A DNA stretch of 64,000 bases from Enchytraeus crypticus. Its lineage: Eukaryota; Annelida; Clitellata; Enchytraeida; Enchytraeidae. The notes below the pieces were generated by a model. It worked only from the letters and a program-made list of their open reading frames with translations, was not told where the DNA came from and made no database searches. Both the position numbers and the translations under genes were made by a program. The stretch covers positions 260,001 through 324,000 of the forward strand of contig CAJHZI010000355.1 of the NCBI GenBank assembly GCA_905160935.1, written 5' to 3'. Numbering within the stretch: the stretch's first letter is position 1; each line of letters opens with the position of its first letter. Below are positions 1-64,000 of the stretch, piece after piece.

Positions 1-1400
1 TAATCTTCATGCCATATCTCAATGCCGTATCATTGAGCCTATCCATTATCTTCTGCAGTCCAATCTCACTACCCGCTACCATTCCTTGATCATCTGCAAA
101 TCGTATATCTTGTAACAATTTCTCTCCTACTTTTATTCCTTCTTTCATGTCTTTTATGGCTTCCTCCATCATTGCCTCAGCATAAATGTTAAACAGCAGC
201 GGCGAAATGCTACAACCTTGCCTTACTCCACGTCCTATTTAACCTTCTTCTTAGTAGGCTATTCTTGTTGGATTTTGATTACTGCTCTTTGATTCATGTA
301 AAAGTTCAAAATTAGTCTTCTATCTCTCCAGTCAATTCCTATTCTTTTTAAGATATTCATCATCGTTATCCAATCATCCTGTCAAAGGCCTTCTCTAAGT
401 CTACAAAGCATACAGAAATGTCATTTCCATATTATAAGCTGCTTTCGCAAAGAACCAGCATTACCCCTATTGCTTCTCTTGTGCCGCATCCTTTTCTAAA
501 ACCAAATTATGTCTTGCTCAGTATCAACTCTGCTTTCGACTGAATGCGATTATTTACTATCTTTAATAAGATCTTCGATGCATGTGGTATTAAACTGATT
601 CTTCTGTAATCCGAACACTCCACAGCATTGGCTTTTTTGGGAATTGGGATCATCACTGACTTGGTAAAGTCGTCTGGCCAAATACCTGTATTGTACACTT
701 CCATACATACCTCCATTAACATATTGAGTGTTTCTCTTTCCAACATTTTCAAAAATTCTGCTGGGATTTCATCTATTCTGACTGCTTTTCCCTTCTTCAT
801 ACTGTTAATTGCAGAATAAATTTTCTCTATCGTTATTAAATCGGGGCCCCTTTTAACGTTTTCTATGATATTTTCTTCTTCTATTTTAAAATCCTCTTGA
901 ACTGATTTCCCAGCCTTATCATACAATTCCTCTACATATTCTCTCCATCTTTATTTTACTTCTTCCAGCGCTGTCTTCAATTCCCCATCTCTACCCATTA
1001 TACTAATGTTCTTTGCATCTCCTTTCTTTTTCTTATCGGTTCTTGTTAATATCCTGACTTCCTGGTATAATAGATCCGATCTCCCTCTTCTATCATATTC
1101 TGCTAAATCATCACACTTTTCACTCCACCAATGATCTTTCGTTTTGTCTGTAATTCTTCTTACTTCATTGTTTAAACTTCTATATTTCCTTCGGCCATGA
1201 CTGGTGTCAATACTTTTCCATTTCCTCCTTTCATCCATTTTGTATAGCAGCTCGCTTGTGATCCAAGGTCTTTTTTAGCTGTATTTGATTTAGGAAAGCC
1301 ATAAACTTCTTTTGCACCTATTTTAATAGCCTCCTTTAGCTGATACCATCTTTTATTTACCCATGTTCTTTCGTAGTCCTTCATTTCCTTAACTTCTCTT
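1..1400 (-). mobile_element. RTE/BovB-like LINE, copy 1 (EN-RT linker and 5' half of RT)
   Basis: Non-LTR retrotransposon fragment reading leftwards and cut by the window edge. From 5' to 3' on the minus strand I see a basic/Trp-rich linker upstream of RT (about 1384-951, in more than one frame, containing DHWWSEKCDDLAEYDRRGRS) and then RT start motifs at 926-507 (GKAVRIDEIPAEFLK, DYRRISLIPHASKILLK). Positions 1-480 align closely with 6661-7137, so both copies belong to one family, and few differences suggest recent activity. Stops and frame changes interrupt the reading, so this copy is dead. The clade call rests on resemblance to BovB/RTE-type RT wording, and CR1-like is the alternative. 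Confidence 0.85.
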
Positions 1401-1795
1401 TCAACTACTTCCTGCTATAAATAAATAACGTAAATTTAGATCTCGAAGTAATACATCAAGTATTACTTCTTAAGTAAGTAATGAAACTTCCCTTACTTAA
1501 GTAGTCATCTCTTTATATGGTAAATGAATATCCAAAGACATAATATTTTGGAATTATCATATTTTATTCCTTGCGTTCTGAACAGAGCATAGGGCGGCTA
1601 CATTCTTCCATTCATTTCTATCATCAGCAATCCTCAAAGCTAAATTATAAATAAATAATAATAATAATATTAAATAATATTAATAATACTAATAATTATA
1701 AAAATAATAAATGATATAATAATAATATACAATAATTATTCGGCATTTTATTATTATAAAATACCTGATTTCAACTGGACATTGGTGTGTTACAG

Positions 1796-1980
1796 ATGAC
1801 GGATGCTGGCGCAGGATTAAGCGCTGATCAGGAGGCTCTCGCCTCACAGCTTGCTAACGTGCAGGAAGAGTTTGATAAGATCAGGAATGAACTGCTCAAG
1901 GTCCTCGAGAAGTACAATCAAATGTACCGCAAGTATACCGACTATAAGCTTTCCAGCAAGAACAAAATGTTCAAAGCTAA
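1796..1980 (+). CDS. Coiled-coil protein, first visible exon
   Basis: First of four plus-strand exons that join in phase into 271 residues plus a stop (1796-1980, 3579-3745, 7271-7443, 9023-9313). It follows a ttacag acceptor and ends at gtgagt with two bases of an AAG codon. It begins at an ATG (MTDAGAGLSADQEALASQ), which could be the start codon or an internal Met. Because it follows an acceptor, more exons probably lie to the left of the window. The residues are heptad-rich and charged (QEEFDKIRNELLKVLEKYNQ), typical of a long coiled coil. I do not recognise the family. A centrosomal or cytoskeletal coiled-coil role is possible but is only a guess. Confidence 0.7.
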
Positions 1981-2018
1981 GTGAGTACCTTCACGTTCTT
2001 TTTTAATTTTGACTTTTA

Positions 2019-2020
<2 letters not shown>

Positions 2021-2050
<30 letters not shown>
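2021..2050. repeat. (AT)n microsatellite
   Basis: About 30 bp of pure TA dinucleotide just inside the intron after the first visible exon. The IYIYIY reading frames across it have no coding meaning. Confidence 0.95.
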
Positions 2051-2053
<3 letters not shown>

Positions 2054-2309
2054 AAATCAAGGGACCACTTGTTTGAAAGCTGCCAGGCTGTCTCATACAG
2101 TACACTTGCAATTCTGAAGCAGACGCTAAATATAACTTTATGACTTCTATGAATCATTGAAGGCTGCATACTAGTGCATAGGCCAATTCTTGTTGCAGTT
2201 TTATTTTGTTAAATGCAATCATTTACATAATTAAAGGGTGAGCTACCTATTCATGACGTCGAAAAATTATGCTACACCATTAGCGTTTATGAGAGATATT
2301 ATAAAATCC

Positions 2310-2580
2310 CCATGTCCGGGCTACTGAAGAATAGACCAACCGTAGACGGCATATGTCGTAAGGGGCGACTGAGCAAGAACTGAGTAAGGCAAAAGGCAAT
2401 CGCCTATCACCTCAGAAGCCATATTTTTCATATTTTATATTTTCCATATTTTATATTTTTTCCAAGGTATAGGCTAGGTGTGGGTAAAGCGCAGCCTTTA
2501 TGAATGTATTAACTCGTTAATCGATGGAGTGCTATTTATGGAGTATGAATGGAGAATGTGAGTTGGAAAATGTACCTACA
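2310..2580 (+). repeat. Dispersed repeat with the 'gaccaaccg' head
   Basis: The segment gaatagaccaaccg..cgactg recurs at 13190, 20790, 32150 and 60060. The part from tccaaggtataggct to gaatgtgag matches 60165-60280. It is an interspersed repeat of roughly 270 bp with no coding capacity, perhaps a SINE or a LINE 3' end. The head domain is shared with the (GAT)n-tailed family. Confidence 0.6.
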
Positions 2581-2618
2581 ATAATTGCTGATATTAAATT
2601 ACTGACAGGCATTTATTA

Positions 2619-2735
2619 AAAAGCTGGTAAAGCTAAGGCTAACATCAGTTTCCTCACTCGAAAGCGATGTCAGTGACGGGCGAGCCCAGGATTTGAACCC
2701 GCATCAACTGATCCGCGGTCGAATCAACCAACTAG
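2619..2735 (-). mobile_element. tRNA-derived SINE, family A
   Basis: Reverse-oriented copy of the commonest SINE in the window. On its sense strand it carries a B-box-like ggttcaaatcctgggctcg followed by cactgacatcgctttcgag and the 3' tail gaggaaactgacgttaacat. The 5' head (ggagccagtggcgatgtcgg) is decayed in this copy. Other copies lie at 9491, 12591, 14605, 19258, 24514, 37869, 38392 and 59490. Confidence 0.8.
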
Positions 2736-3222
2736 CGGAATGGGTACGAAAAGAACCTACGGTTCGTAACTAATGGCTTATCGTCTTGCGAGGTTCCTCA
2801 AAGGAATATGGGTTGTCCTGGCCGAGGTGGTATAGTATTGAAGGCGCAATTCTAATGTTATCTCTACGCTACAGAACAACACGAGTTCTAACATAACAAT
2901 ATTTAATAACACATTCAATTACAATTCACGCATAATAACTACAGTTTGTAAACATAATTTAATTACAACTGTTGTGATATTCTAGCATATCATAACTTCA
3001 AACATACAAACATACATACATACAATTCATACATACCATACTAAAACAGTCTATGTACCTGTGTCATGTTGACTACCCAAGTCAACTCACCTAAGTGACT
3101 CGATAAGAGATCGACTCTAAGTTACAAGACTAACGGCATGTCTGACTGCTACTCTACAAGTCCCGAATGATAGTGACCGAATCTTCGAATCAAACATTGT
3201 ATATTTACAATGTTTGATAAAA

Positions 3223-3224
3223 CA

Positions 3225-3285
<61 letters not shown>

Positions 3286-3300
3286 ACATATATACATATA
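3223..3300. repeat. (AT)n microsatellite
   Basis: TA dinucleotide run grading into tatgtata/tacata variants and then a TTA-rich stretch to about 3400. It lies in the intron before the second visible coiled-coil exon. Confidence 0.95.
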
Positions 3301-3578
3301 TGTTTTTTTGTATATTGTATATTTATATTATTATATTTATATTATTATTATATTATATTATTTTATTATATTATATTATATTTATATTATTATATTTATA
3401 GGCATTATTTGAACTATAACTAGAAAGTACGAATTCAACGTAATCCGTCAATTAAGTTTAAATAATATACAACTTAATAATACAAGTAAGTTTAAATAAG
3501 TACATCTTTTATACACATTAACAATGAAATGTTGACTCGACCTCAAATGAACTATGTTAGTGTTAACGCTATTGACAG

Positions 3579-3745
3579 GGAAGCCTGGAAGACAGAGCGC
3601 TTGAAGCTGATGGAGACGGTGGAAAGAACTGAAAATGATCTGTCGTTAGTGAGGGTAACACTGAACACAGAGCAACAGTATCGTGACAACATGGAAAAGA
3701 GTCATCGCAATCTACTGCATGAACAGAGGCAGCTGCATGAGCGGT
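3579..3745 (+). CDS. Coiled-coil protein, second visible exon
   Basis: The acceptor attgacag supplies the third base of the AAG codon split with the previous exon, and reading continues EAWKTERLKLMETVERTEND and on to HRNLLHEQRQLHER. The donor that keeps frame with the next exon is ggt|gtgtaa, leaving one base (t) to form TCG. Cutting two bases earlier would put an early stop into the next exon. The sequence is strongly alpha-helical and charged, without Pro or Gly. Confidence 0.75.
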
Positions 3746-3977
3746 GTGTAAACAATCGCTTTGTGATATTTAGTAAAAGCTTCACAATACTATTAACTAA
3801 TTAATTATTAGTAATAATACTAATAAGTATTATTATTTATTTATTTCACTAATTCAATGGTAGACAAGTACAAAAGACAAAATTAAAAAGCAATCAAGTG
3901 AATAAGTAGCATGCAAAATGTCAATATTATGAAATTGCAAAAAGTGAATAGCAAAATGTGCGACCAATATAGAATGC

Positions 3978-4125
3978 TTACATACATACACACGCATACA
4001 CATACATACATATATACATACACACAACATACATACATACACATATTTACGCATACATACAGATATACATATAAACACACACATATACATACATACATGT
4101 ATACATGCTTACACATATACACATT
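3978..4125. repeat. (CATA)n-type simple repeat
   Basis: Long imperfect run of acatacat/acacac/tatacat units. Both strands stay open only because the repeat lacks stops. Intronic. Confidence 0.9.
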
Positions 4126-4229
4126 CACCACTAGCCATGTTAACATCATGTGACATTAACTATCCCAATTTAAAAACAATTTTAATTACTAGTATATAAA
4201 ATATTCTCAAATTTATTCCATATCTTATG

Positions 4230-5100
4230 TTTTATTTAATTTTTTGAATCATTTGGATTTAGACCATATTCTAGTTGCATTGCTGTATAATCCGTAATGT
4301 CATTTTTATCCTCATTCATATTTAAATTAATTAAATTTAAATTATATAGTTTATTTAGAAAATTATACCTATGATAATCATAGGTATATTTGAATGGCAA
4401 GGAGTTGGTAAAGTACTGACAATTCAAGATTACTTCATCGCTGTGAGTATGGAATATCTTAGAGAAAACACTGTTATACACAAAACTTAAGTCTATGAAT
4501 GTCCGTTTTTTGATAATGCAATAGATGCAATACCATACAGTATATGAGGGATAGCTTGTGACTCTATATATTTTAGCAGAACCCCAACCGGCGCGGATGT
4601 ACCAAGGTGACTAAGTATTGAGTTGGACTTCCAATAATAACTTTTTATACTTGATTCCCATGAACACTTAAAAACCTTATTATTTAAAATTGTAATTCCT
4701 AAAAACCTGATCTCATTTACCCACGGTACAATTATGTCATTTATTTTTATGTTCTTACAAATATTCTTACATCTCGGACCGATTCTAAGACATTGACACT
4801 TAGAGTAATTTATTGGCAAATCCAAAGAAGTAAATAACATATTACATAAATCAAATAGTTTTTGCATGTCAGTTACGGTAACGCTTAGTAAAATCAAGTC
4901 ATCAGCATACATAAAACTATTATAGAATTTGCGACCAATAAAGCATCCCAAGTGTAAATTTTCTAATTTCTGTAAAATTGTATCAACATATAGTGAGAAT
5001 AGGAGAGGAGAGAGTATCCCTCCCTGTCTTACACCCGACATTAGAGGAACAGCTTTTGATCTAGTATAGTTCCATTTAATACTCGTTGGATTCTTCAAAA
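4230..5100 (-). mobile_element. Second LINE type, RT fragment (CR1/Jockey-like)
   Basis: Minus-strand RT palm and thumb. GVRQGGILSPLLFSLYVD is RT motif B, followed by the catalytic SFMYADDLILLS (YADD) and ILYGIASIAL near the C-terminal part (5098-4493). The C-terminal region SVFSKIFHTHSDEVILNCQY continues at 4481-4236 in another frame, so the copy is broken by a frame change. It is more AT-rich than the RTE-like copies and clearly a different, older family. It lies in an intron of the coiled-coil gene, antisense to it. Confidence 0.85.
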
Positions 5101-5819
5101 ATCAATTTTCTAAAATATTTATTATATTTATGTTAAAATCCTTTTCCTGCAGTATATTATTATATTATTATTATTATTATTAATAATAATAATTAATTAT
5201 TCATAGTATTATTATTAATTTGCTTTGACGTTTGCTAAGTCATTCAATGGGAAATTAGAAATTCATTAGTGCTGCATTCATTTTATTGTAGATTGCTAAT
5301 TGAAAGTTGTCAAATAGAGTTTTTACATATCGTATATATCTTTAAATAATAAACACTGTATATTATAGAAAAGGACAGATGGGTAAAAGCTTTCTATATT
5401 AAATCTCTAGGATGCATTAGGCAATTTGGAATGCCTGAAAACTTACACACACTGAAAAGGTGTATCTGAAACAGCCACTGAAGCATATTGCATTGAAGAT
5501 TTGTGGCACCATAAACAATCAGTGCCATGGAAGTTTAGGAAAGCGTCTTTATGGCTCTTCCAAGTTGTGATATATGATTTTGTATCGATTTTACTTTTAT
5601 TATTATTATTATTGTTATTATTATGATTATTAATACTATAATTAGTATTATTATTATCGTTATAATAATAATAACATTATTATTAGTAGTATTTAATATT
5701 ATTTTTTATACTCTGGCTGTAAAGTTTTCGGATTACTGGGTGAGTAATCAGAAATCTAATTATTATCTAATTATTATTATTAATAATAATATTATTATTA
5801 TTATGCTCTATCAATCCTG

Positions 5820-5935
5820 ACCATTTTTTTATCACCTGACCGGCTTTCATTTTTGGATCTTAATTATATTTCTACTCAGCACATTTCTTGTGCAGATTGG
5901 TTTGGATGAATTGATCTGCAGTGATGAAATAAATT
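5820..5935 (+). mobile_element. SINE-like repeat, family D (5' part)
   Basis: The order tcacctgaccggc .. ggatcttaat .. cagcacat .. cagattggtttggatgaattgatctgcagtgatg matches the reverse complement of 40610-40735 and also 21870-21960. The 3' tail seen in other copies (gacgtccctgacatca..ggacgttaa, then ATT repeats) is missing here. Confidence 0.55.
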
Positions 5936-6004
5936 AATATAATTAATATAAATTATATTATGTATTAATTGTATTAATTGCACTTAATATCTATTATCTC
6001 TCTC

Positions 6005-7137
6005 TTAGTGCACTGCCTACTGGCAGGTCCATGGTACATAACGCCTCCACTCTTCTCTGTCTTCCGCCTTCCTCTTCATTTTCACATATGAGTGGATCTT
6101 TAAATCATCTAACATACCAAATCTCGGCCTGCCCCTGCCTCTTTTTCCTTCCATTCTACCTTCAATGACCTCTTTTATTAGACCTTCCCCCCTTAGAATG
6201 TGTCGTATCCATCTCTTCTTCCTATTTCTTAATACATTTATCAACTGTCTATCTCTGCCAACTCTCCCCAAGACTTCCTCATTTGTAACTTTTTGAGTCC
6301 AGCTAATCCTCTCCATTCTTTTCCAAATCCACATTTCCAATGCCTCCAGTTTCCTAATATCTTCCTTCCTTAAGGTCCATGTTTTACATCCATACAATAG
6401 CGTGGTCCAAACCAAAGTTTTCACTGTCTTTATCTTTGTATGTTTCTTTAGACTTTGTGTTAATAGCTCTTTTTTCCTATCAAGGGTCGATTTTCTTGTG
6501 CAATCCTACTGCATATTTCCGTCTCACATTTCCCATCATCGGTTATAGTATGACCCAAATATTTGAAACTCCTTACCTGTTCCAATTTCGTACCATTTAT
6601 TGTGATATTGACTTCACCTTTATTATTGGACACTCTCATAACCTTGATCTTTTTTATATTAATCTTCATGCCATATCTTAGGGCCGTATCATTCAGCCTA
6701 TCCATTATCTTCTGCAGTCCAATCTCTCTGTCCGCTACCATTCCTTGGTCATCTGCAAATCGTACATCTTATAACAAATTCCCTCCTACTTTTATTCCTT
6801 CTTCCTAGTCTTCCATGGCTTCATCCATCATTGCCTCAGCGTAAATGTTAAACAGCAGCGGCGAAATGCTACAACCTTGTCTCACTCCACGTCCTATTTC
6901 ACCTTCTTCTGAGTATTCTTGTTGGATTTTCTTTACTGCTTTTTGATACATGTACAAATTCAAAATTAGTCTTCTATCTCTCCAGTCAATTCCTATTCTT
7001 TTTAAGATATTCATCATCGTTATCCAATCAATCCTCTCAAAGGCCTTCTCGAAGTCTACAAAGCATACAAAAACGTCATTTCCATATTCTAAGCTTCTTT
7101 CGCAAAGAACCCGCATTACCCCTATTGCCCCTATTAC
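6005..7137 (-). mobile_element. RTE/BovB-like LINE, copy 2, 5'-truncated, with 3' end
   Basis: Reads leftwards from 7137 (truncated 5' end in AT-rich DNA) to 6005. RT palm: FVCFVDFEKAFERIDW (motif A) and GVRQGCSISPLLFNIYAEAM (motif B) at 7116-6805, then a FADD active-site motif near 6755-6745 and MKINIKKIKVMRVS. The C-terminal domain (6424-6017) has LLYGCKTWTLRKEDIRKLEA and KRGRGRPRFGMLDDLK. The 3' end is cctgccagtaggcagtgcac followed by a GA-rich tail (agagagagat). The reading is split over three frames, so the copy is inactive. It is the same family as 1-1400 and also antisense to the host gene. Confidence 0.9.
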
Positions 7138-7270
7138 CCTATTATTTATTATATAAATTAATAAATAATAAGTAATAATAATAATTATTATTATTATATT
7201 TATTATTATTATGATTATTATTATTTAGCGTGTGTTTGTATGATTGTTTTACTATGTACCAGTGTGTCAG

Positions 7271-7443
7271 CGCTGGAAGATGAGCTGGGAGAGAAAGCGC
7301 GAGAGTTGTCTAGACTGGAGGTGAGGTGTAGGTACATGGAGAAGGAGAAAGTGGAACTGAGTGAACGGGTTGAGGTGCTAACTGAGGAGAAACTGCTGCT
7401 GGAGAAGCTCATCAAAGAGCTGCAGCTGGATAGAGATAAAGTG
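7271..7443 (+). CDS. Coiled-coil protein, third visible exon
   Basis: The acceptor is gtgtcag. The first two bases complete TCG, then reading gives ALEDELGEKARELSRLEVRC and VEVLTEEKLLLEKLIKELQL, ending DRDKV at gtaaga in phase 0. A classic Leu-heptad coiled coil. The last about 33 bp of this exon together with its donor is the founder unit of the tandem array that fills the next 470 bp. The exon begins only about 130 bp after the RTE-like LINE. Confidence 0.8.
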
Positions 7444-7880
7444 GTAAGAGTTTACTAGCTGAGGATTGTTAAATTAATCCAATCAAAGAGATGCAGCTGA
7501 ATAGAGATAAAGTGGTTTAAAGAGTTTAATAGCTGAGGATTGTTAAATTAATCTAATCAAAGAGATGCGACTAGGTAGAGATAAAGTGGTTTAAAGAGCT
7601 TACTAGCTGAGGATTGTTAAATTAATCTAATCAAAGAGATGCAGCTGGATAGAGATAAAGTGGTAAGAGTTACTAGCTGAGGATTGTTAATTTAATCTAC
7701 TCAAAGAGATGCGACCAGGTAGAGATGAAGTGATAAGAGCTTACTAGCTGAGGATTTTTAATTTAATCTACTCAAAGAGATGCGACTAGATAGAGATCAA
7801 GTGGTAAGAGCTTACTAGCTGAGGATTGTTAAATTAATCTAATCAAAGAGATGCAGCTAGGTGGAGATAAAGTGGTAAGA
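7411..7880 (+). repeat. Exon-derived tandem array, about 72-bp unit, about 7 copies
   Basis: The unit runs atcaaagagctgcagctgga .. gataaagtg|gtaaga .. actagctgaggattgttaaa .. aatcta. The first copy is the real 3' end of the exon plus its donor. Further copies start near 7483, 7557, 7631, 7701, 7772 and 7843. Several keep an intact aaagtg|gtaaga donor, two have gtttaa instead, and one has gataag. Decayed copies continue at 8388-8520 beyond the 10-bp array, so the block is an expanded exon-intron junction. Confidence 0.9.
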
Positions 7881-8378
7881 ACTTACATGTACTTACATGT
7901 ACTTACATGTACTTACATGTACTTACATGAACTTACATGAACTTACATGTACTTACATGTACTTACATGAACTTACATGTACTTACATGTACTTACATGT
8001 ACTTACATGTACTTACATGATGTACTTACATGTACTTACATGTACTTACATGTACTTACATGTACTTACATGTACTTACATGAACTTACATGAACTTACA
8101 TGTACTTGCATGTACTTACATGAACTTACATGTACTTACATGTACTTACATGTACTTACATGTACTTTGTACTTACATGTACTTACATGAACTTACATGT
8201 ACTTACATGAACTTACATGAACTTACATGTACTTACATGTACTTACATGTACTTACATGAACTTACATGTACTTACATGTACTTACATGTACTTACATGT
8301 ACTTACATGTACTTACATGAACTTACATGTACTTACATGTACTTACATGAACTTACATGAACTTACATGTACTTGCAG
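7879..8378. repeat. 10-bp minisatellite acttacatgt/a, about 50 copies
   Basis: Nearly pure array of acttacatgt with acttacatga variants and a few 3-5 bp slips. It grew out of the aacttacatg sequence in the last unit of the exon-derived array and splits that array in two. The complement of each unit holds acatgtaagt, a consensus-like donor on the antisense strand. Open frames across it (LTCTYM repeats) are artefacts. Confidence 0.97.
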
Positions 8379-8387
8379 GTCGTTAAA

Positions 8388-8520
8388 TAAAACTGATCAA
8401 AGATCTGTTGCTAAATAGAGACAAAGTTGTAAGAGCTTAAGTACTAGCTGTTGATTGTAAATAAACTCAGTAAAGAGATGCAGCTAGTTAGTAGTTAGAG
8501 GCAAAGTGGTAAGAGCAGAA
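8388..8520 (+). repeat. Decayed exon-junction repeat copies
   Basis: Two degenerate copies of the 72-bp junction unit (gatcaaagatctgttgctaa, gagacaaagttgtaagagct, gtaaagagatgcagctagtt, caaagtggtaagagc). They show that the 10-bp array lies inside the older array. Confidence 0.75.
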
Positions 8521-8799
8521 GATAACGTTATATCGTGTAACCTACATCAAATATATAATCTGACTGACTCTTTAGAAAAGAATGCCCATTTCTGATATTA
8601 TTGCGTGTAATAAATATATTTTGTGACTGATGGAAAGATTTAATGTTTTCAGTAAAGAATCAAATTAGTTTACATTAATTAAATATTTAATTTCATTTAC
8701 CTTGGCAACAGACTGGTTTTCTAAGTAGGAGGCCTAGTCTCCTACTCCCAGCCAAGTCAACCGCCTCCACTATATTCATGAAAATGAAATAAAATAACA

Positions 8800-8935
8800 T
8801 AACAACAATTAGAGTGTTACTGTCGTCCATTCAATATCGAGCACTATTGAGAAAGTCCAGCGAAGAGAAGGTCCAGAACGGTGAAAATTTCAAAATTCAT
8901 TAAAAAAGATAAAAGTAAATAACCCAGATCAATCG
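8800..8935 (-). mobile_element. CR1-like LINE 3' end fragment
   Basis: Shares acaacaattagagtg, atcgagcactattgaga and aggtccag with 19978-20075, which adjoins a CR1-like ORF2 tail at 20114-20452. Only the untranslated 3' end is present, antisense to the host gene and about 90 bp before its last exon. Confidence 0.65.
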
Positions 8936-9022
8936 TTAAGGGATCCATAAAATAATATAGTTTATAATGTATCAATCATTTAGATGCTAATCTTGTCTTT
9001 ACATCCTTTCACGTTGATACAG

Positions 9023-9313
9023 GACCTGGTCAAGATCAACACGATCTCTTTAGAGAGAGGCGGGGGTGGGCGGGACGTGAGCGGGGCTAGTAGAGAGGGG
9101 GCCGGTGACCCAGGAGAGGGGGAGGAGTCAGAGATCAGGGTGAGTTCAGTGAACACGACGTATCAGGACAGCAGAGAGTTCCTACAGACACTGCTCAGTC
9201 CTCGCTCTCAACGCAAGGGTCCCACAGCTTCAGGCAGTCTCGCCTCTCTGACTGACTCTGACGGGGACGGGTCGCCTAGGCGCTCTGTCGTCCCTGCGTC
9301 AGGGCAGCGGTAA
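9023..9313 (+). CDS. Coiled-coil protein, last exon and C-terminus
   Basis: The acceptor gttgatacag joins in phase 0: DLVKINTISLERGGGGRDVS, then a Gly/Ser/Glu-rich low-complexity region, a short NTTYQDSREFLQTLLSPR motif, and a Ser/Asp/Arg-rich end (GSLASLTDSDGDGSPRR) before TAA at 9311-9313. The coiled coil thus gives way to a disordered tail with likely phosphosites. GC content is clearly higher than in the introns. A candidate polyadenylation signal AATAAA lies at 9824-9829, giving a 3' UTR of about 0.5 kb that contains a SINE. Confidence 0.8.
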   Translation, partial: DLVKINTISLERGGGGRDVSGASREGAGDPGEGEESEIRVSSVNTTYQDSREFLQTLLSPRSQRKGPTASGSLASLTDSDGDGSPRRSVVPASGQR

Positions 9314-9475
9314 CACCCTGAGGTGCCTGATAACAGAGGACACGGGTTCTGTGTCGTGCCCTATCACAAGTCATAGGTTACACCCTGGGTGTATGGATAC
9401 AGGTAGCCTAGGTATTCTATCGTTCATACTGCAGGTCATTAGTAGCACTCTGAGTGCCTGGTTACAGGTTTAACA
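9270..9475 (+). repeat. Degenerate 60-70 bp repeats spanning the stop codon
   Basis: Three diverged units share gcctagg..ttct..tcgt, then gt(a/t)acaccctg, g(a/t)gcctg and atacagg (around 9275-9340, 9345-9400, 9400-9465). A fourth partial unit (ttacaccctggagtccctgg) follows the inserted SINE at about 9628. The first unit contains the last codons and the TAA. Similarity is moderate, so exact edges are uncertain. Confidence 0.55.
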
Positions 9476-9490
9476 ACTCTCTGGTCCGTT

Positions 9491-9630
9491 CTGGCTGCAA
9501 CCAGTGGCGATGTCGGTAAGGTACTCGACCGCAGATCAGTATGTACGGGGTTCAAATCCTGGGCTGACCCGTCACTGACATCGCTTTCGAGTGAGGAAAC
9601 TGACGTTCACATTAACTTTTTTTTTACTTT
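9491..9630 (+). mobile_element. tRNA-derived SINE, family A, near full length, in the 3' UTR
   Basis: Head ccagtggcgatgtcggtaag, B-box-like gggttcaaatcctgggctg, then cactgacatcgctttcgagt and gaggaaactgacgttcacat, ending in a T-rich stretch. It lies between the coiled-coil stop codon and the candidate AATAAA, inside the degenerate stop-codon repeats. Confidence 0.85.
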
Positions 9631-9823
9631 TACACCCTGGAGTCCCTGGTGATGGATCGTCGAGATACTCTGTATTTCTCAGCATGATTTACCTCTAGCT
9701 CACATTAGTGTGCCCCAACAGATCATTTGTGTACTCTGTGGACCTATCGCTATTGAATTGCAGTACATGTGTATCAGAACATTCTTAGTAATGGTCTTTT
9801 AAATACCATTAACTACAACTATT

Positions 9824-9829
9824 AATAAA
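9824..9829 (+). terminator. Candidate polyadenylation signal of the coiled-coil gene
   Basis: AATAAA about 510 bp after the TAA on the plus strand, the first clear hexamer downstream. No GT-rich element is obvious, so this is tentative. Confidence 0.35.
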
Positions 9830-10845
9830 GTCAAATCGTTGGTCAATGGCAACATTCTTTTGCTAGTCTTTTGATAACAATATTTGATAAAAATAGCAAT
9901 CCACATTAACCGTAAACTTTTTTTGACCCCAATGCTACCCAAAACTTTAACCCTTTCCCAAGGACATGCCTATATAAAAATTTATTCATGTGAATGAAAA
10001 ATTAGAAAATCATAAATTTAAAGTTGCCATGGTTGGAAGCAAGCACGGTTTAATAACTTTTCTTTCTTTGAATCCTCACTACTGGTAATCATTTACATGT
10101 AGATCTTAGATGACAATGTGAACATGCACTAAGCAAAGTTCATATGAAATGCTAGTGTGGTGGCACACTTCATGACTCCAGTCGGTCGTCATGATTGCTT
10201 GTTAGCAAAAGTTTTTAATTTCTTTAATAAACTTTTATCTCTGTGGCATTTCTTATAAACTTATTCTCTTCTCAACACTTGTAACTTTACCGTTACTTGT
10301 GACGCTTGGTTGATGGGTAACGAATGCTATTAACTTATACTCGCTTTTGTAAACTGTTGTCTGATTAAGAAATTGAAATGTTTACAACGTCAATCATTTG
10401 TAGCCGTGGCTGTTGAGTTATCCGGTAGGCCATGTGCCCATAAATTTATTTATAATGTATTAATCAAGTCTTTAGTAAATGTTCTGCTTTATCGTGCAGT
10501 GCTGTTATATTTGTTGAACGCAATTTAGTAATCTCTCTCCATATGCAATCCTATGTTGCAATGTCTTATAGAAGTTGTTGTTGCTTTGAAAAGTTACTGT
10601 TACTATTGAGTAATATTTGTGTTTGCGCATTTTATATATATTTATTAATGAAAGCGTAGATTGACATCATAGAGTATGCAAGCACATATACGAACAATTT
10701 TTATTGCTGAACATTTTAAAAGATCCAAACTCTGTTTAAACGCTTCTGTGTCTAAATGTATTAACTATGCTTATTTTATGTGAATCGATATTTTTAAGTA
10801 TGTATGTATATCGGTGAGAAACAAAGGAAAAAAGGAAAGAGAAAT
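9830..10845. other. Intergenic AT-rich DNA, nothing recognised
   Basis: No reading frame of note, no repeat shared with the rest of the window and no RNA gene that I could see. Confidence 0.6.
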
Positions 10846-11030
10846 GAGTAAGCGAACGTCAGAAAGGGCTCTTGGCTTGTGATCGCCTAGACTCCAGAAA
10901 GTGCTACTCAAATTTATAAAACGAATGGAAAAGTTTATCTTGACCCTAGTTAAAATGGGATTTTAGGGTTGATGGTGATGGTGATGACGACGACGATGAT
11001 GATGACGATGATAATGATGAACGTCTGTGT
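10846..11030 (+). repeat. Dispersed repeat with (GAT)n tail
   Basis: Contains acgtcagaaagggctcttgg, gatcgcctagactccagaaa, accctagttaaaatggg and a gatgatgatgacgatgata tail. The same order occurs at 13185-13462 and 20785-20998 and in reverse at 23735-23862. A microsatellite tail at one end is typical of SINE/LINE 3' ends. Confidence 0.7.
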
Positions 11031-11156
11031 ATCAGTATGTTTCTGATAAAAAGTTCCAACCGCACATACTATTAAAGTGATCGTTGTCAATACTTTCTAT
11101 TATTTTTCAAACCACATATTTAGCCCGTTAGAGTATTTGCAGTTCATTTTCCTTTA

Positions 11157-11457
11157 TATTTCATTTCATGCAGTCCATTGAATGCTTCAGATGCTTTCTG
11201 AGAAGGCTTAGAAGCCGATCCGCAAGCATTTAATTATGTTGCTACTGATGAAATTTAGAATTGAGTGGAATCAACACTTTTTCCTTCTCTCCCGGAAGTC
11301 ATGACACTATTGGGACCCCTCGGAGAAATGAAAAAGTGTTGATTCCACTCAATTCTAAATTTCATCAGTAGCAATATAATTCAATGCTTGCGGATCGGCT
11401 TCTAAGCCTTCTCAGAAAGCATCTGAAGCATTCAATGGACTGCATGAAATGAAATTT
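11157..11457. repeat. Long inverted repeat (foldback), about 130-bp arms
   Basis: The left arm, about 11157-11288, is repeated in reverse complement at about 11327-11457 with only a few mismatches and small indels, around a short unpaired centre (aagtcatgacactattggga). Landmarks are catgcagtccattgaatgct on the left and agcattcaatggactgcatg on the right. RNA from here would form a hairpin of about 130 bp. It could be a foldback/MITE-type element, but no target duplication was identified. Confidence 0.9.
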
Positions 11458-11464
11458 AAATTTT

Positions 11465-11750
11465 AAGGGGAGTGGATATAGCGTAGCGTTTAGAGTGTTC
11501 GCCTCGGATACAAGTGGCCTGGGTTCAAAGCCCAGGTTAGTCAAGTAATGATGGATATGCCCTTGGGCCCATGGAAGGTTAATCTTGTATCGGAGCTTGC
11601 TACCGATTGGCGCAATCAATAGCAAAGATATTATTAGCCATGTAAAGGATTAATAGTAACACGCCAAGAACCTGTAAAGCGGTCTCGAAGACCGGACACC
11701 GGCCTTGACACCGCTGTAGAAGTTGTCGGAGGTTATTATTATTATTACTA
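11465..11750 (+). mobile_element. tRNA-derived SINE, family B
   Basis: A-box-like gatatagcgtagcgtttaga and B-box cctgggttcaaagcccaggt about 40 bp apart, followed by a body (atggaaggttaatc .. ttggcgcaatcaatagcaaa .. attattagccatgtaaagga) and an ATT-repeat tail. The body resembles that of the 5S-headed SINE at 13985. It immediately follows the foldback. A true tRNA is excluded because the cloverleaf is not maintained and the tail is long. Confidence 0.75.
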
Positions 11751-12590
11751 TCACACTGCTAGTGATTCTTAAGCTAGGGATTACGATGAAGTTTTTACGG
11801 TAATTTTATGCTTTTGTTGGTGTCATCAGAAGTTACTAAACCATGACTGAATATATGTATTTGATTACTTATATAATGTACATATCCCTAAATGTTAGTT
11901 GTAGAGGTACACATTTTATTCTTAGTATTGAATTTAAGATAAATTATTAAATTTCGTAAGCATTTTGTGTTTTGAACCATGTTATGTAGGCTATTCAATA
12001 GCGTAACCGAGACGTTTTTGTAGAAAGCATCCTAGTGTAATGTTTGGTTTTTGGTGTCTTCTGGCTCCCAGATTAAGTTGATACCCCAAATATTTCTCTG
12101 ATGCCTCTCTGATTACTGTAATCATTTATCTTAGCTTTTACTATGCTCAGTATTATAAATTAGTTTAAATTGTGTTGGTTGTATGAGTTTTGGCTAAGCT
12201 TAACAGATATTAGTTAAATTGCTCATAAGTGTATACATCTTTCTATCACTTTTATTATCGCATGTTAAGCCGTTAAGCAGTTTAATCAATTATAATTATC
12301 TCATTACCGGCCGTGTAAATGTCCGAGAATTTTGTTTCTGATCCTCTAGAAGTCGAAATAGACTTCACGAGAGTTCAGTTCACCTTGGGATTTGTACAGA
12401 TCTTTTAAACTTAATGAGTTTATCTTCCTCTGTATCGCTATTTGAACATTCAAAATTAATTTTAAATTATAAATGTAATGTAACTAGGCTAAATAGTGGA
12501 CGACCATGCTAATAGACGACCATGCTGAAACTGAATAAGCTAAGGACTGAGAGACTATCCTTGAAGAGCTACCCTAAGTAAAGGCTTCAG
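11751..12590. other. Intergenic AT-rich DNA, nothing recognised
   Basis: No supported gene or repeat. Scattered stops in all frames. Confidence 0.5.
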
Positions 12591-12641
12591 GCTGGAGCCA
12601 GTGGCGATGTCGTTAAGATTTTCGACCGCGGATCAGTATGT
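12591..12641 (+). mobile_element. SINE family A, head only
   Basis: ggctggagccagtggcgatg, cgttaagattttcgaccgcg and gatcagtatg match the 5' half of family A. The B box and tail are missing. Confidence 0.7.
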
Positions 12642-12679
12642 AAAGTAAGTAAAGGCTTCATAAGATAACTAATGGTTAC

Positions 12680-12835
12680 TGCTTGTGTTTGGATACGTGT
12701 GAAGCAATTGGTGCGGAGTATGTTGATATGTAGACAAATGCAGAAGATAGAAATATTTGAAGGTGTTATATTCCATGATGGACCTGCTAATAGGCAGTGC
12801 ACTGAAAGAGAGAGAGAGGGAGAGAGAGAGAATAG
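12680..12835 (+). repeat. RTE-like LINE 3' tail or derived short repeat with (GA)n
   Basis: gacctgctaataggcagtgc, actg and then agagagagag reproduce the 3' end of the LINE at 6005. The upstream part (tatgttgatatgtagacaaa .. tattccatgatgg) resembles 32800-32890 rather than the LINE, which suggests a SINE that borrowed the LINE tail. Confidence 0.6.
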
Positions 12836-13184
12836 TGGAGCGCTTAGCTTAATGAAAGTGGATAGACTAAGATTATAAGTTTATAATGTATCAGTAATAA
12901 TGTATAATAATGTATCTAAGATTTGGATCATTTACTTTGCGCGCACCCATTTATCAGAGCTTTTGAGAAGAGAGAGTTGCTGAGTAGACTATGCTGTTAT
13001 GAATGAAATGAAGAACTTCAGTGAAAGTGCGTGTATTATGGGGGCTCATGTTAGTGCTTTCTCGCCTTTGACTCCCATTTCACTTTTTCTACATTTTCTT
13101 TGCGTATGGTTTAATGTTAAATAGAGCGATATGAACTTTATTCAATTGAATGTTTATTCAGCCTTATAAATAGTGATGACAACC

Positions 13185-13462
13185 CGTGTTGTGTCTGGGT
13201 TGTTTGAAGAATTGACCAACCGGTGACTGCACGTATAGTAGAAGGCGACTAAAGCACTAAGATTCATAACTACGTCAGAAAGGGCATTCGGTTGGTGAGC
13301 GCCTAGACTCCAGAAATTGCTACAGAAATTTAAACGAATGAAAAAGTCTCAAATAGGGGATTGGCTGATGATATGATGTAGGACAGAGAGGATTTGAGAC
13401 AGTCTATTTGTATCTCGACTCTAGCTAAACTGGAATTCAAGGTAGGAGGATGATGATGATAA
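13185..13462 (+). repeat. Dispersed repeat with (GAT)n tail, longest copy
   Basis: Starts at the gttgtttgaagaattgacca/accggtgactgcacg head, passes through acgtcagaaagggcattcgg and tggtgagcgcctagactcca, then cgactctagctaaactgg, and ends in gatgatgatgat. Best representative of the family. Confidence 0.75.
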
Positions 13463-13556
13463 ATAGTGCTGACAGTTAATTTATGTGATTATTTTATTTG
13501 TTAGACATCCTTTAGGATCAGTGTACCTGATTCAACTTTCAGACTCTCTGCTTGTA

Positions 13557-13560
<4 letters not shown>

Positions 13561-13629
<69 letters not shown>
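13561..13629. repeat. (TA)n(TG)n compound microsatellite
   Basis: About 34 bp of TA followed by about 36 bp of TG, with no interruptions beyond the junction. Confidence 0.97.
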
Positions 13630-13631
<2 letters not shown>

Positions 13632-13984
13632 ATTTATTTTGCTTATATTGTGTCTGGAAGAATAGAGGTGCAATGGTTATAACTTTGTATTATCACTTTG
13701 CCGTATAGTTTAAATTATTAAACTTTTAACTAATTTTAACTAGTTATAAATGGAGTAGGACTAGTTCTATTTGTCATTGATCTATTGTATCCCGGTAGAG
13801 TAATGATTTGAAACTCTTTCAATAAAGGTTTTCTCAATGAACAGCACAGAGGGTACTTAACATAAGACAGTGCATTTTACCACATACTGACCTCTGTATA
13901 TACCACGACTGTTATAAAAATTAACGTAAACACGCAACATACTATTGTGAAATGATCATCTATGTTGATATCTATGATATCAAC

Positions 13985-14275
13985 GACGGCGGGATTAGCG
14001 CACTTGGTTTAGTTGCGCGTCAATTATCGAAGTTAAGCTACATCGACCTCGGTTAGTACTTTGTGGGTGACCACTTTGGAAGACCGAGTGTTGGTAAAAG
14101 CTTAGGAAGGAAAAATCCCAGAGTGATGGAAGGTTATTATTAAATCCGCGCCGGCTGCAATTGATGCGCCATCGAAAGGCAACGATTACTAATAACCATG
14201 GAGAGTAAGGAGGAAATGGGTCTTAAACAAGCATCTGTGCTTCCTGACCCAGTGTTCCGTTATGTTTTGTTATGT
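13985..14275 (+). mobile_element. 5S rRNA-derived SINE (SINE3-like)
   Basis: gaagttaagctacatcgacc, tcggttagtactttgtgggt and gaccactttggaagaccgag correspond to the internal promoter (A box, intermediate element, C box) and 3' half of 5S rRNA. The body that follows (gatggaaggttattattaaa .. gatgcgccatcgaaaggcaa .. taataaccatggagagtaag) is not 5S and resembles family B at 11580-11650. Mutations in the 5S part exclude a working rRNA gene. Transcription by Pol III from the internal promoter is the expected mode for SINE3 elements. Confidence 0.85.
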
Positions 14276-14604
14276 TTATATCTATCACTTCTAATACCAC
14301 ATTTTTAAACTATTAGGCAATTTAGGATAAACAATGATACAACGGTATATTTAGTTGCATAGCTATAAAGATAAGTTAGAAATAATTGGTAAATTATAGG
14401 GTTTACACTGATTTCGTAGCCTAAAAGTGACGGTATAGCAATTCCAGGTACTCGTACAAGTACTCTACAAAATGTAGTACTTTTAAGTAAAAAGTAAAAG
14501 TAGGCCTACACAGAATTTTTTAGGAAAACAAAGTATACCTTGATAGAAAAATTTTAGACGTTCTTAAATTAGTTAAGTTTGTTAATCGATTTAATTCTAA
14601 TTAA

Positions 14605-14737
14605 TAAAAAGCTAAAGCTAATGTTAACGTCAGTTTCCTCACTAGAAAGCGATGACAGTGACGGGGGAGCCCAGGATTTGAACCTGCACATACTAATCCG
14701 CTGTCGAATATCTTACCGACATCGCCGCTGGCTCCGG
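14605..14737 (-). mobile_element. SINE family A, near full length
   Basis: Reverse-oriented: tail aagctaatgttaacgtcagt, B box ggatttgaacctg (complement) and head gacatcgccgctggctccgg, all in order. Confidence 0.85.
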
Positions 14738-15650
14738 GTAATTTATTAACGAACTTTTTGAACTCGAGTTCTGAAGTTTCTGAACTAAAAGAATCTTCGA
14801 CCCACATGTGCATGCTTGTACAGGATTTTAAAATATTATATTAGATTTAATTGTTCAATACCGCTAAATTAACATGGTTAACATAGTGCCAGTGCCCTAT
14901 CAAGTACATGGCAGGTCCAATGTGTACATATTCCTAACCACATGCTGCCGACACTACCTTAAGTCACTCTCCTTAATTAAAGAGCACTCCACCGACTAAT
15001 GAGTTAATTCCAGCTCATGCAAAAGGCTATGAATTACACCTTAATTTAGCATACAGCTTATATTGGAATAATGTGGCTGCTGAGGTGGTTTCCCGTTAGC
15101 GTCTTCAGTCGCCTCTTACGACACGTGCAGTTTATGAATTGTTTATTCTTCGAGATCTGTGTTCCGAACACAATACAACTCGGACTAGTTAATATGAAAA
15201 TAGTCATTGACATCTTGGCAAGGTCCAAGAAATATAGCTGTAGTCTCACGATTTGCATGTATATTTGTTAAATTTAGCTATCATTATCATATAGTGCATA
15301 TTATTATGAATAAAGCATATTTTGTGTATTAACTTGTGATAATTACATTCCATTACTTTTATTATCAAACCTACTGATCTCTACTGTAGAATCCAAACTT
15401 GGATTCAGCTCAGTACGTGTATTGGACTGCACATGTCTGATGATAAGCAAACATATTTGAAGATGACCTGCACAATTATGCAAATAAGTTTCATGATAGA
15501 TATTAAATGTTGGGCTTTCTAAAACTTTCAATTGCTAATTTCTAGAAGAACCAGATTCTCAAATAGTTCGACTGTCATATTCGATTTTACCTCTGTTCGA
15601 GTCACGACTATCATAGCAGCACAACGAAATAATGGTCTAGCAGCTGCACC
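14738..15650. other. Intergenic, little recognised
   Basis: Only a short reverse fragment of the 'gaccaaccg' repeat (about 15075-15130, cgcctcttacgacacgtgca). Otherwise AT-rich unique sequence. Confidence 0.45.
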
Positions 15651-15682
15651 GCCATCTATCGAGTGATATCGTCTTGAGTGTA

Positions 15683-15689
<7 letters not shown>

Positions 15690-15737
<48 letters not shown>

Positions 15738-15738
15738 T
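15690..15738. repeat. (GA)n microsatellite
   Basis: About 48 bp of GA with one AAA interruption. GA tails in this genome often mark LINE 3' ends, but no LINE end is seen here. Confidence 0.95.
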
Positions 15739-16402
15739 GCGTACTAGGATTGTTTCAAACTTTCAGGAATATAGGCCTATATATAGTTGGAAGATTTAAT
15801 TGTTTTAAGTTTTGTAATGAACACGCCTTATTCACAATTTATATATTAATAAATATATATTATAGATCGAAAGCAAATATTATACAGCTGGTATTTTTAA
15901 ATAATACGTGACGTAGGGTATTCTAAAGATTTATAATAGATGATATAAGCCGAAGTTGAAAGTGGGCATAACTAGATTATTACGCTAGGTATTTCCAAAG
16001 TGACGCAGCTAGCACGTAAATCGACTAAGCGAGAAGTGCTGTGAATGGCTGAAGCCGATCACGAGAATAGTATATAAAGCGGCCGTCGATACATAGAAAA
16101 GGAGATTGGGTGCTGCGTGGTTCGTCTGCGCAGTAACTCAGGAAGGCCAGAACCTACTACGCGAAAGTACTGGGAACCGAGGGAGGATAGTACGTAATAT
16201 TCCAATCCCAAGGCAAAAGTACGATTAGTATATAGAAATCTGGTCTTCGTCTAGCCGAAAGCTTTCAAGCTCGCTTGTTAGCCTAGGCTCGTAGCCCCTC
16301 AGGTTGACTAGTTTCCCAAGCCGCGAAGGCTAATTGAAGGCAAGAGAGTTCGGTGTCCCCCTGGGTAGGTCCAGGTAGAGGCTGGTAGTCCACGGCAATA
16401 CT

Positions 16403-16552
16403 CGGGTCGAGTTCGTCTTTGCGAGTATTTGCTAAGCGCCTGGGTCGAGTGTGTCTCTGCAGGCGGGAGGCTAGCAACGGCATTGCCTGGGTCGAGTTCG
16501 TCTTTGCGAGTATTTGCTAAGCGCCTGGGTCGAGTGTGTCTCTGCAGGCGGG
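16403..16552 (+). repeat. Tandem duplication, 85-bp period
   Basis: gggtcgagttcgtctttgcg .. gtatttgctaagcgcctggg .. tgtgtctctgcaggcgggag occurs at 16403-16467 and again at 16488-16552, essentially identical, so the duplication is recent. Confidence 0.9.
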
Positions 16553-18125
16553 AGCAGGATTACCAATTACCAGTTGACTATCAACAAATTCTCATCGACT
16601 ACACGGAAAGCCAATTATACTACCTTCAGCAAGAGCGAGAGTAGGGACTACGGAAAGACCAATATAGGAAAAGAGATAGGGGAGGATAAGTCTAAAAAAG
16701 GGGATATAGGGAAGTTTTAAATAAGGTAAAAGAAGATAAAGTTCGTCGCAGTTTAAACAACCAATCATATAATTAAATACCAGTTTGTAGGAAGCAGGGT
16801 AGAAAATCAAACCGTGATCGCCCAAGATAAAGTAGACGCTTCCACTACCCATTCGGGTCACCATATCACTTCGCCCCGAGAACCACGAATATCACGGGAT
16901 AGAATCTCCCAAGGGAGCATGGCAGAAACACGACCGTCATCGTCTAAATACGTTGAAGACGTGAAGTACGCTTCTACTCCCGACTCGGGCCAGCGTCGAC
17001 GCTGTGCACCGGGTTCCCGAGAACCCAATAACGAAGTAGGCAAGGGGGGTCGGACCTTGGCCTACTCAGTCGGAAATGAACGAGAAAGGCCTATCGAGAC
17101 GGATGATACCGGGAAAGAAGTATCATTTGAAGACGCAGCAACTCGGTTCCTCCTGACAAGAGGTACCCTTAGTAAAGCATTCGACGAAAAAGCTGCGTCG
17201 AAGCACTGCCGGCCGGAGGACGAGTACAGAAGTAGACAACCGCTCGAGGACGAGCAGGCAGTAAGGCTGTTCGCGACAAGTTTCTTATAAAAATAATATT
17301 TACTTTGATGTACATGTATTAAAAAATTCCAGGTCTTAATGGCAAACTGCTCAAATTTAACTATATAGTTTTACCCCGACTAGCAAACTAAGAGATCGGT
17401 AATCATAATGTAGGGATTTCTAGCTTCTTCGCACACGATTCGTGTAAAATGTAGTGGCATTGCCATTAGTTAAGATATTTCTTTGATTCGTTTTATAATT
17501 TGGACATTATTAAGCAGAGTGAGCTTGGCTGACTTTTTGCTAGTCTATGGAGGCGTGGCCTATCACGCGTGAAATAAAAAGAAGCGATGCGCGGGAATCT
17601 GGGCAGTCCGATAAACAAGCGTGTGACTGTCGCGTGTGCTAATAGTGTTTCATTAATAGCGCGGTGTGAGGCTTCTTGCAGATAAAAGCGTATACGTATA
17701 TATTAAGAGAGATATTACGATACATTAAGTGATATATTAAGAGCATCGTACGTGATGAGATAATAGTTATAGTTATAGAATCTGTAGTATAGATAATTAT
17801 TAAGGGAAGTAAAGATAACGCTCGAGGAGCAGCCTTCGAGAACTACGAGGGACGTGTCGGTGAGAAACCCGACGAGAGATCACGGAAGGACAGGTCGGGC
17901 AGGAAGTAGGGAGTGCAGAGAAGCCATCAACGTCAGGTGAGGGTAAGTGTGATCCTTCATAGTAAGTACTATTGAGTAACTCGCAGGAGATCGTTGTGCT
18001 AACTAGGAACAAGGTCGTGAGGAGACAGCTGGTCGAATACAGTATCTAATGCTCTCGAAATTTATTCTCTAGGACCGTAATAGTTCGTTTATGAGCACCT
18101 GCCTGCATACCAATTTCTTTATTTC

Positions 18126-18303
18126 CTAAATAGACGTCAGAAGACCTGTTTCTGGACTCCGACGAGTGCGGCGAGTCCGGCGAGTGCGGCGGTCTACTGT
18201 TTCTGGACTCCGGCGAGTACGGCGAGTCCGGCGAGTGCGGCGGTCTACAGAAGACCTGTTTCTGGACTCCGGCGAGTGCGGCGAGTCCGGCGAGTGCGGC
18301 GGT
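18126..18303 (+). repeat. GC-rich tandem repeat, three copies of about 50-60 bp
   Basis: The unit is ctgtttctggactccggcga .. gtgcggcgagtccggcgagt .. gcggcggtct, itself built from gcgagtccg/gcgagtgcg 9-12-mers. Different frames read SGECGESGECGGL or RRTRRTRR. No evidence that it is translated. Confidence 0.9.
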
Positions 18304-19257
18304 CTCTCATTGATTTTCATTGATACGGACAATTACGCGATAGAGTTAAATAAGAACCTAACTTGCGGGATAGGACTCGCTAAACAGTTATTTAGTTATG
18401 TGCAATAGAGTTCGTAGTTGACTCTGTTTTACACATATAATACTGATATACGATTAATAATTCTGTTAATTTGACTGTTTTTGCCTGTGTTTGTCGTAAT
18501 TACTTTGTTCTATAGATAAACGCGACTAGTACTTCCAATCTGGTAGTCAGCGACGGTATACAATGGAAGATGCTAACGTCGTATGGCAGCAAGACTCTGC
18601 ACCAACCCCTGACAGTGCAGAGTCGCTCAATCGACTGATAGATGATCCCAAGTCGCGGTGAATCGCGACATTCTTTACCGGTCTCCGTAACAATAGGTGC
18701 TACTAGGACACTCGATCCTCTCTCGATATATCAAGGGAGCGTTACTCCGACAGAGCGAGAAACCTTTCTCGCGCCCGAGGCGGACGCCCCCCGCCTACTT
18801 ACGTCGGCCGCCGGCCCTCTCGACAGAGCGGCGCCGTTGCGACCGACGGCGGTGACGACGCAGCGGCCGCCGATAGGCGACGTCGGCGCTGCGCCGCACC
18901 ACAATAATATCAATCAATGACAGAACCACATAAAGCACAATATACGTTATCCTCTGAATAATCACAAATTCTAATATTTCGCTAAGCCTCAAAGTGCACT
19001 TAACAAGGTCCCTATAAACAAGTATTATAGTATAAGTATGTATAGAGCCTATAACTGTATAAGTACAAGTGTGTGGCGTAAATAAAAGACTTTTATCTAC
19101 GTCACAAACCAAACCGATTTAGCGTGGTGACTGGCGCTAGCTAAGCCACAGAAATGGTATCGGTAAATTTGCATTACTTTCTTATTCTCCTATAGTATTA
19201 TTTAAATATTTTATTAATTACTAAAAAATTTGAAGATATATATCCATACAGTTTTAA

Positions 19258-19383
19258 AAGCTAAGGTTAACGTCAGTTTCCACACTCGAAAGCAATGTCA
19301 GTGACGGGCGAGCCCAGGATTTGAACCCCACACTTACTGATCCGCGATCGAGTTTCATACCGACTTCGCCACTGGCTCCAGCC
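19258..19383 (-). mobile_element. SINE family A, near full length
   Basis: Reverse-oriented, complete from tail (aaggttaacgtcagtttcc) to head (cttcgccactggctccagcc). It sits just outside the right edge of the CpG-rich island. Confidence 0.85.
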
Positions 19384-19974
19384 AAGTGGCGAAGAAAGTA
19401 ACACGTCTTTCACTTCATTGTTTAAAAGTAAAAGTAAAATGTATATACTATAAATAGTACTTTGTTTCAAGTAAAAAGTACTCAGACAAATTGGGTATTT
19501 CATTACAATTAAAGGTATCGCTTGCCTAATTTTAAATTTACTTGTAACGAAGTATTTTGCTTCTTTATTTCACAACTCTGTATATACTGTGTTGTCGTGG
19601 ACTAATTATCATTTTTGTATTAGTGAAAGAAGGCAAAGAAATAATGCTATGATTGGCTAAATATTAACCAATGAGAGGCTGAGAGCGCAAAAGTTTAATT
19701 TTGTTAAATAACAAAAACAAAATAAAGTTGAACGTGTGAGTCCTGATCGTATCGGGTAAATAAAAAAGATTTAAATATAAGCAGTGAACGTTCACTATTA
19801 TATCAAGTACGTTTAGAGTTACAAGGTTAGATCGTTAGGCAGTTATGTTTACTGTCCATTTACTTGGACTATATATTTTCATATTTATATTCTTAATGTT
19901 ACGAAATATATTCCGCATTGCCATTGGTTTAATGTCCACATCGTTTACTTATTATAGTATCGATAGTTTTAATT

Positions 19975-20452
19975 ATAACAACAATTAGAGTGCTACAGTC
20001 ATCAATGACAACATCGAGCACTATTGAGACAAAAACAAGCCGGCGAGCTAAAAAGGAGGTCCAAAAACAGTGCAAATTCCAAAATCCAGAAATTCAGTCC
20101 AAAGTAAAGGGAGTTAAAGAAAAGGTGGTTTAGGCGCAGGTCGCTGCTCATGGACACTGGATGGAAAAGAGAGATGGAAAAGATAGGTCTTCAACTGCTT
20201 ATGGAACTGCTCATAGGAAAGCAAAGGCTGATGTGATTCAAATGAAGCTTTCCGAAGATTGGATGGAAGAGAATTCCAGATCTGAGGTGCAGCATGCTGG
20301 AAAGAACGATTCGATAGCTTAGAGCGTGAAGGTAAGCTAGGTCTCACAAGAGTAATTAACTTAGAAGACCAAGTAACAGCAGGCTGCATCACTTTAATCA
20401 AGTGAGACATACAAGTTTGTCCAGGTGTAGTGATGGCCTTATAGGTTAACAA
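19975..20452 (-). mobile_element. CR1/L2-like LINE, C-terminal tail of ORF2 and 3' end
   Basis: The minus frame 20452-20114 ends with the family's typical tail: RSKLSNRSFQHAAPQIWNSL followed by PSNLRKASFESHQ and FHKQLKTYLFHLSF. The 3' untranslated end follows to about 19975 and matches 8800-8935. 5'-truncated and non-functional. Confidence 0.8.
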
Positions 20453-20784
20453 AGATAACTAAGATAATTAAGTCTTTACTTATTGAGAAGTTAAATTTTT
20501 CGTTTAATACAGTTGCAGTTTGGCTGCTTGGGGACATAGTTAGAATTTGAGCATACCCGTCTTGAACTATGGAAAGATCTTGTCAATACAATTCCAAAGG
20601 AACGTAAATGCTTGGAAGTATCACAACGTCTCCCATGTGGGTCTGATAAATCATCAGACACCCTCAAATGGGTCTGATGAATCATCGGAACTACGTGAGG
20701 GTCTGGTCTTTATCCTTGTCCTTTGGGGGCTTGTCCTAGTGCTTATGGTCTAGTCCTTGTAACTCAAAAAGCTTTACCCGTTTT

Positions 20785-20998
20785 GTGTCCGGAATGCTAA
20801 AGAATAGACCAACCGTGGGTTGCATGTATTGTAAAAGGCGACATAGAAGTAAGAGCCTAACCAACATTTTGGAAAGAGTATTCGGTTGATGAGCGTGTAG
20901 GCTCCAGAAACTGATAAGTGCCAAAAAAATTTGCTTCAAATTTTGTATTAATGACCCTAGTTCAACAGGAATTCAAGGAAAGATGATGGTGATGATTA
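20785..20998 (+). repeat. Dispersed repeat with (GAT)n tail
   Basis: tgtgtccggaatgctaaaga, atagaccaaccgtgggttgc, tattcggttgatgagcgtgt, accctagttcaacaggaatt and a gatgatggtgatga tail. Same order as 13185-13462. Confidence 0.7.
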
Positions 20999-21004
20999 AC
21001 GTCA

Positions 21005-21202
21005 TGAAGAATTAAATGACAGAACTTGAGGTGAAGTTAATTCTCGTGGGTTCAATTCCCGGCCATGCTGATCTGAGAGTAAAATCTCGGACGTTCGCAA
21101 GAGGAGTTACACGGAAAATGGACTAAATTGCCTAACGGTTTAAATGGGTGATATTAAAAGTGATAGATATCAACTTGGTTGATCGTTTCACAATAATGAG
21201 TG
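21005..21202 (+). mobile_element. SINE-like repeat, family C, copy 1
   Basis: B-box-like cgtgggttcaattcccggcc followed by gctgatctgagagtaaaatc, tcggacgttcgc, tgcctaacggtttaaatggg and gatcgtttcacaataatg. The same order is at 34565-34763. A tRNA-derived origin is inferred from the B box only. Confidence 0.7.
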
Positions 21203-21719
21203 TTGTTGTTATGGCTTGTACTCGCTTTCCATTTAGCTAAACCTCATTCCTGAATTTTATTCCCAAAATTCATTGGAATCTTGTTTTATTCAAATAAACG
21301 TTTGCTTTGATATCGTTTATTAATTCTTGAATCTGTATTTTTACCAATTATTGATATAATGTTATGAGAGATATTTTGATGCTTATCCCTCCTTCGATGA
21401 CTACTATATATGCCAATTCTCGTTGAATGAAACTGTTCAGTCTTATATTTTGTCAATTCTTAAGTACTTTTATTATTTGTACTCTGTAAATGATTGACAT
21501 GTATTGTAAATACGTATCTTATAAATTCTTAAAATATCCAAGGATTTAGACTACAAAATTGTTAGAACTTTAATTATTTAGCACAACTGTGATAAATTAT
21601 GGAACAAGATCCTGCCATTAAGCAACTACTGTTCTTTACTTTGAAATACTGCCAATATTGTTTCTGTTTGAAATCTTCGTTCTCTTGAAATTTCTATGTA
21701 GTGGTATATTATCTGTACA

Positions 21720-21800
21720 TATATGTATATATATATATATGTATTTGTTCTTTCAGTTCAATCTGCAAAGAAAATATATGACTTGGACATACCTTTAGCA
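21720..21800 (+). promoter_or_regulatory. Anillin 5' leader region
   Basis: A tatatata tract (about 21726-21740) followed by gtatttgttctttcag and a short purine-rich leader up to the ATG at 21801. The ttctttcag at 21748-21756 could be an acceptor, giving an upstream non-coding exon, or the TA tract could be near a promoter. The sequence alone does not decide. Confidence 0.3.
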
Positions 21801-21818
21801 ATGGATGACTTTACGCAA
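21801..21818 (+). CDS. ANLN: Anillin exon 1, 18-nt coding start
   Basis: ATG GAT GAC TTT ACG CAA (MDDFTQ), then donor gtaatt. Joined in phase 0 to [10 protein letters not shown] it parallels human MDPFTEKLLERTRARR, which is why this far-upstream ATG is chosen over any ATG near exon 2. The intron is 918 nt. Confidence 0.85.
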
Positions 21819-24800
21819 GTAATTTATTCATATTTTACTCTATCGTTACCATATTTTAATTACCGAATGGGATGTCATCATTAATGACCGTACTTTTGCT
21901 TAACCACATGTCTTTTGAAGATTGTTTTGGATGAATTGATCTTCTGTGATGCTTGCTGTGGGGACGTCCCCTGGTGGAATGGGTATCGAATAGTCAGCAT
22001 TGCTTGCAGATACGTATAACTGGTTCTTTCTGAACCACCACAACAATCCTTTTCAGGGCCAAAATAGAAATAAAATATAATATAATTTTTATTTAAAGTA
22101 TATTAAAAAATGAGGGGTTGCTCTGCTGAAACTTGCTTAACAGGCCAATCTATGTATTAAAATGGATGAAAATTGGCCAACCTATCAAAAATTGGTCCTT
22201 TAGTAATTGTTAAAAGTTTGATGTGAAAATATTAAAAATAGCCTGAGATGTTTAAACTTTTGCAGGTGTTATCAGTTTTTTTACTCTCCTATTCTACTTG
22301 CAAAATTTTCTTCAAAAACAAAAGACAACTAAATTTGATCACTTCTTTTGCATTGATCATATGCCAGCAACAAAAGTTATTCCTATGTCTTCTCTGTTTA
22401 TCATATTCTATGATACCGTTCTAACAGAATTTCTCAGGAACCACCCATGCCCGCTGGTGGCGTTAACTTCCCCATGGAGGAGATATTGTCCACTTTTAAG
22501 AATCACTTATCTCTACTTGATTTATGGTTAATGCTTTGCAAAAATCTAGTATCATAAATCTCTATGATACTAGATTTTGCAGCGCATTAACCGTAAATCA
22601 AGTAGAGATATATGTTTCTTAAAAGTGGACAATATATCCTCGTTGATACTTTGTGGTTTATAATTCTTAATGATACTTTTATACTTAGTTCTCAACTATG
22701 ATATCTAATAAAAATCTCATATCATGTGTCGCTCAGAACCTGTTGGAAAGAGCTCGACAGCGCAGGGATGACCTCGCTAAGAAGATGGCTGACGTACAGC
22801 GGAAGAGATCAGTGGAGGATGAGGTGACAACAGGTGGAGTGAGTGTGAAACATCTCTCCACCAGTGATGGTATGCTCTTGTCAGTCACACATACAGTCTA
22901 GATCTCTCTACCAGTGATGATATGCTCTTGTCAGTCACACATACAGTTTAGATCTCTCTACCAGTGATGATATGCTCTTGTCAGTCACACATACAGTTTA
23001 GATCTCTCTACCAGTGATGGTATGCTCTTGTCAGTCACACATACAGTTTAGATCTCTCTACCAGTGATGGTATGCTCTTGTCAGTCACACATGCGATTTA
23101 TTAACCTTCATATATTTTCACAATGTTGGTTATATAATACGAGCTCTAAATTTTTATGGGTGATATTGGCCGAGCCATCTTTGCTGCCATATGATTAGTT
23201 GACAGAGCTCATATTGTGGGATAAACTGGGTATTATTGTACTTGTAGATAGTTGTAAGAGTGTGAATAAACTTCAATAAAGTTCTGAGACGGACAGCATA
23301 ACCTTCATTATCTACTTTTCTATTAGGTCCCACTGATATTTTGAAGTATACTCTTAAAGACTAGATTGCTGTTGAATGTAGATTCACCGAAGCGCAAGTG
23401 TCTTCAGGAGAGCAACAGAGACATGACCGACATGAAAACAGAGAGTAAACCACTGGAGGAAAGAAACTACGATGATTGTATGTACACTGTAATCGTTTTT
23501 GTTTTGATTTTTCTCACTCATAACGTTGTAATGTTCTTTTTAAATACGGTCCTACTATTTCATCCAGTAATGGTTTAGCTGTCAAATTGTGGCTTCCCAT
23601 TTAGTATCATTTTGATACGCACAAAGTATATGCTTGAATAATTGGATTCTATAGTCCGTGTGTGACTGACACATTCTGCTTTCGCTTTCTTTAAAGAGCA
23701 CTCCATCATGTATTAGTTCATCTTTATCATCTTCCCCTAAATCTCAGTCCAACCAGGGTCGTGATACGAATAGATGATTTATCCATTCGTTTAAGTTTTG
23801 TGGCAATTACTAGAGCCTAGGCGCTCACCAACCGAATGCCCTTTCTGACGTAATGAGTAAATATCAAGTAATGAGTTAATGTTTCATGTAATGAGTTAAT
23901 GTTTCATGTAATGAGTTAATGTTTCATGTAATGAGTTAATGTTTCATGTAATGAGTTAATGTTTCATGTAATGAGTTAATGTTTCAAGTAATGAGTTAAT
24001 GTTTCATGTAATGAGTTAATATCTTCTCAAAATTCTAAGCCTTAATGTATCTTATGGCTTGGAAAAATATGCCTTCTGTGGTAGTTTTCTTTTGCCTTCC
24101 TCAGTAATTGCTCGGTCTCCTCTTGCGACACATGCAGTTTGCGGTTGGTTTATCTTCCGCAATCCAGCCACAACATTGATTATAATACAAATGTCTATTT
24201 ACAACTCACACAAGTACCGCCGGTTATAATTTGAAAAGTAAAAATTATGCTGTTCATGGAAGTTAATTCATGCCCAACATAATTTCTAAATTTTCCTACT
24301 TTGTTGCTGAAATTACTTCATGATCTCTCTAGGAAATTCATATTATGTTGTCTTTTAAACTAAATTGACACATAAGATAAATAACATCGAAAACGTTATA
24401 TGCTTCTGATAAATATTAGTCAACTTTAAAAATATTTGATCATGACCTTGTAAGGGCCAAAAACTAAGCTTACCTTTATTTTTCTGTGTAATAAATGCTG
24501 CCAAGTGATAAGTCGATGTTAACTTGAAAGCAATATCAATGACAGGCGAACCCAGGATTTGAACCCTGCACATACTGCTCCTCAGTCGGACATCTTACCA
24601 ACATCGCCACTGACTTCAGCTGGAAAGCATATCAGTGACATTTTGTGTCTTCTCTCTGGAAACCAAGTCAGTGACGAGGCATGCACTGGCTTTGCTCTAC
24701 TTATGTTATGTTATGTTCTACAAGTTATGCTCTACAGAAATGTTATGCTCTACAGAAATGCTGACAGCTCATGCCAACTCGTTTTCTCAGTTCTTATAGT

Positions 24801-27800
24801 TCCATATCTTTTATTCTAATTACTTTGTCTAACGCCTTGTTGCATATCTGTGTATTTTGTACAGTTGACTCAGAGAACCGCTCTGCTTCTAAGCCGAGCG
24901 GCTCAGGCGGCTATAGACAGAGGATGGCAGCTCTAGCTCAGAAGTTCAGCAGCTTTGAAGATGATCTCAGTCATGCCAAGATGTACGTATGGTTCGAGCA
25001 TCTTGAGAATATCATAGCATTAACAAGTTATCAAGTACATCTTTAATTTCAGTAAGGTATTAATTAGGCGTACTCAATTTGTAGAGTTCTATATTATTTA
25101 TACTGCGTTATTTTCTTGCGATATCAATGGCATTCTATTTACGCAGAGCTGAATACGATACACCACAGAGCAGTAAGAAAGCGCGAGCTCCTCAACCACC
25201 TCTGGACACCCCACCTGTCTACCCGGTCACCACCAGCCTGGTGGTGGGACCTCCTAAACCTCCCCGCTGTGCAGACACTGACAGTACAACAGCATCAGTG
25301 GCGGCACAGGAGAGTGGTAACACTGGCGAAAACGCTAAACAAATGTCACACGTGAGCTCTGTCACTCTGATTGTGGGTGGAGCTAAGTCAGCCTCCTCTG
25401 TCAGGAACATGTCAGTGGATAGAGGGTTGGGAGAAGAGATGGCTTCGAAAGAATTAACCACACCCTCTGCTCAACAGCAGAAAAGTGGAGAAAGCAGAGG
25501 CAGGGCGGGCTATACTCCTGCCTCTGTGGTGTCCTACAGTGGTGGTAAGTATCTGTGCACCTACCTCCTGGGATTTTTCAGAGAAATATGGAAATTAGAA
25601 ATGGCTAAAGAGTTATACATATTTGTGTTCTGGTCACTAAGTCACTAAAGTGAACAATAAAATGGTCTGTGCCTTGATTTCTGTGTACTAGATCAATAGG
25701 ATATCTAATTTTATTTATAGTATTCTTGCTCATCATTATGGTCTGTTGGATACATCTTCTTTTCTTTAGAGTTTTGTGAGCATTTCTTTGTGTTAAGATG
25801 GATTGTGGCTTGGCTACTTAAAATTGCCACTAATCGATTAATATACATAGATCTGTGATAATGCTCAACTCTTGACATCTGAATGAATTGATTGACGTAC
25901 ACAGATCTCTGATACTATAATGCTCAACTTTTGACGTCTGCATGAATTGATTTACTTGCATAGATCTGTGATATTATAATGCTCAACTATTGACCTTCTG
26001 ATTATTACAATTATGTCATTGACAGTGTTATACACACATACACAATTCGATAATTAATTTGTAGCTTCTGAGCCCAAATAGGTGTCAAAAAAAGTCAATG
26101 TGCAGATAAATCTGAACTACCATGAACTGTTTTACTGATCTCTCAAGAAAGGAGGTTTATGTATAAATGTAGACTTAACTATTGAAATAAGTGTTAGCCT
26201 CGGCTTCAACAGTTTGGCTTCTTTCACTTGGTTATGCAGTTTTTCCATCACAGAGGCAGACAATCTGCTGCAAAACTGATGCTTCATTTTATTTATCTTC
26301 ATATAAAAATATTTCAGTAAAGTTTAATGTAATATTTAGTGTTTACTGGCTCGAGACATTTCAGTGATGATTGAACCTGAATTACTGATTTTTATATATT
26401 TTTAATATCTTATTTATCAAATGCTGAGGAAAGTTTCAGAGTGACTTATATCTAAAATCTTGGGGCATTGAGACTTCTTGTTGGGCTAAATACAAAAATC
26501 TTGAGGAATTGTTAAAGATCAATTAATATTCGATTATGGTGTTCTTGCTATTGTATCAGTAGCAGGCATATTTTATCACTCTAACACGGCTTCAAACGTT
26601 CGTTTTCTTAACTCAGGATCCTCATACTTTGTGGAGTTTTGCGTGACGTATCTTACATTAAATACATCAATGGGCTTTGTAATTAAAGCGCCTATAATAA
26701 GTGTCAATACAAAATGGAAATGTAAACCTTGGGTTGACAATGCTTTATTATATTTTTACAACCTCTAGGAGTGGCACAGTTGAAGCACAGTGCTGCCACT
26801 AGGGGTGGTTTTGATCCTAACGAGAGTATAATGGAGCCTACAAAGCAGCCGGTATCGGCACGTCTGGCAGCCTGGCAACAGAAAACAACGGCCGATGAGA
26901 CACCGGTGCAGTCACGTGTCAGGGACATAGAGCGCAAGACTGCGTCAGCCAGCACGTTCAGGATCAAGGCTGCTGGCACTCCTAGGATGGCTCTGCCTGG
27001 TGGCGCAGAGAATAAAAGCACTCCTCTGAGCAGCGGGATGAAGACGTCGCCTATTAACAAAGCTGCGCCTTATTCCAGCGGGATGAGGACCTCACCGATG
27101 TATTCCGGCTCATCATTGAAGAAGGCTTCTCCAGGTAAGTCAGTGAAGCCTGCGACCCAGTCGCTGCAGCAGCGGCTGCTGGAGCAGGTGGGTAAGTCTG
27201 TGACGGAGGTGGGGGAGGGAGAGAGAAGAGCGAGGGCAGAGGAGTTGGCGAGGCTGGAGAGGAGGTGGAGGGAGGAAGGAGGGGGTCTGGAGGCAGCGGA
27301 GGAGAGTGCCGATGAGAGGAGTGAGAGGTTCAGGGCTGATCATCTGAGACTCAGAGCTGAGGCGTCGAGCAACAGCAGCAACAAGGCTAGGGTAAGTGTT
27401 GAGTTGTGTGTGTGTAGTAACAAGGCTAGGGTAAGAGTTGTGTGTGTAGTAACAAGACTAGGGTACTAGGGAAAGAGTTTTGTGTGTAGTAACAAGGGTA
27501 GGGTAAGAGTTGTGTGTGTAGTAACAAGACTAGGGTAAGTGTTGAGTTGTGTGTGTGTAGTAACAAGACTAGGGTAAGTGTTGAGTTGTGTGTGTGTAGT
27601 AACAAGACTAGGGTAAGTGTTGTGTGTGTAGTAACAAGACTAGGCTTTAAGTTTATGAGAGAGAGAGAGAGAGAGATATGGGTGTTGTTAGGGGAAGAGT
27701 GCACTGTTAAATGCTAGTGCTAGCAACAACAGGAAGTATCTCAGCTGTGTCCAATTTACTGTGCAAATAGTAAACTCATTGTAATACCCAGTCCCAGTGC

Positions 27801-30800
27801 AGTGTGGTAGCTCATTTCAACTGATTTTTTAGTTATTTACTTCAGTTCTGCTTGTGTGAGAAAAACTTGCCAACTGTGGGTACGAGGAAAAGCATCTAAC
27901 TCTTCCTAACTGTGCTAATTAGAAATGTGGAGGCCCACAGAAATCCACTGTCTCCAGTTGTTGCAACTGTTGCAGAAGTAATAAAAGTACCAGCAGCATC
28001 TGTCGATGTTTGTCAGTATCAGTTGCACTATAGTGATGTACGTGTTTGCAATAGAATTTAAGTTTTCCTACAAACAGTGCTGTCATGGACAGTGAAATAT
28101 TATATGTGCTAAAAGTCGTTATGAATTATCTTTAGTTTAACTCCTGCAAGGATCTCTGTAATACTTGTCAGCTAATTCTTCCTGCCGGTACCATGGCAAA
28201 GAAATTTTGAATTTTCATTGTCGCTAACAAAGAGAGCATACACAATTATTCATAAATTTGCACATTATTTTTCTGAGAATCAAATTCAGGGATGCATTTT
28301 TGTTACTTTCTTAGATGTAGCACTGGTTGTTGAGGTAGTGCAGAGAGGTCGGATAGGTGTGGTTATTAATCATCATTATCATCGTGATCTTCCCTTGAAT
28401 CCCAGTTTATGTAGGGTCGGGATTACAAAATCACTTTAATGCAGTCCTCTATTATTATATATTATGTTATATTATTCACTATTATTATTCTACTCTATTG
28501 TTTTCAGCGTCGTTCATCGAGTGTTCCCCCCCGCGCTCCACCGCCCCCTGCAGTGCTGCCCTCTAGTGGTGGCCTCACAGCTGCTCAACGAGGCAGCGTC
28601 AGGGACGTGAGGGCAGCTGATGATGCCTCTGTGCAACAGAGAAGTGGCAAGAAAGAGCAGGCGCGCGAAAAAGCAAGGGCTGGTATGTTGAGTTAATTGT
28701 ATACTTACTGAATATCAAAAGTAATACTAATTCATTTGTGTCAGTATTTACTTAGCTTACCTTAAGCTGCTGATCACTCACGCGTCTGATGAGGGTTAAA
28801 TTACTGATCAGAAGTTTTGGTATTTACGATAGTGCATGGTTACTGCCTACAAGGCCACCAAAAATAATAAAATAAATGAAACTTGAATTTTACCTCTTAA
28901 TCTATGGTTTAACTAATCCACGATGTAACCCTCAGAAAAGAGAGATGCAGCTGCGCATCACTTTAGATCACGATTCAAGCTTAAGGTTACCAAATTGTGA
29001 CTACTTGGTAGTTTACTCCACATTACGCTAGTATATATGGTCATTAGTTATATTCACATTGGAATGGTGGAAAACATTTGAAGCTGTTTGGATGCTGTGT
29101 TTTAGGTAAGCTGACACTTTGGTGTGATCAGAGTTCGTGTTGGAGATCGTTTGTTACATTAAAAATTGACTTGTTTGTACTTATTTTTTTGTCTGAAGAT
29201 TGCCTTTTTGTGTGTTCTGCATTCTGATGATTCTGAACTAAGATGTTGCTCAATAGCGTAATGTGGGTATTCGAGCTACACTGGATGTAGTCAAATTATA
29301 TGATCCAAACAACGAAAATGCTGCAAATCACTAGACAATTGGGTATATTAGAGTCTGCTTTCACACTCCGTATACAGGCCATGCCTCATCCACATCATAA
29401 TGTAGCCTATAGCTTGGGAATAATATGGCTTTTGAGGTAATTTCCAATTGCCTTCTTCAAGTGCAAATATATTGATATTTGCTGTTATTGTTGCTGCTGC
29501 ACAGACTTTGAGAGCAAGTTGAAGATGATGGGTTTTGACGTGAACAGCGTTGGTAGCACTGCTGAGATAGAACTAGGTAGCCCTGCTCCTGTCAAGCCTC
29601 CCACTACACCAGGGTCTACCAAACAACCAGTACTCAAGACCCTGTCTCAGCCAATCAGCATAGAGGAGAAGAGGGTCACAACGACAACTTTCTCTGATCA
29701 GGAGTCTGTAACAGTGACCAAGAAGAAGGTTGTTGGTCTGGGGTCAGTGCCTGTGGCTAACACGGGATCGATCACTCCAGCAGGTAGGAGTGGATCAGGG
29801 AGGATGGGAGCCCCTGGGGCCACGCCGGGTGGTAACAGCATCTACAACCTGATCAGGAAGCAGATGGGCTCGGCTGTGTCGGTGGCTGTGATTGCGGGGG
29901 ACTCACCCGGGGAGGTGGGGGTGGCGAGGAAGCCTGCGGTGATGGAGGACTCGTTTGACGACACGCTGTATGACAACGGGTCAGATGATGAGGAGAGAAG
30001 ACCCACAGTGACGTTCTCTCAGTCAGTTGATCAGAGGTTCATCAGTGATGTGGGAGAGTCCACCGTCGATGAGTCGCAGATTGCCATGGAGAGGTGACCT
30101 AGCGAATCTAAATTATCTTTATTTACCTTTTTCTACCTTATTTTCAATTGCTTACAAAAAATTTAGGCTTAATCTCTTCGGCATAAATAGTGTCAGATAG
30201 ATATATCTCAATAGCCCAATAATTCATTGTTTTGCGTAGCTTGGTAATGAAGTTAGCATTTCTGGGTGACCACTTTTCAGGAAAGCCTGGAAAAGTCAGG
30301 AAATTTGAAAGTGGTCAGGGAATAGTCAGAAAATATGCTTAAGGCTTGCTGAAATCTAGGAAATCATAATTTGGCCTAATTTAACTTATTCAATATAAAA
30401 ATTCTTTATAATTTTTAAGACACATGCAGTTGAAAAATTACATAGGCTATGTTGGTAATGAACAAAAAGTAACCAGAAATTAGTGGCAACACTCCAAAAC
30501 CTTCACAAGTTTTTATTGAAATGAAGTTGATAGTGTATGACGTTTAAAAATCATCTCTGGCATTGTTGTCCGACATAGATGCTGCGACGGCAATACTATT
30601 GGCGAGACATACTGAAAAAGTAAGGAAATTTGTGGTCTAGAGAGTCACCAGCCTGAAATTTGTGGATGGTGGTATTACAGACCAAATAAGGCAATTGCTG
30701 CTTTCATTAGCTGCATTCTTCATCTCCTGTTTGATGCAAACTGTTTTATCTCTAATTGTAGTGATGATGAGGATGGTGACAATGAAGATGATGATGAAGA

Positions 30801-33800
30801 TGATGATTGTGAGGAGGAAGATGATAGTGAGGAGGGCTCGACGGATGATGATGGAGGCGTGGATGACCTGATAGACGAGGCTCTGGACGATACTGTCAAG
30901 CCTGAGTCCAATCTGGACGCTGAGGTCAAGGTCGCCGATCAGACGCTTACTAGGAGCAACGCTGTGGAAGTGCCAACCGTTGAAGCTAAACCACCTCATA
31001 AGGTTTGAAATTTACTATGAGCTTTTCAGTATTCTGAAGACTAAGAAAAGCTATAACTGGTTTTTTTCTTACTGCCATAGCGTTTTGTTAAATGTTTCTT
31101 TAAAGAGAATCTGTCAGATGTACTAAGTTGATATATCCAAGTTACTGTAGAATGTAACAAACGCTTTCTGCCTGTAGTTTCGCGACACAACTAAGAAAAA
31201 ATGTAAAAACTAAACGGATACGGTGTAGGAAGCCTTATATTTTTCATGTAAAACCAAAAAGGCATTTCTTTTATGAGTGAACTATCTTGAGAAAGCTATC
31301 TTTAACTCTCTTTAAAGAGAGTTAAAGATAACACTGTTTAACGATATCTCACTTTCTCTTTCTGTCTTAATGCATTGCCTACTGGCAGTCCGTGGTATAT
31401 AGGTCCATGGACTGGTTGCACTTATTATTTAAATTTTGATCATGTTTATTTCGCTTTTGTTTTTGTCACATTGATGTACTCTTGTTCACTTATTACTCTG
31501 TGAAATTTGGTGAAAATAAAACCTATTTCTCTGTACTTTGGTTGCTAGAAGGACACTCTCTATAGATTTAAAAGATTTAAATATATATATATTATATATA
31601 TATAGATAGATTATAGATTTATAAGATTTAAAATTTGTTGTTGATATGTCAAGTTGTTGTTATTAATTCTATGAATAACTAACGGTTATTCATTTAGCTA
31701 GCACAGTTGTTAATTCTAGTTAAATACAGTAATTATAGCCATGACAACTGCTGAGATATGAAATGTTGGTGTTGATCTGATATTCAGGTGGTTATGCGTA
31801 AGAAGTCCAGCAAGAAGTTTGATGGTTATATATCTATACAGGAGTACAGACTGTCTCAACAAGTAAGAATTGTACATGTACACTTTTCCTAACCTCATAA
31901 TAGAACTTTTACTTCAGTTTGACTGTTATATATTTAATCTTAAATGCAGTTTATAGTTGTTAAAAGAATGGAAGAGATTTTGATATGGTATGGGACAAAA
32001 AGGAGTGGAGAAGGTCCATTCGTATCCCGACCCTAGTTAAACTGAAATTAAAGGAAGATGATGATGATGATGATGCAGTTTATAGTTGTTGTGTGTGTGT
32101 GTATATATATATATATGCATATATATATATATATATATATATCCCCGTGTTATGTCAGGGTTGTTTGATGAATTGACCAATCAGTGACTGCACGTGTATT
32201 ATTATTATTTTATTCAAAGTTAATACTTTAAAACTTGTCAAGAATGTCTAAGTTAAATTTCAGCAGACTATTTGTTGCATTTAGTTTAGACGCAGATATG
32301 TTTTAATTGTTTTCTAAAAGAGGTAATTGAAGGAATGGAAGGAAATAAGGTTACAACAAGATGAAACTCAGGATGCTGGATGATCTAAAGACAATTTGCA
32401 TGTTGATATAGAATAGAATAGTTAATATGTTTATTTTCTGCAAAGACACAAAATGCATATCGCGAGAAAAATTGGTCGTCAATGAAGATACAGAGTGTCT
32501 TATCTAGCTGACTACCATAATAATTATTTTACTTACAGTTCTTAATAAAGCTAATATTAGTTCATAGTTCGTAATACATACAAAATTGAACTTATAATCT
32601 ACATGTATAATCAGAGCTAAATGACTATTAAAAATAAAAAACAAAAACGGTGAAATTTGCATAACTTCTATCATACAAATTAGCAAATTCACATAACTTC
32701 GATCAAACAAATTAGCAAAACCATTCATCAAAAAGGTACACTTTATACCGCTTCGAAAACTCAGTTATAGATTTAGCATTGCGTATGTCAGGGGATTTTA
32801 GGTTCCAGTTGGTAACACAGTGAAAACACAGTGATATTAAGAGAAAAGCAGAGGATACAAACAGGTGGGGGGTTATATGCAAAGGACTTGCCAATAGGCA
32901 GTGCAATGAGAGTTTAAAGGCATATAAATTATAACAATTGACCAGATGGACCCTTGCAAGAATTCTAGCTTGCAGTAGATGCTAATCTGCTTTAATATTC
33001 TTAAAGAAGTGACTATGAGAATTGTGATGCAGCCTTTCTAGAGACTGTTAGTCATTGCAAACCCATCCAACAATCAGTTCAGTCTCTCATGCTAACTCTA
33101 CTTCACTCATGTTTAATCCCAATGCGACTGCTCTTATTTTATGATTAGGATATCTTATTTTATTTATATTTAATTTGATTAGGATATCTTATTTTATTTA
33201 TATTCTCTTTTTCATGTCAAAATCATATTTAGCTGATCGTCATAATTTGTTTGATTTAACTTGATTGGTTGATTTAGAGACAGAAGATGACACCCAGTAC
33301 TAACTACGCCAGTAGACCAGCCAGACGTGACGTTGTCAGCGCTGCACCAGTGCTCTCTGGGGCTCATGCTGCGCAGTCTGATCATGCTGCTCTCGGGTTT
33401 GTATTTCTAGCTTTGTCTGCTCTGATTTGTGATAGTGTACCTGGTACATAAAAAATACAGCAGATTAGTGTTTTTACCGGGTGCATAAAGATTATAGCAG
33501 TTTAGTGTTTTTACCAGTGCATAAAGTATATAGCATGATTTGTGTTTGTGTCTTGTAATTATGGATATTAGCAGATAATATTTGATATTTGCTCAACGTT
33601 CAAAGTGTTATGCAATCTTGGGAGACTTGAGTGTACGCAACATTTATAAATCTCAACTTCGTTGCCTTTTAGAGTGTCTAAGATCTAGTTGAGTTGTGAT
33701 CGTCTATCTGGTCAGGATTTGTGAACCTTCCTCTCTTCACATCAAACAAATATATTAACAATTGGATTATCTGCCTTGTGCTGAAATAAATATGTACACT

Positions 33801-36800
33801 TTAGTAGTGTAGAACTGCTCGCAGTTGTGTTTGAGAATGCCCCTGAGGATGAGGAAACGGATGTTGTAATCTTTATTATACTGAATTTCTGCTTTAGAGT
33901 TGCAAATTAGCTGTCTGTGTGTCTTAAAAGCAGACTAATACTATGTTACGCTTGAGCATTTATTTGATCTCGACTGATATAGATTAGCGATGTGATAAAG
34001 ACTAGCAATGTGTGTAGTGTTTCAGATAATTTATCTCTGCTGTCTTAATAGTATAACACAGGTTGTTTATGGCACAATTTTCTCTAAAATGAAGCTTCTA
34101 ATGTTATTATATCTGCATTGTAATTAAAGTTTAGGCTAATGAAGTCGATGCTGATAATATGCATATTTATATATGTATATAATAAGATTAACGTAAGAGT
34201 TTTAACTAGTCATATCTAAATAAGAGTTGAAAGCAACGAATGTTTGTGTTTAACAGATATGATAGAGGTGATGGGAGAGCTATGACCAGTGTTGTTCCAT
34301 TTGTCTCCGAGAAAACTGTTAAACAGCGCATACAGGTTTCTCTGATGCCATTTTTCATTATATTTCAAGATGTATGGCAGATTATTGATTGAAACATTAA
34401 ATGATTATCGTTGAAACATTTAAATGTAAATGGCTTACTACACTATTTAGACGCTTGTGATTAATACACTTCGATATGCAGTGGAGATATTTCTTGCAGT
34501 TTGTGATTTAAATAGTTGCTGACGATGCTTGGAGGCAGCAATGCATTTGCCTGGGTCTTATAAGTACGAAATGAGAGATTCTGAGGTGAATTGAACCCTC
34601 GTGGGTTCAAATCCCAGCTGCGCTGATCTGAAAGTAAAATCTCGGACATTCACTGGACTGGTTAGCATATACTGGAAATGTTCTAAGTTTCCTAACGGTT
34701 TAAGCTTGTGGTATTAGAAAGTCATGGATATCAATATAGCTGATCATTTCACTGTAATGCATGTTTACTTGTTTACTTTAAATTGTGTCAGGGATTCTAT
34801 CTTGATGCAATAAAATATGCTGTTGTACTATACTATATACCCGATTCTAAAATTCCTATAATATCTAGTTAAGAAATTGCCTGGCAATTATCAATTGTGC
34901 AGATGAATCTATGTGTCTATAAATGTACAAGTTATCGCCCATTCTAGCTCCTGGTAGAAATTGAGTTTACCAATTTTTTGCAGTTATCTTTATATTTTAT
35001 GAGAGAGTTAAAAGTATAGAGTTAACTACGATACCTCAGACCTTTATAACATTATAACGTCCCTGACATCATCCTTGAATGAAGAAGCGGACTTTAAACC
35101 TTTATTATTATTATTATTATTATTGTTATTAATGAATCTATGGTGTGTAGGAGTTGCAAGAGCAGGTGAATCTAAAGTTGAGTGTCATACAGCAAACGAG
35201 CAATGCATTGAATCAGTGCTGCCACGACAATTCAACGTTTGCTGGGTCTGCTGAGGCTGTCGAATGTCATAGGATACTGCTGATTGCCTGTAAGCCTTTC
35301 ATTCTCTAATATCAGTTCTTTCCCTCATACAAGGATGACATCCCTGACACTTCATACAACGATGACGTCCCTGACATCATTCTTGTATGAGGAAATGGAC
35401 GTTAAGCCTTTATTATTATATTATTATTATTTCTTATTCCTCTGCAGCATGTGACTATGAATGAGCACGGCTATACTACCTATTCCATACTTTGTATCAT
35501 TTTATTCTCATTCCATGAACTAGTTTTCTGGATTTTGGATTTACATCATTTAATGAATCTATTTAATTTTTCTATTCAGTTAGGCCTTGTCATCCTAATA
35601 CTTGATAGATGTTTACTCTCTTGAATGGCAGTAGCATTCTCATTGTCTTCTTTTTTCATTGAATGACTAAGGAGAATAATATTTATTTTACCCATTAGCA
35701 GCACATTTTTCACAACTTAGCATGATTTCACCAACTATGATTACTAAGTGACGTAACTAGAGAAGATAGTTGGGGTTTTGAATGTCACAAGGGACATTTT
35801 GCAGGTAGGTGATATGAATAAAGAAATTTGTAATTCATATTCTGATATTTGGGGAATTCTTGGTATACGATTCAGAGAATTTATCTATTCATAAATTCCC
35901 TGCAACAATCTACATAAGTGCTTAAATTTATGTACGCATTTGGTGCATTAGTTTATGTACCAAGCGAATGGTAAGCGGATGCAAAAAATTGTAAATAGTT
36001 CAACCGAAAAAATTATTACAACTCCAATGAGGCTTAGCCAAGAACAAACTTTACATTATTTTCTTACTTTGATTATCCCAGAGCTCCTTGTCTCTGTTAG
36101 GACAGAAGATAATTATATTGCTACTATCAAATTTGATGAGACGTCACGATTTTGTTTTGAAACTTATTATTGCCTACTCAATCGTTCAGTTGTGCATTAG
36201 TAGTGACAATATGCTTCGATTTTATAATTGATTTCTTGAGCTCACTTGTAACTGACATAGTTCGGGTCACTAGACTGACGCTTAAATTCAGCTTAAGCTT
36301 TTATTCAATTTTAAACATTTTTATTGGCAGCTACCATTGCGTTCTTATGTGTATTAATTAATTTCTGCTTATATTAATTGAGCTAAGGGGTATAATGCCT
36401 ACCATAAGGCTACTAGATATTTAATTTGAATTAATTTCAACATACTTTAACTGGATAGATTCATAGATAAATATAAGCTTTATTTCACTGAAGTCATAAA
36501 GCATTCATGCTAATTATCTGCAAGATCTTAGGCCTTTGATAGGTTTCTAGGTTAACTGTAGGACTGATGGGTATTTACATAGATGTTTTCAGATTCGTTC
36601 TAAAAGTTAATTGCCTGCAGGTAAGTAGTAGGAGATCTGTGATAGGTCACTGTTAGGTCACTATTGTCAGGTTATTGTGTAATTAATGTAGATGCATTCA
36701 GAGTATAAGAGACGTCCCTGACATTGCCTTATGGCGAGGAACCGGACGTTAAATTATTATTCTTATTGATTGATTGTGTTTATTGTCTGTGGGTAAGGAG

Positions 36801-39800
36801 CGTGAGGTCTATGGTAGGTCACTGTTAGGCTACTATTGTAAGACTGTGTTGATTGTCTGCAGGTAAGGAGTATGAGGTCTGTGTCACTGTTAGGCTACTA
36901 TTGTAAGACTGTGTTGATTGTCTGCAGGTAAGGAGTATGAGGTCTGTGTCACTGTTAGGCTACTATTGTAAGACTGTGTTGATTGTCTGCAGGTAAGGAG
37001 TATGAGGTCTGTGTCACTGTTAGGTTACTATTGTAAGACTGTGTTGCTTGTCTGTAGGTAAGGAGTGTGAGGTCTATGGTTTGTCACTGTTAGGCTACTA
37101 TTGTAAGACTGCGTTGATTGTCTGCAGGTAAGGAGCGTGAGGCATATTGTATGGAGCTTCAGAGGTTGAGGGAGAGAGGGGCTGCCGCCATGTGTGGACC
37201 CGCTGGTCCTCGGGGTCGTATCACTGTCAGTGATATACGTCTCCCTCTTAAACCTGACTTCGTCAACAAGATGGCCACCATTCATGGTATGTACTCTATT
37301 GTACTCAAAGTCGTCTGCGGACTGGATAAACAATAGTGACTCTGTTTTTGTTATTATTCGTATATTTTTCTTAATAAGCTAATACTCCATCAGAAATTTT
37401 GTCTTTTGCCATCATCCACTACCTTTCATGCAATTTCTTCACTCTTCAGTTTTTCCACAATTCTCTACCACCTTCCTTCAGAGGTTTCTCGAGGGAGAGA
37501 GAACAATGTTTATTGAAAGTACACATTCACATACAAACACAAGGTCATCAAAGAGGCTATGCATATCCTACCTAGTTGACAGCCAGCTATCATGCAAGAA
37601 CAAGCAAACAAACAATTGAAAATAGTGAAATACTCAAGAAAAAGCAACAGTAACAAACCAGCATGCAAGTTGGAGAAACAGATGTATCAAGGGGGACGAG
37701 TTCGTTCACTAAAATTAGAACAATTTGTATTTTATATTATAGTAGTTAAATATTTATCTTGCTCAAACCCCTCTTCGTCTTGTACATCAATGATTTTGCC
37801 TACATATGAATGAGTGCCACTGCAGATTAACTTATAAGAAATTATTGTCTATAATAAGCGAAACTTTTGGCTGGAGCCAGTGGCGATGTTGGTAAGATAC
37901 TCGACCGCGGATCTGTATGTGCGGAGTTCAAATCCTGGGCTCGCCCATCACTGACATCGCTTTTGAGTGAGGAAACTGACGTAAACATTAGCTTTTTTAT
38001 AAGATAGTATCCATAATATATTTACGATTTCAATCAGATTAATTCTCATGTTGATCTGAAAAACTTAAATAAAACTGCAAATCTTTCTTGGGTCAATAAG
38101 GGCTGATGCTGGGACAGCAGCTAAATACCACCCCCAAAACCACATAAATCTTAGTTAATACATGTATATTTCCAATGCAACATTAATGTTTTGTTGGTGA
38201 TGGCATATTCTTTGTCATGAGATCAGGTTGTTTGTGGATAGAGTTGCATATTTTTCGTGTGTAATTAGGATTACAGGCCCTTACCTACTGATCAAAAACC
38301 TACTGGTCATCAAAAAACTAATAGCTGTATGAGCCAGTGACATAATTGGTTAAGTATCTGTTAATGAATACTTACTAATTACTGGCTGGAGCCAGTGGCG
38401 ATGTCGGTAAGATATTCAAACGCGGATCAGTATGTGCGGGGTTCAAATCCTTGGCTCGCCAGTCACTGACATCGCTTTCGAGTGAGGAAAATGACGTTAA
38501 CATTAGCTTTATCAGCTTTATTTAATAGATCCATTGTCCAATGACAGGATTGGTTACTAACTGATAGCTCTCTGAGCCATTGACGTGATTGGTTAGTTAT
38601 CTGTTAATTCAAACTAATAGCTCTCTGAGCCAGAGACGCGATTGGTTAGTTATCTGTTAATTCATACTAATAGCTCTCTGAGCCAATGATATGATTGGTT
38701 AGTTATCTGTTAATTCATACTAATAGCTCTCTGAGCCAATGATATGATTGGTTAGTTATTTGTTAATTTATACTAATAGCTCTCTGAGCCAATTATATGA
38801 TTGGTTAGTTATCTGTTAATTCATACTAATCGCTCTCTGAGCCAATGATATGATTGGTTAGTTATTTGTTAATTTATACTAATAGCTCTCTGAGCCAATT
38901 ATATGATTGGTTAGTTATCTGTTAATTCATACTAATAGCTCTCTGAGCCAATGATATGATTGGTTAGTTATCTGTTAATTCATACTAATAGCTCTCTGAG
39001 CCAATGATATGATTGGATTGTTATCTGTTAATTAATGCATACATGTACTACCTAATAGCTCGATGTGTCCATTTTCAGATAACACAGTGCATTACTTCTT
39101 AGCAATGTTACGCCACGGGTCGCACATTGTTTTCACTCAGATGATATCGACCCATGATCCTGCCACTGCCAGGGCGGGTGGACGTCTAGACTTTCCTAAT
39201 CTTATCAACATTGATAACGTTGCAGGAGACAACTTCACTATAGACGTTGAGATTTATTCTATGGTATGAAGCTGTAATAGTTATATTAGTTATATAGTGG
39301 GTTAATTGTGTTGTAATTAGTTGTGGTGTTATTAGTTGTAATGTTATTGTGTTGTATACAGCTGGAATTCCCTTGCTTGTGTTCACATTTTAAAGATTGC
39401 TAGTCTGAATTTATTACATAAATTATAAACGATTTATAACAAGCAGTGAATTGTCTCTCTCCCACTGTTTTGTTAAGAATTTTTTAAATATTAAAAATAT
39501 TTATATCTAAAGCTGTGAAGAACAAAGCCCTCAACACCAAGGAGACAAGTAGCACCGTTACTATGAGTCAATTTTATAAAAACTTATGCTTAAGTGGAAG
39601 TTTCCTGTGGAGGCGAAGTACTTTGAGAATAAACAAACCAAACATTGCACATATTTGCCGGGACCAACTGATCACTAAGGCATCAGGATACTATCTCGAA
39701 AGACTTAATTTGAACTTATGGCATCTTTTTAAGAAAGCCAAACCTCTGCTTTGGCAATGTCTTGTTTAATGCTAAAGCCAAGTTTAACGACGCTTTCCTG

Positions 39801-40870
39801 CTCGAATAGTATTTCAGTGATTGGTGAGCGGTGTTATATGTATTAGGCACATTGATTGTGTTGAGATATTTGACATGCCGTTGGTTTCTGGACTTTTTAA
39901 AGGGTGTATAATTATTAAATTACATGAAATAATATTTTTTACGCCAATGATTAATGCAGCTATGATAGTTTGAAGTTATGAAGAATCAGAGAAATAAAAA
40001 TAACCAGCTCTACATTCGTTTTATTTAACGTTGTGATTGCATCACTACACAGTGAGGTGACCTTTTAACTTAGTTGTTTGAGCCAGTATTTGTTAATCTG
40101 AGACAAACTTCTTCAGATGTAACTATTGATTTTCTTCTTATGCAAATTGATGTGGTTAGATGGTATCAAAACCAGATGAGCTGACGACACCCAAGAAGAA
40201 GAAAGCGGGTTTGACACCCAAGAGACTAATGACACCGACCTCTAAGAGGAGGTTTGAGAGTCCTGGGGGTCCTGCAGCAGTGAGAACAACCAACTTTGTC
40301 TTCATTGCTTCTCTCCAGCTCAACAAATCACATCTACTCAAGACCCACTTCTCTCTTGAACGGGTCTGTAACAGCCATGTTTCTGGATAAGAAAATTAAC
40401 TGCTATAATCTATCATTTTGTGAAAAGCACTTGTGATATATGCTTGTGATATCCTTGTTGGCATGTTTGTTAGCAGTTTATGAGGAAATCTTTTACGAAT
40501 TTTATTTATTTCACCTACATGCTGCCTTATGGACATCGTTGAATAATAATAATAATAATAATAATAAAGGTTTAACGTCCGTTTCCTCATACAAGAATGA
40601 TGTCAGGGATGTCCCCCCATCACATGTCACTACAAATTGATTCACCCCAAACGATCTGAAAAAACACGTGCTGAAGAGAAATGAAAGATCCTAAATAGTG
40701 CCGGTCCGGTGATCAAAAAAACAGTCAGGCAAGATGAAAAAAATCTATGGTGGGAAGAGATGTGTTTTCAAATATGTATATGGTTAATGTATATAATGTA
40801 TATGGTTAATATTAGTCAAGTGCTATGTTATTTGTATTTAAGTTTTTTCAATTTGAGTGCTCAATGTATG

Positions 40871-40906
<36 letters not shown>

Positions 40907-41493
40907 TAGATTTACCCGTTTGCAAAAATGCACACATCTAGGATAAATGGGCACTTTTACCTGAACATGGATTTGAATCCGAGCCTCTAAGGCTTACGTT
41001 GAAACATTGTACGACTCTCAAGAAATTTATAGATAAAATATCTTATATAAAAAAGAAAATATCTTATATAAAAAAGAGAATATCTTATATAAAAAAGAAA
41101 ATATCTTATATAAAAAAGTTGTTTTAATTAGAAATTTTAAATATGACGATGTGATGAAATTTATATTTGCTAGAAATTTACAGAATACAAATGATAGAGC
41201 TATAATTTGCATTAATATTTTTGATTTATAAATATGACCTGTCGTTTTAGTTATATATATGCCAGCCATAAATTTAGAATCGTCAAATGAGCTGTAATTA
41301 GCATAACTATTAAGGAATTTCTCCAGCGGGCTAGCGTCGACAGCATTTTGCCGCTAAACGTTACTTCAGACAGACAGAATGGCTCACTATATTAAATATA
41401 AAAATGTCTAAAATCTAAAGAACATAAAACAATATCCAACCTCAATCATTTTATGCTCACTAGACTTGCTGTAAGCTGCAGGTTATCTAAAAC

Positions 41494-41549
<56 letters not shown>

Positions 41550-44500
41550 ATGAGAGAGAGAGAGAGAGAGGCCTAATGGTCGGTCCATAGTATATAACGC
41601 CTCCACTCTTCTCTGTCTTCTGCTTTCCTCTTCATGTCCATATATGAGTGGCTCTTTAAATTATCTAACACTCCTAATATCAGCCTGCCTGTGGTAGAGT
41701 TAACTGTTGGTATCGTATAATGGTATCATTATAACTCTGTTTGCTGCAGGTTCCATTCTCGTGCCCACTGCAAGGTTCTATTCACCTGAGGCTCAAGTGT
41801 CTAATGGAGACGTGCATAGAAGAGAGAGGCTTCCTGGTGAGTTACTGCCACTCTGTCTAACTGATCCATGGTCCTTTTAGCTTTTAATTAGTCTAGCAGC
41901 AAAACTGCAATCAAGAGGCTGCCATATAATGTAAATAATACTATACTATATCTAAAGAACGTAAAATAATATCCCGACTGATTCTTTGTGGTAGAGATCT
42001 AGTACTGGGCTACATGAGCAGGATATACTTCAATATATTTCTTTGTTTGTCTTGACTGCCATAATTAAAATGTTTATAATTGGGTTTCAACCAATAACTT
42101 TATTCTGCTACATATATTGGATTTCAAGTATTTGTTCATTGATAATCAATTTATAGGTAATTGAATAGTAATTAATAGTCCAAACAATGATATTGAATAT
42201 TTAATATTTTAACTATTGATATTTTTTTATGTTAAAATATTAATATTAGGGTTAAGAAATATAAACGTTTCTGCTCTCTCTGCCATTTTCTGTCTCACAC
42301 ATGCACATAGACTGATGTGTTTTAAAGTTTAGTTTTGAATCAAAAATTACACCCAGGTTACGTGCAGAATCTGTGGATATTAAAGGGATATTTGTTAATG
42401 TTACAGTTGAGCTAGTTATTTTATTACGCTAAATGGGCAGATACTCATGCTTTCTGTTTCGACAATATGGAACTCTCTTTAACAAGATTTTCAATCTTGT
42501 AGTTGTATTGGTAATTTCCTAGCAAGCTAAAAACCCATCTCTTTCCGCCATTGGTCTAAACTTTGACCCGCTTGCCTTGGATCTTGGATTTGCACTGTTT
42601 TGATGTCGCTTTCTCTTGTGGTCTTTGTGTACTCAGTCGTTAGCGTGTGGTGTTTTGGCGCCTGTTTATGCAGAGTCTGCAAGAGACGTCCCTGACATTG
42701 TCTTATGGTAAGGAACCGGACATTAAATTCTTATTGATTGATTTTCTGTCCTGCCTGTTAAAATATATTTCTTGAAAGATATGTAGATTATTGCCTGCGT
42801 CTATTACTAAAGAATGATTTTGTCTGTCTGCTGATTTGTTGTGTAGACGATGTTTGAGGACGTGAGTGGGTTTGGTGCTTGGCACAGGAGGTGGTGTGTC
42901 CTGAAAGATAACTCTGTGTCCTACTGGAAGTATCCTGACGAGGAGAGGGACAAGGTCATCTAAATTCTGTCTACTTCCTCTGTCTACTCCACTTCATCTG
43001 CTTCACTCTATCTACCCCATACTCCACTTCATCTGCTTCATTCTATCTACTCCATACTCCACTTCATCTGCTTTACTCTATCTACTCCATACTCTATTCA
43101 TCTGCTTTACTCTATCTACTCCACTGCATCTACTTCTTTCTGCACCTATCATTGGTCTCTGCAATGAAATCTTTTATTGTAACGGTTAAAATATATCATA
43201 TTTCATAGTCTGCTCGATGGATCTGCTACCTGACTTCTTAAAGAAACTCGCAGATTTGGAAATAAATGAATAATAAATAAACTCAAGTACCACAATCTTA
43301 CAGGTTTTTGTCACTCTATCAAAGCCTATTTATCACTGTTATATATAGGTATAGAGCCAGTAAACGTGGTTATTAGTTAAATATTATTATTATTATTATT
43401 ATTGTATCAACTTACTCATACCTGGCTACTCGAGATCTTTTGGAGTATAGGAACTGCTGAAGAAGATTGACATGTGAGTATCTTGCAGCATAACAGTTCC
43501 TGAGGTTTTACATTTCTGAAATTTTGAAAAGTGGGGACTCCTGTGATGCTCTATTGACCGATAGATTGATTGATTGATTGATTGACGTGCAGGAGCCAAT
43601 GGGTCGCATTGATTTAAAGATGTGTATAACGGATACAGTGGGTTTGATAAGCCGTGACGTGTGTGCACGACCTAACTCATTTGAGCTGTGTACAGTTCGC
43701 AAACAGTCGAGGGGCGACAGAGACACTCTAGTGACGAAACTCTGCGACACCATCACCACCACAAAGTATGTAGCAACTATCTGCTGTGCAATTTTTCTCT
43801 TATTAGCTTAGTAAGCAATGCATAATGTGATGCTTTTCGTACGAAGCCAATGACGATTGGCCATTGTATGGACACTCTGCACCTACTGACCTGCCAGTTG
43901 AAACCAAATTTATCATGCTACTAGCTTAGTCTTCTGGTAACTTTGATGTTCATTTTGTTCTATGTTAAAGTAATACTAGTGAAAGCTGTGTTAACAACCA
44001 CTGTGTCTTACTTTAATTTTGCTGTTGACAGAAGCTTTAAAATAAAAATGCACTAGAATTTTAAGCATTTCAAAACCCTTCCTTACGTGTAACATTATTT
44101 CTCTGCATTAATGAAACTGACACTCTATCTTCTTCTATACGTGTTTAACATTAATTATTTTTGCACTTGTAACCGCTTTTAAGCTAAAGCAAGCTCTAAG
44201 CTAAGCTTTATCTAATATATGACTTCGTCAACTTCATAAATTGACAAAAGTCATAGATTTCATAATGGCAGCTAAGTTCTATATTTTCCACTTAGCTTAA
44301 CTTAATATTTCACAAGCATTCTCCTGACAACAGTGTATATATTAGAAGCCGTAGCCCTTGGTCTTTTTCATAGACTACTGAACTATAATGCATCAGTAAT
44401 ACTACAGTGTATTATTCGTTTACTAGCTATTTTGTGCATTCTCGCTGTAGTTATTCTCTTGTGTGCCCTCCATGATCTACATTCTATTTGCATAATATTG

Positions 44501-45461
44501 TATTTTTAGTGCATTAATGTGTTTGTAGTTGCTTTTACGGCCTGGAATTGAAATTTAATTAACAGTGTTTCTTGTTGTTAAATCATTCATATATGTAACT
44601 AATAAATTTCTGATCAGCTGTGATTACATGAACGCCCTTGTCTAATGAGATGTTGTAGTGTATTTGTTAAATCTGAAGTTGTCGTTTAGAGTTTCTTCTC
44701 TTGTGCTATTTGGCTTTACTATTAAGCAATAATTAACTGTTGTGTGGCTTTGTGTAATGTTTGGTTTGATGTCTTAACGCTTTATATTGTGATCATCTCA
44801 TACAAAATGCAGATAATATGTTCTTCTTTCTCGTTATTCCTTGCGGTGGTCAGCTTGATAGAGTGCTTGTGTTCTCAGTATTTTGTGTTACCTCTGATGG
44901 TAATAGTTGGCAGAATTTTTTTTATTTTTCCAATTATGAACTATTTTAACTTCTATTTGACTGCTTTATGAATAATTTTAAGGTAACGATGGTTTGTCTT
45001 CATGTGATTTTTATTCACAAAAGTACTCTATTCTCTACTCGAATAAATAATTCATTCATTCTTTGCCGGTCACTGCTTATCGTTTTTTTAACCAGATAGA
45101 AAAATATGATATATATATAAAAGTAAATTAAATGTATTTATATTTATAAAATTTAAATAACTTATAGCAAAATATGTAATGCTTTAAATGTGATTCGGTG
45201 TTCTTCGTAACTAAGTGAATGATTGATTGAATTGATGATTGCAGGCACTGGTTCAGCGCAGACACTAAGGAGGAGAGGTTGATGTGGTGCAGTAGGTTCA
45301 ACGAGGTGCTGCACAGCCTGAGGTCCTGGCACCCTGATGCTCTGCGCCCCCCGCACAGGGTCGTCAAACCCACCCACTCCCCTGCCAGAGGTCCCGCCAA
45401 ACCCCCTCACACCAACGTGGGCAACACGCCTGCGAAGCTCTATCCTTCGTTAGATGATTAG
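21801..45461 (+). CDS. ANLN: Anillin, complete 20-exon coding region (1311 aa)
   Basis: Scaffold of the cytokinetic ring: it binds F-actin, myosin II, septins and RhoA-GTP and works at the cell cortex and cleavage furrow. Joined exons: 21801-21818, 22737-22869, 23382-23477, 24865-24982, 25147-25544, 26769-27391, 28508-28682, 29505-30093, 30762-31002, 31788-31862, 33278-33396, 34257-34335, 35151-35289, 37128-37286, 39079-39263, 40160-40363, 41750-41836, 42847-42954, 43593-43765, 45245-45461. All phases match and the sum is 3936 nt. Order: N-terminal [20 protein letters not shown], an SPKRKC basic motif, a central disordered myosin/actin-binding region, an acidic stretch (residues about 717-770), the anillin homology domain (about 862-1146) and a PH domain (about 1147-1275). 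Human anillin is 1124 aa, so this one has a longer central region. The N-terminus, AHD and PH match vertebrate anillin closely. Confidence 0.95.
22477..22642. repeat. Inverted repeat (foldback), about 80-bp arms, in anillin intron 1
   Basis: Left arm about 22477-22555 and right arm about 22561-22642, separated by only a few bases. Landmarks are gatattgtccacttttaaga on the left and tcttaaaagtggacaatata on the right, with a few mismatches. The pre-mRNA would fold into a stem about 100 nt before exon 2. Probably a foldback/MITE-type element. Confidence 0.9.
22737..22869 (+). CDS. ANLN: Anillin exon 2 (residues 7-50)
   Basis: Acceptor cgctcag, donor gatg|gtatgc, phase 0 to 1. [20 protein letters not shown] is the conserved N-terminal helix. 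The last bases and the donor are the founder of a 50-bp tandem array. Confidence 0.9.
22850..23095 (+). repeat. 50-bp tandem array of the exon 2 end plus donor, 5 copies
   Basis: The unit ctctctaccagtgatg|gtatgctcttgtcagtcacacatacagtttagat is shown here only by its parts: the exon end (ccagtgatg), the donor (gtatgctc) and cagtcacacatacag. Donor positions are 22870, 22920, 22970, 23020 and 23070, exactly 50 apart. Copies 2 and 3 have lost the GT (atatgc), while copies 4 and 5 keep it. Confidence 0.95.
23382..23477 (+). CDS. ANLN: Anillin exon 3 (residues 51-82)
   Basis: Acceptor gaatgtag and donor gatt|gtatgt. Completes a GAT codon, then [26 protein letters not shown] resembles the PSKKRC nuclear-localisation motif near the vertebrate N-terminus. 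Confidence 0.85.
23735..23862 (-). repeat. Dispersed (GAT)n-tail repeat, reverse copy, in intron 3
   Basis: Complement of the 10846/13185 family: ccaaccagggtcgtgatacg, gagcctaggcgctcaccaac and cgaatgccctttctgacgta. The GAT tail appears as atcatctt at the left edge. Confidence 0.7.
23853..24020 (+). repeat. 20-bp minisatellite, about 8 copies
   Basis: Unit aatgagttaatgtttcatgt, nearly perfect, arising at the edge of the preceding dispersed repeat (its acgtaatgag forms the first unit). Intronic. Confidence 0.97.
24514..24621 (-). mobile_element. SINE family A, diverged copy in anillin intron 3
   Basis: Reverse-oriented: gatgttaacttgaaagcaat, gaacccaggatttgaaccct and catcttaccaacatcgccac. The tail is internally shortened compared with other copies. 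Confidence 0.75.
24865..24982 (+). CDS. ANLN: Anillin exon 4 (residues 83-121)
   Basis: Acceptor ttttgtacag. The donor is agat|gtacgt, because ending here and taking one base from exon 5 (AT+A) is the only choice that keeps frame. [20 protein letters not shown] corresponds to vertebrate RLANLAATICSWEDDVNHS in the myosin/actin-binding region. Confidence 0.9.
25147..25544 (+). CDS. ANLN: Anillin exon 5 (residues 122-254)
   Basis: Acceptor tttacgcag and donor ggtg|gtaagt, phase 2 to 1. [20 protein letters not shown] is followed by Pro/Ser/Thr-rich linker with PPKPPRC (a possible SH3 ligand). Low complexity, poorly conserved in the family. Confidence 0.9.
25780..25995 (+). repeat. About 70-bp repeat, three copies, in intron 5
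   Basis: Units share catagatctgtgat, ataatgctcaact, ttgacgtctg and aatgaattgattgac. Moderate divergence. About 240 bp from exon 5, so not at a splice junction. Confidence 0.8.
26769..27391 (+). CDS. ANLN: Anillin exon 6 (residues 255-462)
   Basis: Acceptor caacctctag and donor ctagg|gtaagt, phase 1 to 0. Ser/Lys-rich with [20 protein letters not shown], repeats of the form [16 protein letters not shown], and a charged helix ([20 protein letters not shown]). Likely part of the actin-binding/bundling region. The last bases and the donor are multiplied downstream. Confidence 0.92.
27375..27655 (+). repeat. About 40-bp tandem array of the exon 6 end plus donor, about 7 copies
   Basis: The unit consists of aacaaggctagg|gtaagt (the exon end and donor) and gttgagttgtgtgtgtgtag. 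Donor-like GTs follow ctagg at 27392, 27431, about 27463, 27500, 27535, 27574 and 27613. Most copies keep gtaagt or gtaaga. The first two junctions are exactly 39 nt apart. Confidence 0.92.
27658..27677. repeat. Short (GA)n
   Basis: About 18 bp of GA immediately after the exon 6 junction array. Confidence 0.9.
28365..28425 (-). repeat. (GAT)n-tail repeat, 3' end only
   Basis: The complement reads accctacataaactgggatt then caagggaagatcacgatgat, the 3' end of the 13185 family. In intron 6, about 80 bp before exon 7. Confidence 0.55.
28508..28682 (+). CDS. ANLN: Anillin exon 7 (residues 463-520)
   Basis: Acceptor gttttcag and donor gctg|gtatgt, phase 0 to 1. [20 protein letters not shown] is proline-rich, then a charged helix ([15 protein letters not shown]). 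Confidence 0.9.
29505..30093 (+). CDS. ANLN: Anillin exon 8 (residues 521-716)
   Basis: Acceptor ctgctgcacag and donor ggag|gtgacc, phase 1 to 2. [40 protein letters not shown] and a long Gly/Ser/Pro linker ending DESQIAME. Rich in likely phosphosites, with no folded domain seen. Confidence 0.9.
30762..31002 (+). CDS. ANLN: Anillin exon 9, acidic (residues 717-797)
   Basis: Acceptor ctaattgtag, donor aag|gtttga, phase 2 to 0. It encodes an Asp/Glu run beginning [19 protein letters not shown], then [20 protein letters not shown] and ends AKPPHK. It corresponds in place to the acidic SVDDDDINSSKV..LEEGEL segment of vertebrate anillin. Simple open-frame scans in other frames give only a Met/Lys-rich shadow. 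Confidence 0.88.
31297..31330. repeat. Perfect 34-bp palindrome in intron 9
   Basis: tatctttaactctcttt followed at once by its reverse complement, with no spacer. It would form a cruciform or an RNA hairpin. Confidence 0.95.
31356..31412 (-). repeat. RTE-like LINE 3' tail fragment
   Basis: ctttctctttctgtcttaat, gcattgcctactggcag and tccgtggtatata match the 3' end at 6003-6040 with its pyrimidine (GA on the sense strand) tail. Confidence 0.6.
31788..31862 (+). CDS. ANLN: Anillin exon 10, 25 codons (residues 798-822)
   Basis: Acceptor gatattcag, donor caa|gtaaga, phase 0 to 0. [20 protein letters not shown] then RLSQQ, parallel to vertebrate LLYSIDAYRSQR just before the AHD. Confidence 0.88.
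31985..32200 (+). repeat. (GAT)n-tail repeat end, (AT)n and a second repeat head
   Basis: cgaccctagttaaactgaaa plus gatgatgatgatgatg is the 3' end of one repeat copy. A (GT)n(AT)n tract (32090-32140) follows, then the gttgtttgatgaattgacca head of another copy, truncated at about 32200. Confidence 0.65.
32740..32912 (+). repeat. RTE-tail short repeat, degenerate
   Basis: ggacttgccaataggcagtg plus caatgagag is the shared 3' end. Upstream sequence resembles 12690-12780. In intron 10. Confidence 0.5.
33278..33396 (+). CDS. ANLN: Anillin exon 11 (residues 823-861)
   Basis: Acceptor ttgatttag. Donor ctcgg|gtttgt leaves two bases that form GGA with exon 12, which is needed for frame. [20 protein letters not shown] then [12 protein letters not shown]. 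Linker region without a recognised domain. Confidence 0.8.
34257..34335 (+). CDS. ANLN: Anillin exon 12, start of AHD (residues 862-888)
   Basis: Acceptor gtttaacag, donor atacag|gtttct. Reads [20 protein letters not shown] then VKQRIQ, matching vertebrate CQVNIKQKMQ at the start of the anillin homology domain. Too short to show up in frame scans. Confidence 0.88.
34565..34763 (+). mobile_element. SINE-like repeat, family C, copy 2, in intron 12
   Basis: cgtgggttcaaatcccagct, gctgatctgaaagtaaaatc, tcggacattcac, cctaacggtttaagcttgtg and gatcatttcactgtaatg follow the order of 21005-21202. Confidence 0.75.
35050..35130 (+). mobile_element. SINE family D 3' tail just before exon 13
   Basis: aacgtccctgacatcatcct, gaagcggactttaaac and then (TTA)n ending about 20 nt before the exon 13 acceptor. 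Another copy of the tail lies at 35330-35440 in the next intron. Confidence 0.65.
35151..35289 (+). CDS. ANLN: Anillin exon 13, AHD (residues 889-934)
   Basis: Acceptor ggtgtgtag, donor gcct|gtaagc, phase 0 to 1. [20 protein letters not shown] and ECHRILLIA match vertebrate [22 protein letters not shown] and AERLLLIA, the RhoA-binding helical hairpin. Confidence 0.92.
35330..35440 (+). mobile_element. SINE family D 3' tail in intron 13
   Basis: gatgacgtccctgacatcat, cttgtatgaggaaatggacg, ttaagc and an ATT-rich tail, preceded by a partial duplicate (aaggatgacatccctgacac). Confidence 0.65.
36600..37135 (+). repeat. 65-70 bp tandem array of the exon 14 acceptor, 7 copies
   Basis: The unit contains gattgtctgcag|gtaaggag, the exact acceptor and first eight bases of exon 14. 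Junctions are at 36621, 36793, 36863, 36928, 36993, 37058 and 37128 (the real one). The copy at 36793 has lost the AG (gtgg|gtaagg), and the one at 37058 has tctgtag. The rest of the unit reads gtcactgttaggctactatt and gtaagactgtgtt. A family D SINE tail lies between the first and second copies (about 36710-36765). Confidence 0.95.
37128..37286 (+). CDS. ANLN: Anillin exon 14, AHD (residues 935-987)
   Basis: Acceptor gattgtctgcag, donor catg|gtatgt, phase 1 to 1. [20 protein letters not shown] then [20 protein letters not shown], which matches vertebrate KGSVTLSEIRLPLKADFV, the start of the C2-like fold. The exon begins with GTAAGG, itself a consensus donor directly after the acceptor AG. Confidence 0.93.
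37869..37999 (+). mobile_element. SINE family A, full length, in intron 14
   Basis: ggctggagccagtggcgatg, gatactcgaccgcggatctg, gagttcaaatcctgggctcg, catcactgacatcgcttttg, gaggaaactgacgtaaacat then tagctttttt. Close to the family consensus, so recent. Confidence 0.9.
38300..39065 (+). repeat. 53-bp tandem array up to the exon 15 acceptor, about 10 copies
   Basis: The unit includes tactaatagctctctgagcc, aatgatatgattggttagtt and atctgttaattca. It ends about 20 nt before the exon 15 acceptor. Each unit carries tactaat, a good match to a branch-point sequence. The first, diverged copy (about 38318-38390) is separated from the rest by an inserted SINE. Confidence 0.95.
38392..38520 (+). mobile_element. 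SINE family A inserted into the intron 14 minisatellite
   Basis: actggctggagccagtggcg through gggttcaaatccttggctcg and cactgacatcgctttcgagt to gacgttaacattagcttt. Array sequence lies on both sides, so the insertion is younger than the start of the array. Confidence 0.9.
39079..39263 (+). CDS. ANLN: Anillin exon 15, AHD (residues 988-1049)
   Basis: Acceptor cattttcag, donor atg|gtatga, phase 1 to 0. [20 protein letters not shown] and [20 protein letters not shown] match vertebrate [20 protein letters not shown] and VSNDFEINIEVYSL. Confidence 0.93.
40160..40363 (+). CDS. ANLN: Anillin exon 16, AHD (residues 1050-1117)
   Basis: Acceptor gtggttag, donor cgg|gtctgt (weak), phase 0 to 0. [20 protein letters not shown] matches vertebrate DKKKKTSKSKAITPKRLL, and [20 protein letters not shown] matches [20 protein letters not shown]. 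Ends FSLER, which joins VPF of exon 17 (vertebrate FVLDKVPF). Confidence 0.93.
40535..40735 (-). mobile_element. SINE family D, longest copy, in intron 16
   Basis: On the minus strand: gatcaccggaccggcac, tttcatttctcttcagcacg, cagatcgtttggggtgaatc, gtagtgacatgtgatggggg, acatccctgacatcattctt, gaggaaacggacgttaaacc, then (TTA)n. This defines the family. No clear A or B box, so a SINE identity is inferred from length and tail. Confidence 0.65.
40868..40905. repeat. (AT)n microsatellite
   Basis: About 36 bp of TA in intron 16. Confidence 0.95.
41035..41122. repeat. 21-22 bp minisatellite, 4 copies
   Basis: Unit aatatcttatataaaaaaga, four near-perfect copies, in intron 16. Confidence 0.92.
41497..41690 (-). 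mobile_element. RTE-like LINE 3' end with (CT)n/(GA)n tract
   Basis: ggtcggtccatagtatataa, cgcctccactcttctctgtc, ttcctcttcatgtccatata and tctaacactcctaatatcag align with 6025-6130. To its left lies a 50-bp CT run and a 20-bp GA run, where this family's tail belongs. 5'-truncated to about 120 bp. Confidence 0.85.
41750..41836 (+). CDS. ANLN: Anillin exon 17, end of AHD (residues 1118-1146)
   Basis: Acceptor gtttgctgcag, donor ctg|gtgagt, phase 0 to 0. [20 protein letters not shown] then TCIEERGFL, matching vertebrate [20 protein letters not shown] and SSVEERGFL. Confidence 0.95.
42680..42737 (+). mobile_element. SINE family D 3' tail in intron 17
   Basis: gagacgtccctgacattgtc, ttatggtaaggaaccggaca, ttaaattctta. 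Nearly identical to 36711-36765 in intron 13. Confidence 0.65.
42847..42954 (+). CDS. ANLN: Anillin exon 18, start of PH domain (residues 1147-1182)
   Basis: Acceptor gttgtgtag, donor gacaag|gtcatc. [20 protein letters not shown] then [14 protein letters not shown], nearly identical to vertebrate [33 protein letters not shown]. The GT is the only one that joins exon 19 in frame, although the donor is far from consensus at +3 to +6. Confidence 0.95.
42960..43140 (+). repeat. About 37-bp pyrimidine-rich array directly after exon 18
   Basis: The unit ctctatctactccatactcc, acttcatctgctt is repeated about 4-5 times beginning a few bases after the exon 18 donor. It does not include exon sequence. 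Confidence 0.9.
43593..43765 (+). CDS. ANLN: Anillin exon 19, PH domain (residues 1183-1239)
   Basis: Acceptor gacgtgcag preceded by a (GATT)n tract, donor acaaa|gtatgt, phase 0 to 2. [20 protein letters not shown] and [20 protein letters not shown] match vertebrate [20 protein letters not shown] and [20 protein letters not shown]. Confidence 0.95.
45245..45461 (+). CDS. ANLN: Anillin exon 20, PH C-terminal helix and tail (residues 1240-1311)
   Basis: Acceptor gatgattgcag completes an AAG codon. [20 protein letters not shown] and LRSWHPDA form the PH C-terminal helix (vertebrate [25 protein letters not shown]). A Pro-rich tail of about 35 residues ([13 protein letters not shown] .. KLYPSLDD) precedes TAG at 45459-45461. 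Vertebrate anillin stops almost at once after the helix, so this tail is longer. Confidence 0.95.
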
Positions 45462-48080
45462 ACCGGGCTGTCCTAATGCAATATATCAGCTGATTAGGCT
45501 TAGTGCAAGCGTGTTCTGATGCAGGAACTGCCCAGCATAAACTATATTATTTATCAGATATTTTGTGTGCTGTTCTATTTGTATCTTAATGTCTTAAATG
45601 GTTGCAATTCTTTTAACATATTACGCCATTTTTGATAATTTTGCTTGTATTTTATGGATTTACTGTTTCTAACCTCACGTAATTATGATATACGACCTAG
45701 ATGATTAATATTAATATGTCATTGATAATGTCATTGGCTATCTTCTATATCATGTTGTATCCTATACCCTGTAATTTAATTCTTGAAGTAATTATATTCA
45801 TGCTCTCACGTCCTGTTTGTATCTCTCCATTCAAAATCTATATTTGTATCAGCTATTGTATATTGAAATATTGTCAATGATTTCTTATTGCATAGGCCTG
45901 AATAATTTAAGTGGCTATTTAAATTTGAGCAAAGGAAAAGGGCCGTGATTTTCATGAGTAATACAACTTACAGTATTTAAGCAACCTAAATTTCTCTACC
46001 TTATGAGAGATATTGAGTTCTGTTGAGGGTTGCATAACCTAGTAATGTAACCAACAAGATTACCTTGCGGTTATACTATCAACTTAGCTAGCCGTCTTGT
46101 ATAAACTCGATTAGATAGTATGCATAATCGCAATATTTCTATTGACGTAAATAGACCCTATATTGAAAAGAAAAATTCTAACATATCTATATTTACATAT
46201 GTACATGTAATTACTGTTTCTCGCAAGATATGAGAGAACTTGCTGCGTTTGTGGGGTTTCACTCGGGTAGTGCTTTAAAATGGTTGACTGCTGTTTTTAT
46301 ATTTGTATTATATATTTTCATGTATATTTAATATATATCTATGCTTATATCTGTGCTTATTATAAGTATACTTAATATATGTCTTAATGTTTCAGCTTAC
46401 TAATTGATTTTATGAGATTTAGCATAGCCGCTAATCGTGTTTTCATTTCAACTAATAACTAATATATTATACGTACTTGTTGTATGAGTAAATATTTTGT
46501 CATTGTGTAATCATCAGAACTGCTTTGTAATTGTGGAAATTAATCATCTTTTTAATCATTTTGTAGCAATTTTATTACTTTTCATTACGTTAATTATATC
46601 TGGCACAATTGCCTCCCACATTCTCCTCAGCAAATGTAGCTTATCAATCAATATATTTCTGCAAAAGTTCGGATATCCAAAAATTATTTCTGAAGCTTTT
46701 CATTCACAAATAACAAAGATTGTTACATCTCAGTTTCATGATATAGAGCTTACATGAAATCTACCTCGCTAGAAATATTCTTACTAAATTTAAGTTAAAA
46801 CAATGCTAATATTTAACTTGTTATATCATTCCTAGTAATCGTAAAGATATCCTTTAAATTATAAGTAGTGTATATACTATTCCTATACTTTGTTGAATTA
46901 TTTTTATAACAAATTTTGTGTGAAACTACTATGATATTATTTTTACATGCCGATGATGAATTTTATACCAATTTTGATTATATGTAGCATACTATTAGTC
47001 TATATGACAGATTGCAATACGCGTATATGCTACAATATTTATCAGTAAAAATTTATGCTTATCAGTCTGTGTAATTGTTGTACCGCTAACACGGTTTACT
47101 CTTAGCTAAGTGTGGAAGCGAACGTTAAAATGCATTTTATGTAATTGTGTATGCAATCATTTGACTGTGGAAACATTTAAACCATGCTTACCTATTTATC
47201 TAGGCTTACATGCACAATTTTACAATTTACTGACTTTGCCTTCAGATCTATAATCTATGCTATTTCATCGTGATGGATCCTGGAGAAGATTCTTTTCATA
47301 AATGAGCTCACGGTTAGCTACTCCCTCGCTTACCGCGAGGATAATGTCGGAGATGGTTTGCCTCGAATAAACACCTCGGGACCTCTTATATCTAATAGGT
47401 GCTTCAAGTTCGATGGTCCTGCGGTACTTGCCATATAATCTGTTGTTCTGTCTTAGTGCATTGTATTTCTATTGAAATTTTTCTGCAATGTACATTACAA
47501 TTGCTATTATACTTTCGTCTAGCACATTTTATCTCCCATAACTTCATAGCAGAGAACGTCTGAACTGTCACCCTGTCTCTCCATGATTGACCTTGTTGTA
47601 GTGTACAAAACCGTGACTACATACTTTAATGACTCTTTGTATTTTTATACTTTAAATTGTCTGCACTTTCCTTTAAATTTTGCTAAAAATACTGATTGCA
47701 ATTTAGAGTGCAATAGTATTCCTAACTGGCCATTGAATCAGGAAGCTTTAGGCATGTGCATCCTGTTGTGTCAGGGAAGTTTGCTTTCTATCTGCCATTC
47801 AGCCGGTACTACTATCAGTTTTGATTAGGACCTACTTTTCTAAACATCCTCTATGATTATCTCTATTGTTATATCGTGAAATCCACTAATTTGATGTTCA
47901 ACATCATTTTCAGTGTGCAATAACAATGTCGCAGACGTTGCCCTTTCAGTAACTGCCGCTCTATGTCTCACTTTACATTGTTAGCTTATATACACATCTC
48001 TTTAATGCTAAAGGTTATCTCGGTACAGTATGGTAGCTTGTGCGTCTAGCTGTATATGAATTAACTACCATAAGGCCTAC
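45462..48080. other. Anillin 3' flank, AT-rich, nothing clear
   Basis: Probably includes the anillin 3' UTR. The first plus-strand AATAAA is near 47369, which would mean a 3' UTR of about 1.9 kb if used. No repeats shared with the rest of the window were noticed. Confidence 0.5.
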
Positions 48081-48088
48081 CGCATGCA

Positions 48089-48339
48089 CAGGCTCGGATC
48101 CAAAATGGTCCCCCCTTAATGACCCGCTGAACCGATCAAATTAATTTAATGTATATTTTCATGGTGTTCATGGCTATTTTATGTGTAAATATGTATATAA
48201 GAGTAAAAGAAGGCGTAAGTAAAAACAAATTGACCTCTGTCCCGTAGAAGTCGTGAGCGAGAGCAAAAAATATGGATAATGTCCAGAAAAATTTCGCCCT
48301 CCCTCCCTCTCTAGAAAAAAATTCCTGGATCTGCCACTT
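48089..48339. mobile_element. hAT-like non-autonomous DNA transposon, copy 1 (251 bp)
   Basis: Ends caggctcggatcc and ggatctgccactt are decayed forms of the cagGGGCGGATCCag inverted terminus seen at 50623. It is flanked by cgcatgca on the left and cgcatgct on the right, an 8-bp target duplication with one change, as hAT elements make. No coding capacity. The internal part (gtaagtaaaaacaaattgac, atggataatgtccaga) matches 49760-49880. Confidence 0.8.
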
Positions 48340-49688
48340 CGCATGCTAATCTAAGTTGCAGACGTTATGTTCCTATTTGCTAATTAAATCTTTTGTGTAT
48401 CTGTAGCTTGTGGCATATCGCAGGTTCTCTAACTCTAATCTCAATGGCTTGTAAATAATAATCGGTCATTCTGAATACGAACAAAAAGAAACTATACAAA
48501 CTTCATGAACAGTTATTCTTTCGTCATGTCGTCGAATATAAAATTCTCATATACAGATTTTCAATAAGGTGAGCAGGGATTAAAAGCGAAACAGAATTAA
48601 TTAGCAAAATTAGTTCTTATTACACTTGCTATGCAGTATAGTGATTGTTCATAAGTACCAGAGAGAGTTGAAGACTATCGACTAGAATGTCTACTCGTAG
48701 ATGAGCAGAAAAATGTCACCTCTTTCTCTAGTATTTTATCCGTGAAAAGATTCCTTTACTTTAAATTTACATCTTCTGCTCTGTCTTAATGTTTGCTAAT
48801 CGGGGATTTTTTGCTTCATATTGTTCGATATTATATATACAGTTTTTTCGCTATTGATTAAAATAAACATTCATTGCACAGTGCACATACATGTACATAT
48901 CAAAGAAAAAAATGGAACGAGAAACAAAATCAACACATCTGGTCTTCCTCTAAGTTATTATGCAGATATACTAACACTGGCTATTGTTCAAAATTAACTT
49001 ATGTTTACATTGTTACTCTTAAATACAAGCATACAGTAGCATAAAAATACAAGCATCAAAATGTTGTTTAATTATATTGAACGGAGCTTTCATTCAAGCC
49101 AGACTTGTTCTATTTGTAGACCTCGACGAATTTCGTCAACATTTTAAAATCTACGTGTATTTAATTGTAATAACGTAAAACGAATAATTATTATATTTTA
49201 GGCGTCATTGATGAATAATTCGCAAGCGGAAGCCCTGATGAGTATTCATTCCAATATGTCGAGATTTACTTCCTCCTTCAGAGTTAGGCCTAGTGATAGT
49301 GTAGTGATATAATAACGTTTATCTCTACTCCAATTGAATAATAATTCAACTAATCTCTTGCTTGACTAAGTGGCCTTTAGCCATATATTCCTATGTATGA
49401 TCGACTATTACACACACTTATGAGCACAATAAAAAATATCAAGTAGATCCTATCCCATCTCTATGTCTCACCATCCTTGAAATGTAAATATTTGTTTTGA
49501 AAATCCAGGCTCGATTGTTCATTTCCGTATAAAATATAACTTTAGGCTTGCACTCAAAAATTCAGTTTTTGCGGTTTATCTTTTCTTTTGTTCACGGACC
49601 CGGGAACTACTACTATGGGAGTCATACGATGTTAACTAATAGATTTCGAAGAATCAAGCGCAAAAAATATATATCTATACGTATATAC

Positions 49689-49689
<1 letters not shown>

Positions 49690-49730
<41 letters not shown>
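49690..49730. repeat. (AT)n microsatellite
   Basis: About 38 bp of TA, at or within the left side of the adjoining hAT-like copy. Confidence 0.95.
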
Positions 49731-49732
<2 letters not shown>

Positions 49733-49754
49733 ATTATATATAGGCCTATATATA

Positions 49755-49898
49755 GATATATAAAAGTAAAAAGGTGTAGGTGTAAGTAAAAGAATGAACT
49801 CTGTCTCAGGGATGGCGTGGGCACAAGTAATAAAATGTGGACACCGTCCAAAAACATTCATCACCCCTCCCCCCTTATGAAATTCCTGGATCCACCAA
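49755..49898. mobile_element. hAT-like non-autonomous transposon, copy 2 (right part)
   Basis: gtgtaggtgtaagtaaaaga, atgaactctgtctcaggg, gtggacaccgtccaaaaaca and aaattcctggatccacc follow the right half of copy 1. The left end is lost or obscured by the (AT)n tract. Confidence 0.75.
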
Positions 49899-49981
49899 TG
49901 TTATTCTAGTTTCCTTACCAACACTTACTCAACCACTACCTCTACTTGCTCACCAACCATTACCTCTATTATAAACAGTAC

Positions 49982-49986
<5 letters not shown>

Positions 49987-50042
<56 letters not shown>

Positions 50043-50051
50043 TTTGTGGTA

Positions 50052-50102
<51 letters not shown>
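49987..50102. repeat. Two (AT)n microsatellites
   Basis: 49987-50040 and 50056-50102, separated by gctttgtggtacc. Probably one expanded locus. Confidence 0.95.
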
Positions 50103-50104
<2 letters not shown>

Positions 50105-50622
50105 CTCTTAAACTAATGTTGTTAACTTATTCATACCAAGACAAACTTTATCAACACATCATTGTGTATCTGTATACCAAAAGAAATTGTTACATTGACG
50201 CCTGTGGCGTGAAACAATTAAAACATACAGTTATATTATATACCTATTAACACTAACCTTTGTCCTACACACAATGCTCTTACACGTACGTACATAGGCC
50301 TACTGCATACTAAATACATGTACATAATAGAAGTATTTATAGAGTCATGGACTATCACATGATTTTTAGTCACTTATTCGATTTTTTAAAAACTGCACAT
50401 TTTACATCTGTAATGTATTGCTATAGGTCAAAACAGCAGAACATTAAATGGAGGCAGGTCATCTTATTATTCTCTAAGGCTACTCACCACTCAGTGGTTT
50501 TGAGCTTAGCTTTGGGAAAAATTTCACTCCATTAGATGGAAAACTCGCACATATTTCAGACTATAGCTAGGCTATATCACTTCGGGAATAATCTTAGTGT
50601 CTGGTGTGTAGAGGTCAGGAGA

Positions 50623-51251
50623 CAGGGGCGGATCCAGAGGGGGGGGGGGCCCGGCCCCCCCCCCCTTAGGTCCGACGAAAAAAATTTGAACTAAATTTTC
50701 ATTGTTTCTATGGCAATTTCAATGAATAAACATGTTAGTAATGGCAGTGGTTAGGGAAGGGGCCCGGGGGAGGGTAAGACAGGGTATATTTTCATTGTTT
50801 CTATGGCAATTTCAATGAATAAACATGTTAGTAATGGCAGTGGTTAGGGAAGGGGCCCGGGGGAGGGTAAGACAGGGTATATTTTCATTGTTTCTATGGC
50901 AATTTCGATGTGTAAATATGTTAGTAATGGCAGTGGTTAGGGGGGTACGACAGGGAACGCAGTTCCAATAGCTCGATTTTTGCTAGGATATACTAGGAGC
51001 CCTGTATAATGGAAGGGGCCCGAAAAATGTTGACCGTTTCACTAGATCTCAATTTTCACTTGAACCAATGCATAACCAATGCATTGGAGGAAAAATGTTT
51101 TCCCTTAACTTTAGTACTGGTATGAGCGGGGGGGGGGGGGGTAAATTACGGGGATACACCCACTCTATTAGCCGAACTCTGTAGTGAACAAATTTACTCT
51201 CTCAAACAAAAAATTCGGGCCCCCCTTAAAAAATTCCTGGATCCGCCCCTG
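50623..51251. mobile_element. hAT-like non-autonomous transposon, copy 3, complete (629 bp)
   Basis: Perfect 15-bp terminal inverted repeats caggggcggatccag and ctggatccgcccctg, flanked by a perfect 8-bp target duplication tcaggaga (50615-50622 and 51252-51259). G/C homopolymers lie just inside the ends, and three tandem copies of a 93-bp unit (50690-50960) lie inside. No open frame. The intact ends and duplication indicate a fairly recent insertion about 200 bp past the stop codon of the minus-strand gene. Confidence 0.92.
50690..50960 (+). repeat. 93-bp tandem repeat inside the hAT-like element, 3 copies
   Basis: The unit contains attttcattgtttctatggc, aataaacatgttagtaatgg and cagtggttagggaaggggcc. 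The first two units are identical over almost all their length. Confidence 0.93.
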
Positions 51252-51454
51252 TCAGGAGACATGAATTATTGAGAGATACATGTAGTTGAAGAGAAGTCAA
51301 TTTTTATAGATTACCTGAGAAAAGAGGCGGAGATACGTTTTGATTGGTCACTCCCTATTTCATTGATAATTAATTAACTCTGAGGAAGAAAGCCGTCAAA
51401 CTCCAATTATACAAATCTTTGAAGTACGTTCCTACTATGATAAATTATTTATCT

Positions 51455-52599
51455 CTATATTTCCTCGTAGATTTCTTCTATTTCACTTTCGCTATCATCG
51501 GCAGGCGCAGCAGGCACAGGTTGACGTTGAGTTGTGTGAGTTGGCGCCGTCACCCTTGTCAACCCTTCCACGTACTGACTGCCCTGCTGCCGCTGATCTT
51601 GCTGAACAGCTTCAGTGGCTGATGTCGCGTCGTCGTAAATCTCGTCATCAGCTTCGAGTGCCTGATGACCGTTAGACACAGCCGACCCTGAGCTCGCATC
51701 AGGTTTGTATTGATTGAGGTATTGTGACAGATCTACGTTAGGTGGACGAGCTAGCTTGCGAGGGATCTTTTCTGACTGACAACGCTTCGGTTTAGCTAAC
51801 TTCCTGTAGCGTCGACCCTCTTTATCAACGACAATGGATCCTGGAGGTTTTCGTTTGGAGGCTGAGACAACTTCTTTCTGCTCTGCTAGTTCTTCATCGC
51901 GTTTACTCGTTCCACGGGTTGGAGGTAGAGAAGGCGGAGAGTTGGGGGTGTTGTGGATGCTAGTTTTAGTATTGCTGGTTGCTATCAAGCCCGGCTTTTC
52001 ACCATCAGAGTTCTTGCCTCGCTTACTTTCTCTTAATTTCTCTGCAAGCAATTTAGCAATGTTTGTAGTAGGTTGATTTGAACCTGTATCTTCCGACTTC
52101 GTTGGTTTTTCACTTTCAATAGCCCCAAATCCGGAATTACTATCCGCAACTTTCGTCGTTTTAGTGCCTTGCGTCGTAACAACGGGTGCCCCTGAATTTT
52201 TTGGACTTAACTTCTCTTCAGTTTCTTTGTTTCCTAACTTTTGCAGAAACTTTGAAGCCAGTTCGTCGTTGACTGAGCATGTCGCGGCCTTGGGCACGCT
52301 GGACCGTTTCGCGTCGTCCTCACCTAGCACAGATGACTTAGACTGACTATGATCATCTGACTGACCTGTTGACTCGGAGATAGCTGATGATCTGGCACTG
52401 CCGACAGCTGATGACCTGGCACTGTTGGTTGTGGAGGAGGGTTTGTCAGCTGTGACGGGTTTTAAATGAATCATTGGTTTAACTGACGAATCAGGAGGTT
52501 TGGGAGGAGGCCCTTTCTGTTGCTGAAGACCAAGATTTTTCTTAGCTGCTTGCACGGCGGAAATGGTTATGCCACCGGATGATGAAGTTGAGTCATCAA
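51455..52599 (-). CDS. Probable FYB/ADAP-like adaptor, last exon (C-terminal about 380 codons)
   Basis: The acceptor gtatttataacag supplies TT to complete GTT, then VDDSTSSSGGITISAVQAAK, and the exon runs to TAG at 51455-51457. Mostly disordered: KGPPPKPPDSSVKP, repeated SARSSA, then KRKPPGSIVVDKEGRRYRKL, KLARPPNVDLSQYLNQY, EADDEIYDDA and the terminus SESEIEEIYEEI. RPPNVDL with nearby (D/E)IYDD/IYEE tyrosine motifs is the signature of FYB1/FYB2/PRAM adaptors, which recruit SH2 proteins. The helical SH3 domain that follows in vertebrates is absent because the frame stops. The family call is inference from these motifs. Confidence 0.65.
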
Positions 52600-53666
52600 C
52601 TGTTATAAATACAACATAATACAAGGCAATACAATAAAACAATCCATCTAACTTGCAGGCTCTTTCAACCCCTCACCCACTTGCTAAGCTAACCAATATC
52701 ACCTGCAAATCTGTGGTACACTCGTGTAAGTATACAATGTAAATGTAAAATCTAGACTTGAAATTTTTGAACAGACCTACATATATATTCACCCTTTGAA
52801 GACCACATGAGCATCTCTCCTTCTCGTAAATAGTCTTTTGGAATAAAGCAGCGGCAACATCACTTATAAATTCATATTTGATCATAAACAGCTACGTGCA
52901 GTATATACATGTAGTAATAAATGCTTGTCTCACGTACTCTTGCATCCAATGAAGTCTGTATACCGAGGTGTATGTAGCCTATGTTGTATACAGCAGATGA
53001 AGTACGTACCTATGTAGTAGTACCACTGAGTATACAAGCTAAAATAATATCAAACATGAATGTGTACATACCATCCACAAACACCGAGTTATGAATCGAT
53101 TAAACCTTAAGTTAAAGCCACGTTCGTCATCGATTATTTTCTGCTTTGAAAGCACACTAACGACGGGTAACGCACATTAGTGACTGGATAAATCTAATAT
53201 GCTTTGAATTTTGAACCATGTACCTACTGATCATCAGTCGTGCCACTTAAAGACTTCCAGCAGGCCCATACCCATCTGTTATCCATAACGTACTGGTTGT
53301 CAGATCCTTTCGCGTCATTTATAAAGCTCGATAAATTGTCTGAAGGATTGATTAATTGTTTGATTCGTTCATCCGTTGAAATTTCATTCGGTAACTTGTT
53401 GGTTCTTTGCTTGGTCAGATGGTAGAGAATTGAGTTTGTTTATGCATTCTAAAAATTTATCCATTCTAATGATTATAGATAACTTTTCACCGATGTCTGG
53501 GCTTCAGAGGAAAGAGGTTATCCTGTTGTTTTATTCCCAGCGCATTAGTAAAGAAACTTCATTTGAAACACGCTAATATGTGTATATGAATAAACAAAAT
53601 AAATTTAAATAACAAATACACTAACTGCTAGTACAGATATCTTGTAACACACACAGAAGCCTTTAC
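52600..53666 (-). other. Intron of the FYB-like gene
   Basis: 1067 bp, AT-rich, with donor gtaaag and acceptor tttataacag on the minus strand. No repeats or other genes seen. Confidence 0.6.
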
Positions 53667-53994
53667 CTTTTGCTGGTTGCTCGCTGACGCTGCCACCTGT
53701 CGATGATCTCAACGGTTTGCTCTCCACGCTGGGTTTGTTGAGCTTAGGTGATGAAGCTGCACCCTCACCAGAGATCTTGTTCAGGTTCTTGACAGCCGAT
53801 GATACGGAAGAAGTTGTGGAAGCAGCTGGCTTTGCTGGCGATGATTTAACAGCTGCGGATGTCGATGACTTTGTTGCTGTAGCGTTAGTTTTCCAGGCAG
53901 GTTTTACCGGAGAAGCTGATTGGTTGAGCGCTGCTTGCTGCTCAAACATTGCTCGGGCTCCTTGCATGATTGCAGGATTAGTACCTTCGATAAT
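53667..53994 (-). CDS. Probable FYB/ADAP-like adaptor, upstream exon
   Basis: Follows an acatttag acceptor and ends aaag|gtaaag in phase 1, which fits the last exon exactly. Reads IIEGTNPAIMQGARAMFEQQ, then a Pro/Ser/Lys/Ala-rich stretch (SPVKPAWKTN, SSPAKPAAS) ending EQPAKG. IMQGARAMFEQQ followed by PVKPAW resembles the FYB N-terminal IQARKNLFNNQ..PKFGSPKP. The frame is open to the acceptor, so either a short first exon lies upstream or translation starts at the MQGAR methionine. Confidence 0.7.
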
Positions 53995-54166
53995 CTAAAT
54001 GTTCTGGGAAAATAAGTTGGCGCAAGAACCTGTTTGCGATGTGCTGATTCGCTATTTTACCACCAATCTATTTACTCTACACTAAAGCGGGATTTCATCC
54101 TATACTTCATAAATGCTTCAACTAATCCGCTGCTGGAGCATATAGGCCTAACAAAATTTCTTAACT

Positions 54167-54167
<1 letters not shown>

Positions 54168-54220
<53 letters not shown>
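54168..54220. repeat. (AT)n microsatellite
   Basis: About 50 bp of TA upstream of the FYB-like exon. Confidence 0.95.
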
Positions 54221-54221
<1 letters not shown>

Positions 54222-54904
54222 TCCAAAGTGACTTACGTAGTCTTAGCTTCCGCACAGTCAGTTCCAAAATCCTATTTTACTCGTGTGGCTTACATTAGCT
54301 TAATCATAATAATATATTTCCGTATAAATAGACTGGGAAAACCCGAATGTTCTCGTTATTCAGTGCGTAAATGGCCCTATATATTCACAGAATACAAAGC
54401 GAATAGCAGCATTATAACCGAGATCTGGGGCTTTCACTAACTGGCCACAGAGAATAATCCAAGATTGTCTAGATAATTAAACAGATTTGTATAATTTCAA
54501 CAATCCACATTAATCACAAAAATAGCAATTTAACTTAACTTAATATAATTATACTGGTTAAGGAAGTCACAAGGACCTGTAACACCAGTTGTTTAGACAG
54601 CGAACTAAACTGAAAAAGCTGATTTGGTATAATCAGGATGTTGGACTACCGAATGTTAAGAGCCCATAAGCCATTGATACAATATGTAGGTTACACAAAT
54701 CGCAGTATGTAGGATTTACTAGAAGAATTTCTCTTCGTCACGGGTTCCATTATATGAAATTTTCAATTGATCGTGGCTCGTTCAACCGAAAATTCATTGA
54801 AGTATAGTAGATATGTAGAAAAGAACACAGCACACGCCAGTGCCGGTATTATGCAGTGATATAATCATATAACACTAGCAATATTACTAAAACTCACTGA
54901 CGGT

Positions 54905-55112
54905 ACTCTATACTATAATAACACAGTGCCTTTACATTATAGTATTATAACACATTGTCCGTACACTAGAGTATTATAACACATTGTCTGTACACTAGGG
55001 GATTACAATACATTGACTGTACACTAGAGTATTATAACACTGACTGTACAGTATTAAAACACATTGACTGTACACTAGGGTATTACAATACATTGACTGT
55101 ACACTAGGGTAT
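54905..55112. repeat. About 39-bp minisatellite, 6 copies
   Basis: Units share gtacactagagtattataac and acattgactgtacactaggg. Imperfect, with one shortened unit. Confidence 0.92.
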
Positions 55113-55142
55113 AGCACATAAAAATAATATTATAATAACATA

Positions 55143-55203
55143 AAATGAAGAGAAGAGTGGAGGCGTTATTTACCATGGACCTGCCAGTAGGCAGTGCACT
55201 ACC
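55143..55203 (+). mobile_element. RTE-like LINE 3' end fragment
   Basis: gaagagaagagtggaggcgt, taccatggacctgccagtag and gcagtgcac are the complement of 6005-6060. Only about 60 bp remains. Confidence 0.75.
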
Positions 55204-55286
55204 AGATATGTATGTACGGCCTATCACTAATGATAATCTACATGTAGGGGCCTATATTCAGCTTTCTCTTCTTATATAAGAATGCG

Positions 55287-55330
55287 CTACATAATAATCA
55301 TAAATCTAAAGATTTATGATTATTATGTAG
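55287..55330. repeat. 44-bp palindrome
   Basis: ctacataataatcataaatct and its exact reverse complement separated by two bases. Strong cruciform or hairpin potential. Confidence 0.95.
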
Positions 55331-55689
55331 TCTGATTCCTCCTCGAATCCTATTACCTCACGTTTGTTAATTTTTTATTTTAGCCAGGGAGCTTTAATTA
55401 GATTGACCTGCTAGGCTGTTACGACATTATCTCGACGATTAACATAAATTATTGAATTAAAATTTACTTAGTATATTTAACATTTAGTCAAATACAGCGA
55501 AAATCCGATGGTGTTTTTATTTGTACCATCGTATACATGACATTCTGCATGTGCCACATATGCACCTGCAGAACACATAATTTAAATAATAATAGAACCT
55601 AGTTGCTTTTGAGTAGGTGTAATTTGATAGCGCCCATTTTCAGCTAGCACCGATTTAAGTATAACCTTCCTCCGCGGGGTTTGTTTTAC

Positions 55690-55795
55690 TGACTTACCAA
55701 TAAATACAATGGCCAAGGACTTGAGCCCAAGCTTCTCGACTTTGATGTGCACGCTCTACCAATACGTCAAATCTCGCTCGCGATGTAAATACGAA
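55690..55795 (-). mobile_element. Possible tRNA-derived SINE fragment
   Basis: The minus strand reads tattggtagagcgtgcacat (A-box-like) and then gcttgggctcaagtccttgg (B-box-like). A single copy here, with no tail recognised. Confidence 0.35.
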
Positions 55796-55799
55796 ACAA

Positions 55800-57085
55800 A
55801 ATAGAGCATGTCTTTAACTATAGGCCTATATATGAATCTATATACAGTATACGAATCTACATCGAGAATGTTTCATAGAGAGTTAGACCAAATCTAGAAT
55901 TTGTTAAAAGTTACTCTTTATCGCTTACACATAAAATGGGCCATAAATGAAAATAAACTATCTGAGAATCGTACAGTATTATCGAATCGCTGTCTACTAA
56001 CTGATAAATGAAGTCATGAGTAAACGACTAGGCCTAATATCCGGGAGCACGCATAATTTACCCAGACCTTTTGTTAGCCACCAGTGTTCGGCTGAGAATT
56101 AAATCAGCCAGAGCTTGCAGCTTAGCTGTCAATGCTGTATTTAACTTACATGTAGGCATATATCTCGCGTTCTTCAAAATTGCTATAAAGCCGTATAAGT
56201 CTATCGGAGTACTGAAAAATTGTCTAATTAGATCATACAGGTCTAAGTACTCTCATATGTACTCCTACAACTTAGCTACAAGTGTAATTCCAAGTACATT
56301 TATTCAAGTACTTTCAAGTAGGCCTACGCGAAACTAAACGAAATCGGTCAGATGACAATCATTTGAATGTTTTCTCTCTCTCTCTCTCTCAGGTTTAGAT
56401 CACTACAGTAAATCTTCAGCCTAGAAGGTTCTAGTTACATATTCTAAATTCCATTCTCGAATAGTATAGGCTACGCAATTTCATGTAGCTTCCCAGCGAA
56501 AGGGATTAGTTGAAAGTACAATAAAGAGATGGTTCAATAAGGAAGGATCAAGAATCTATGGAGGAGTTTTGATATCAGATGGCAAGTGACAAAGTGCATG
56601 GGCCTATGTGTCGCAATTATAAATCAATGCTACATGTATTTGAAATTATCAATATTACAAGTCCCATGATGTATCTGAGCTTATCAATATTACAAGTATT
56701 CAGCCTCACTCATCTCGTAGGTCTAAATCTGCAAGCGCTTTACTGATCGATCATGCAATTAGCCTATTATTACTGGCAAATTGTGCAATATGACAATTAC
56801 TTCCTGGTTCGCCTCAGTTAACCAATGATAGCCTGTGGATCGTAAATACACTGATGAAGTGATCAGACACAGAAGCCAGTGCTTAGAGCCGTAATGACTG
56901 CGACAACTATGAATTTCTTCTTCCTTGTGCAGTTATGTCAATGTTAGTGTGTGCAGTGCTTTAATTGTAATCATAATAACACAACAATTATGACAGCATT
57001 ACGCTCATCCTTGGTAACGTAAGAAGTTATAACTCCATTCTAACGAGTTTATACTTTGCCTGGGTAAGGAAACGGACGTTATATC
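55800..57085. other. Intergenic, largely unrecognised
   Basis: AT-rich. A short CT tract lies at 56372-56390 and a family D tail remnant (tgggtaaggaaacggacg) at 57061-57080. No gene supported. Confidence 0.45.
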
Positions 57086-57776
57086 CAGTGGCGTCAATTC
57101 ACCATTTTCTTGGGGCCCCAAAATTTTTGAAGGACCATTTTTCTATGCACATATGTTAAAATTGTATGTCCTTTTAGGCAAACATAAGGCTCGGAGCCGC
57201 TTTTAAGACATTGTTATAAATTTGTCGTGACTTTCAACTGAGGTAGGGTGAATTGATTCCGTAACTCTCAATTATAGCCACGATTTATATAAAGTTTTAC
57301 AGAACATCTTTATGAAAAATATATTCTTGATCTCTCGTACCACAAAATCCGGTTAGTATTAGTCTATTTTCCCGTGACACGCGTTATTTGAAGTGCTAAA
57401 ATACGCACTACAGTAGATAGCCTACCATGCAGGTACGAGATACCGGATACGGGGGTGCGGGCTAAGCCTCACTAACTTTGGTGCTCACCCCTTATATACA
57501 TGCATACACTGACCCTAGTCTCGTTCCTGCAGTTATTCGTCTGAAGTAAAACTGCTAATGCTTGAGCTGCTCGCTGTCCCTATGAGTGAGTGTAAACAGG
57601 TGACATGATAATTAAGAGATAATTCTCACAATCTCCATTCTCACCCCCCCCCCTCCGCTACCTTCAACTTCTAAGCTCATAACAAAAATAAAGCATAAAA
57701 ATCCATTGTAAAAAACTCGGGGTCGAAACCTTGAGGGATACGGCCCCCCAGCCCCCCCCCCCAATTGACGCCCCTG
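57086..57776. mobile_element. hAT-like non-autonomous transposon, second family (691 bp)
   Basis: Ends cagtggcgtcaattcacc and ccaattgacgcccctg are inverted repeats with few mismatches (CAG(T/G)GGCGTCAATT). Flanks gttatatc (57078-57085) and gctaaatc (57777-57784) match at 6 of 8 positions, suggesting a decayed 8-bp target duplication. C-rich tracts lie near the right end. No coding frame. It seems to have inserted into a family D SINE tail. Confidence 0.8.
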
Positions 57777-59489
57777 GCTAAATCGTAATTGGTTTGTTTT
57801 GTAAGAACAATACAGAGAAATGTTTTCACTGACCCATTCAACAAAAAAGGGCTCGGCTAGTAAGTTTTCGCTGCGAAAGAAAACGGACAGCCATTTAAAC
57901 AGCCTTTCACTCTCAGAATAGTTTTATGCTTAGATCAGAGATCCTTGCTTGCATATAGGCCTACACTTATTCTTCTTATCCGCTATGCTATGCTTTAGCC
58001 TCCCTTAGTGCAGATAGAAAAATTGTGTATCACACAATTATTTCTCTCCGAAATAGCGCAATGAATACGCACTCGTAAACAGCCAATGTAGATGAACAAT
58101 TATACAAAAGCAAATTCAAAACTATACAACTATTGTTTAGATAAAATACAAAGCAGTAATGCAAGAGATAATATTTAATCAAGAAAGTGGACATACGACT
58201 AAATGTAGGAAAATGTATAAACAACACGTGTAGTTTAACAATTTAAACAATTTAAAATAGCTTAGTCACCACTTGATAACTGTCTCATTAGAAACTATAC
58301 AAACTAAAGCTAAGCTTCAAATATTTACATTCTGTATCAATGTGCACAATTAAACCAAAACATGAATTTGGAAAAAGTTCAATGTACACATGTATACAGT
58401 AGGCCTACATACACGTACACACTGGGCCTATATGTTTATGTATTTAATAAAAATAATAAAATAATTCTATAGAAGTAGGCCTATATAGTAATATGTACAC
58501 GTATATATTTCTAATGTCGACCCTAGTTTATATATTTATAGTTTATATGTTTATGTATGTTTCTATTGGACCCAACTGAAAATTTCAAATGCATGCATGT
58601 ATTGCATAAATTAACAAAGGCATATTGTATTATTGAATACTGTACGCAAGCCTAAACAGTATCATAACATAAACATTGCACAGCATTTATACTGTAACAC
58701 GCTGACAACTTAGGCCCTACTTGCATGTACATTCACACACTATGTAGCATGCACCTTACAAGATCTAGTAATACATAGAACACACTAATGATCCTATGGT
58801 TGGTGGCAGAATTGATAACCAACTTATATAATAAGCAAAAACCTATGGGTTAAAACCGCGACAGACAATTCCCAGCAATTTATTACTGACTTGTGACAGA
58901 AACAAACATTAAACTAAGCCCTATAACTTGTATCCGTTAATAGTCCTCATCTATATCACAGGATTATGAAAACTAGACTAATGTCGTTCAATTCTAGAAA
59001 TAATTTCTGTAATTAATAATATGAAACCTTACCACAGGCGCAGACTAAATTAATATTAAATTAAAATAAGACCGTAAGATGATCTTAACTGACAAAACAT
59101 TGTGAGGTTTTCGCAGAGACCTAGTCAAGTAGGGTGATTTATCAACATTTCAACAGCATACCTCTTATTAATAGCAGGCTAGAGTTACAAAATAATTGAA
59201 GCCTTTAGTTACTACATGAGCTTTAATCGTCGTCCCTTTCTACTCTATATTTGGTAACGATGAATGCAAACATAAATCTATTTCCGACGGCAAACACAAC
59301 GACCTCTCTCGTTCTTCTCACTAGGTTTCGCCACAATAACAGGTCCACGGTACATATTTCTACACAGTCTGTGTAAGAGAACACTCATTTGACTCGATCA
59401 CAATTAGTATGCCTTTAACAAACCAAACAAGAAAAAACAAAGCCCAGTCTTACATATATCACCGCACCATTTGGATACAGTTGACATTG

Positions 59490-59565
59490 GTAAAGCTGGT
59501 AAACCTAAGGTTAACTTCAGTTTCCTCACTCGAAAGCGATGTCAGAGACGGGCGAGCCCAGGATA
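59490..59565 (-). mobile_element. SINE family A, tail half
   Basis: aaacctaaggttaacttcag, tttcctcactcgaaagcgat and gacgggcgagcccagg, then the match stops within the B box. Confidence 0.75.
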
Positions 59566-60054
59566 TTGTATCCTAATGTAGTTTCAAACTTGAAAAAACC
59601 ACCGTTCTGATGTGCATTCTCTCTGCATTATTGAGCTCTTTCTTGGTCGCAGCTTACTACCATTTGCATAAGTTTAGACAATTCTACATTGGTCAGGATG
59701 CACCCCTAACATAGATGCCATACTGTTATTATTACAGGACAGTCATGCGACTACTGTGAGTACTTATAACTAAGACAGCTGGATCATCACAACTGCTCAT
59801 GTCATATAGGCAGATACTACATAGTTTACAAACATGGCTTACTAACCCTCGTACAATTTTACTGATCATATTAAGTTAGATATTTATTTTAATAAAGTTT
59901 TTCGTTAGTAGTTCTTTGTAACAGCTTACATTTTATAAAATAAGCGTACAAAAGATGAAAAAATTATTTGTACAAATTAGCAATTTGCAAATAATACACC
60001 TAATAGAGAATCAATCTTTTATCCACGGGAATTAAAATTTAGTTAACATACTTT

Positions 60055-60345
60055 CCGTGTTGTGTGCAAGAAACTGAAGATTAGACCAACCGCTAACTGC
60101 GTGTCATAAGTGGAAACAAAGCAAAAACTAAGGAAGTCAACATGAAACCACTTCCTAGGCCAATTTTTTTTCCAAGCTACAGGCCTCATATAGTATAGAT
60201 TGATAAGTCATAGCCTTTTGAGAATGGATTAACTTTTTGATCAGTGTAGTGCTCTTTATGGAGACTGAAAGCAGAATTTGAGTATGAATATGTATCTTGG
60301 ACCTACCATTTGGCAGAACACTAGAGAGAGAGAGAGGGAGAGCTA
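60055..60345 (+). repeat. 'gaccaaccg' dispersed repeat ending in an RTE-like tail and (GA)n
   Basis: gattagaccaaccgctaact at the head, tccaagctacaggcc and gtgctctttatggag in the middle (as at 2460-2560), and acctaccatttggcagaaca plus agagagagag at the end. It links the gaccaaccg repeat to the RTE-like LINE tail. Confidence 0.6.
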
Positions 60346-62419
60346 ACATACAAAATAATGTGCAATGGGCTTTTCCATGTAGGGTGAAAAATTATAGTTA
60401 TTGCACTTCTGATACTAGACTCTTTGAAACGGGTTTTTAGCACATTGTTACTCTTCATTACCGCGAATTCAAAGCTCTATTATTAGTATAGAAAAATTTA
60501 AGTACAGGGCACTATAAAAAAGTTAAAATTAGCCGCAGAATACTGTTAGTGATTAGGCTCTTCATTCACTTAATTATTGTATCCTCTTAATTGTAAAATA
60601 AAATATTCACCTTATGCATGGACAAATCTACTAAGCCTACATCGTGATCTGCTAATTAGTTTTTATGAAATAGGATTCACAACTAATACTTGATAATATA
60701 TGACAGTTCTAATTTACTCATCCATTCAGTAGTATTTAGTAGCACCTGACTGATTAAAAATCAATTTTGTACAGACTGAACTGAGTTTAACGCTGAACAT
60801 TTCAATCACTTTAGCTTAAGCTTGACTCTGTCAGCTAACCACCTGACCATTAATTTAGTAATCACTATAAAAAGACATCTCTACACTGTTTCTACCTAAT
60901 CATCGCTAGAGACTATTAATTATACTAGCCATCCAACGAGGCTATTCTTAGATATCCGTAGAGGTCATAAAGTCTATTTTAGACTAAAACACGACGAGTT
61001 TAATGTTACATTTAACTAGACGAATAAACAAACGCTAAAGTAAATTCTCAGAAGGTTTTGAAAGTTATCATTTTTAACCATTACCGATTCTATACATACG
61101 GTAGTATAAATAAATAATAAATAAAGCAAAATATTTAAAAAATAGAAGTATGACTACAAAAAAACATGTGAATTGTCATGGGCAGAGTTGAGTTAATAAA
61201 GATTTCTGTAGAAATACCAAACAGAATCTATAAACTACAAACATTAATTTTAATAAATTTAGAAAATTATTTATATAAATAAACAGTGCTGTCATTATTA
61301 GAGCTAAAAAATAAAGTTACAAGCAATAAGAAAACCTTTAATCTACCTCATTGATACTAAGATATACATCTTCGTAGCCCACGATTCGTAACAAGTAAAT
61401 TCACAGACCTAGCCATAGTATCAACAGTGATAACAAAGTTGTAACAACTGCCTTGGACGTCATTTGATACAAATTTTTTTATAAAAAATAAAACGACTAT
61501 GCTGCAGAATAATACTACTATAGAAATTTATATTTTAAAGATCAAGAGTCTTCTAATGGAAAGCTGACTACTAGAGTCAGTTTAAGAGATGTGAATATTG
61601 CGATGAACTTTAACTTGTGCGTTTGAAACACAACATTAACAATCATCAAACTTCAATCATTACTCACCCTAACATAATTGACAACTAGTTTTCTCACTCT
61701 GTACAATAAATTTGAACCAATTTCTTGCAATTAAGTTAAATTACCAGCATTACCCTGTGACGATATTCACATCTCTTGGCTAGTAGAAACACTCTCAACT
61801 CTGTAGCATTAGCTAACTAACACATCAGTGAACACTGGTACGACTCACTTCTACTATCTAACCACCACAGATGCTCTGAAAACTTTCACATCTTAATATT
61901 ACACTAGCCAATCTACTAGAAATATACCTGATTATGTTTTACCATTAGTTTGGCCTAGGCACAGCTTTATGATGGGACCAACTTGTTGGTCAATGCAATG
62001 CTCTTAGCGTGCGAGAGCAAACACCGAGTAGAAATATGTACCTTCAACCAGCCATTCTAACGAACACTAGAGATGAAGAAGACTAATTAAAAGATACGAC
62101 AAGATCCAGTACAATACTAATAGTAAGAAATATCAATTATACGCACTGATATACAGTATAAAATTTCTGCAACAATATATGTAGCAATTAAAATATAAAT
62201 TGAATGAACATAAGAACAAGAAAGCTCTATAATTTCAATACTAACATAAAGCTGCTAATGATTTCACAATGAAGTGGTCCAATCATTCAATGCTTCTCTT
62301 ACTGTTGTTCAGACAATGACTTCATTTCATTTAAAGCAAAAGCTGAGGCTGTGAGAAGCAACACACTCACATACAGATCTAAAAATCAGTTAAGGGTCCC
62401 TCATTTGCATATGTATTAC

Positions 62420-62800
62420 CACAGGAACAGTTTTCAGTGTGTGCTGCACGCCAGTGCACACTATGAGTGCACTAAACCGCACAAAGTGTGCACACTATGC
62501 TACATACAATGTATGTAGCCTTACTACGCAGCAATGTATGTAGCAATGTATGTAGCATAGTATGTAGCATTACAGTGTATACATTACTAAGCTGCCCATT
62601 ATGTACTCATTCAGTACACAATGTGTTCACTAAGCTGCACAAAATGTATGCATTAAGATTAAAATAAGAAGTATAGATTACCAATTTGCTCACAAGAAAT
62701 TCAGCTGTACACAATGTGTTTACTTAATTGCGCACAATGCATGCAGATAATGTACGTAATATGCAATACACAAAGTATGCACTAAGCTGCCCACAATTCA
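62420..62800. repeat. Diverged repeats of gcacaaaatgtatgca type
   Basis: Recurrent caatgtatgtagca, cactaagctgcacaaaatg and acacaatgtgttcacta over about 380 bp. Irregular spacing. Confidence 0.6.
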
Positions 62801-63365
62801 TACATTACACTGCATAGGTATTAAATAGATCAGATTAAAGTAAAGAAAACAGTAACTGCTTTCGCTATCATATGATGAAACACAAGTCACATCGTTATTT
62901 ATATAAGAACAAATGCTGATATTTAATTAATATTGACAATGTTAGAATTAATGTTAATTTTGTCACTCAAAGGCACCATCAGTGATCGCCTAAATTAGAC
63001 TTTCGACAACTAATTTGAACCAAAGCACTGCACTCGATCTTACAGGCACACACTTTTAAAGAGCGTGCAAAGAGAGCTCTAGATAATATAATCTCAACTA
63101 TCAACAGGCTACAATGAAATCAAGTTTCTCAACAACATACGTTATAAACAACACATGGAGCAATGGAGTAACTGAAGCAACAGTTCATGTTGCCATATAA
63201 ACAACCGTGTGTAACATACAACAGTTTATTAACAAAAAAGTGTAACAGTCAGTCTTTATTACAAACAGGTCTCAGGTTAACTAGTTCACTGTGACCTGGA
63301 TTAAACAAAGTACCCGAAGACTCGGTGACCCATTAAGGTCACGGGATAATATCTAGAAATAAGTA

Positions 63366-63470
63366 GCAGATCTAGCGGTAAACACACTTGATGAGAGATG
63401 TTACCAGCTTATATGGACCACAGCTGTAATAACATTCGAAGGTCCTGGTTCGAGCATGGACCATTACACC
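63366..63470 (+). mobile_element. Possible tRNA-derived SINE fragment
   Basis: tagcggtaaacacacttgat (A-box-like) and then aaggtcctggttcgagcatg (B-box-like). Only one copy in the window. Confidence 0.3.
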
Positions 63471-63774
63471 CATTCTTCACACTTGCAACATTTCACGCAG
63501 CGAATAACAGCTACATTTTAATCATGATATCAGTCATAACAAATGAACTATTTCTTACAAGATTACATCAGTCTATTTAATAACATATACATCTGTCTGC
63601 TGCCTGAATAGTTATTCCTCATAACTGCAGTCAATTCTCAATGTTGTCATGAGGACAGTGTTACCATCTCTACGTCTATTCCGTTATCATTATCAACGAT
63701 ACTTAATCACTACACCATCAAGTGGTCAGACACTATAAGCATAAGTAATGATAATATAATCTATTGCTGTTGAT

Positions 63775-64000
63775 CTATTCATCCTCTTCATCGTAGCTGC
63801 CCTCATCATCAACCTCGTCATCACCGCCGCTGTTATCAAAGCTGCCGCTCGTGTCGTGCTGCTGCTGGAGCTGCTGCATGGCCGCCAGCTGCTGCATATG
63901 CTGCAACTGCTGTAGCTGCATGTGAGAGGAGAGTTGAGCTGACATCTGCTGAGCCTGCTGCTGCTGTGAGGTCTGCATCTGCTGCTGCAACTGTTGTAAC
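63775..64000 (-). CDS. C-terminal end of a glutamine-rich protein with acidic tail (partial)
   Basis: Minus-strand frame open to the window edge and ending with TAG at 63775-63777. Gln/Met/Leu-rich (QQQMQTSQQQQAQQMSAQLS, MQLQQLQHMQQLAAMQQLQQ), then HDTSGSFDNSGGDDEVDDEG and the terminus SYDEEDE. Such Q-rich segments are common in transcriptional regulators, but nothing here identifies the family. The CAG/CTG codon runs make length variation likely. Confidence 0.75.
   Translation of the reverse strand, partial: LQQLQQQMQTSQQQQAQQMSAQLSSHMQLQQLQHMQQLAAMQQLQQQHDTSGSFDNSGGDDEVDDEGSYDEEDE

Follow-up and report, generated by a model that had tools for sequence, protein, structure and literature searches.

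Why do minisatellites repeatedly start on exon edges in two neighbouring genes of Enchytraeus crypticus? In the window (the whole 64,000-nucleotide stretch of contig CAJHZI010000355.1 that was analysed; coordinates are window positions and all features lie on the plus strand), a sequence-only reading had reported tandem arrays that take in the genuine exon end with its splice site in a coiled-coil gene and in anillin, and had argued that minisatellites born at random would seldom do so this often. We examined the arrays and their splice sites, and then the frequency of such arrays in a sample of the same genome.

Minisatellites at exon-intron junctions in the window

The anillin gene (21801..45461) was modelled from the open spliced ORF, Pfam and human alignment as 20 coding exons and 19 introns encoding 1311 aa. 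The ORF is complete across the 20 exons, carries the Anillin (PF08174, 1.2e-27) and PH (PF00169, 1.3e-14) domains, and aligns to the human anillin structure 4xh3 (E 4.7e-98) across the exon 13/14 join; some of its sites are weak, e.g. the exon 4 donor gtacgt and the exon 18 donor gtcatc. TRF and the gene model bear out the arrays at coiled-coil exon 3 and anillin exons 2, 6 and 14. Three donors (7443, 22869, 27391) and one acceptor (before 37128) fall within TRF arrays, which reach 33, 18, 12 and 15 nt into the respective exons.

The coiled-coil array, defined by TRF, splice scores and unit alignment, has 6.6 copies of a 71-bp unit (7411..7886). Its first unit contains the last 33 nt of exon 3, an exon whose start is uncertain by a few bases (the exon 2/3 join is ambiguous), together with the donor 7443|gtaaga. 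Decoy donors after 7662, 7803 and 7874 score the same as the real one, while one copy has no GT and two more have an altered GT context. A 10-bp array of ACTTACATGT (49 copies, 7881..8374; TRF, sequence) is nested within the 71-bp array, and degenerate 71-bp copies start again past it (about 8390-8515), with a decoy donor after 8508. Further on, a degenerate repeat with a spacing of about 65 bp (9270..9475) lies over the coiled-coil stop codon at 9311-9313, as had been noted. It is absent from the TRF output and is weak but real: its best self-match, at lag 65, scores 18, and none of 300 base shuffles scored above 12 (0/300 as high).

In anillin, a 50-bp minisatellite of 4.8 copies (22852..23092; TRF, splice scores, unit alignment) begins 18 nt within exon 2 (22737..22869, from the spliced ORF). 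Its donor GT is kept in copies 1, 4 and 5 and reads AT in copies 2 and 3. Exon 6 (26769..27391, also from the spliced ORF) ends in a 32/39-bp minisatellite of about 7 copies (27380..27646; TRF rows of 32, 39 and 72 bp over 27380-27644, splice scores, unit alignment) that begins 12 nt within the exon. Decoy donors follow 27430, 27502, 27534, 27573 and 27612, and the interval from 27418 to 27632 also has decoy acceptors. At exon 14 (37128..37286; spliced ORF, human alignment) the true acceptor and the first 15 nt of the exon lie within the last copy of a 65-bp minisatellite that has 7 copies with the real one included (36606..37142; TRF, splice scores, unit alignment). The TRF call covers 36775-37142 (x 5.5), and one older copy at 36606 was added by unit alignment. 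A mobile-element-like insert was spotted by eye inside this array at about 36676-36775. Inner copies are 98-100% alike in the exon 14 array (three copies) and in the exon 2 array. Between the exon-joined copy of exon 2 and its full-length neighbours the identity is 94-96%; little can be read from the low identity of the last exon 14 unit, which continues into unique sequence of the exon.

Two further arrays, described as abutting exons 15 and 18, are present but stand off from the exons. Both are TRF calls and wholly intronic: a 53-bp minisatellite of 8.9 copies (38560..39033) ends 45 bp upstream of exon 15, and a 35-bp minisatellite of about 4 copies (42966..43123) starts 11 bp downstream of exon 18. 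The units of the window differ and are not one transposon, as the same reading had held.

Chance placement within anillin

Three arrays span a junction in anillin. The expected number is 2.3-3.2 when full arrays are placed randomly (sets of 8, 13 and 17 arrays) and 0.6-1.4 when single units are placed (P 0.02-0.16, depending on threshold); for non-exonic arrays with at least three copies, single-unit placement gives P 0.004-0.014. Seven of 16 anillin arrays start over or within 50 bp of a donor (null 1.37, P 0.0002), a threshold picked post hoc, once the distances had been seen, with other thresholds also computed. The acceptor side of anillin has no excess (2 arrays, 1.37 expected).

Frequency of junction arrays in a genome sample

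The comparison set comprises introns of dynein, myosin and kinesin genes of the same 524-Mb genome, 88 of the 100 attempted being resolved. Family searches scored part of the candidates (myosin 65/257, kinesin 122/210), and loci were taken from the best 30 matches. A first pass attempted 72 dynein introns, 46 of them good; in a later pass the joining rule was changed, and one dynein match in locus L083 and two in L084 were dropped as giving no sensible join. Myosin and kinesin pairs were added by hand as neighbours within the same locus with a profile gap of at most 12, and deduplication removed L084 and L054 (3 introns). The sample junctions are predictions based on splice score, reading frame and spacing in the profile rather than on RNA.

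The 88 introns contain 65 arrays, or 1.03 per kb, which occupy 20% of intron length. Sixteen of 176 sample junctions (about 9%, or one in eleven) lie inside an array, 8 donors and 8 acceptors, and the 3/38 junctions of anillin represent the same rate (Fisher P 1.0). Junctions are often inside arrays because about 20% of the sampled intron sequence is minisatellite, and the argument that random birth would rarely produce so many is not supported. Apparent associations between repeats and exon edges, however striking, should be judged against a null that allows for repeat density.

Against random placement of unit length, spanning arrays are at most modestly in excess, 1.3-1.8-fold across the whole set. 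The excess is nominally significant in the whole sample (16 observed against 8.9, P 0.009) and with paralogs removed (14 against 8.4, P 0.03), and with paralogs and interspersed repeats removed it is not significant (14 against 10.5, P 0.14). High-confidence joins give 10 spanning arrays against 7.0 (P 0.14), and before repeat correction high-confidence arrays with at least three copies give 5 against 1.9 (P 0.03). With profile-hit edges in place of resolved junctions the excess seemed larger: 13/136 edges (68 loci) are in arrays, against 2.6 expected for unit-length placement and 12.5 for full-length coverage; this count included matches with stops, the 50 clean loci giving 8/100 and the 8 PH loci 0/16.

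By eye, the 16 spanning arrays of the sample look unlike one another, which speaks against a common unit or transposon; the exceptions are one kinesin pair and GATT-rich stretches in four of the arrays (L028, L070, L077 and L084). The two kinesin genes (L052 and L054, on contigs C405 and C617) share both the unit and the acceptor at which it lies, with copy numbers of 18.7 and 3.8.

Array ends near junctions

If some process, perhaps one tied to transcription or to splice-site sequence, favoured intron ends when duplicating DNA, arrays would be seeded on junctions or a little way inside them. More array ends than the null predicts do fall within 25 bp of a junction, both before repeat correction (32/65, 14.0 expected) and after it (30/62, 16.6 expected, P 1e-4). 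Such a bias would also fit the donor-side arrays of anillin and the myosin and kinesin introns taken alone, where 6 arrays span a junction against 2.1 (P 0.009, before repeat correction). However, the near-junction excess comes from introns longer than 650 bp (18 against 8.0); introns of at most 650 bp have no significant excess of array ends (12 against 8.9, P 0.13) or of spanning arrays (6 against 5.5). Nor does array coverage peak at the junction in the 85-intron profile, where it drops from about 22% in the intron interior to 1-4% in exons. In steps, it is 19-24% at 25 bp or more inside the intron, 13-14% within the outermost 25 bp, 5-8% over the final 20 nt of the exon and 1-4% at 20-40 nt inside it. 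The anillin acceptor side likewise speaks against a bias, and an identical pattern is expected if mobile elements dilute long introns. That dilution may explain the excess of near-junction ends. The repeat mask required matches in three other sequences among 362 kb, so mobile elements are undercounted.

We consider a duplication bias toward intron ends unlikely, and equally unlikely that it is what leaves about one in eleven splice junctions with an array of decoy sites. If it were true, the genome would have a permanent reservoir of alternative junctions, some retained through gene duplication, as in the kinesin pair. A junction-duplicating process, the first of two readings offered earlier, loses the spanning excess after correction and keeps the near-junction ends in long introns.

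The arrays are probably ordinary minisatellites in a genome with minisatellite-laden introns, which arose near-randomly and then expanded. Short segments, mostly of tens of bp and up to about 160 bp, would be duplicated in tandem almost anywhere in genes and then expand. Where a duplicated segment happened to straddle an exon edge, the exon-joined copy would remain a working splice site and the remaining copies would become intronic sequence with decoy splice sites. Selection would purge arrays extending far into exons, leaving a straddling fringe at about 9% of junctions. The arrays, the junctions, the decoy sites and the rate in this sample are observed; near-random birth and neutrality are what we infer.

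Decoy splice sites, selection and intron gain

In every junction array of the window the exon-joined copy is the terminal copy, and the spliced model with the exon-joined copies keeps frame, which suggests that these are the copies used. Of the 15 alternative splice sites tested, 14 lead to a premature stop, and the remaining one, 27430, lengthens the exon by 39 nt without shifting the frame. Three upstream decoy acceptors of the exon 14 array score 11.5 and the real acceptor 10.3, so local strength alone cannot pick the right one. Microexons were considered and rejected: copies in the exon 2 array lack an acceptor-like site scoring at least 4, and all five pseudo-exons tested in the exon 6 array (13 nt) introduce a stop. 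Decay of the decoys, through GT to AT in exon 2, AG loss in one exon 14 copy and GT loss in the coiled-coil array, matches expectation without selection. The second earlier reading, that selection tolerates or favours extra sites, fits as regards tolerance; that such sites are favoured is not supported.

Selection could favour or use the extra sites if the exon 14 array were taken out in several steps, whether by recursive splicing or by way of dual-specific splice sites. AG|GTAAG is kept in 6/7 units, three decoy acceptors outscore the real one, and PMC10809524 describes, for human UBC, the splicing of dual-specific AGGT sites that lie within tandem repeats. Yet retention of the motif is expected given 92% unit identity, and decoys have decayed in the other junction arrays. 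Joining exon 13 to a copy regenerates the weak donor CCT|GTAAGG (3.1, against 4.3-11.1 for 19 reference donors), a good one (7.6) arising from the oldest copy only. Apart from the oldest copy, the array does not regenerate competent donors as ratchet points would, which weakens this reading, and we hold selection on the extra sites to be very improbable.

Still more doubtful is that the arrays mark newly gained introns, formed by tandem duplication of AGGT-bearing sequence. Exon 14 begins GTAAGGAG and intron 13 begins GTAAGCC, as this model predicts, and what PMC4974935 and PMC3087553 relate includes intron gain by boundary duplication in potato (documented) and by duplication in amphioxus globins (proposed), respectively. 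But three of the four arrays are at the donor side only of introns of 0.5-1.6 kb, the rest of which is not made of units. An assembly artefact, in which collapsed or duplicated repeats were placed at exon edges, is the least credible account, as array copies differ among themselves, similar arrays occur on many contigs, and the kinesin pair has the same unit and acceptor in different copy number on different contigs.

Comparison with known systems

The minisatellite of human IFI6 (6-16) reportedly has a 12-bp unit. It lies over an exon end and supplies multiple donors, of which downstream copies are used, according to PMC4526556, citing Turri 1995. The window arrays are similar in lying over exon ends with copies that carry donor sites, but the downstream donors tested here, except 27430 in exon 6, lead to early stops. 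In the account of PMC2812944, exon-intron boundaries of human genes in segmental duplications carry minisatellites with units of about 30 bp; these affect splicing, vary between paralogs and often alter transcripts. The boundary position is the same here, whereas the terminal copy keeps the protein frame. With the dual-specific sites and recursive splicing discussed for human UBC (PMC10809524) and Drosophila ratchet points (PMC8605326), the exon 14 array shares AG|GT juxtaposition in tandem; unlike them, its regenerated donor is weak and there is no evidence of use.

The closest likeness is to the mirages of amphioxus, reportedly the subject of Canestro 2002. As portrayed in PMC3087553 and PMC3902484, mirages are minisatellite-like tandem duplications of an exon-intron boundary, donor or acceptor, with units of 10-160 bp and AG/GT signals in many, not all, copies; they occur in Adh3, the globins BflGb6/BflGb9, TnC and PGBD5, and RT-PCR suggests normal splicing. 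In the present arrays, too, the repeat unit holds the real boundary (7443, 22869, 27391 and 37127/37128), both 5' and 3' boundaries are affected (3 donors and 1 acceptor in the window, 8 and 8 in the sample), and AG/GT signals are present in many of the copies though not in all. By this analogy the window arrays look like amphioxus mirages and would work like them, and their kind is already known. They differ in being known from DNA, where amphioxus offers RT-PCR, and in number, with three in one gene, one in its neighbour and a measured rate (16/176). Mirages are further characterised by homogenised inner copies from which the boundary copy is left out, and by copy numbers that vary between haplotypes or somatically; bearing on these traits are the copy identities given for exons 2 and 14 and the copy numbers of the kinesin pair. 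The accounts cited concern cephalochordates, and in a host other than a lancelet mirages would extend beyond that lineage. Such arrays are well suited to studying how the spliceosome settles on one of several tandem sites of equal strength, and whether tandem duplication keeps raw material at hand for intron gain. In the accounts cited, mirages have so far been published gene by gene; new here are their frequency at junctions (9%), measured in a sample of one genome, and a mirage common to two kinesin genes.

Arrays over exon ends in the coiled-coil and anillin genes

The anillin gene (21801-45461, plus strand) has 20 exons, which splice into an uninterrupted ORF of 3936 nt encoding 1311 amino acids. 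The protein matches the Pfam families Anillin (1.2e-27) and PH (1.3e-14), with Anillin_N under the Pfam cut-off, and a phmmer search matched human anillin 4xh3 (4.7e-98, query residues 1-388) in an alignment that continues across the exon 13/14 join. The upstream gene encodes a coiled-coil protein of 270 amino acids with a weak Pfam match to DUF4686; its exon 2/3 join is provisional, and its exon 3 donor at 7443 joins exon 4 in frame. The GC content of the window is 36.5%.

The sequence-only reading had placed tandem arrays over real exon ends in these two adjacent genes, and TRF recovered four such arrays, all on the plus strand: one over the donor of coiled-coil exon 3 at 7443 (7411-7886), two over the anillin donors at 22869 (exon 2; 22852-23092) and 27391 (exon 6; 27380-27644), and one over the acceptor before 37128 (anillin exon 14; 36775-37142). 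Each overlaps its exon by 12-33 nt only, and in each the terminal copy is the one joined to the exon. The degenerate repeat reported across the coiled-coil stop codon was also borne out, with a self-match that is weak yet above shuffled sequence.

A 10-bp array of 49 copies (7881-8374) is nested in the 71-bp coiled-coil junction array, and degenerate 71-bp copies restart beyond its far side. By eye, we also noted a long inverted repeat in anillin intron 1 (about 22475-22640), a mobile-element-like tail within the exon 14 array (about 36676-36775), similar tails in other introns (near 35325-35430, 40570-40620 and 42685-42735), and a tRNA-derived-looking, SINE-like repeat in introns and intergenic sequence (about 9500, 37870 and 38390; minus strand, about 2640 and 24545). 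Reverse-transcriptase-like ORFs in and around the coiled-coil gene (minus strand; 507-1274, 4236-5101 and 6017-7224) are what we take to be LINE remains. Positions 5997-6416 are 94% identical to part of a sampled dynein locus, L084.

Decoy splice sites

Scoring with matrices built from the same genes (19 donors and 19 acceptors, junctions within arrays excluded) shows that decoys, the splice-site-like copies other than the exon-joined one, frequently equal the real site's score in the four window arrays. For coiled-coil exon 3 the real donor scores 8.0, as do three decoys within the array and one past the nested 10-bp array. Two decoys equal the anillin exon 2 donor (8.8), where two further copies are lost through GT to AT changes, and three equal the exon 6 donor (9.0); at exon 14 three decoys (11.5) are stronger than the real acceptor (10.3). 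Fourteen of the 15 alternative splice sites tested lead to an early stop, the exception being a second exon 6 donor at 27430 that adds 39 nt in frame. The motif AG|GTAAG is read in six of the seven units of the exon 14 array; a test of recursive splicing at this array weakened that idea, the regenerated donor being weak.

Junction-spanning arrays and intronic minisatellite load

With full arrays placed randomly in anillin, 2.3-3.2 are expected to span a junction (sets of 8, 13 and 17 arrays), and three do. Random placement of single units, the better model of array birth, gives an expectation of 0.6-1.4 (P 0.02-0.16 by threshold); when only non-exonic arrays of three or more copies are counted, P is 0.004-0.014. 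Seven of 16 anillin arrays start over a donor or within 50 bp of one, a post hoc threshold, against 1.37 expected; without a threshold, the mean log distance has P = 0.013, and the same proximity test on the acceptor side of anillin introns revealed no effect.

As an independent test in the same assembly (524,188,772 bases), we mapped exons for PH, myosin, kinesin and dynein genes; of 100 introns attempted in the last three, 88 could be resolved, with inferred junctions. Arrays number 65 in this sample (1.03 per kb) and take up 20% of intron length, and 16 of the 176 junctions lie inside an array. The birth-unit null predicts 8.9 spanning arrays against the 16 observed (P = 0.009), and sliding whole arrays predicts 11.4 (P = 0.07). 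Dropping paralogous loci leaves 14, against 8.4 (P = 0.03) and 11.0 (P = 0.17), respectively. The 73 high-confidence joins yield 10 (7.0 expected, P = 0.14) and dynein introns only yield 8 (6.3 expected, P = 0.29). The earlier claim that chance would rarely place arrays this way is not supported, as the anillin rate (3/38) is the same as that of the sampled introns, and 14 spanning arrays compare with 10.5 expected (P = 0.14) after masking of intron sequence that matches at least three other sampled sequences, a mask that undercounts mobile elements. The junction-straddling arrays are probably the margin of a very heavy minisatellite load within introns, which selection trims where it reaches into exons; arrays cover 1-8% of exon bases, 13-14% of the outer 25 bp of introns and 19-24% of deeper sequence.

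Alternatively, array formation may be biased toward intron ends, which we consider unlikely. After masking, more array ends than expected still lie within 25 bp of a junction (30 versus 16.6, P = 1e-4), but this is due to introns longer than 650 bp (18 versus 8.0; shorter introns, 12 versus 8.9, P = 0.13), and mobile elements lengthening the middle of long introns would give the same excess. A strong junction-aimed process might also produce a coverage peak at junctions, and the exon-to-intron profile contains none. Spanning arrays are nevertheless in excess in myosin and kinesin introns (6 versus 2.1, P = 0.009) and among high-confidence arrays with at least three copies (5 versus 1.9, P = 0.03); both subsets run against the load reading and shift the odds slightly toward the bias.

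Junction arrays in paralogs

The kinesin paralogs L052 (contig C617) and L054 (C405) have a common 41-bp unit over the equivalent acceptor, in 18.7 and 3.8 copies, respectively. This array is either older than the duplication or was moved by gene conversion. The array and next exon block are 90% identical over 348 bp and the upstream exons 78-80%, a difference hinting at gene conversion. The dynein paralogs L083 (C199) and L084 (C109), 83-90% identical in blocks, differ at an equivalent acceptor: one array (28 bp x 2.4) ends 7 bp before it and the other (151 bp x 2.7) spans it. Of the 16 spanning arrays in the sampled introns, four (L028, L070, L077 and L084), all of them over acceptors, are built of GATT-rich units.

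Comparison with amphioxus mirages

Among the matches listed in a literature search there was no genome-wide mirage count and no report under that name from non-lancelets, which is no proof that none exists. The amphioxus reports describe such structures in Adh3, where they were named mirages, and in globin genes (PMC3087553), as well as in TnC and PGBD5 (PMC3902484). RT-PCR in amphioxus suggested that the exon-joined copy is used (PMC3087553); it is presumably also the copy that the spliceosome uses in E. crypticus, whose junction-spanning arrays in the window are the same kind of structure as the amphioxus mirages.
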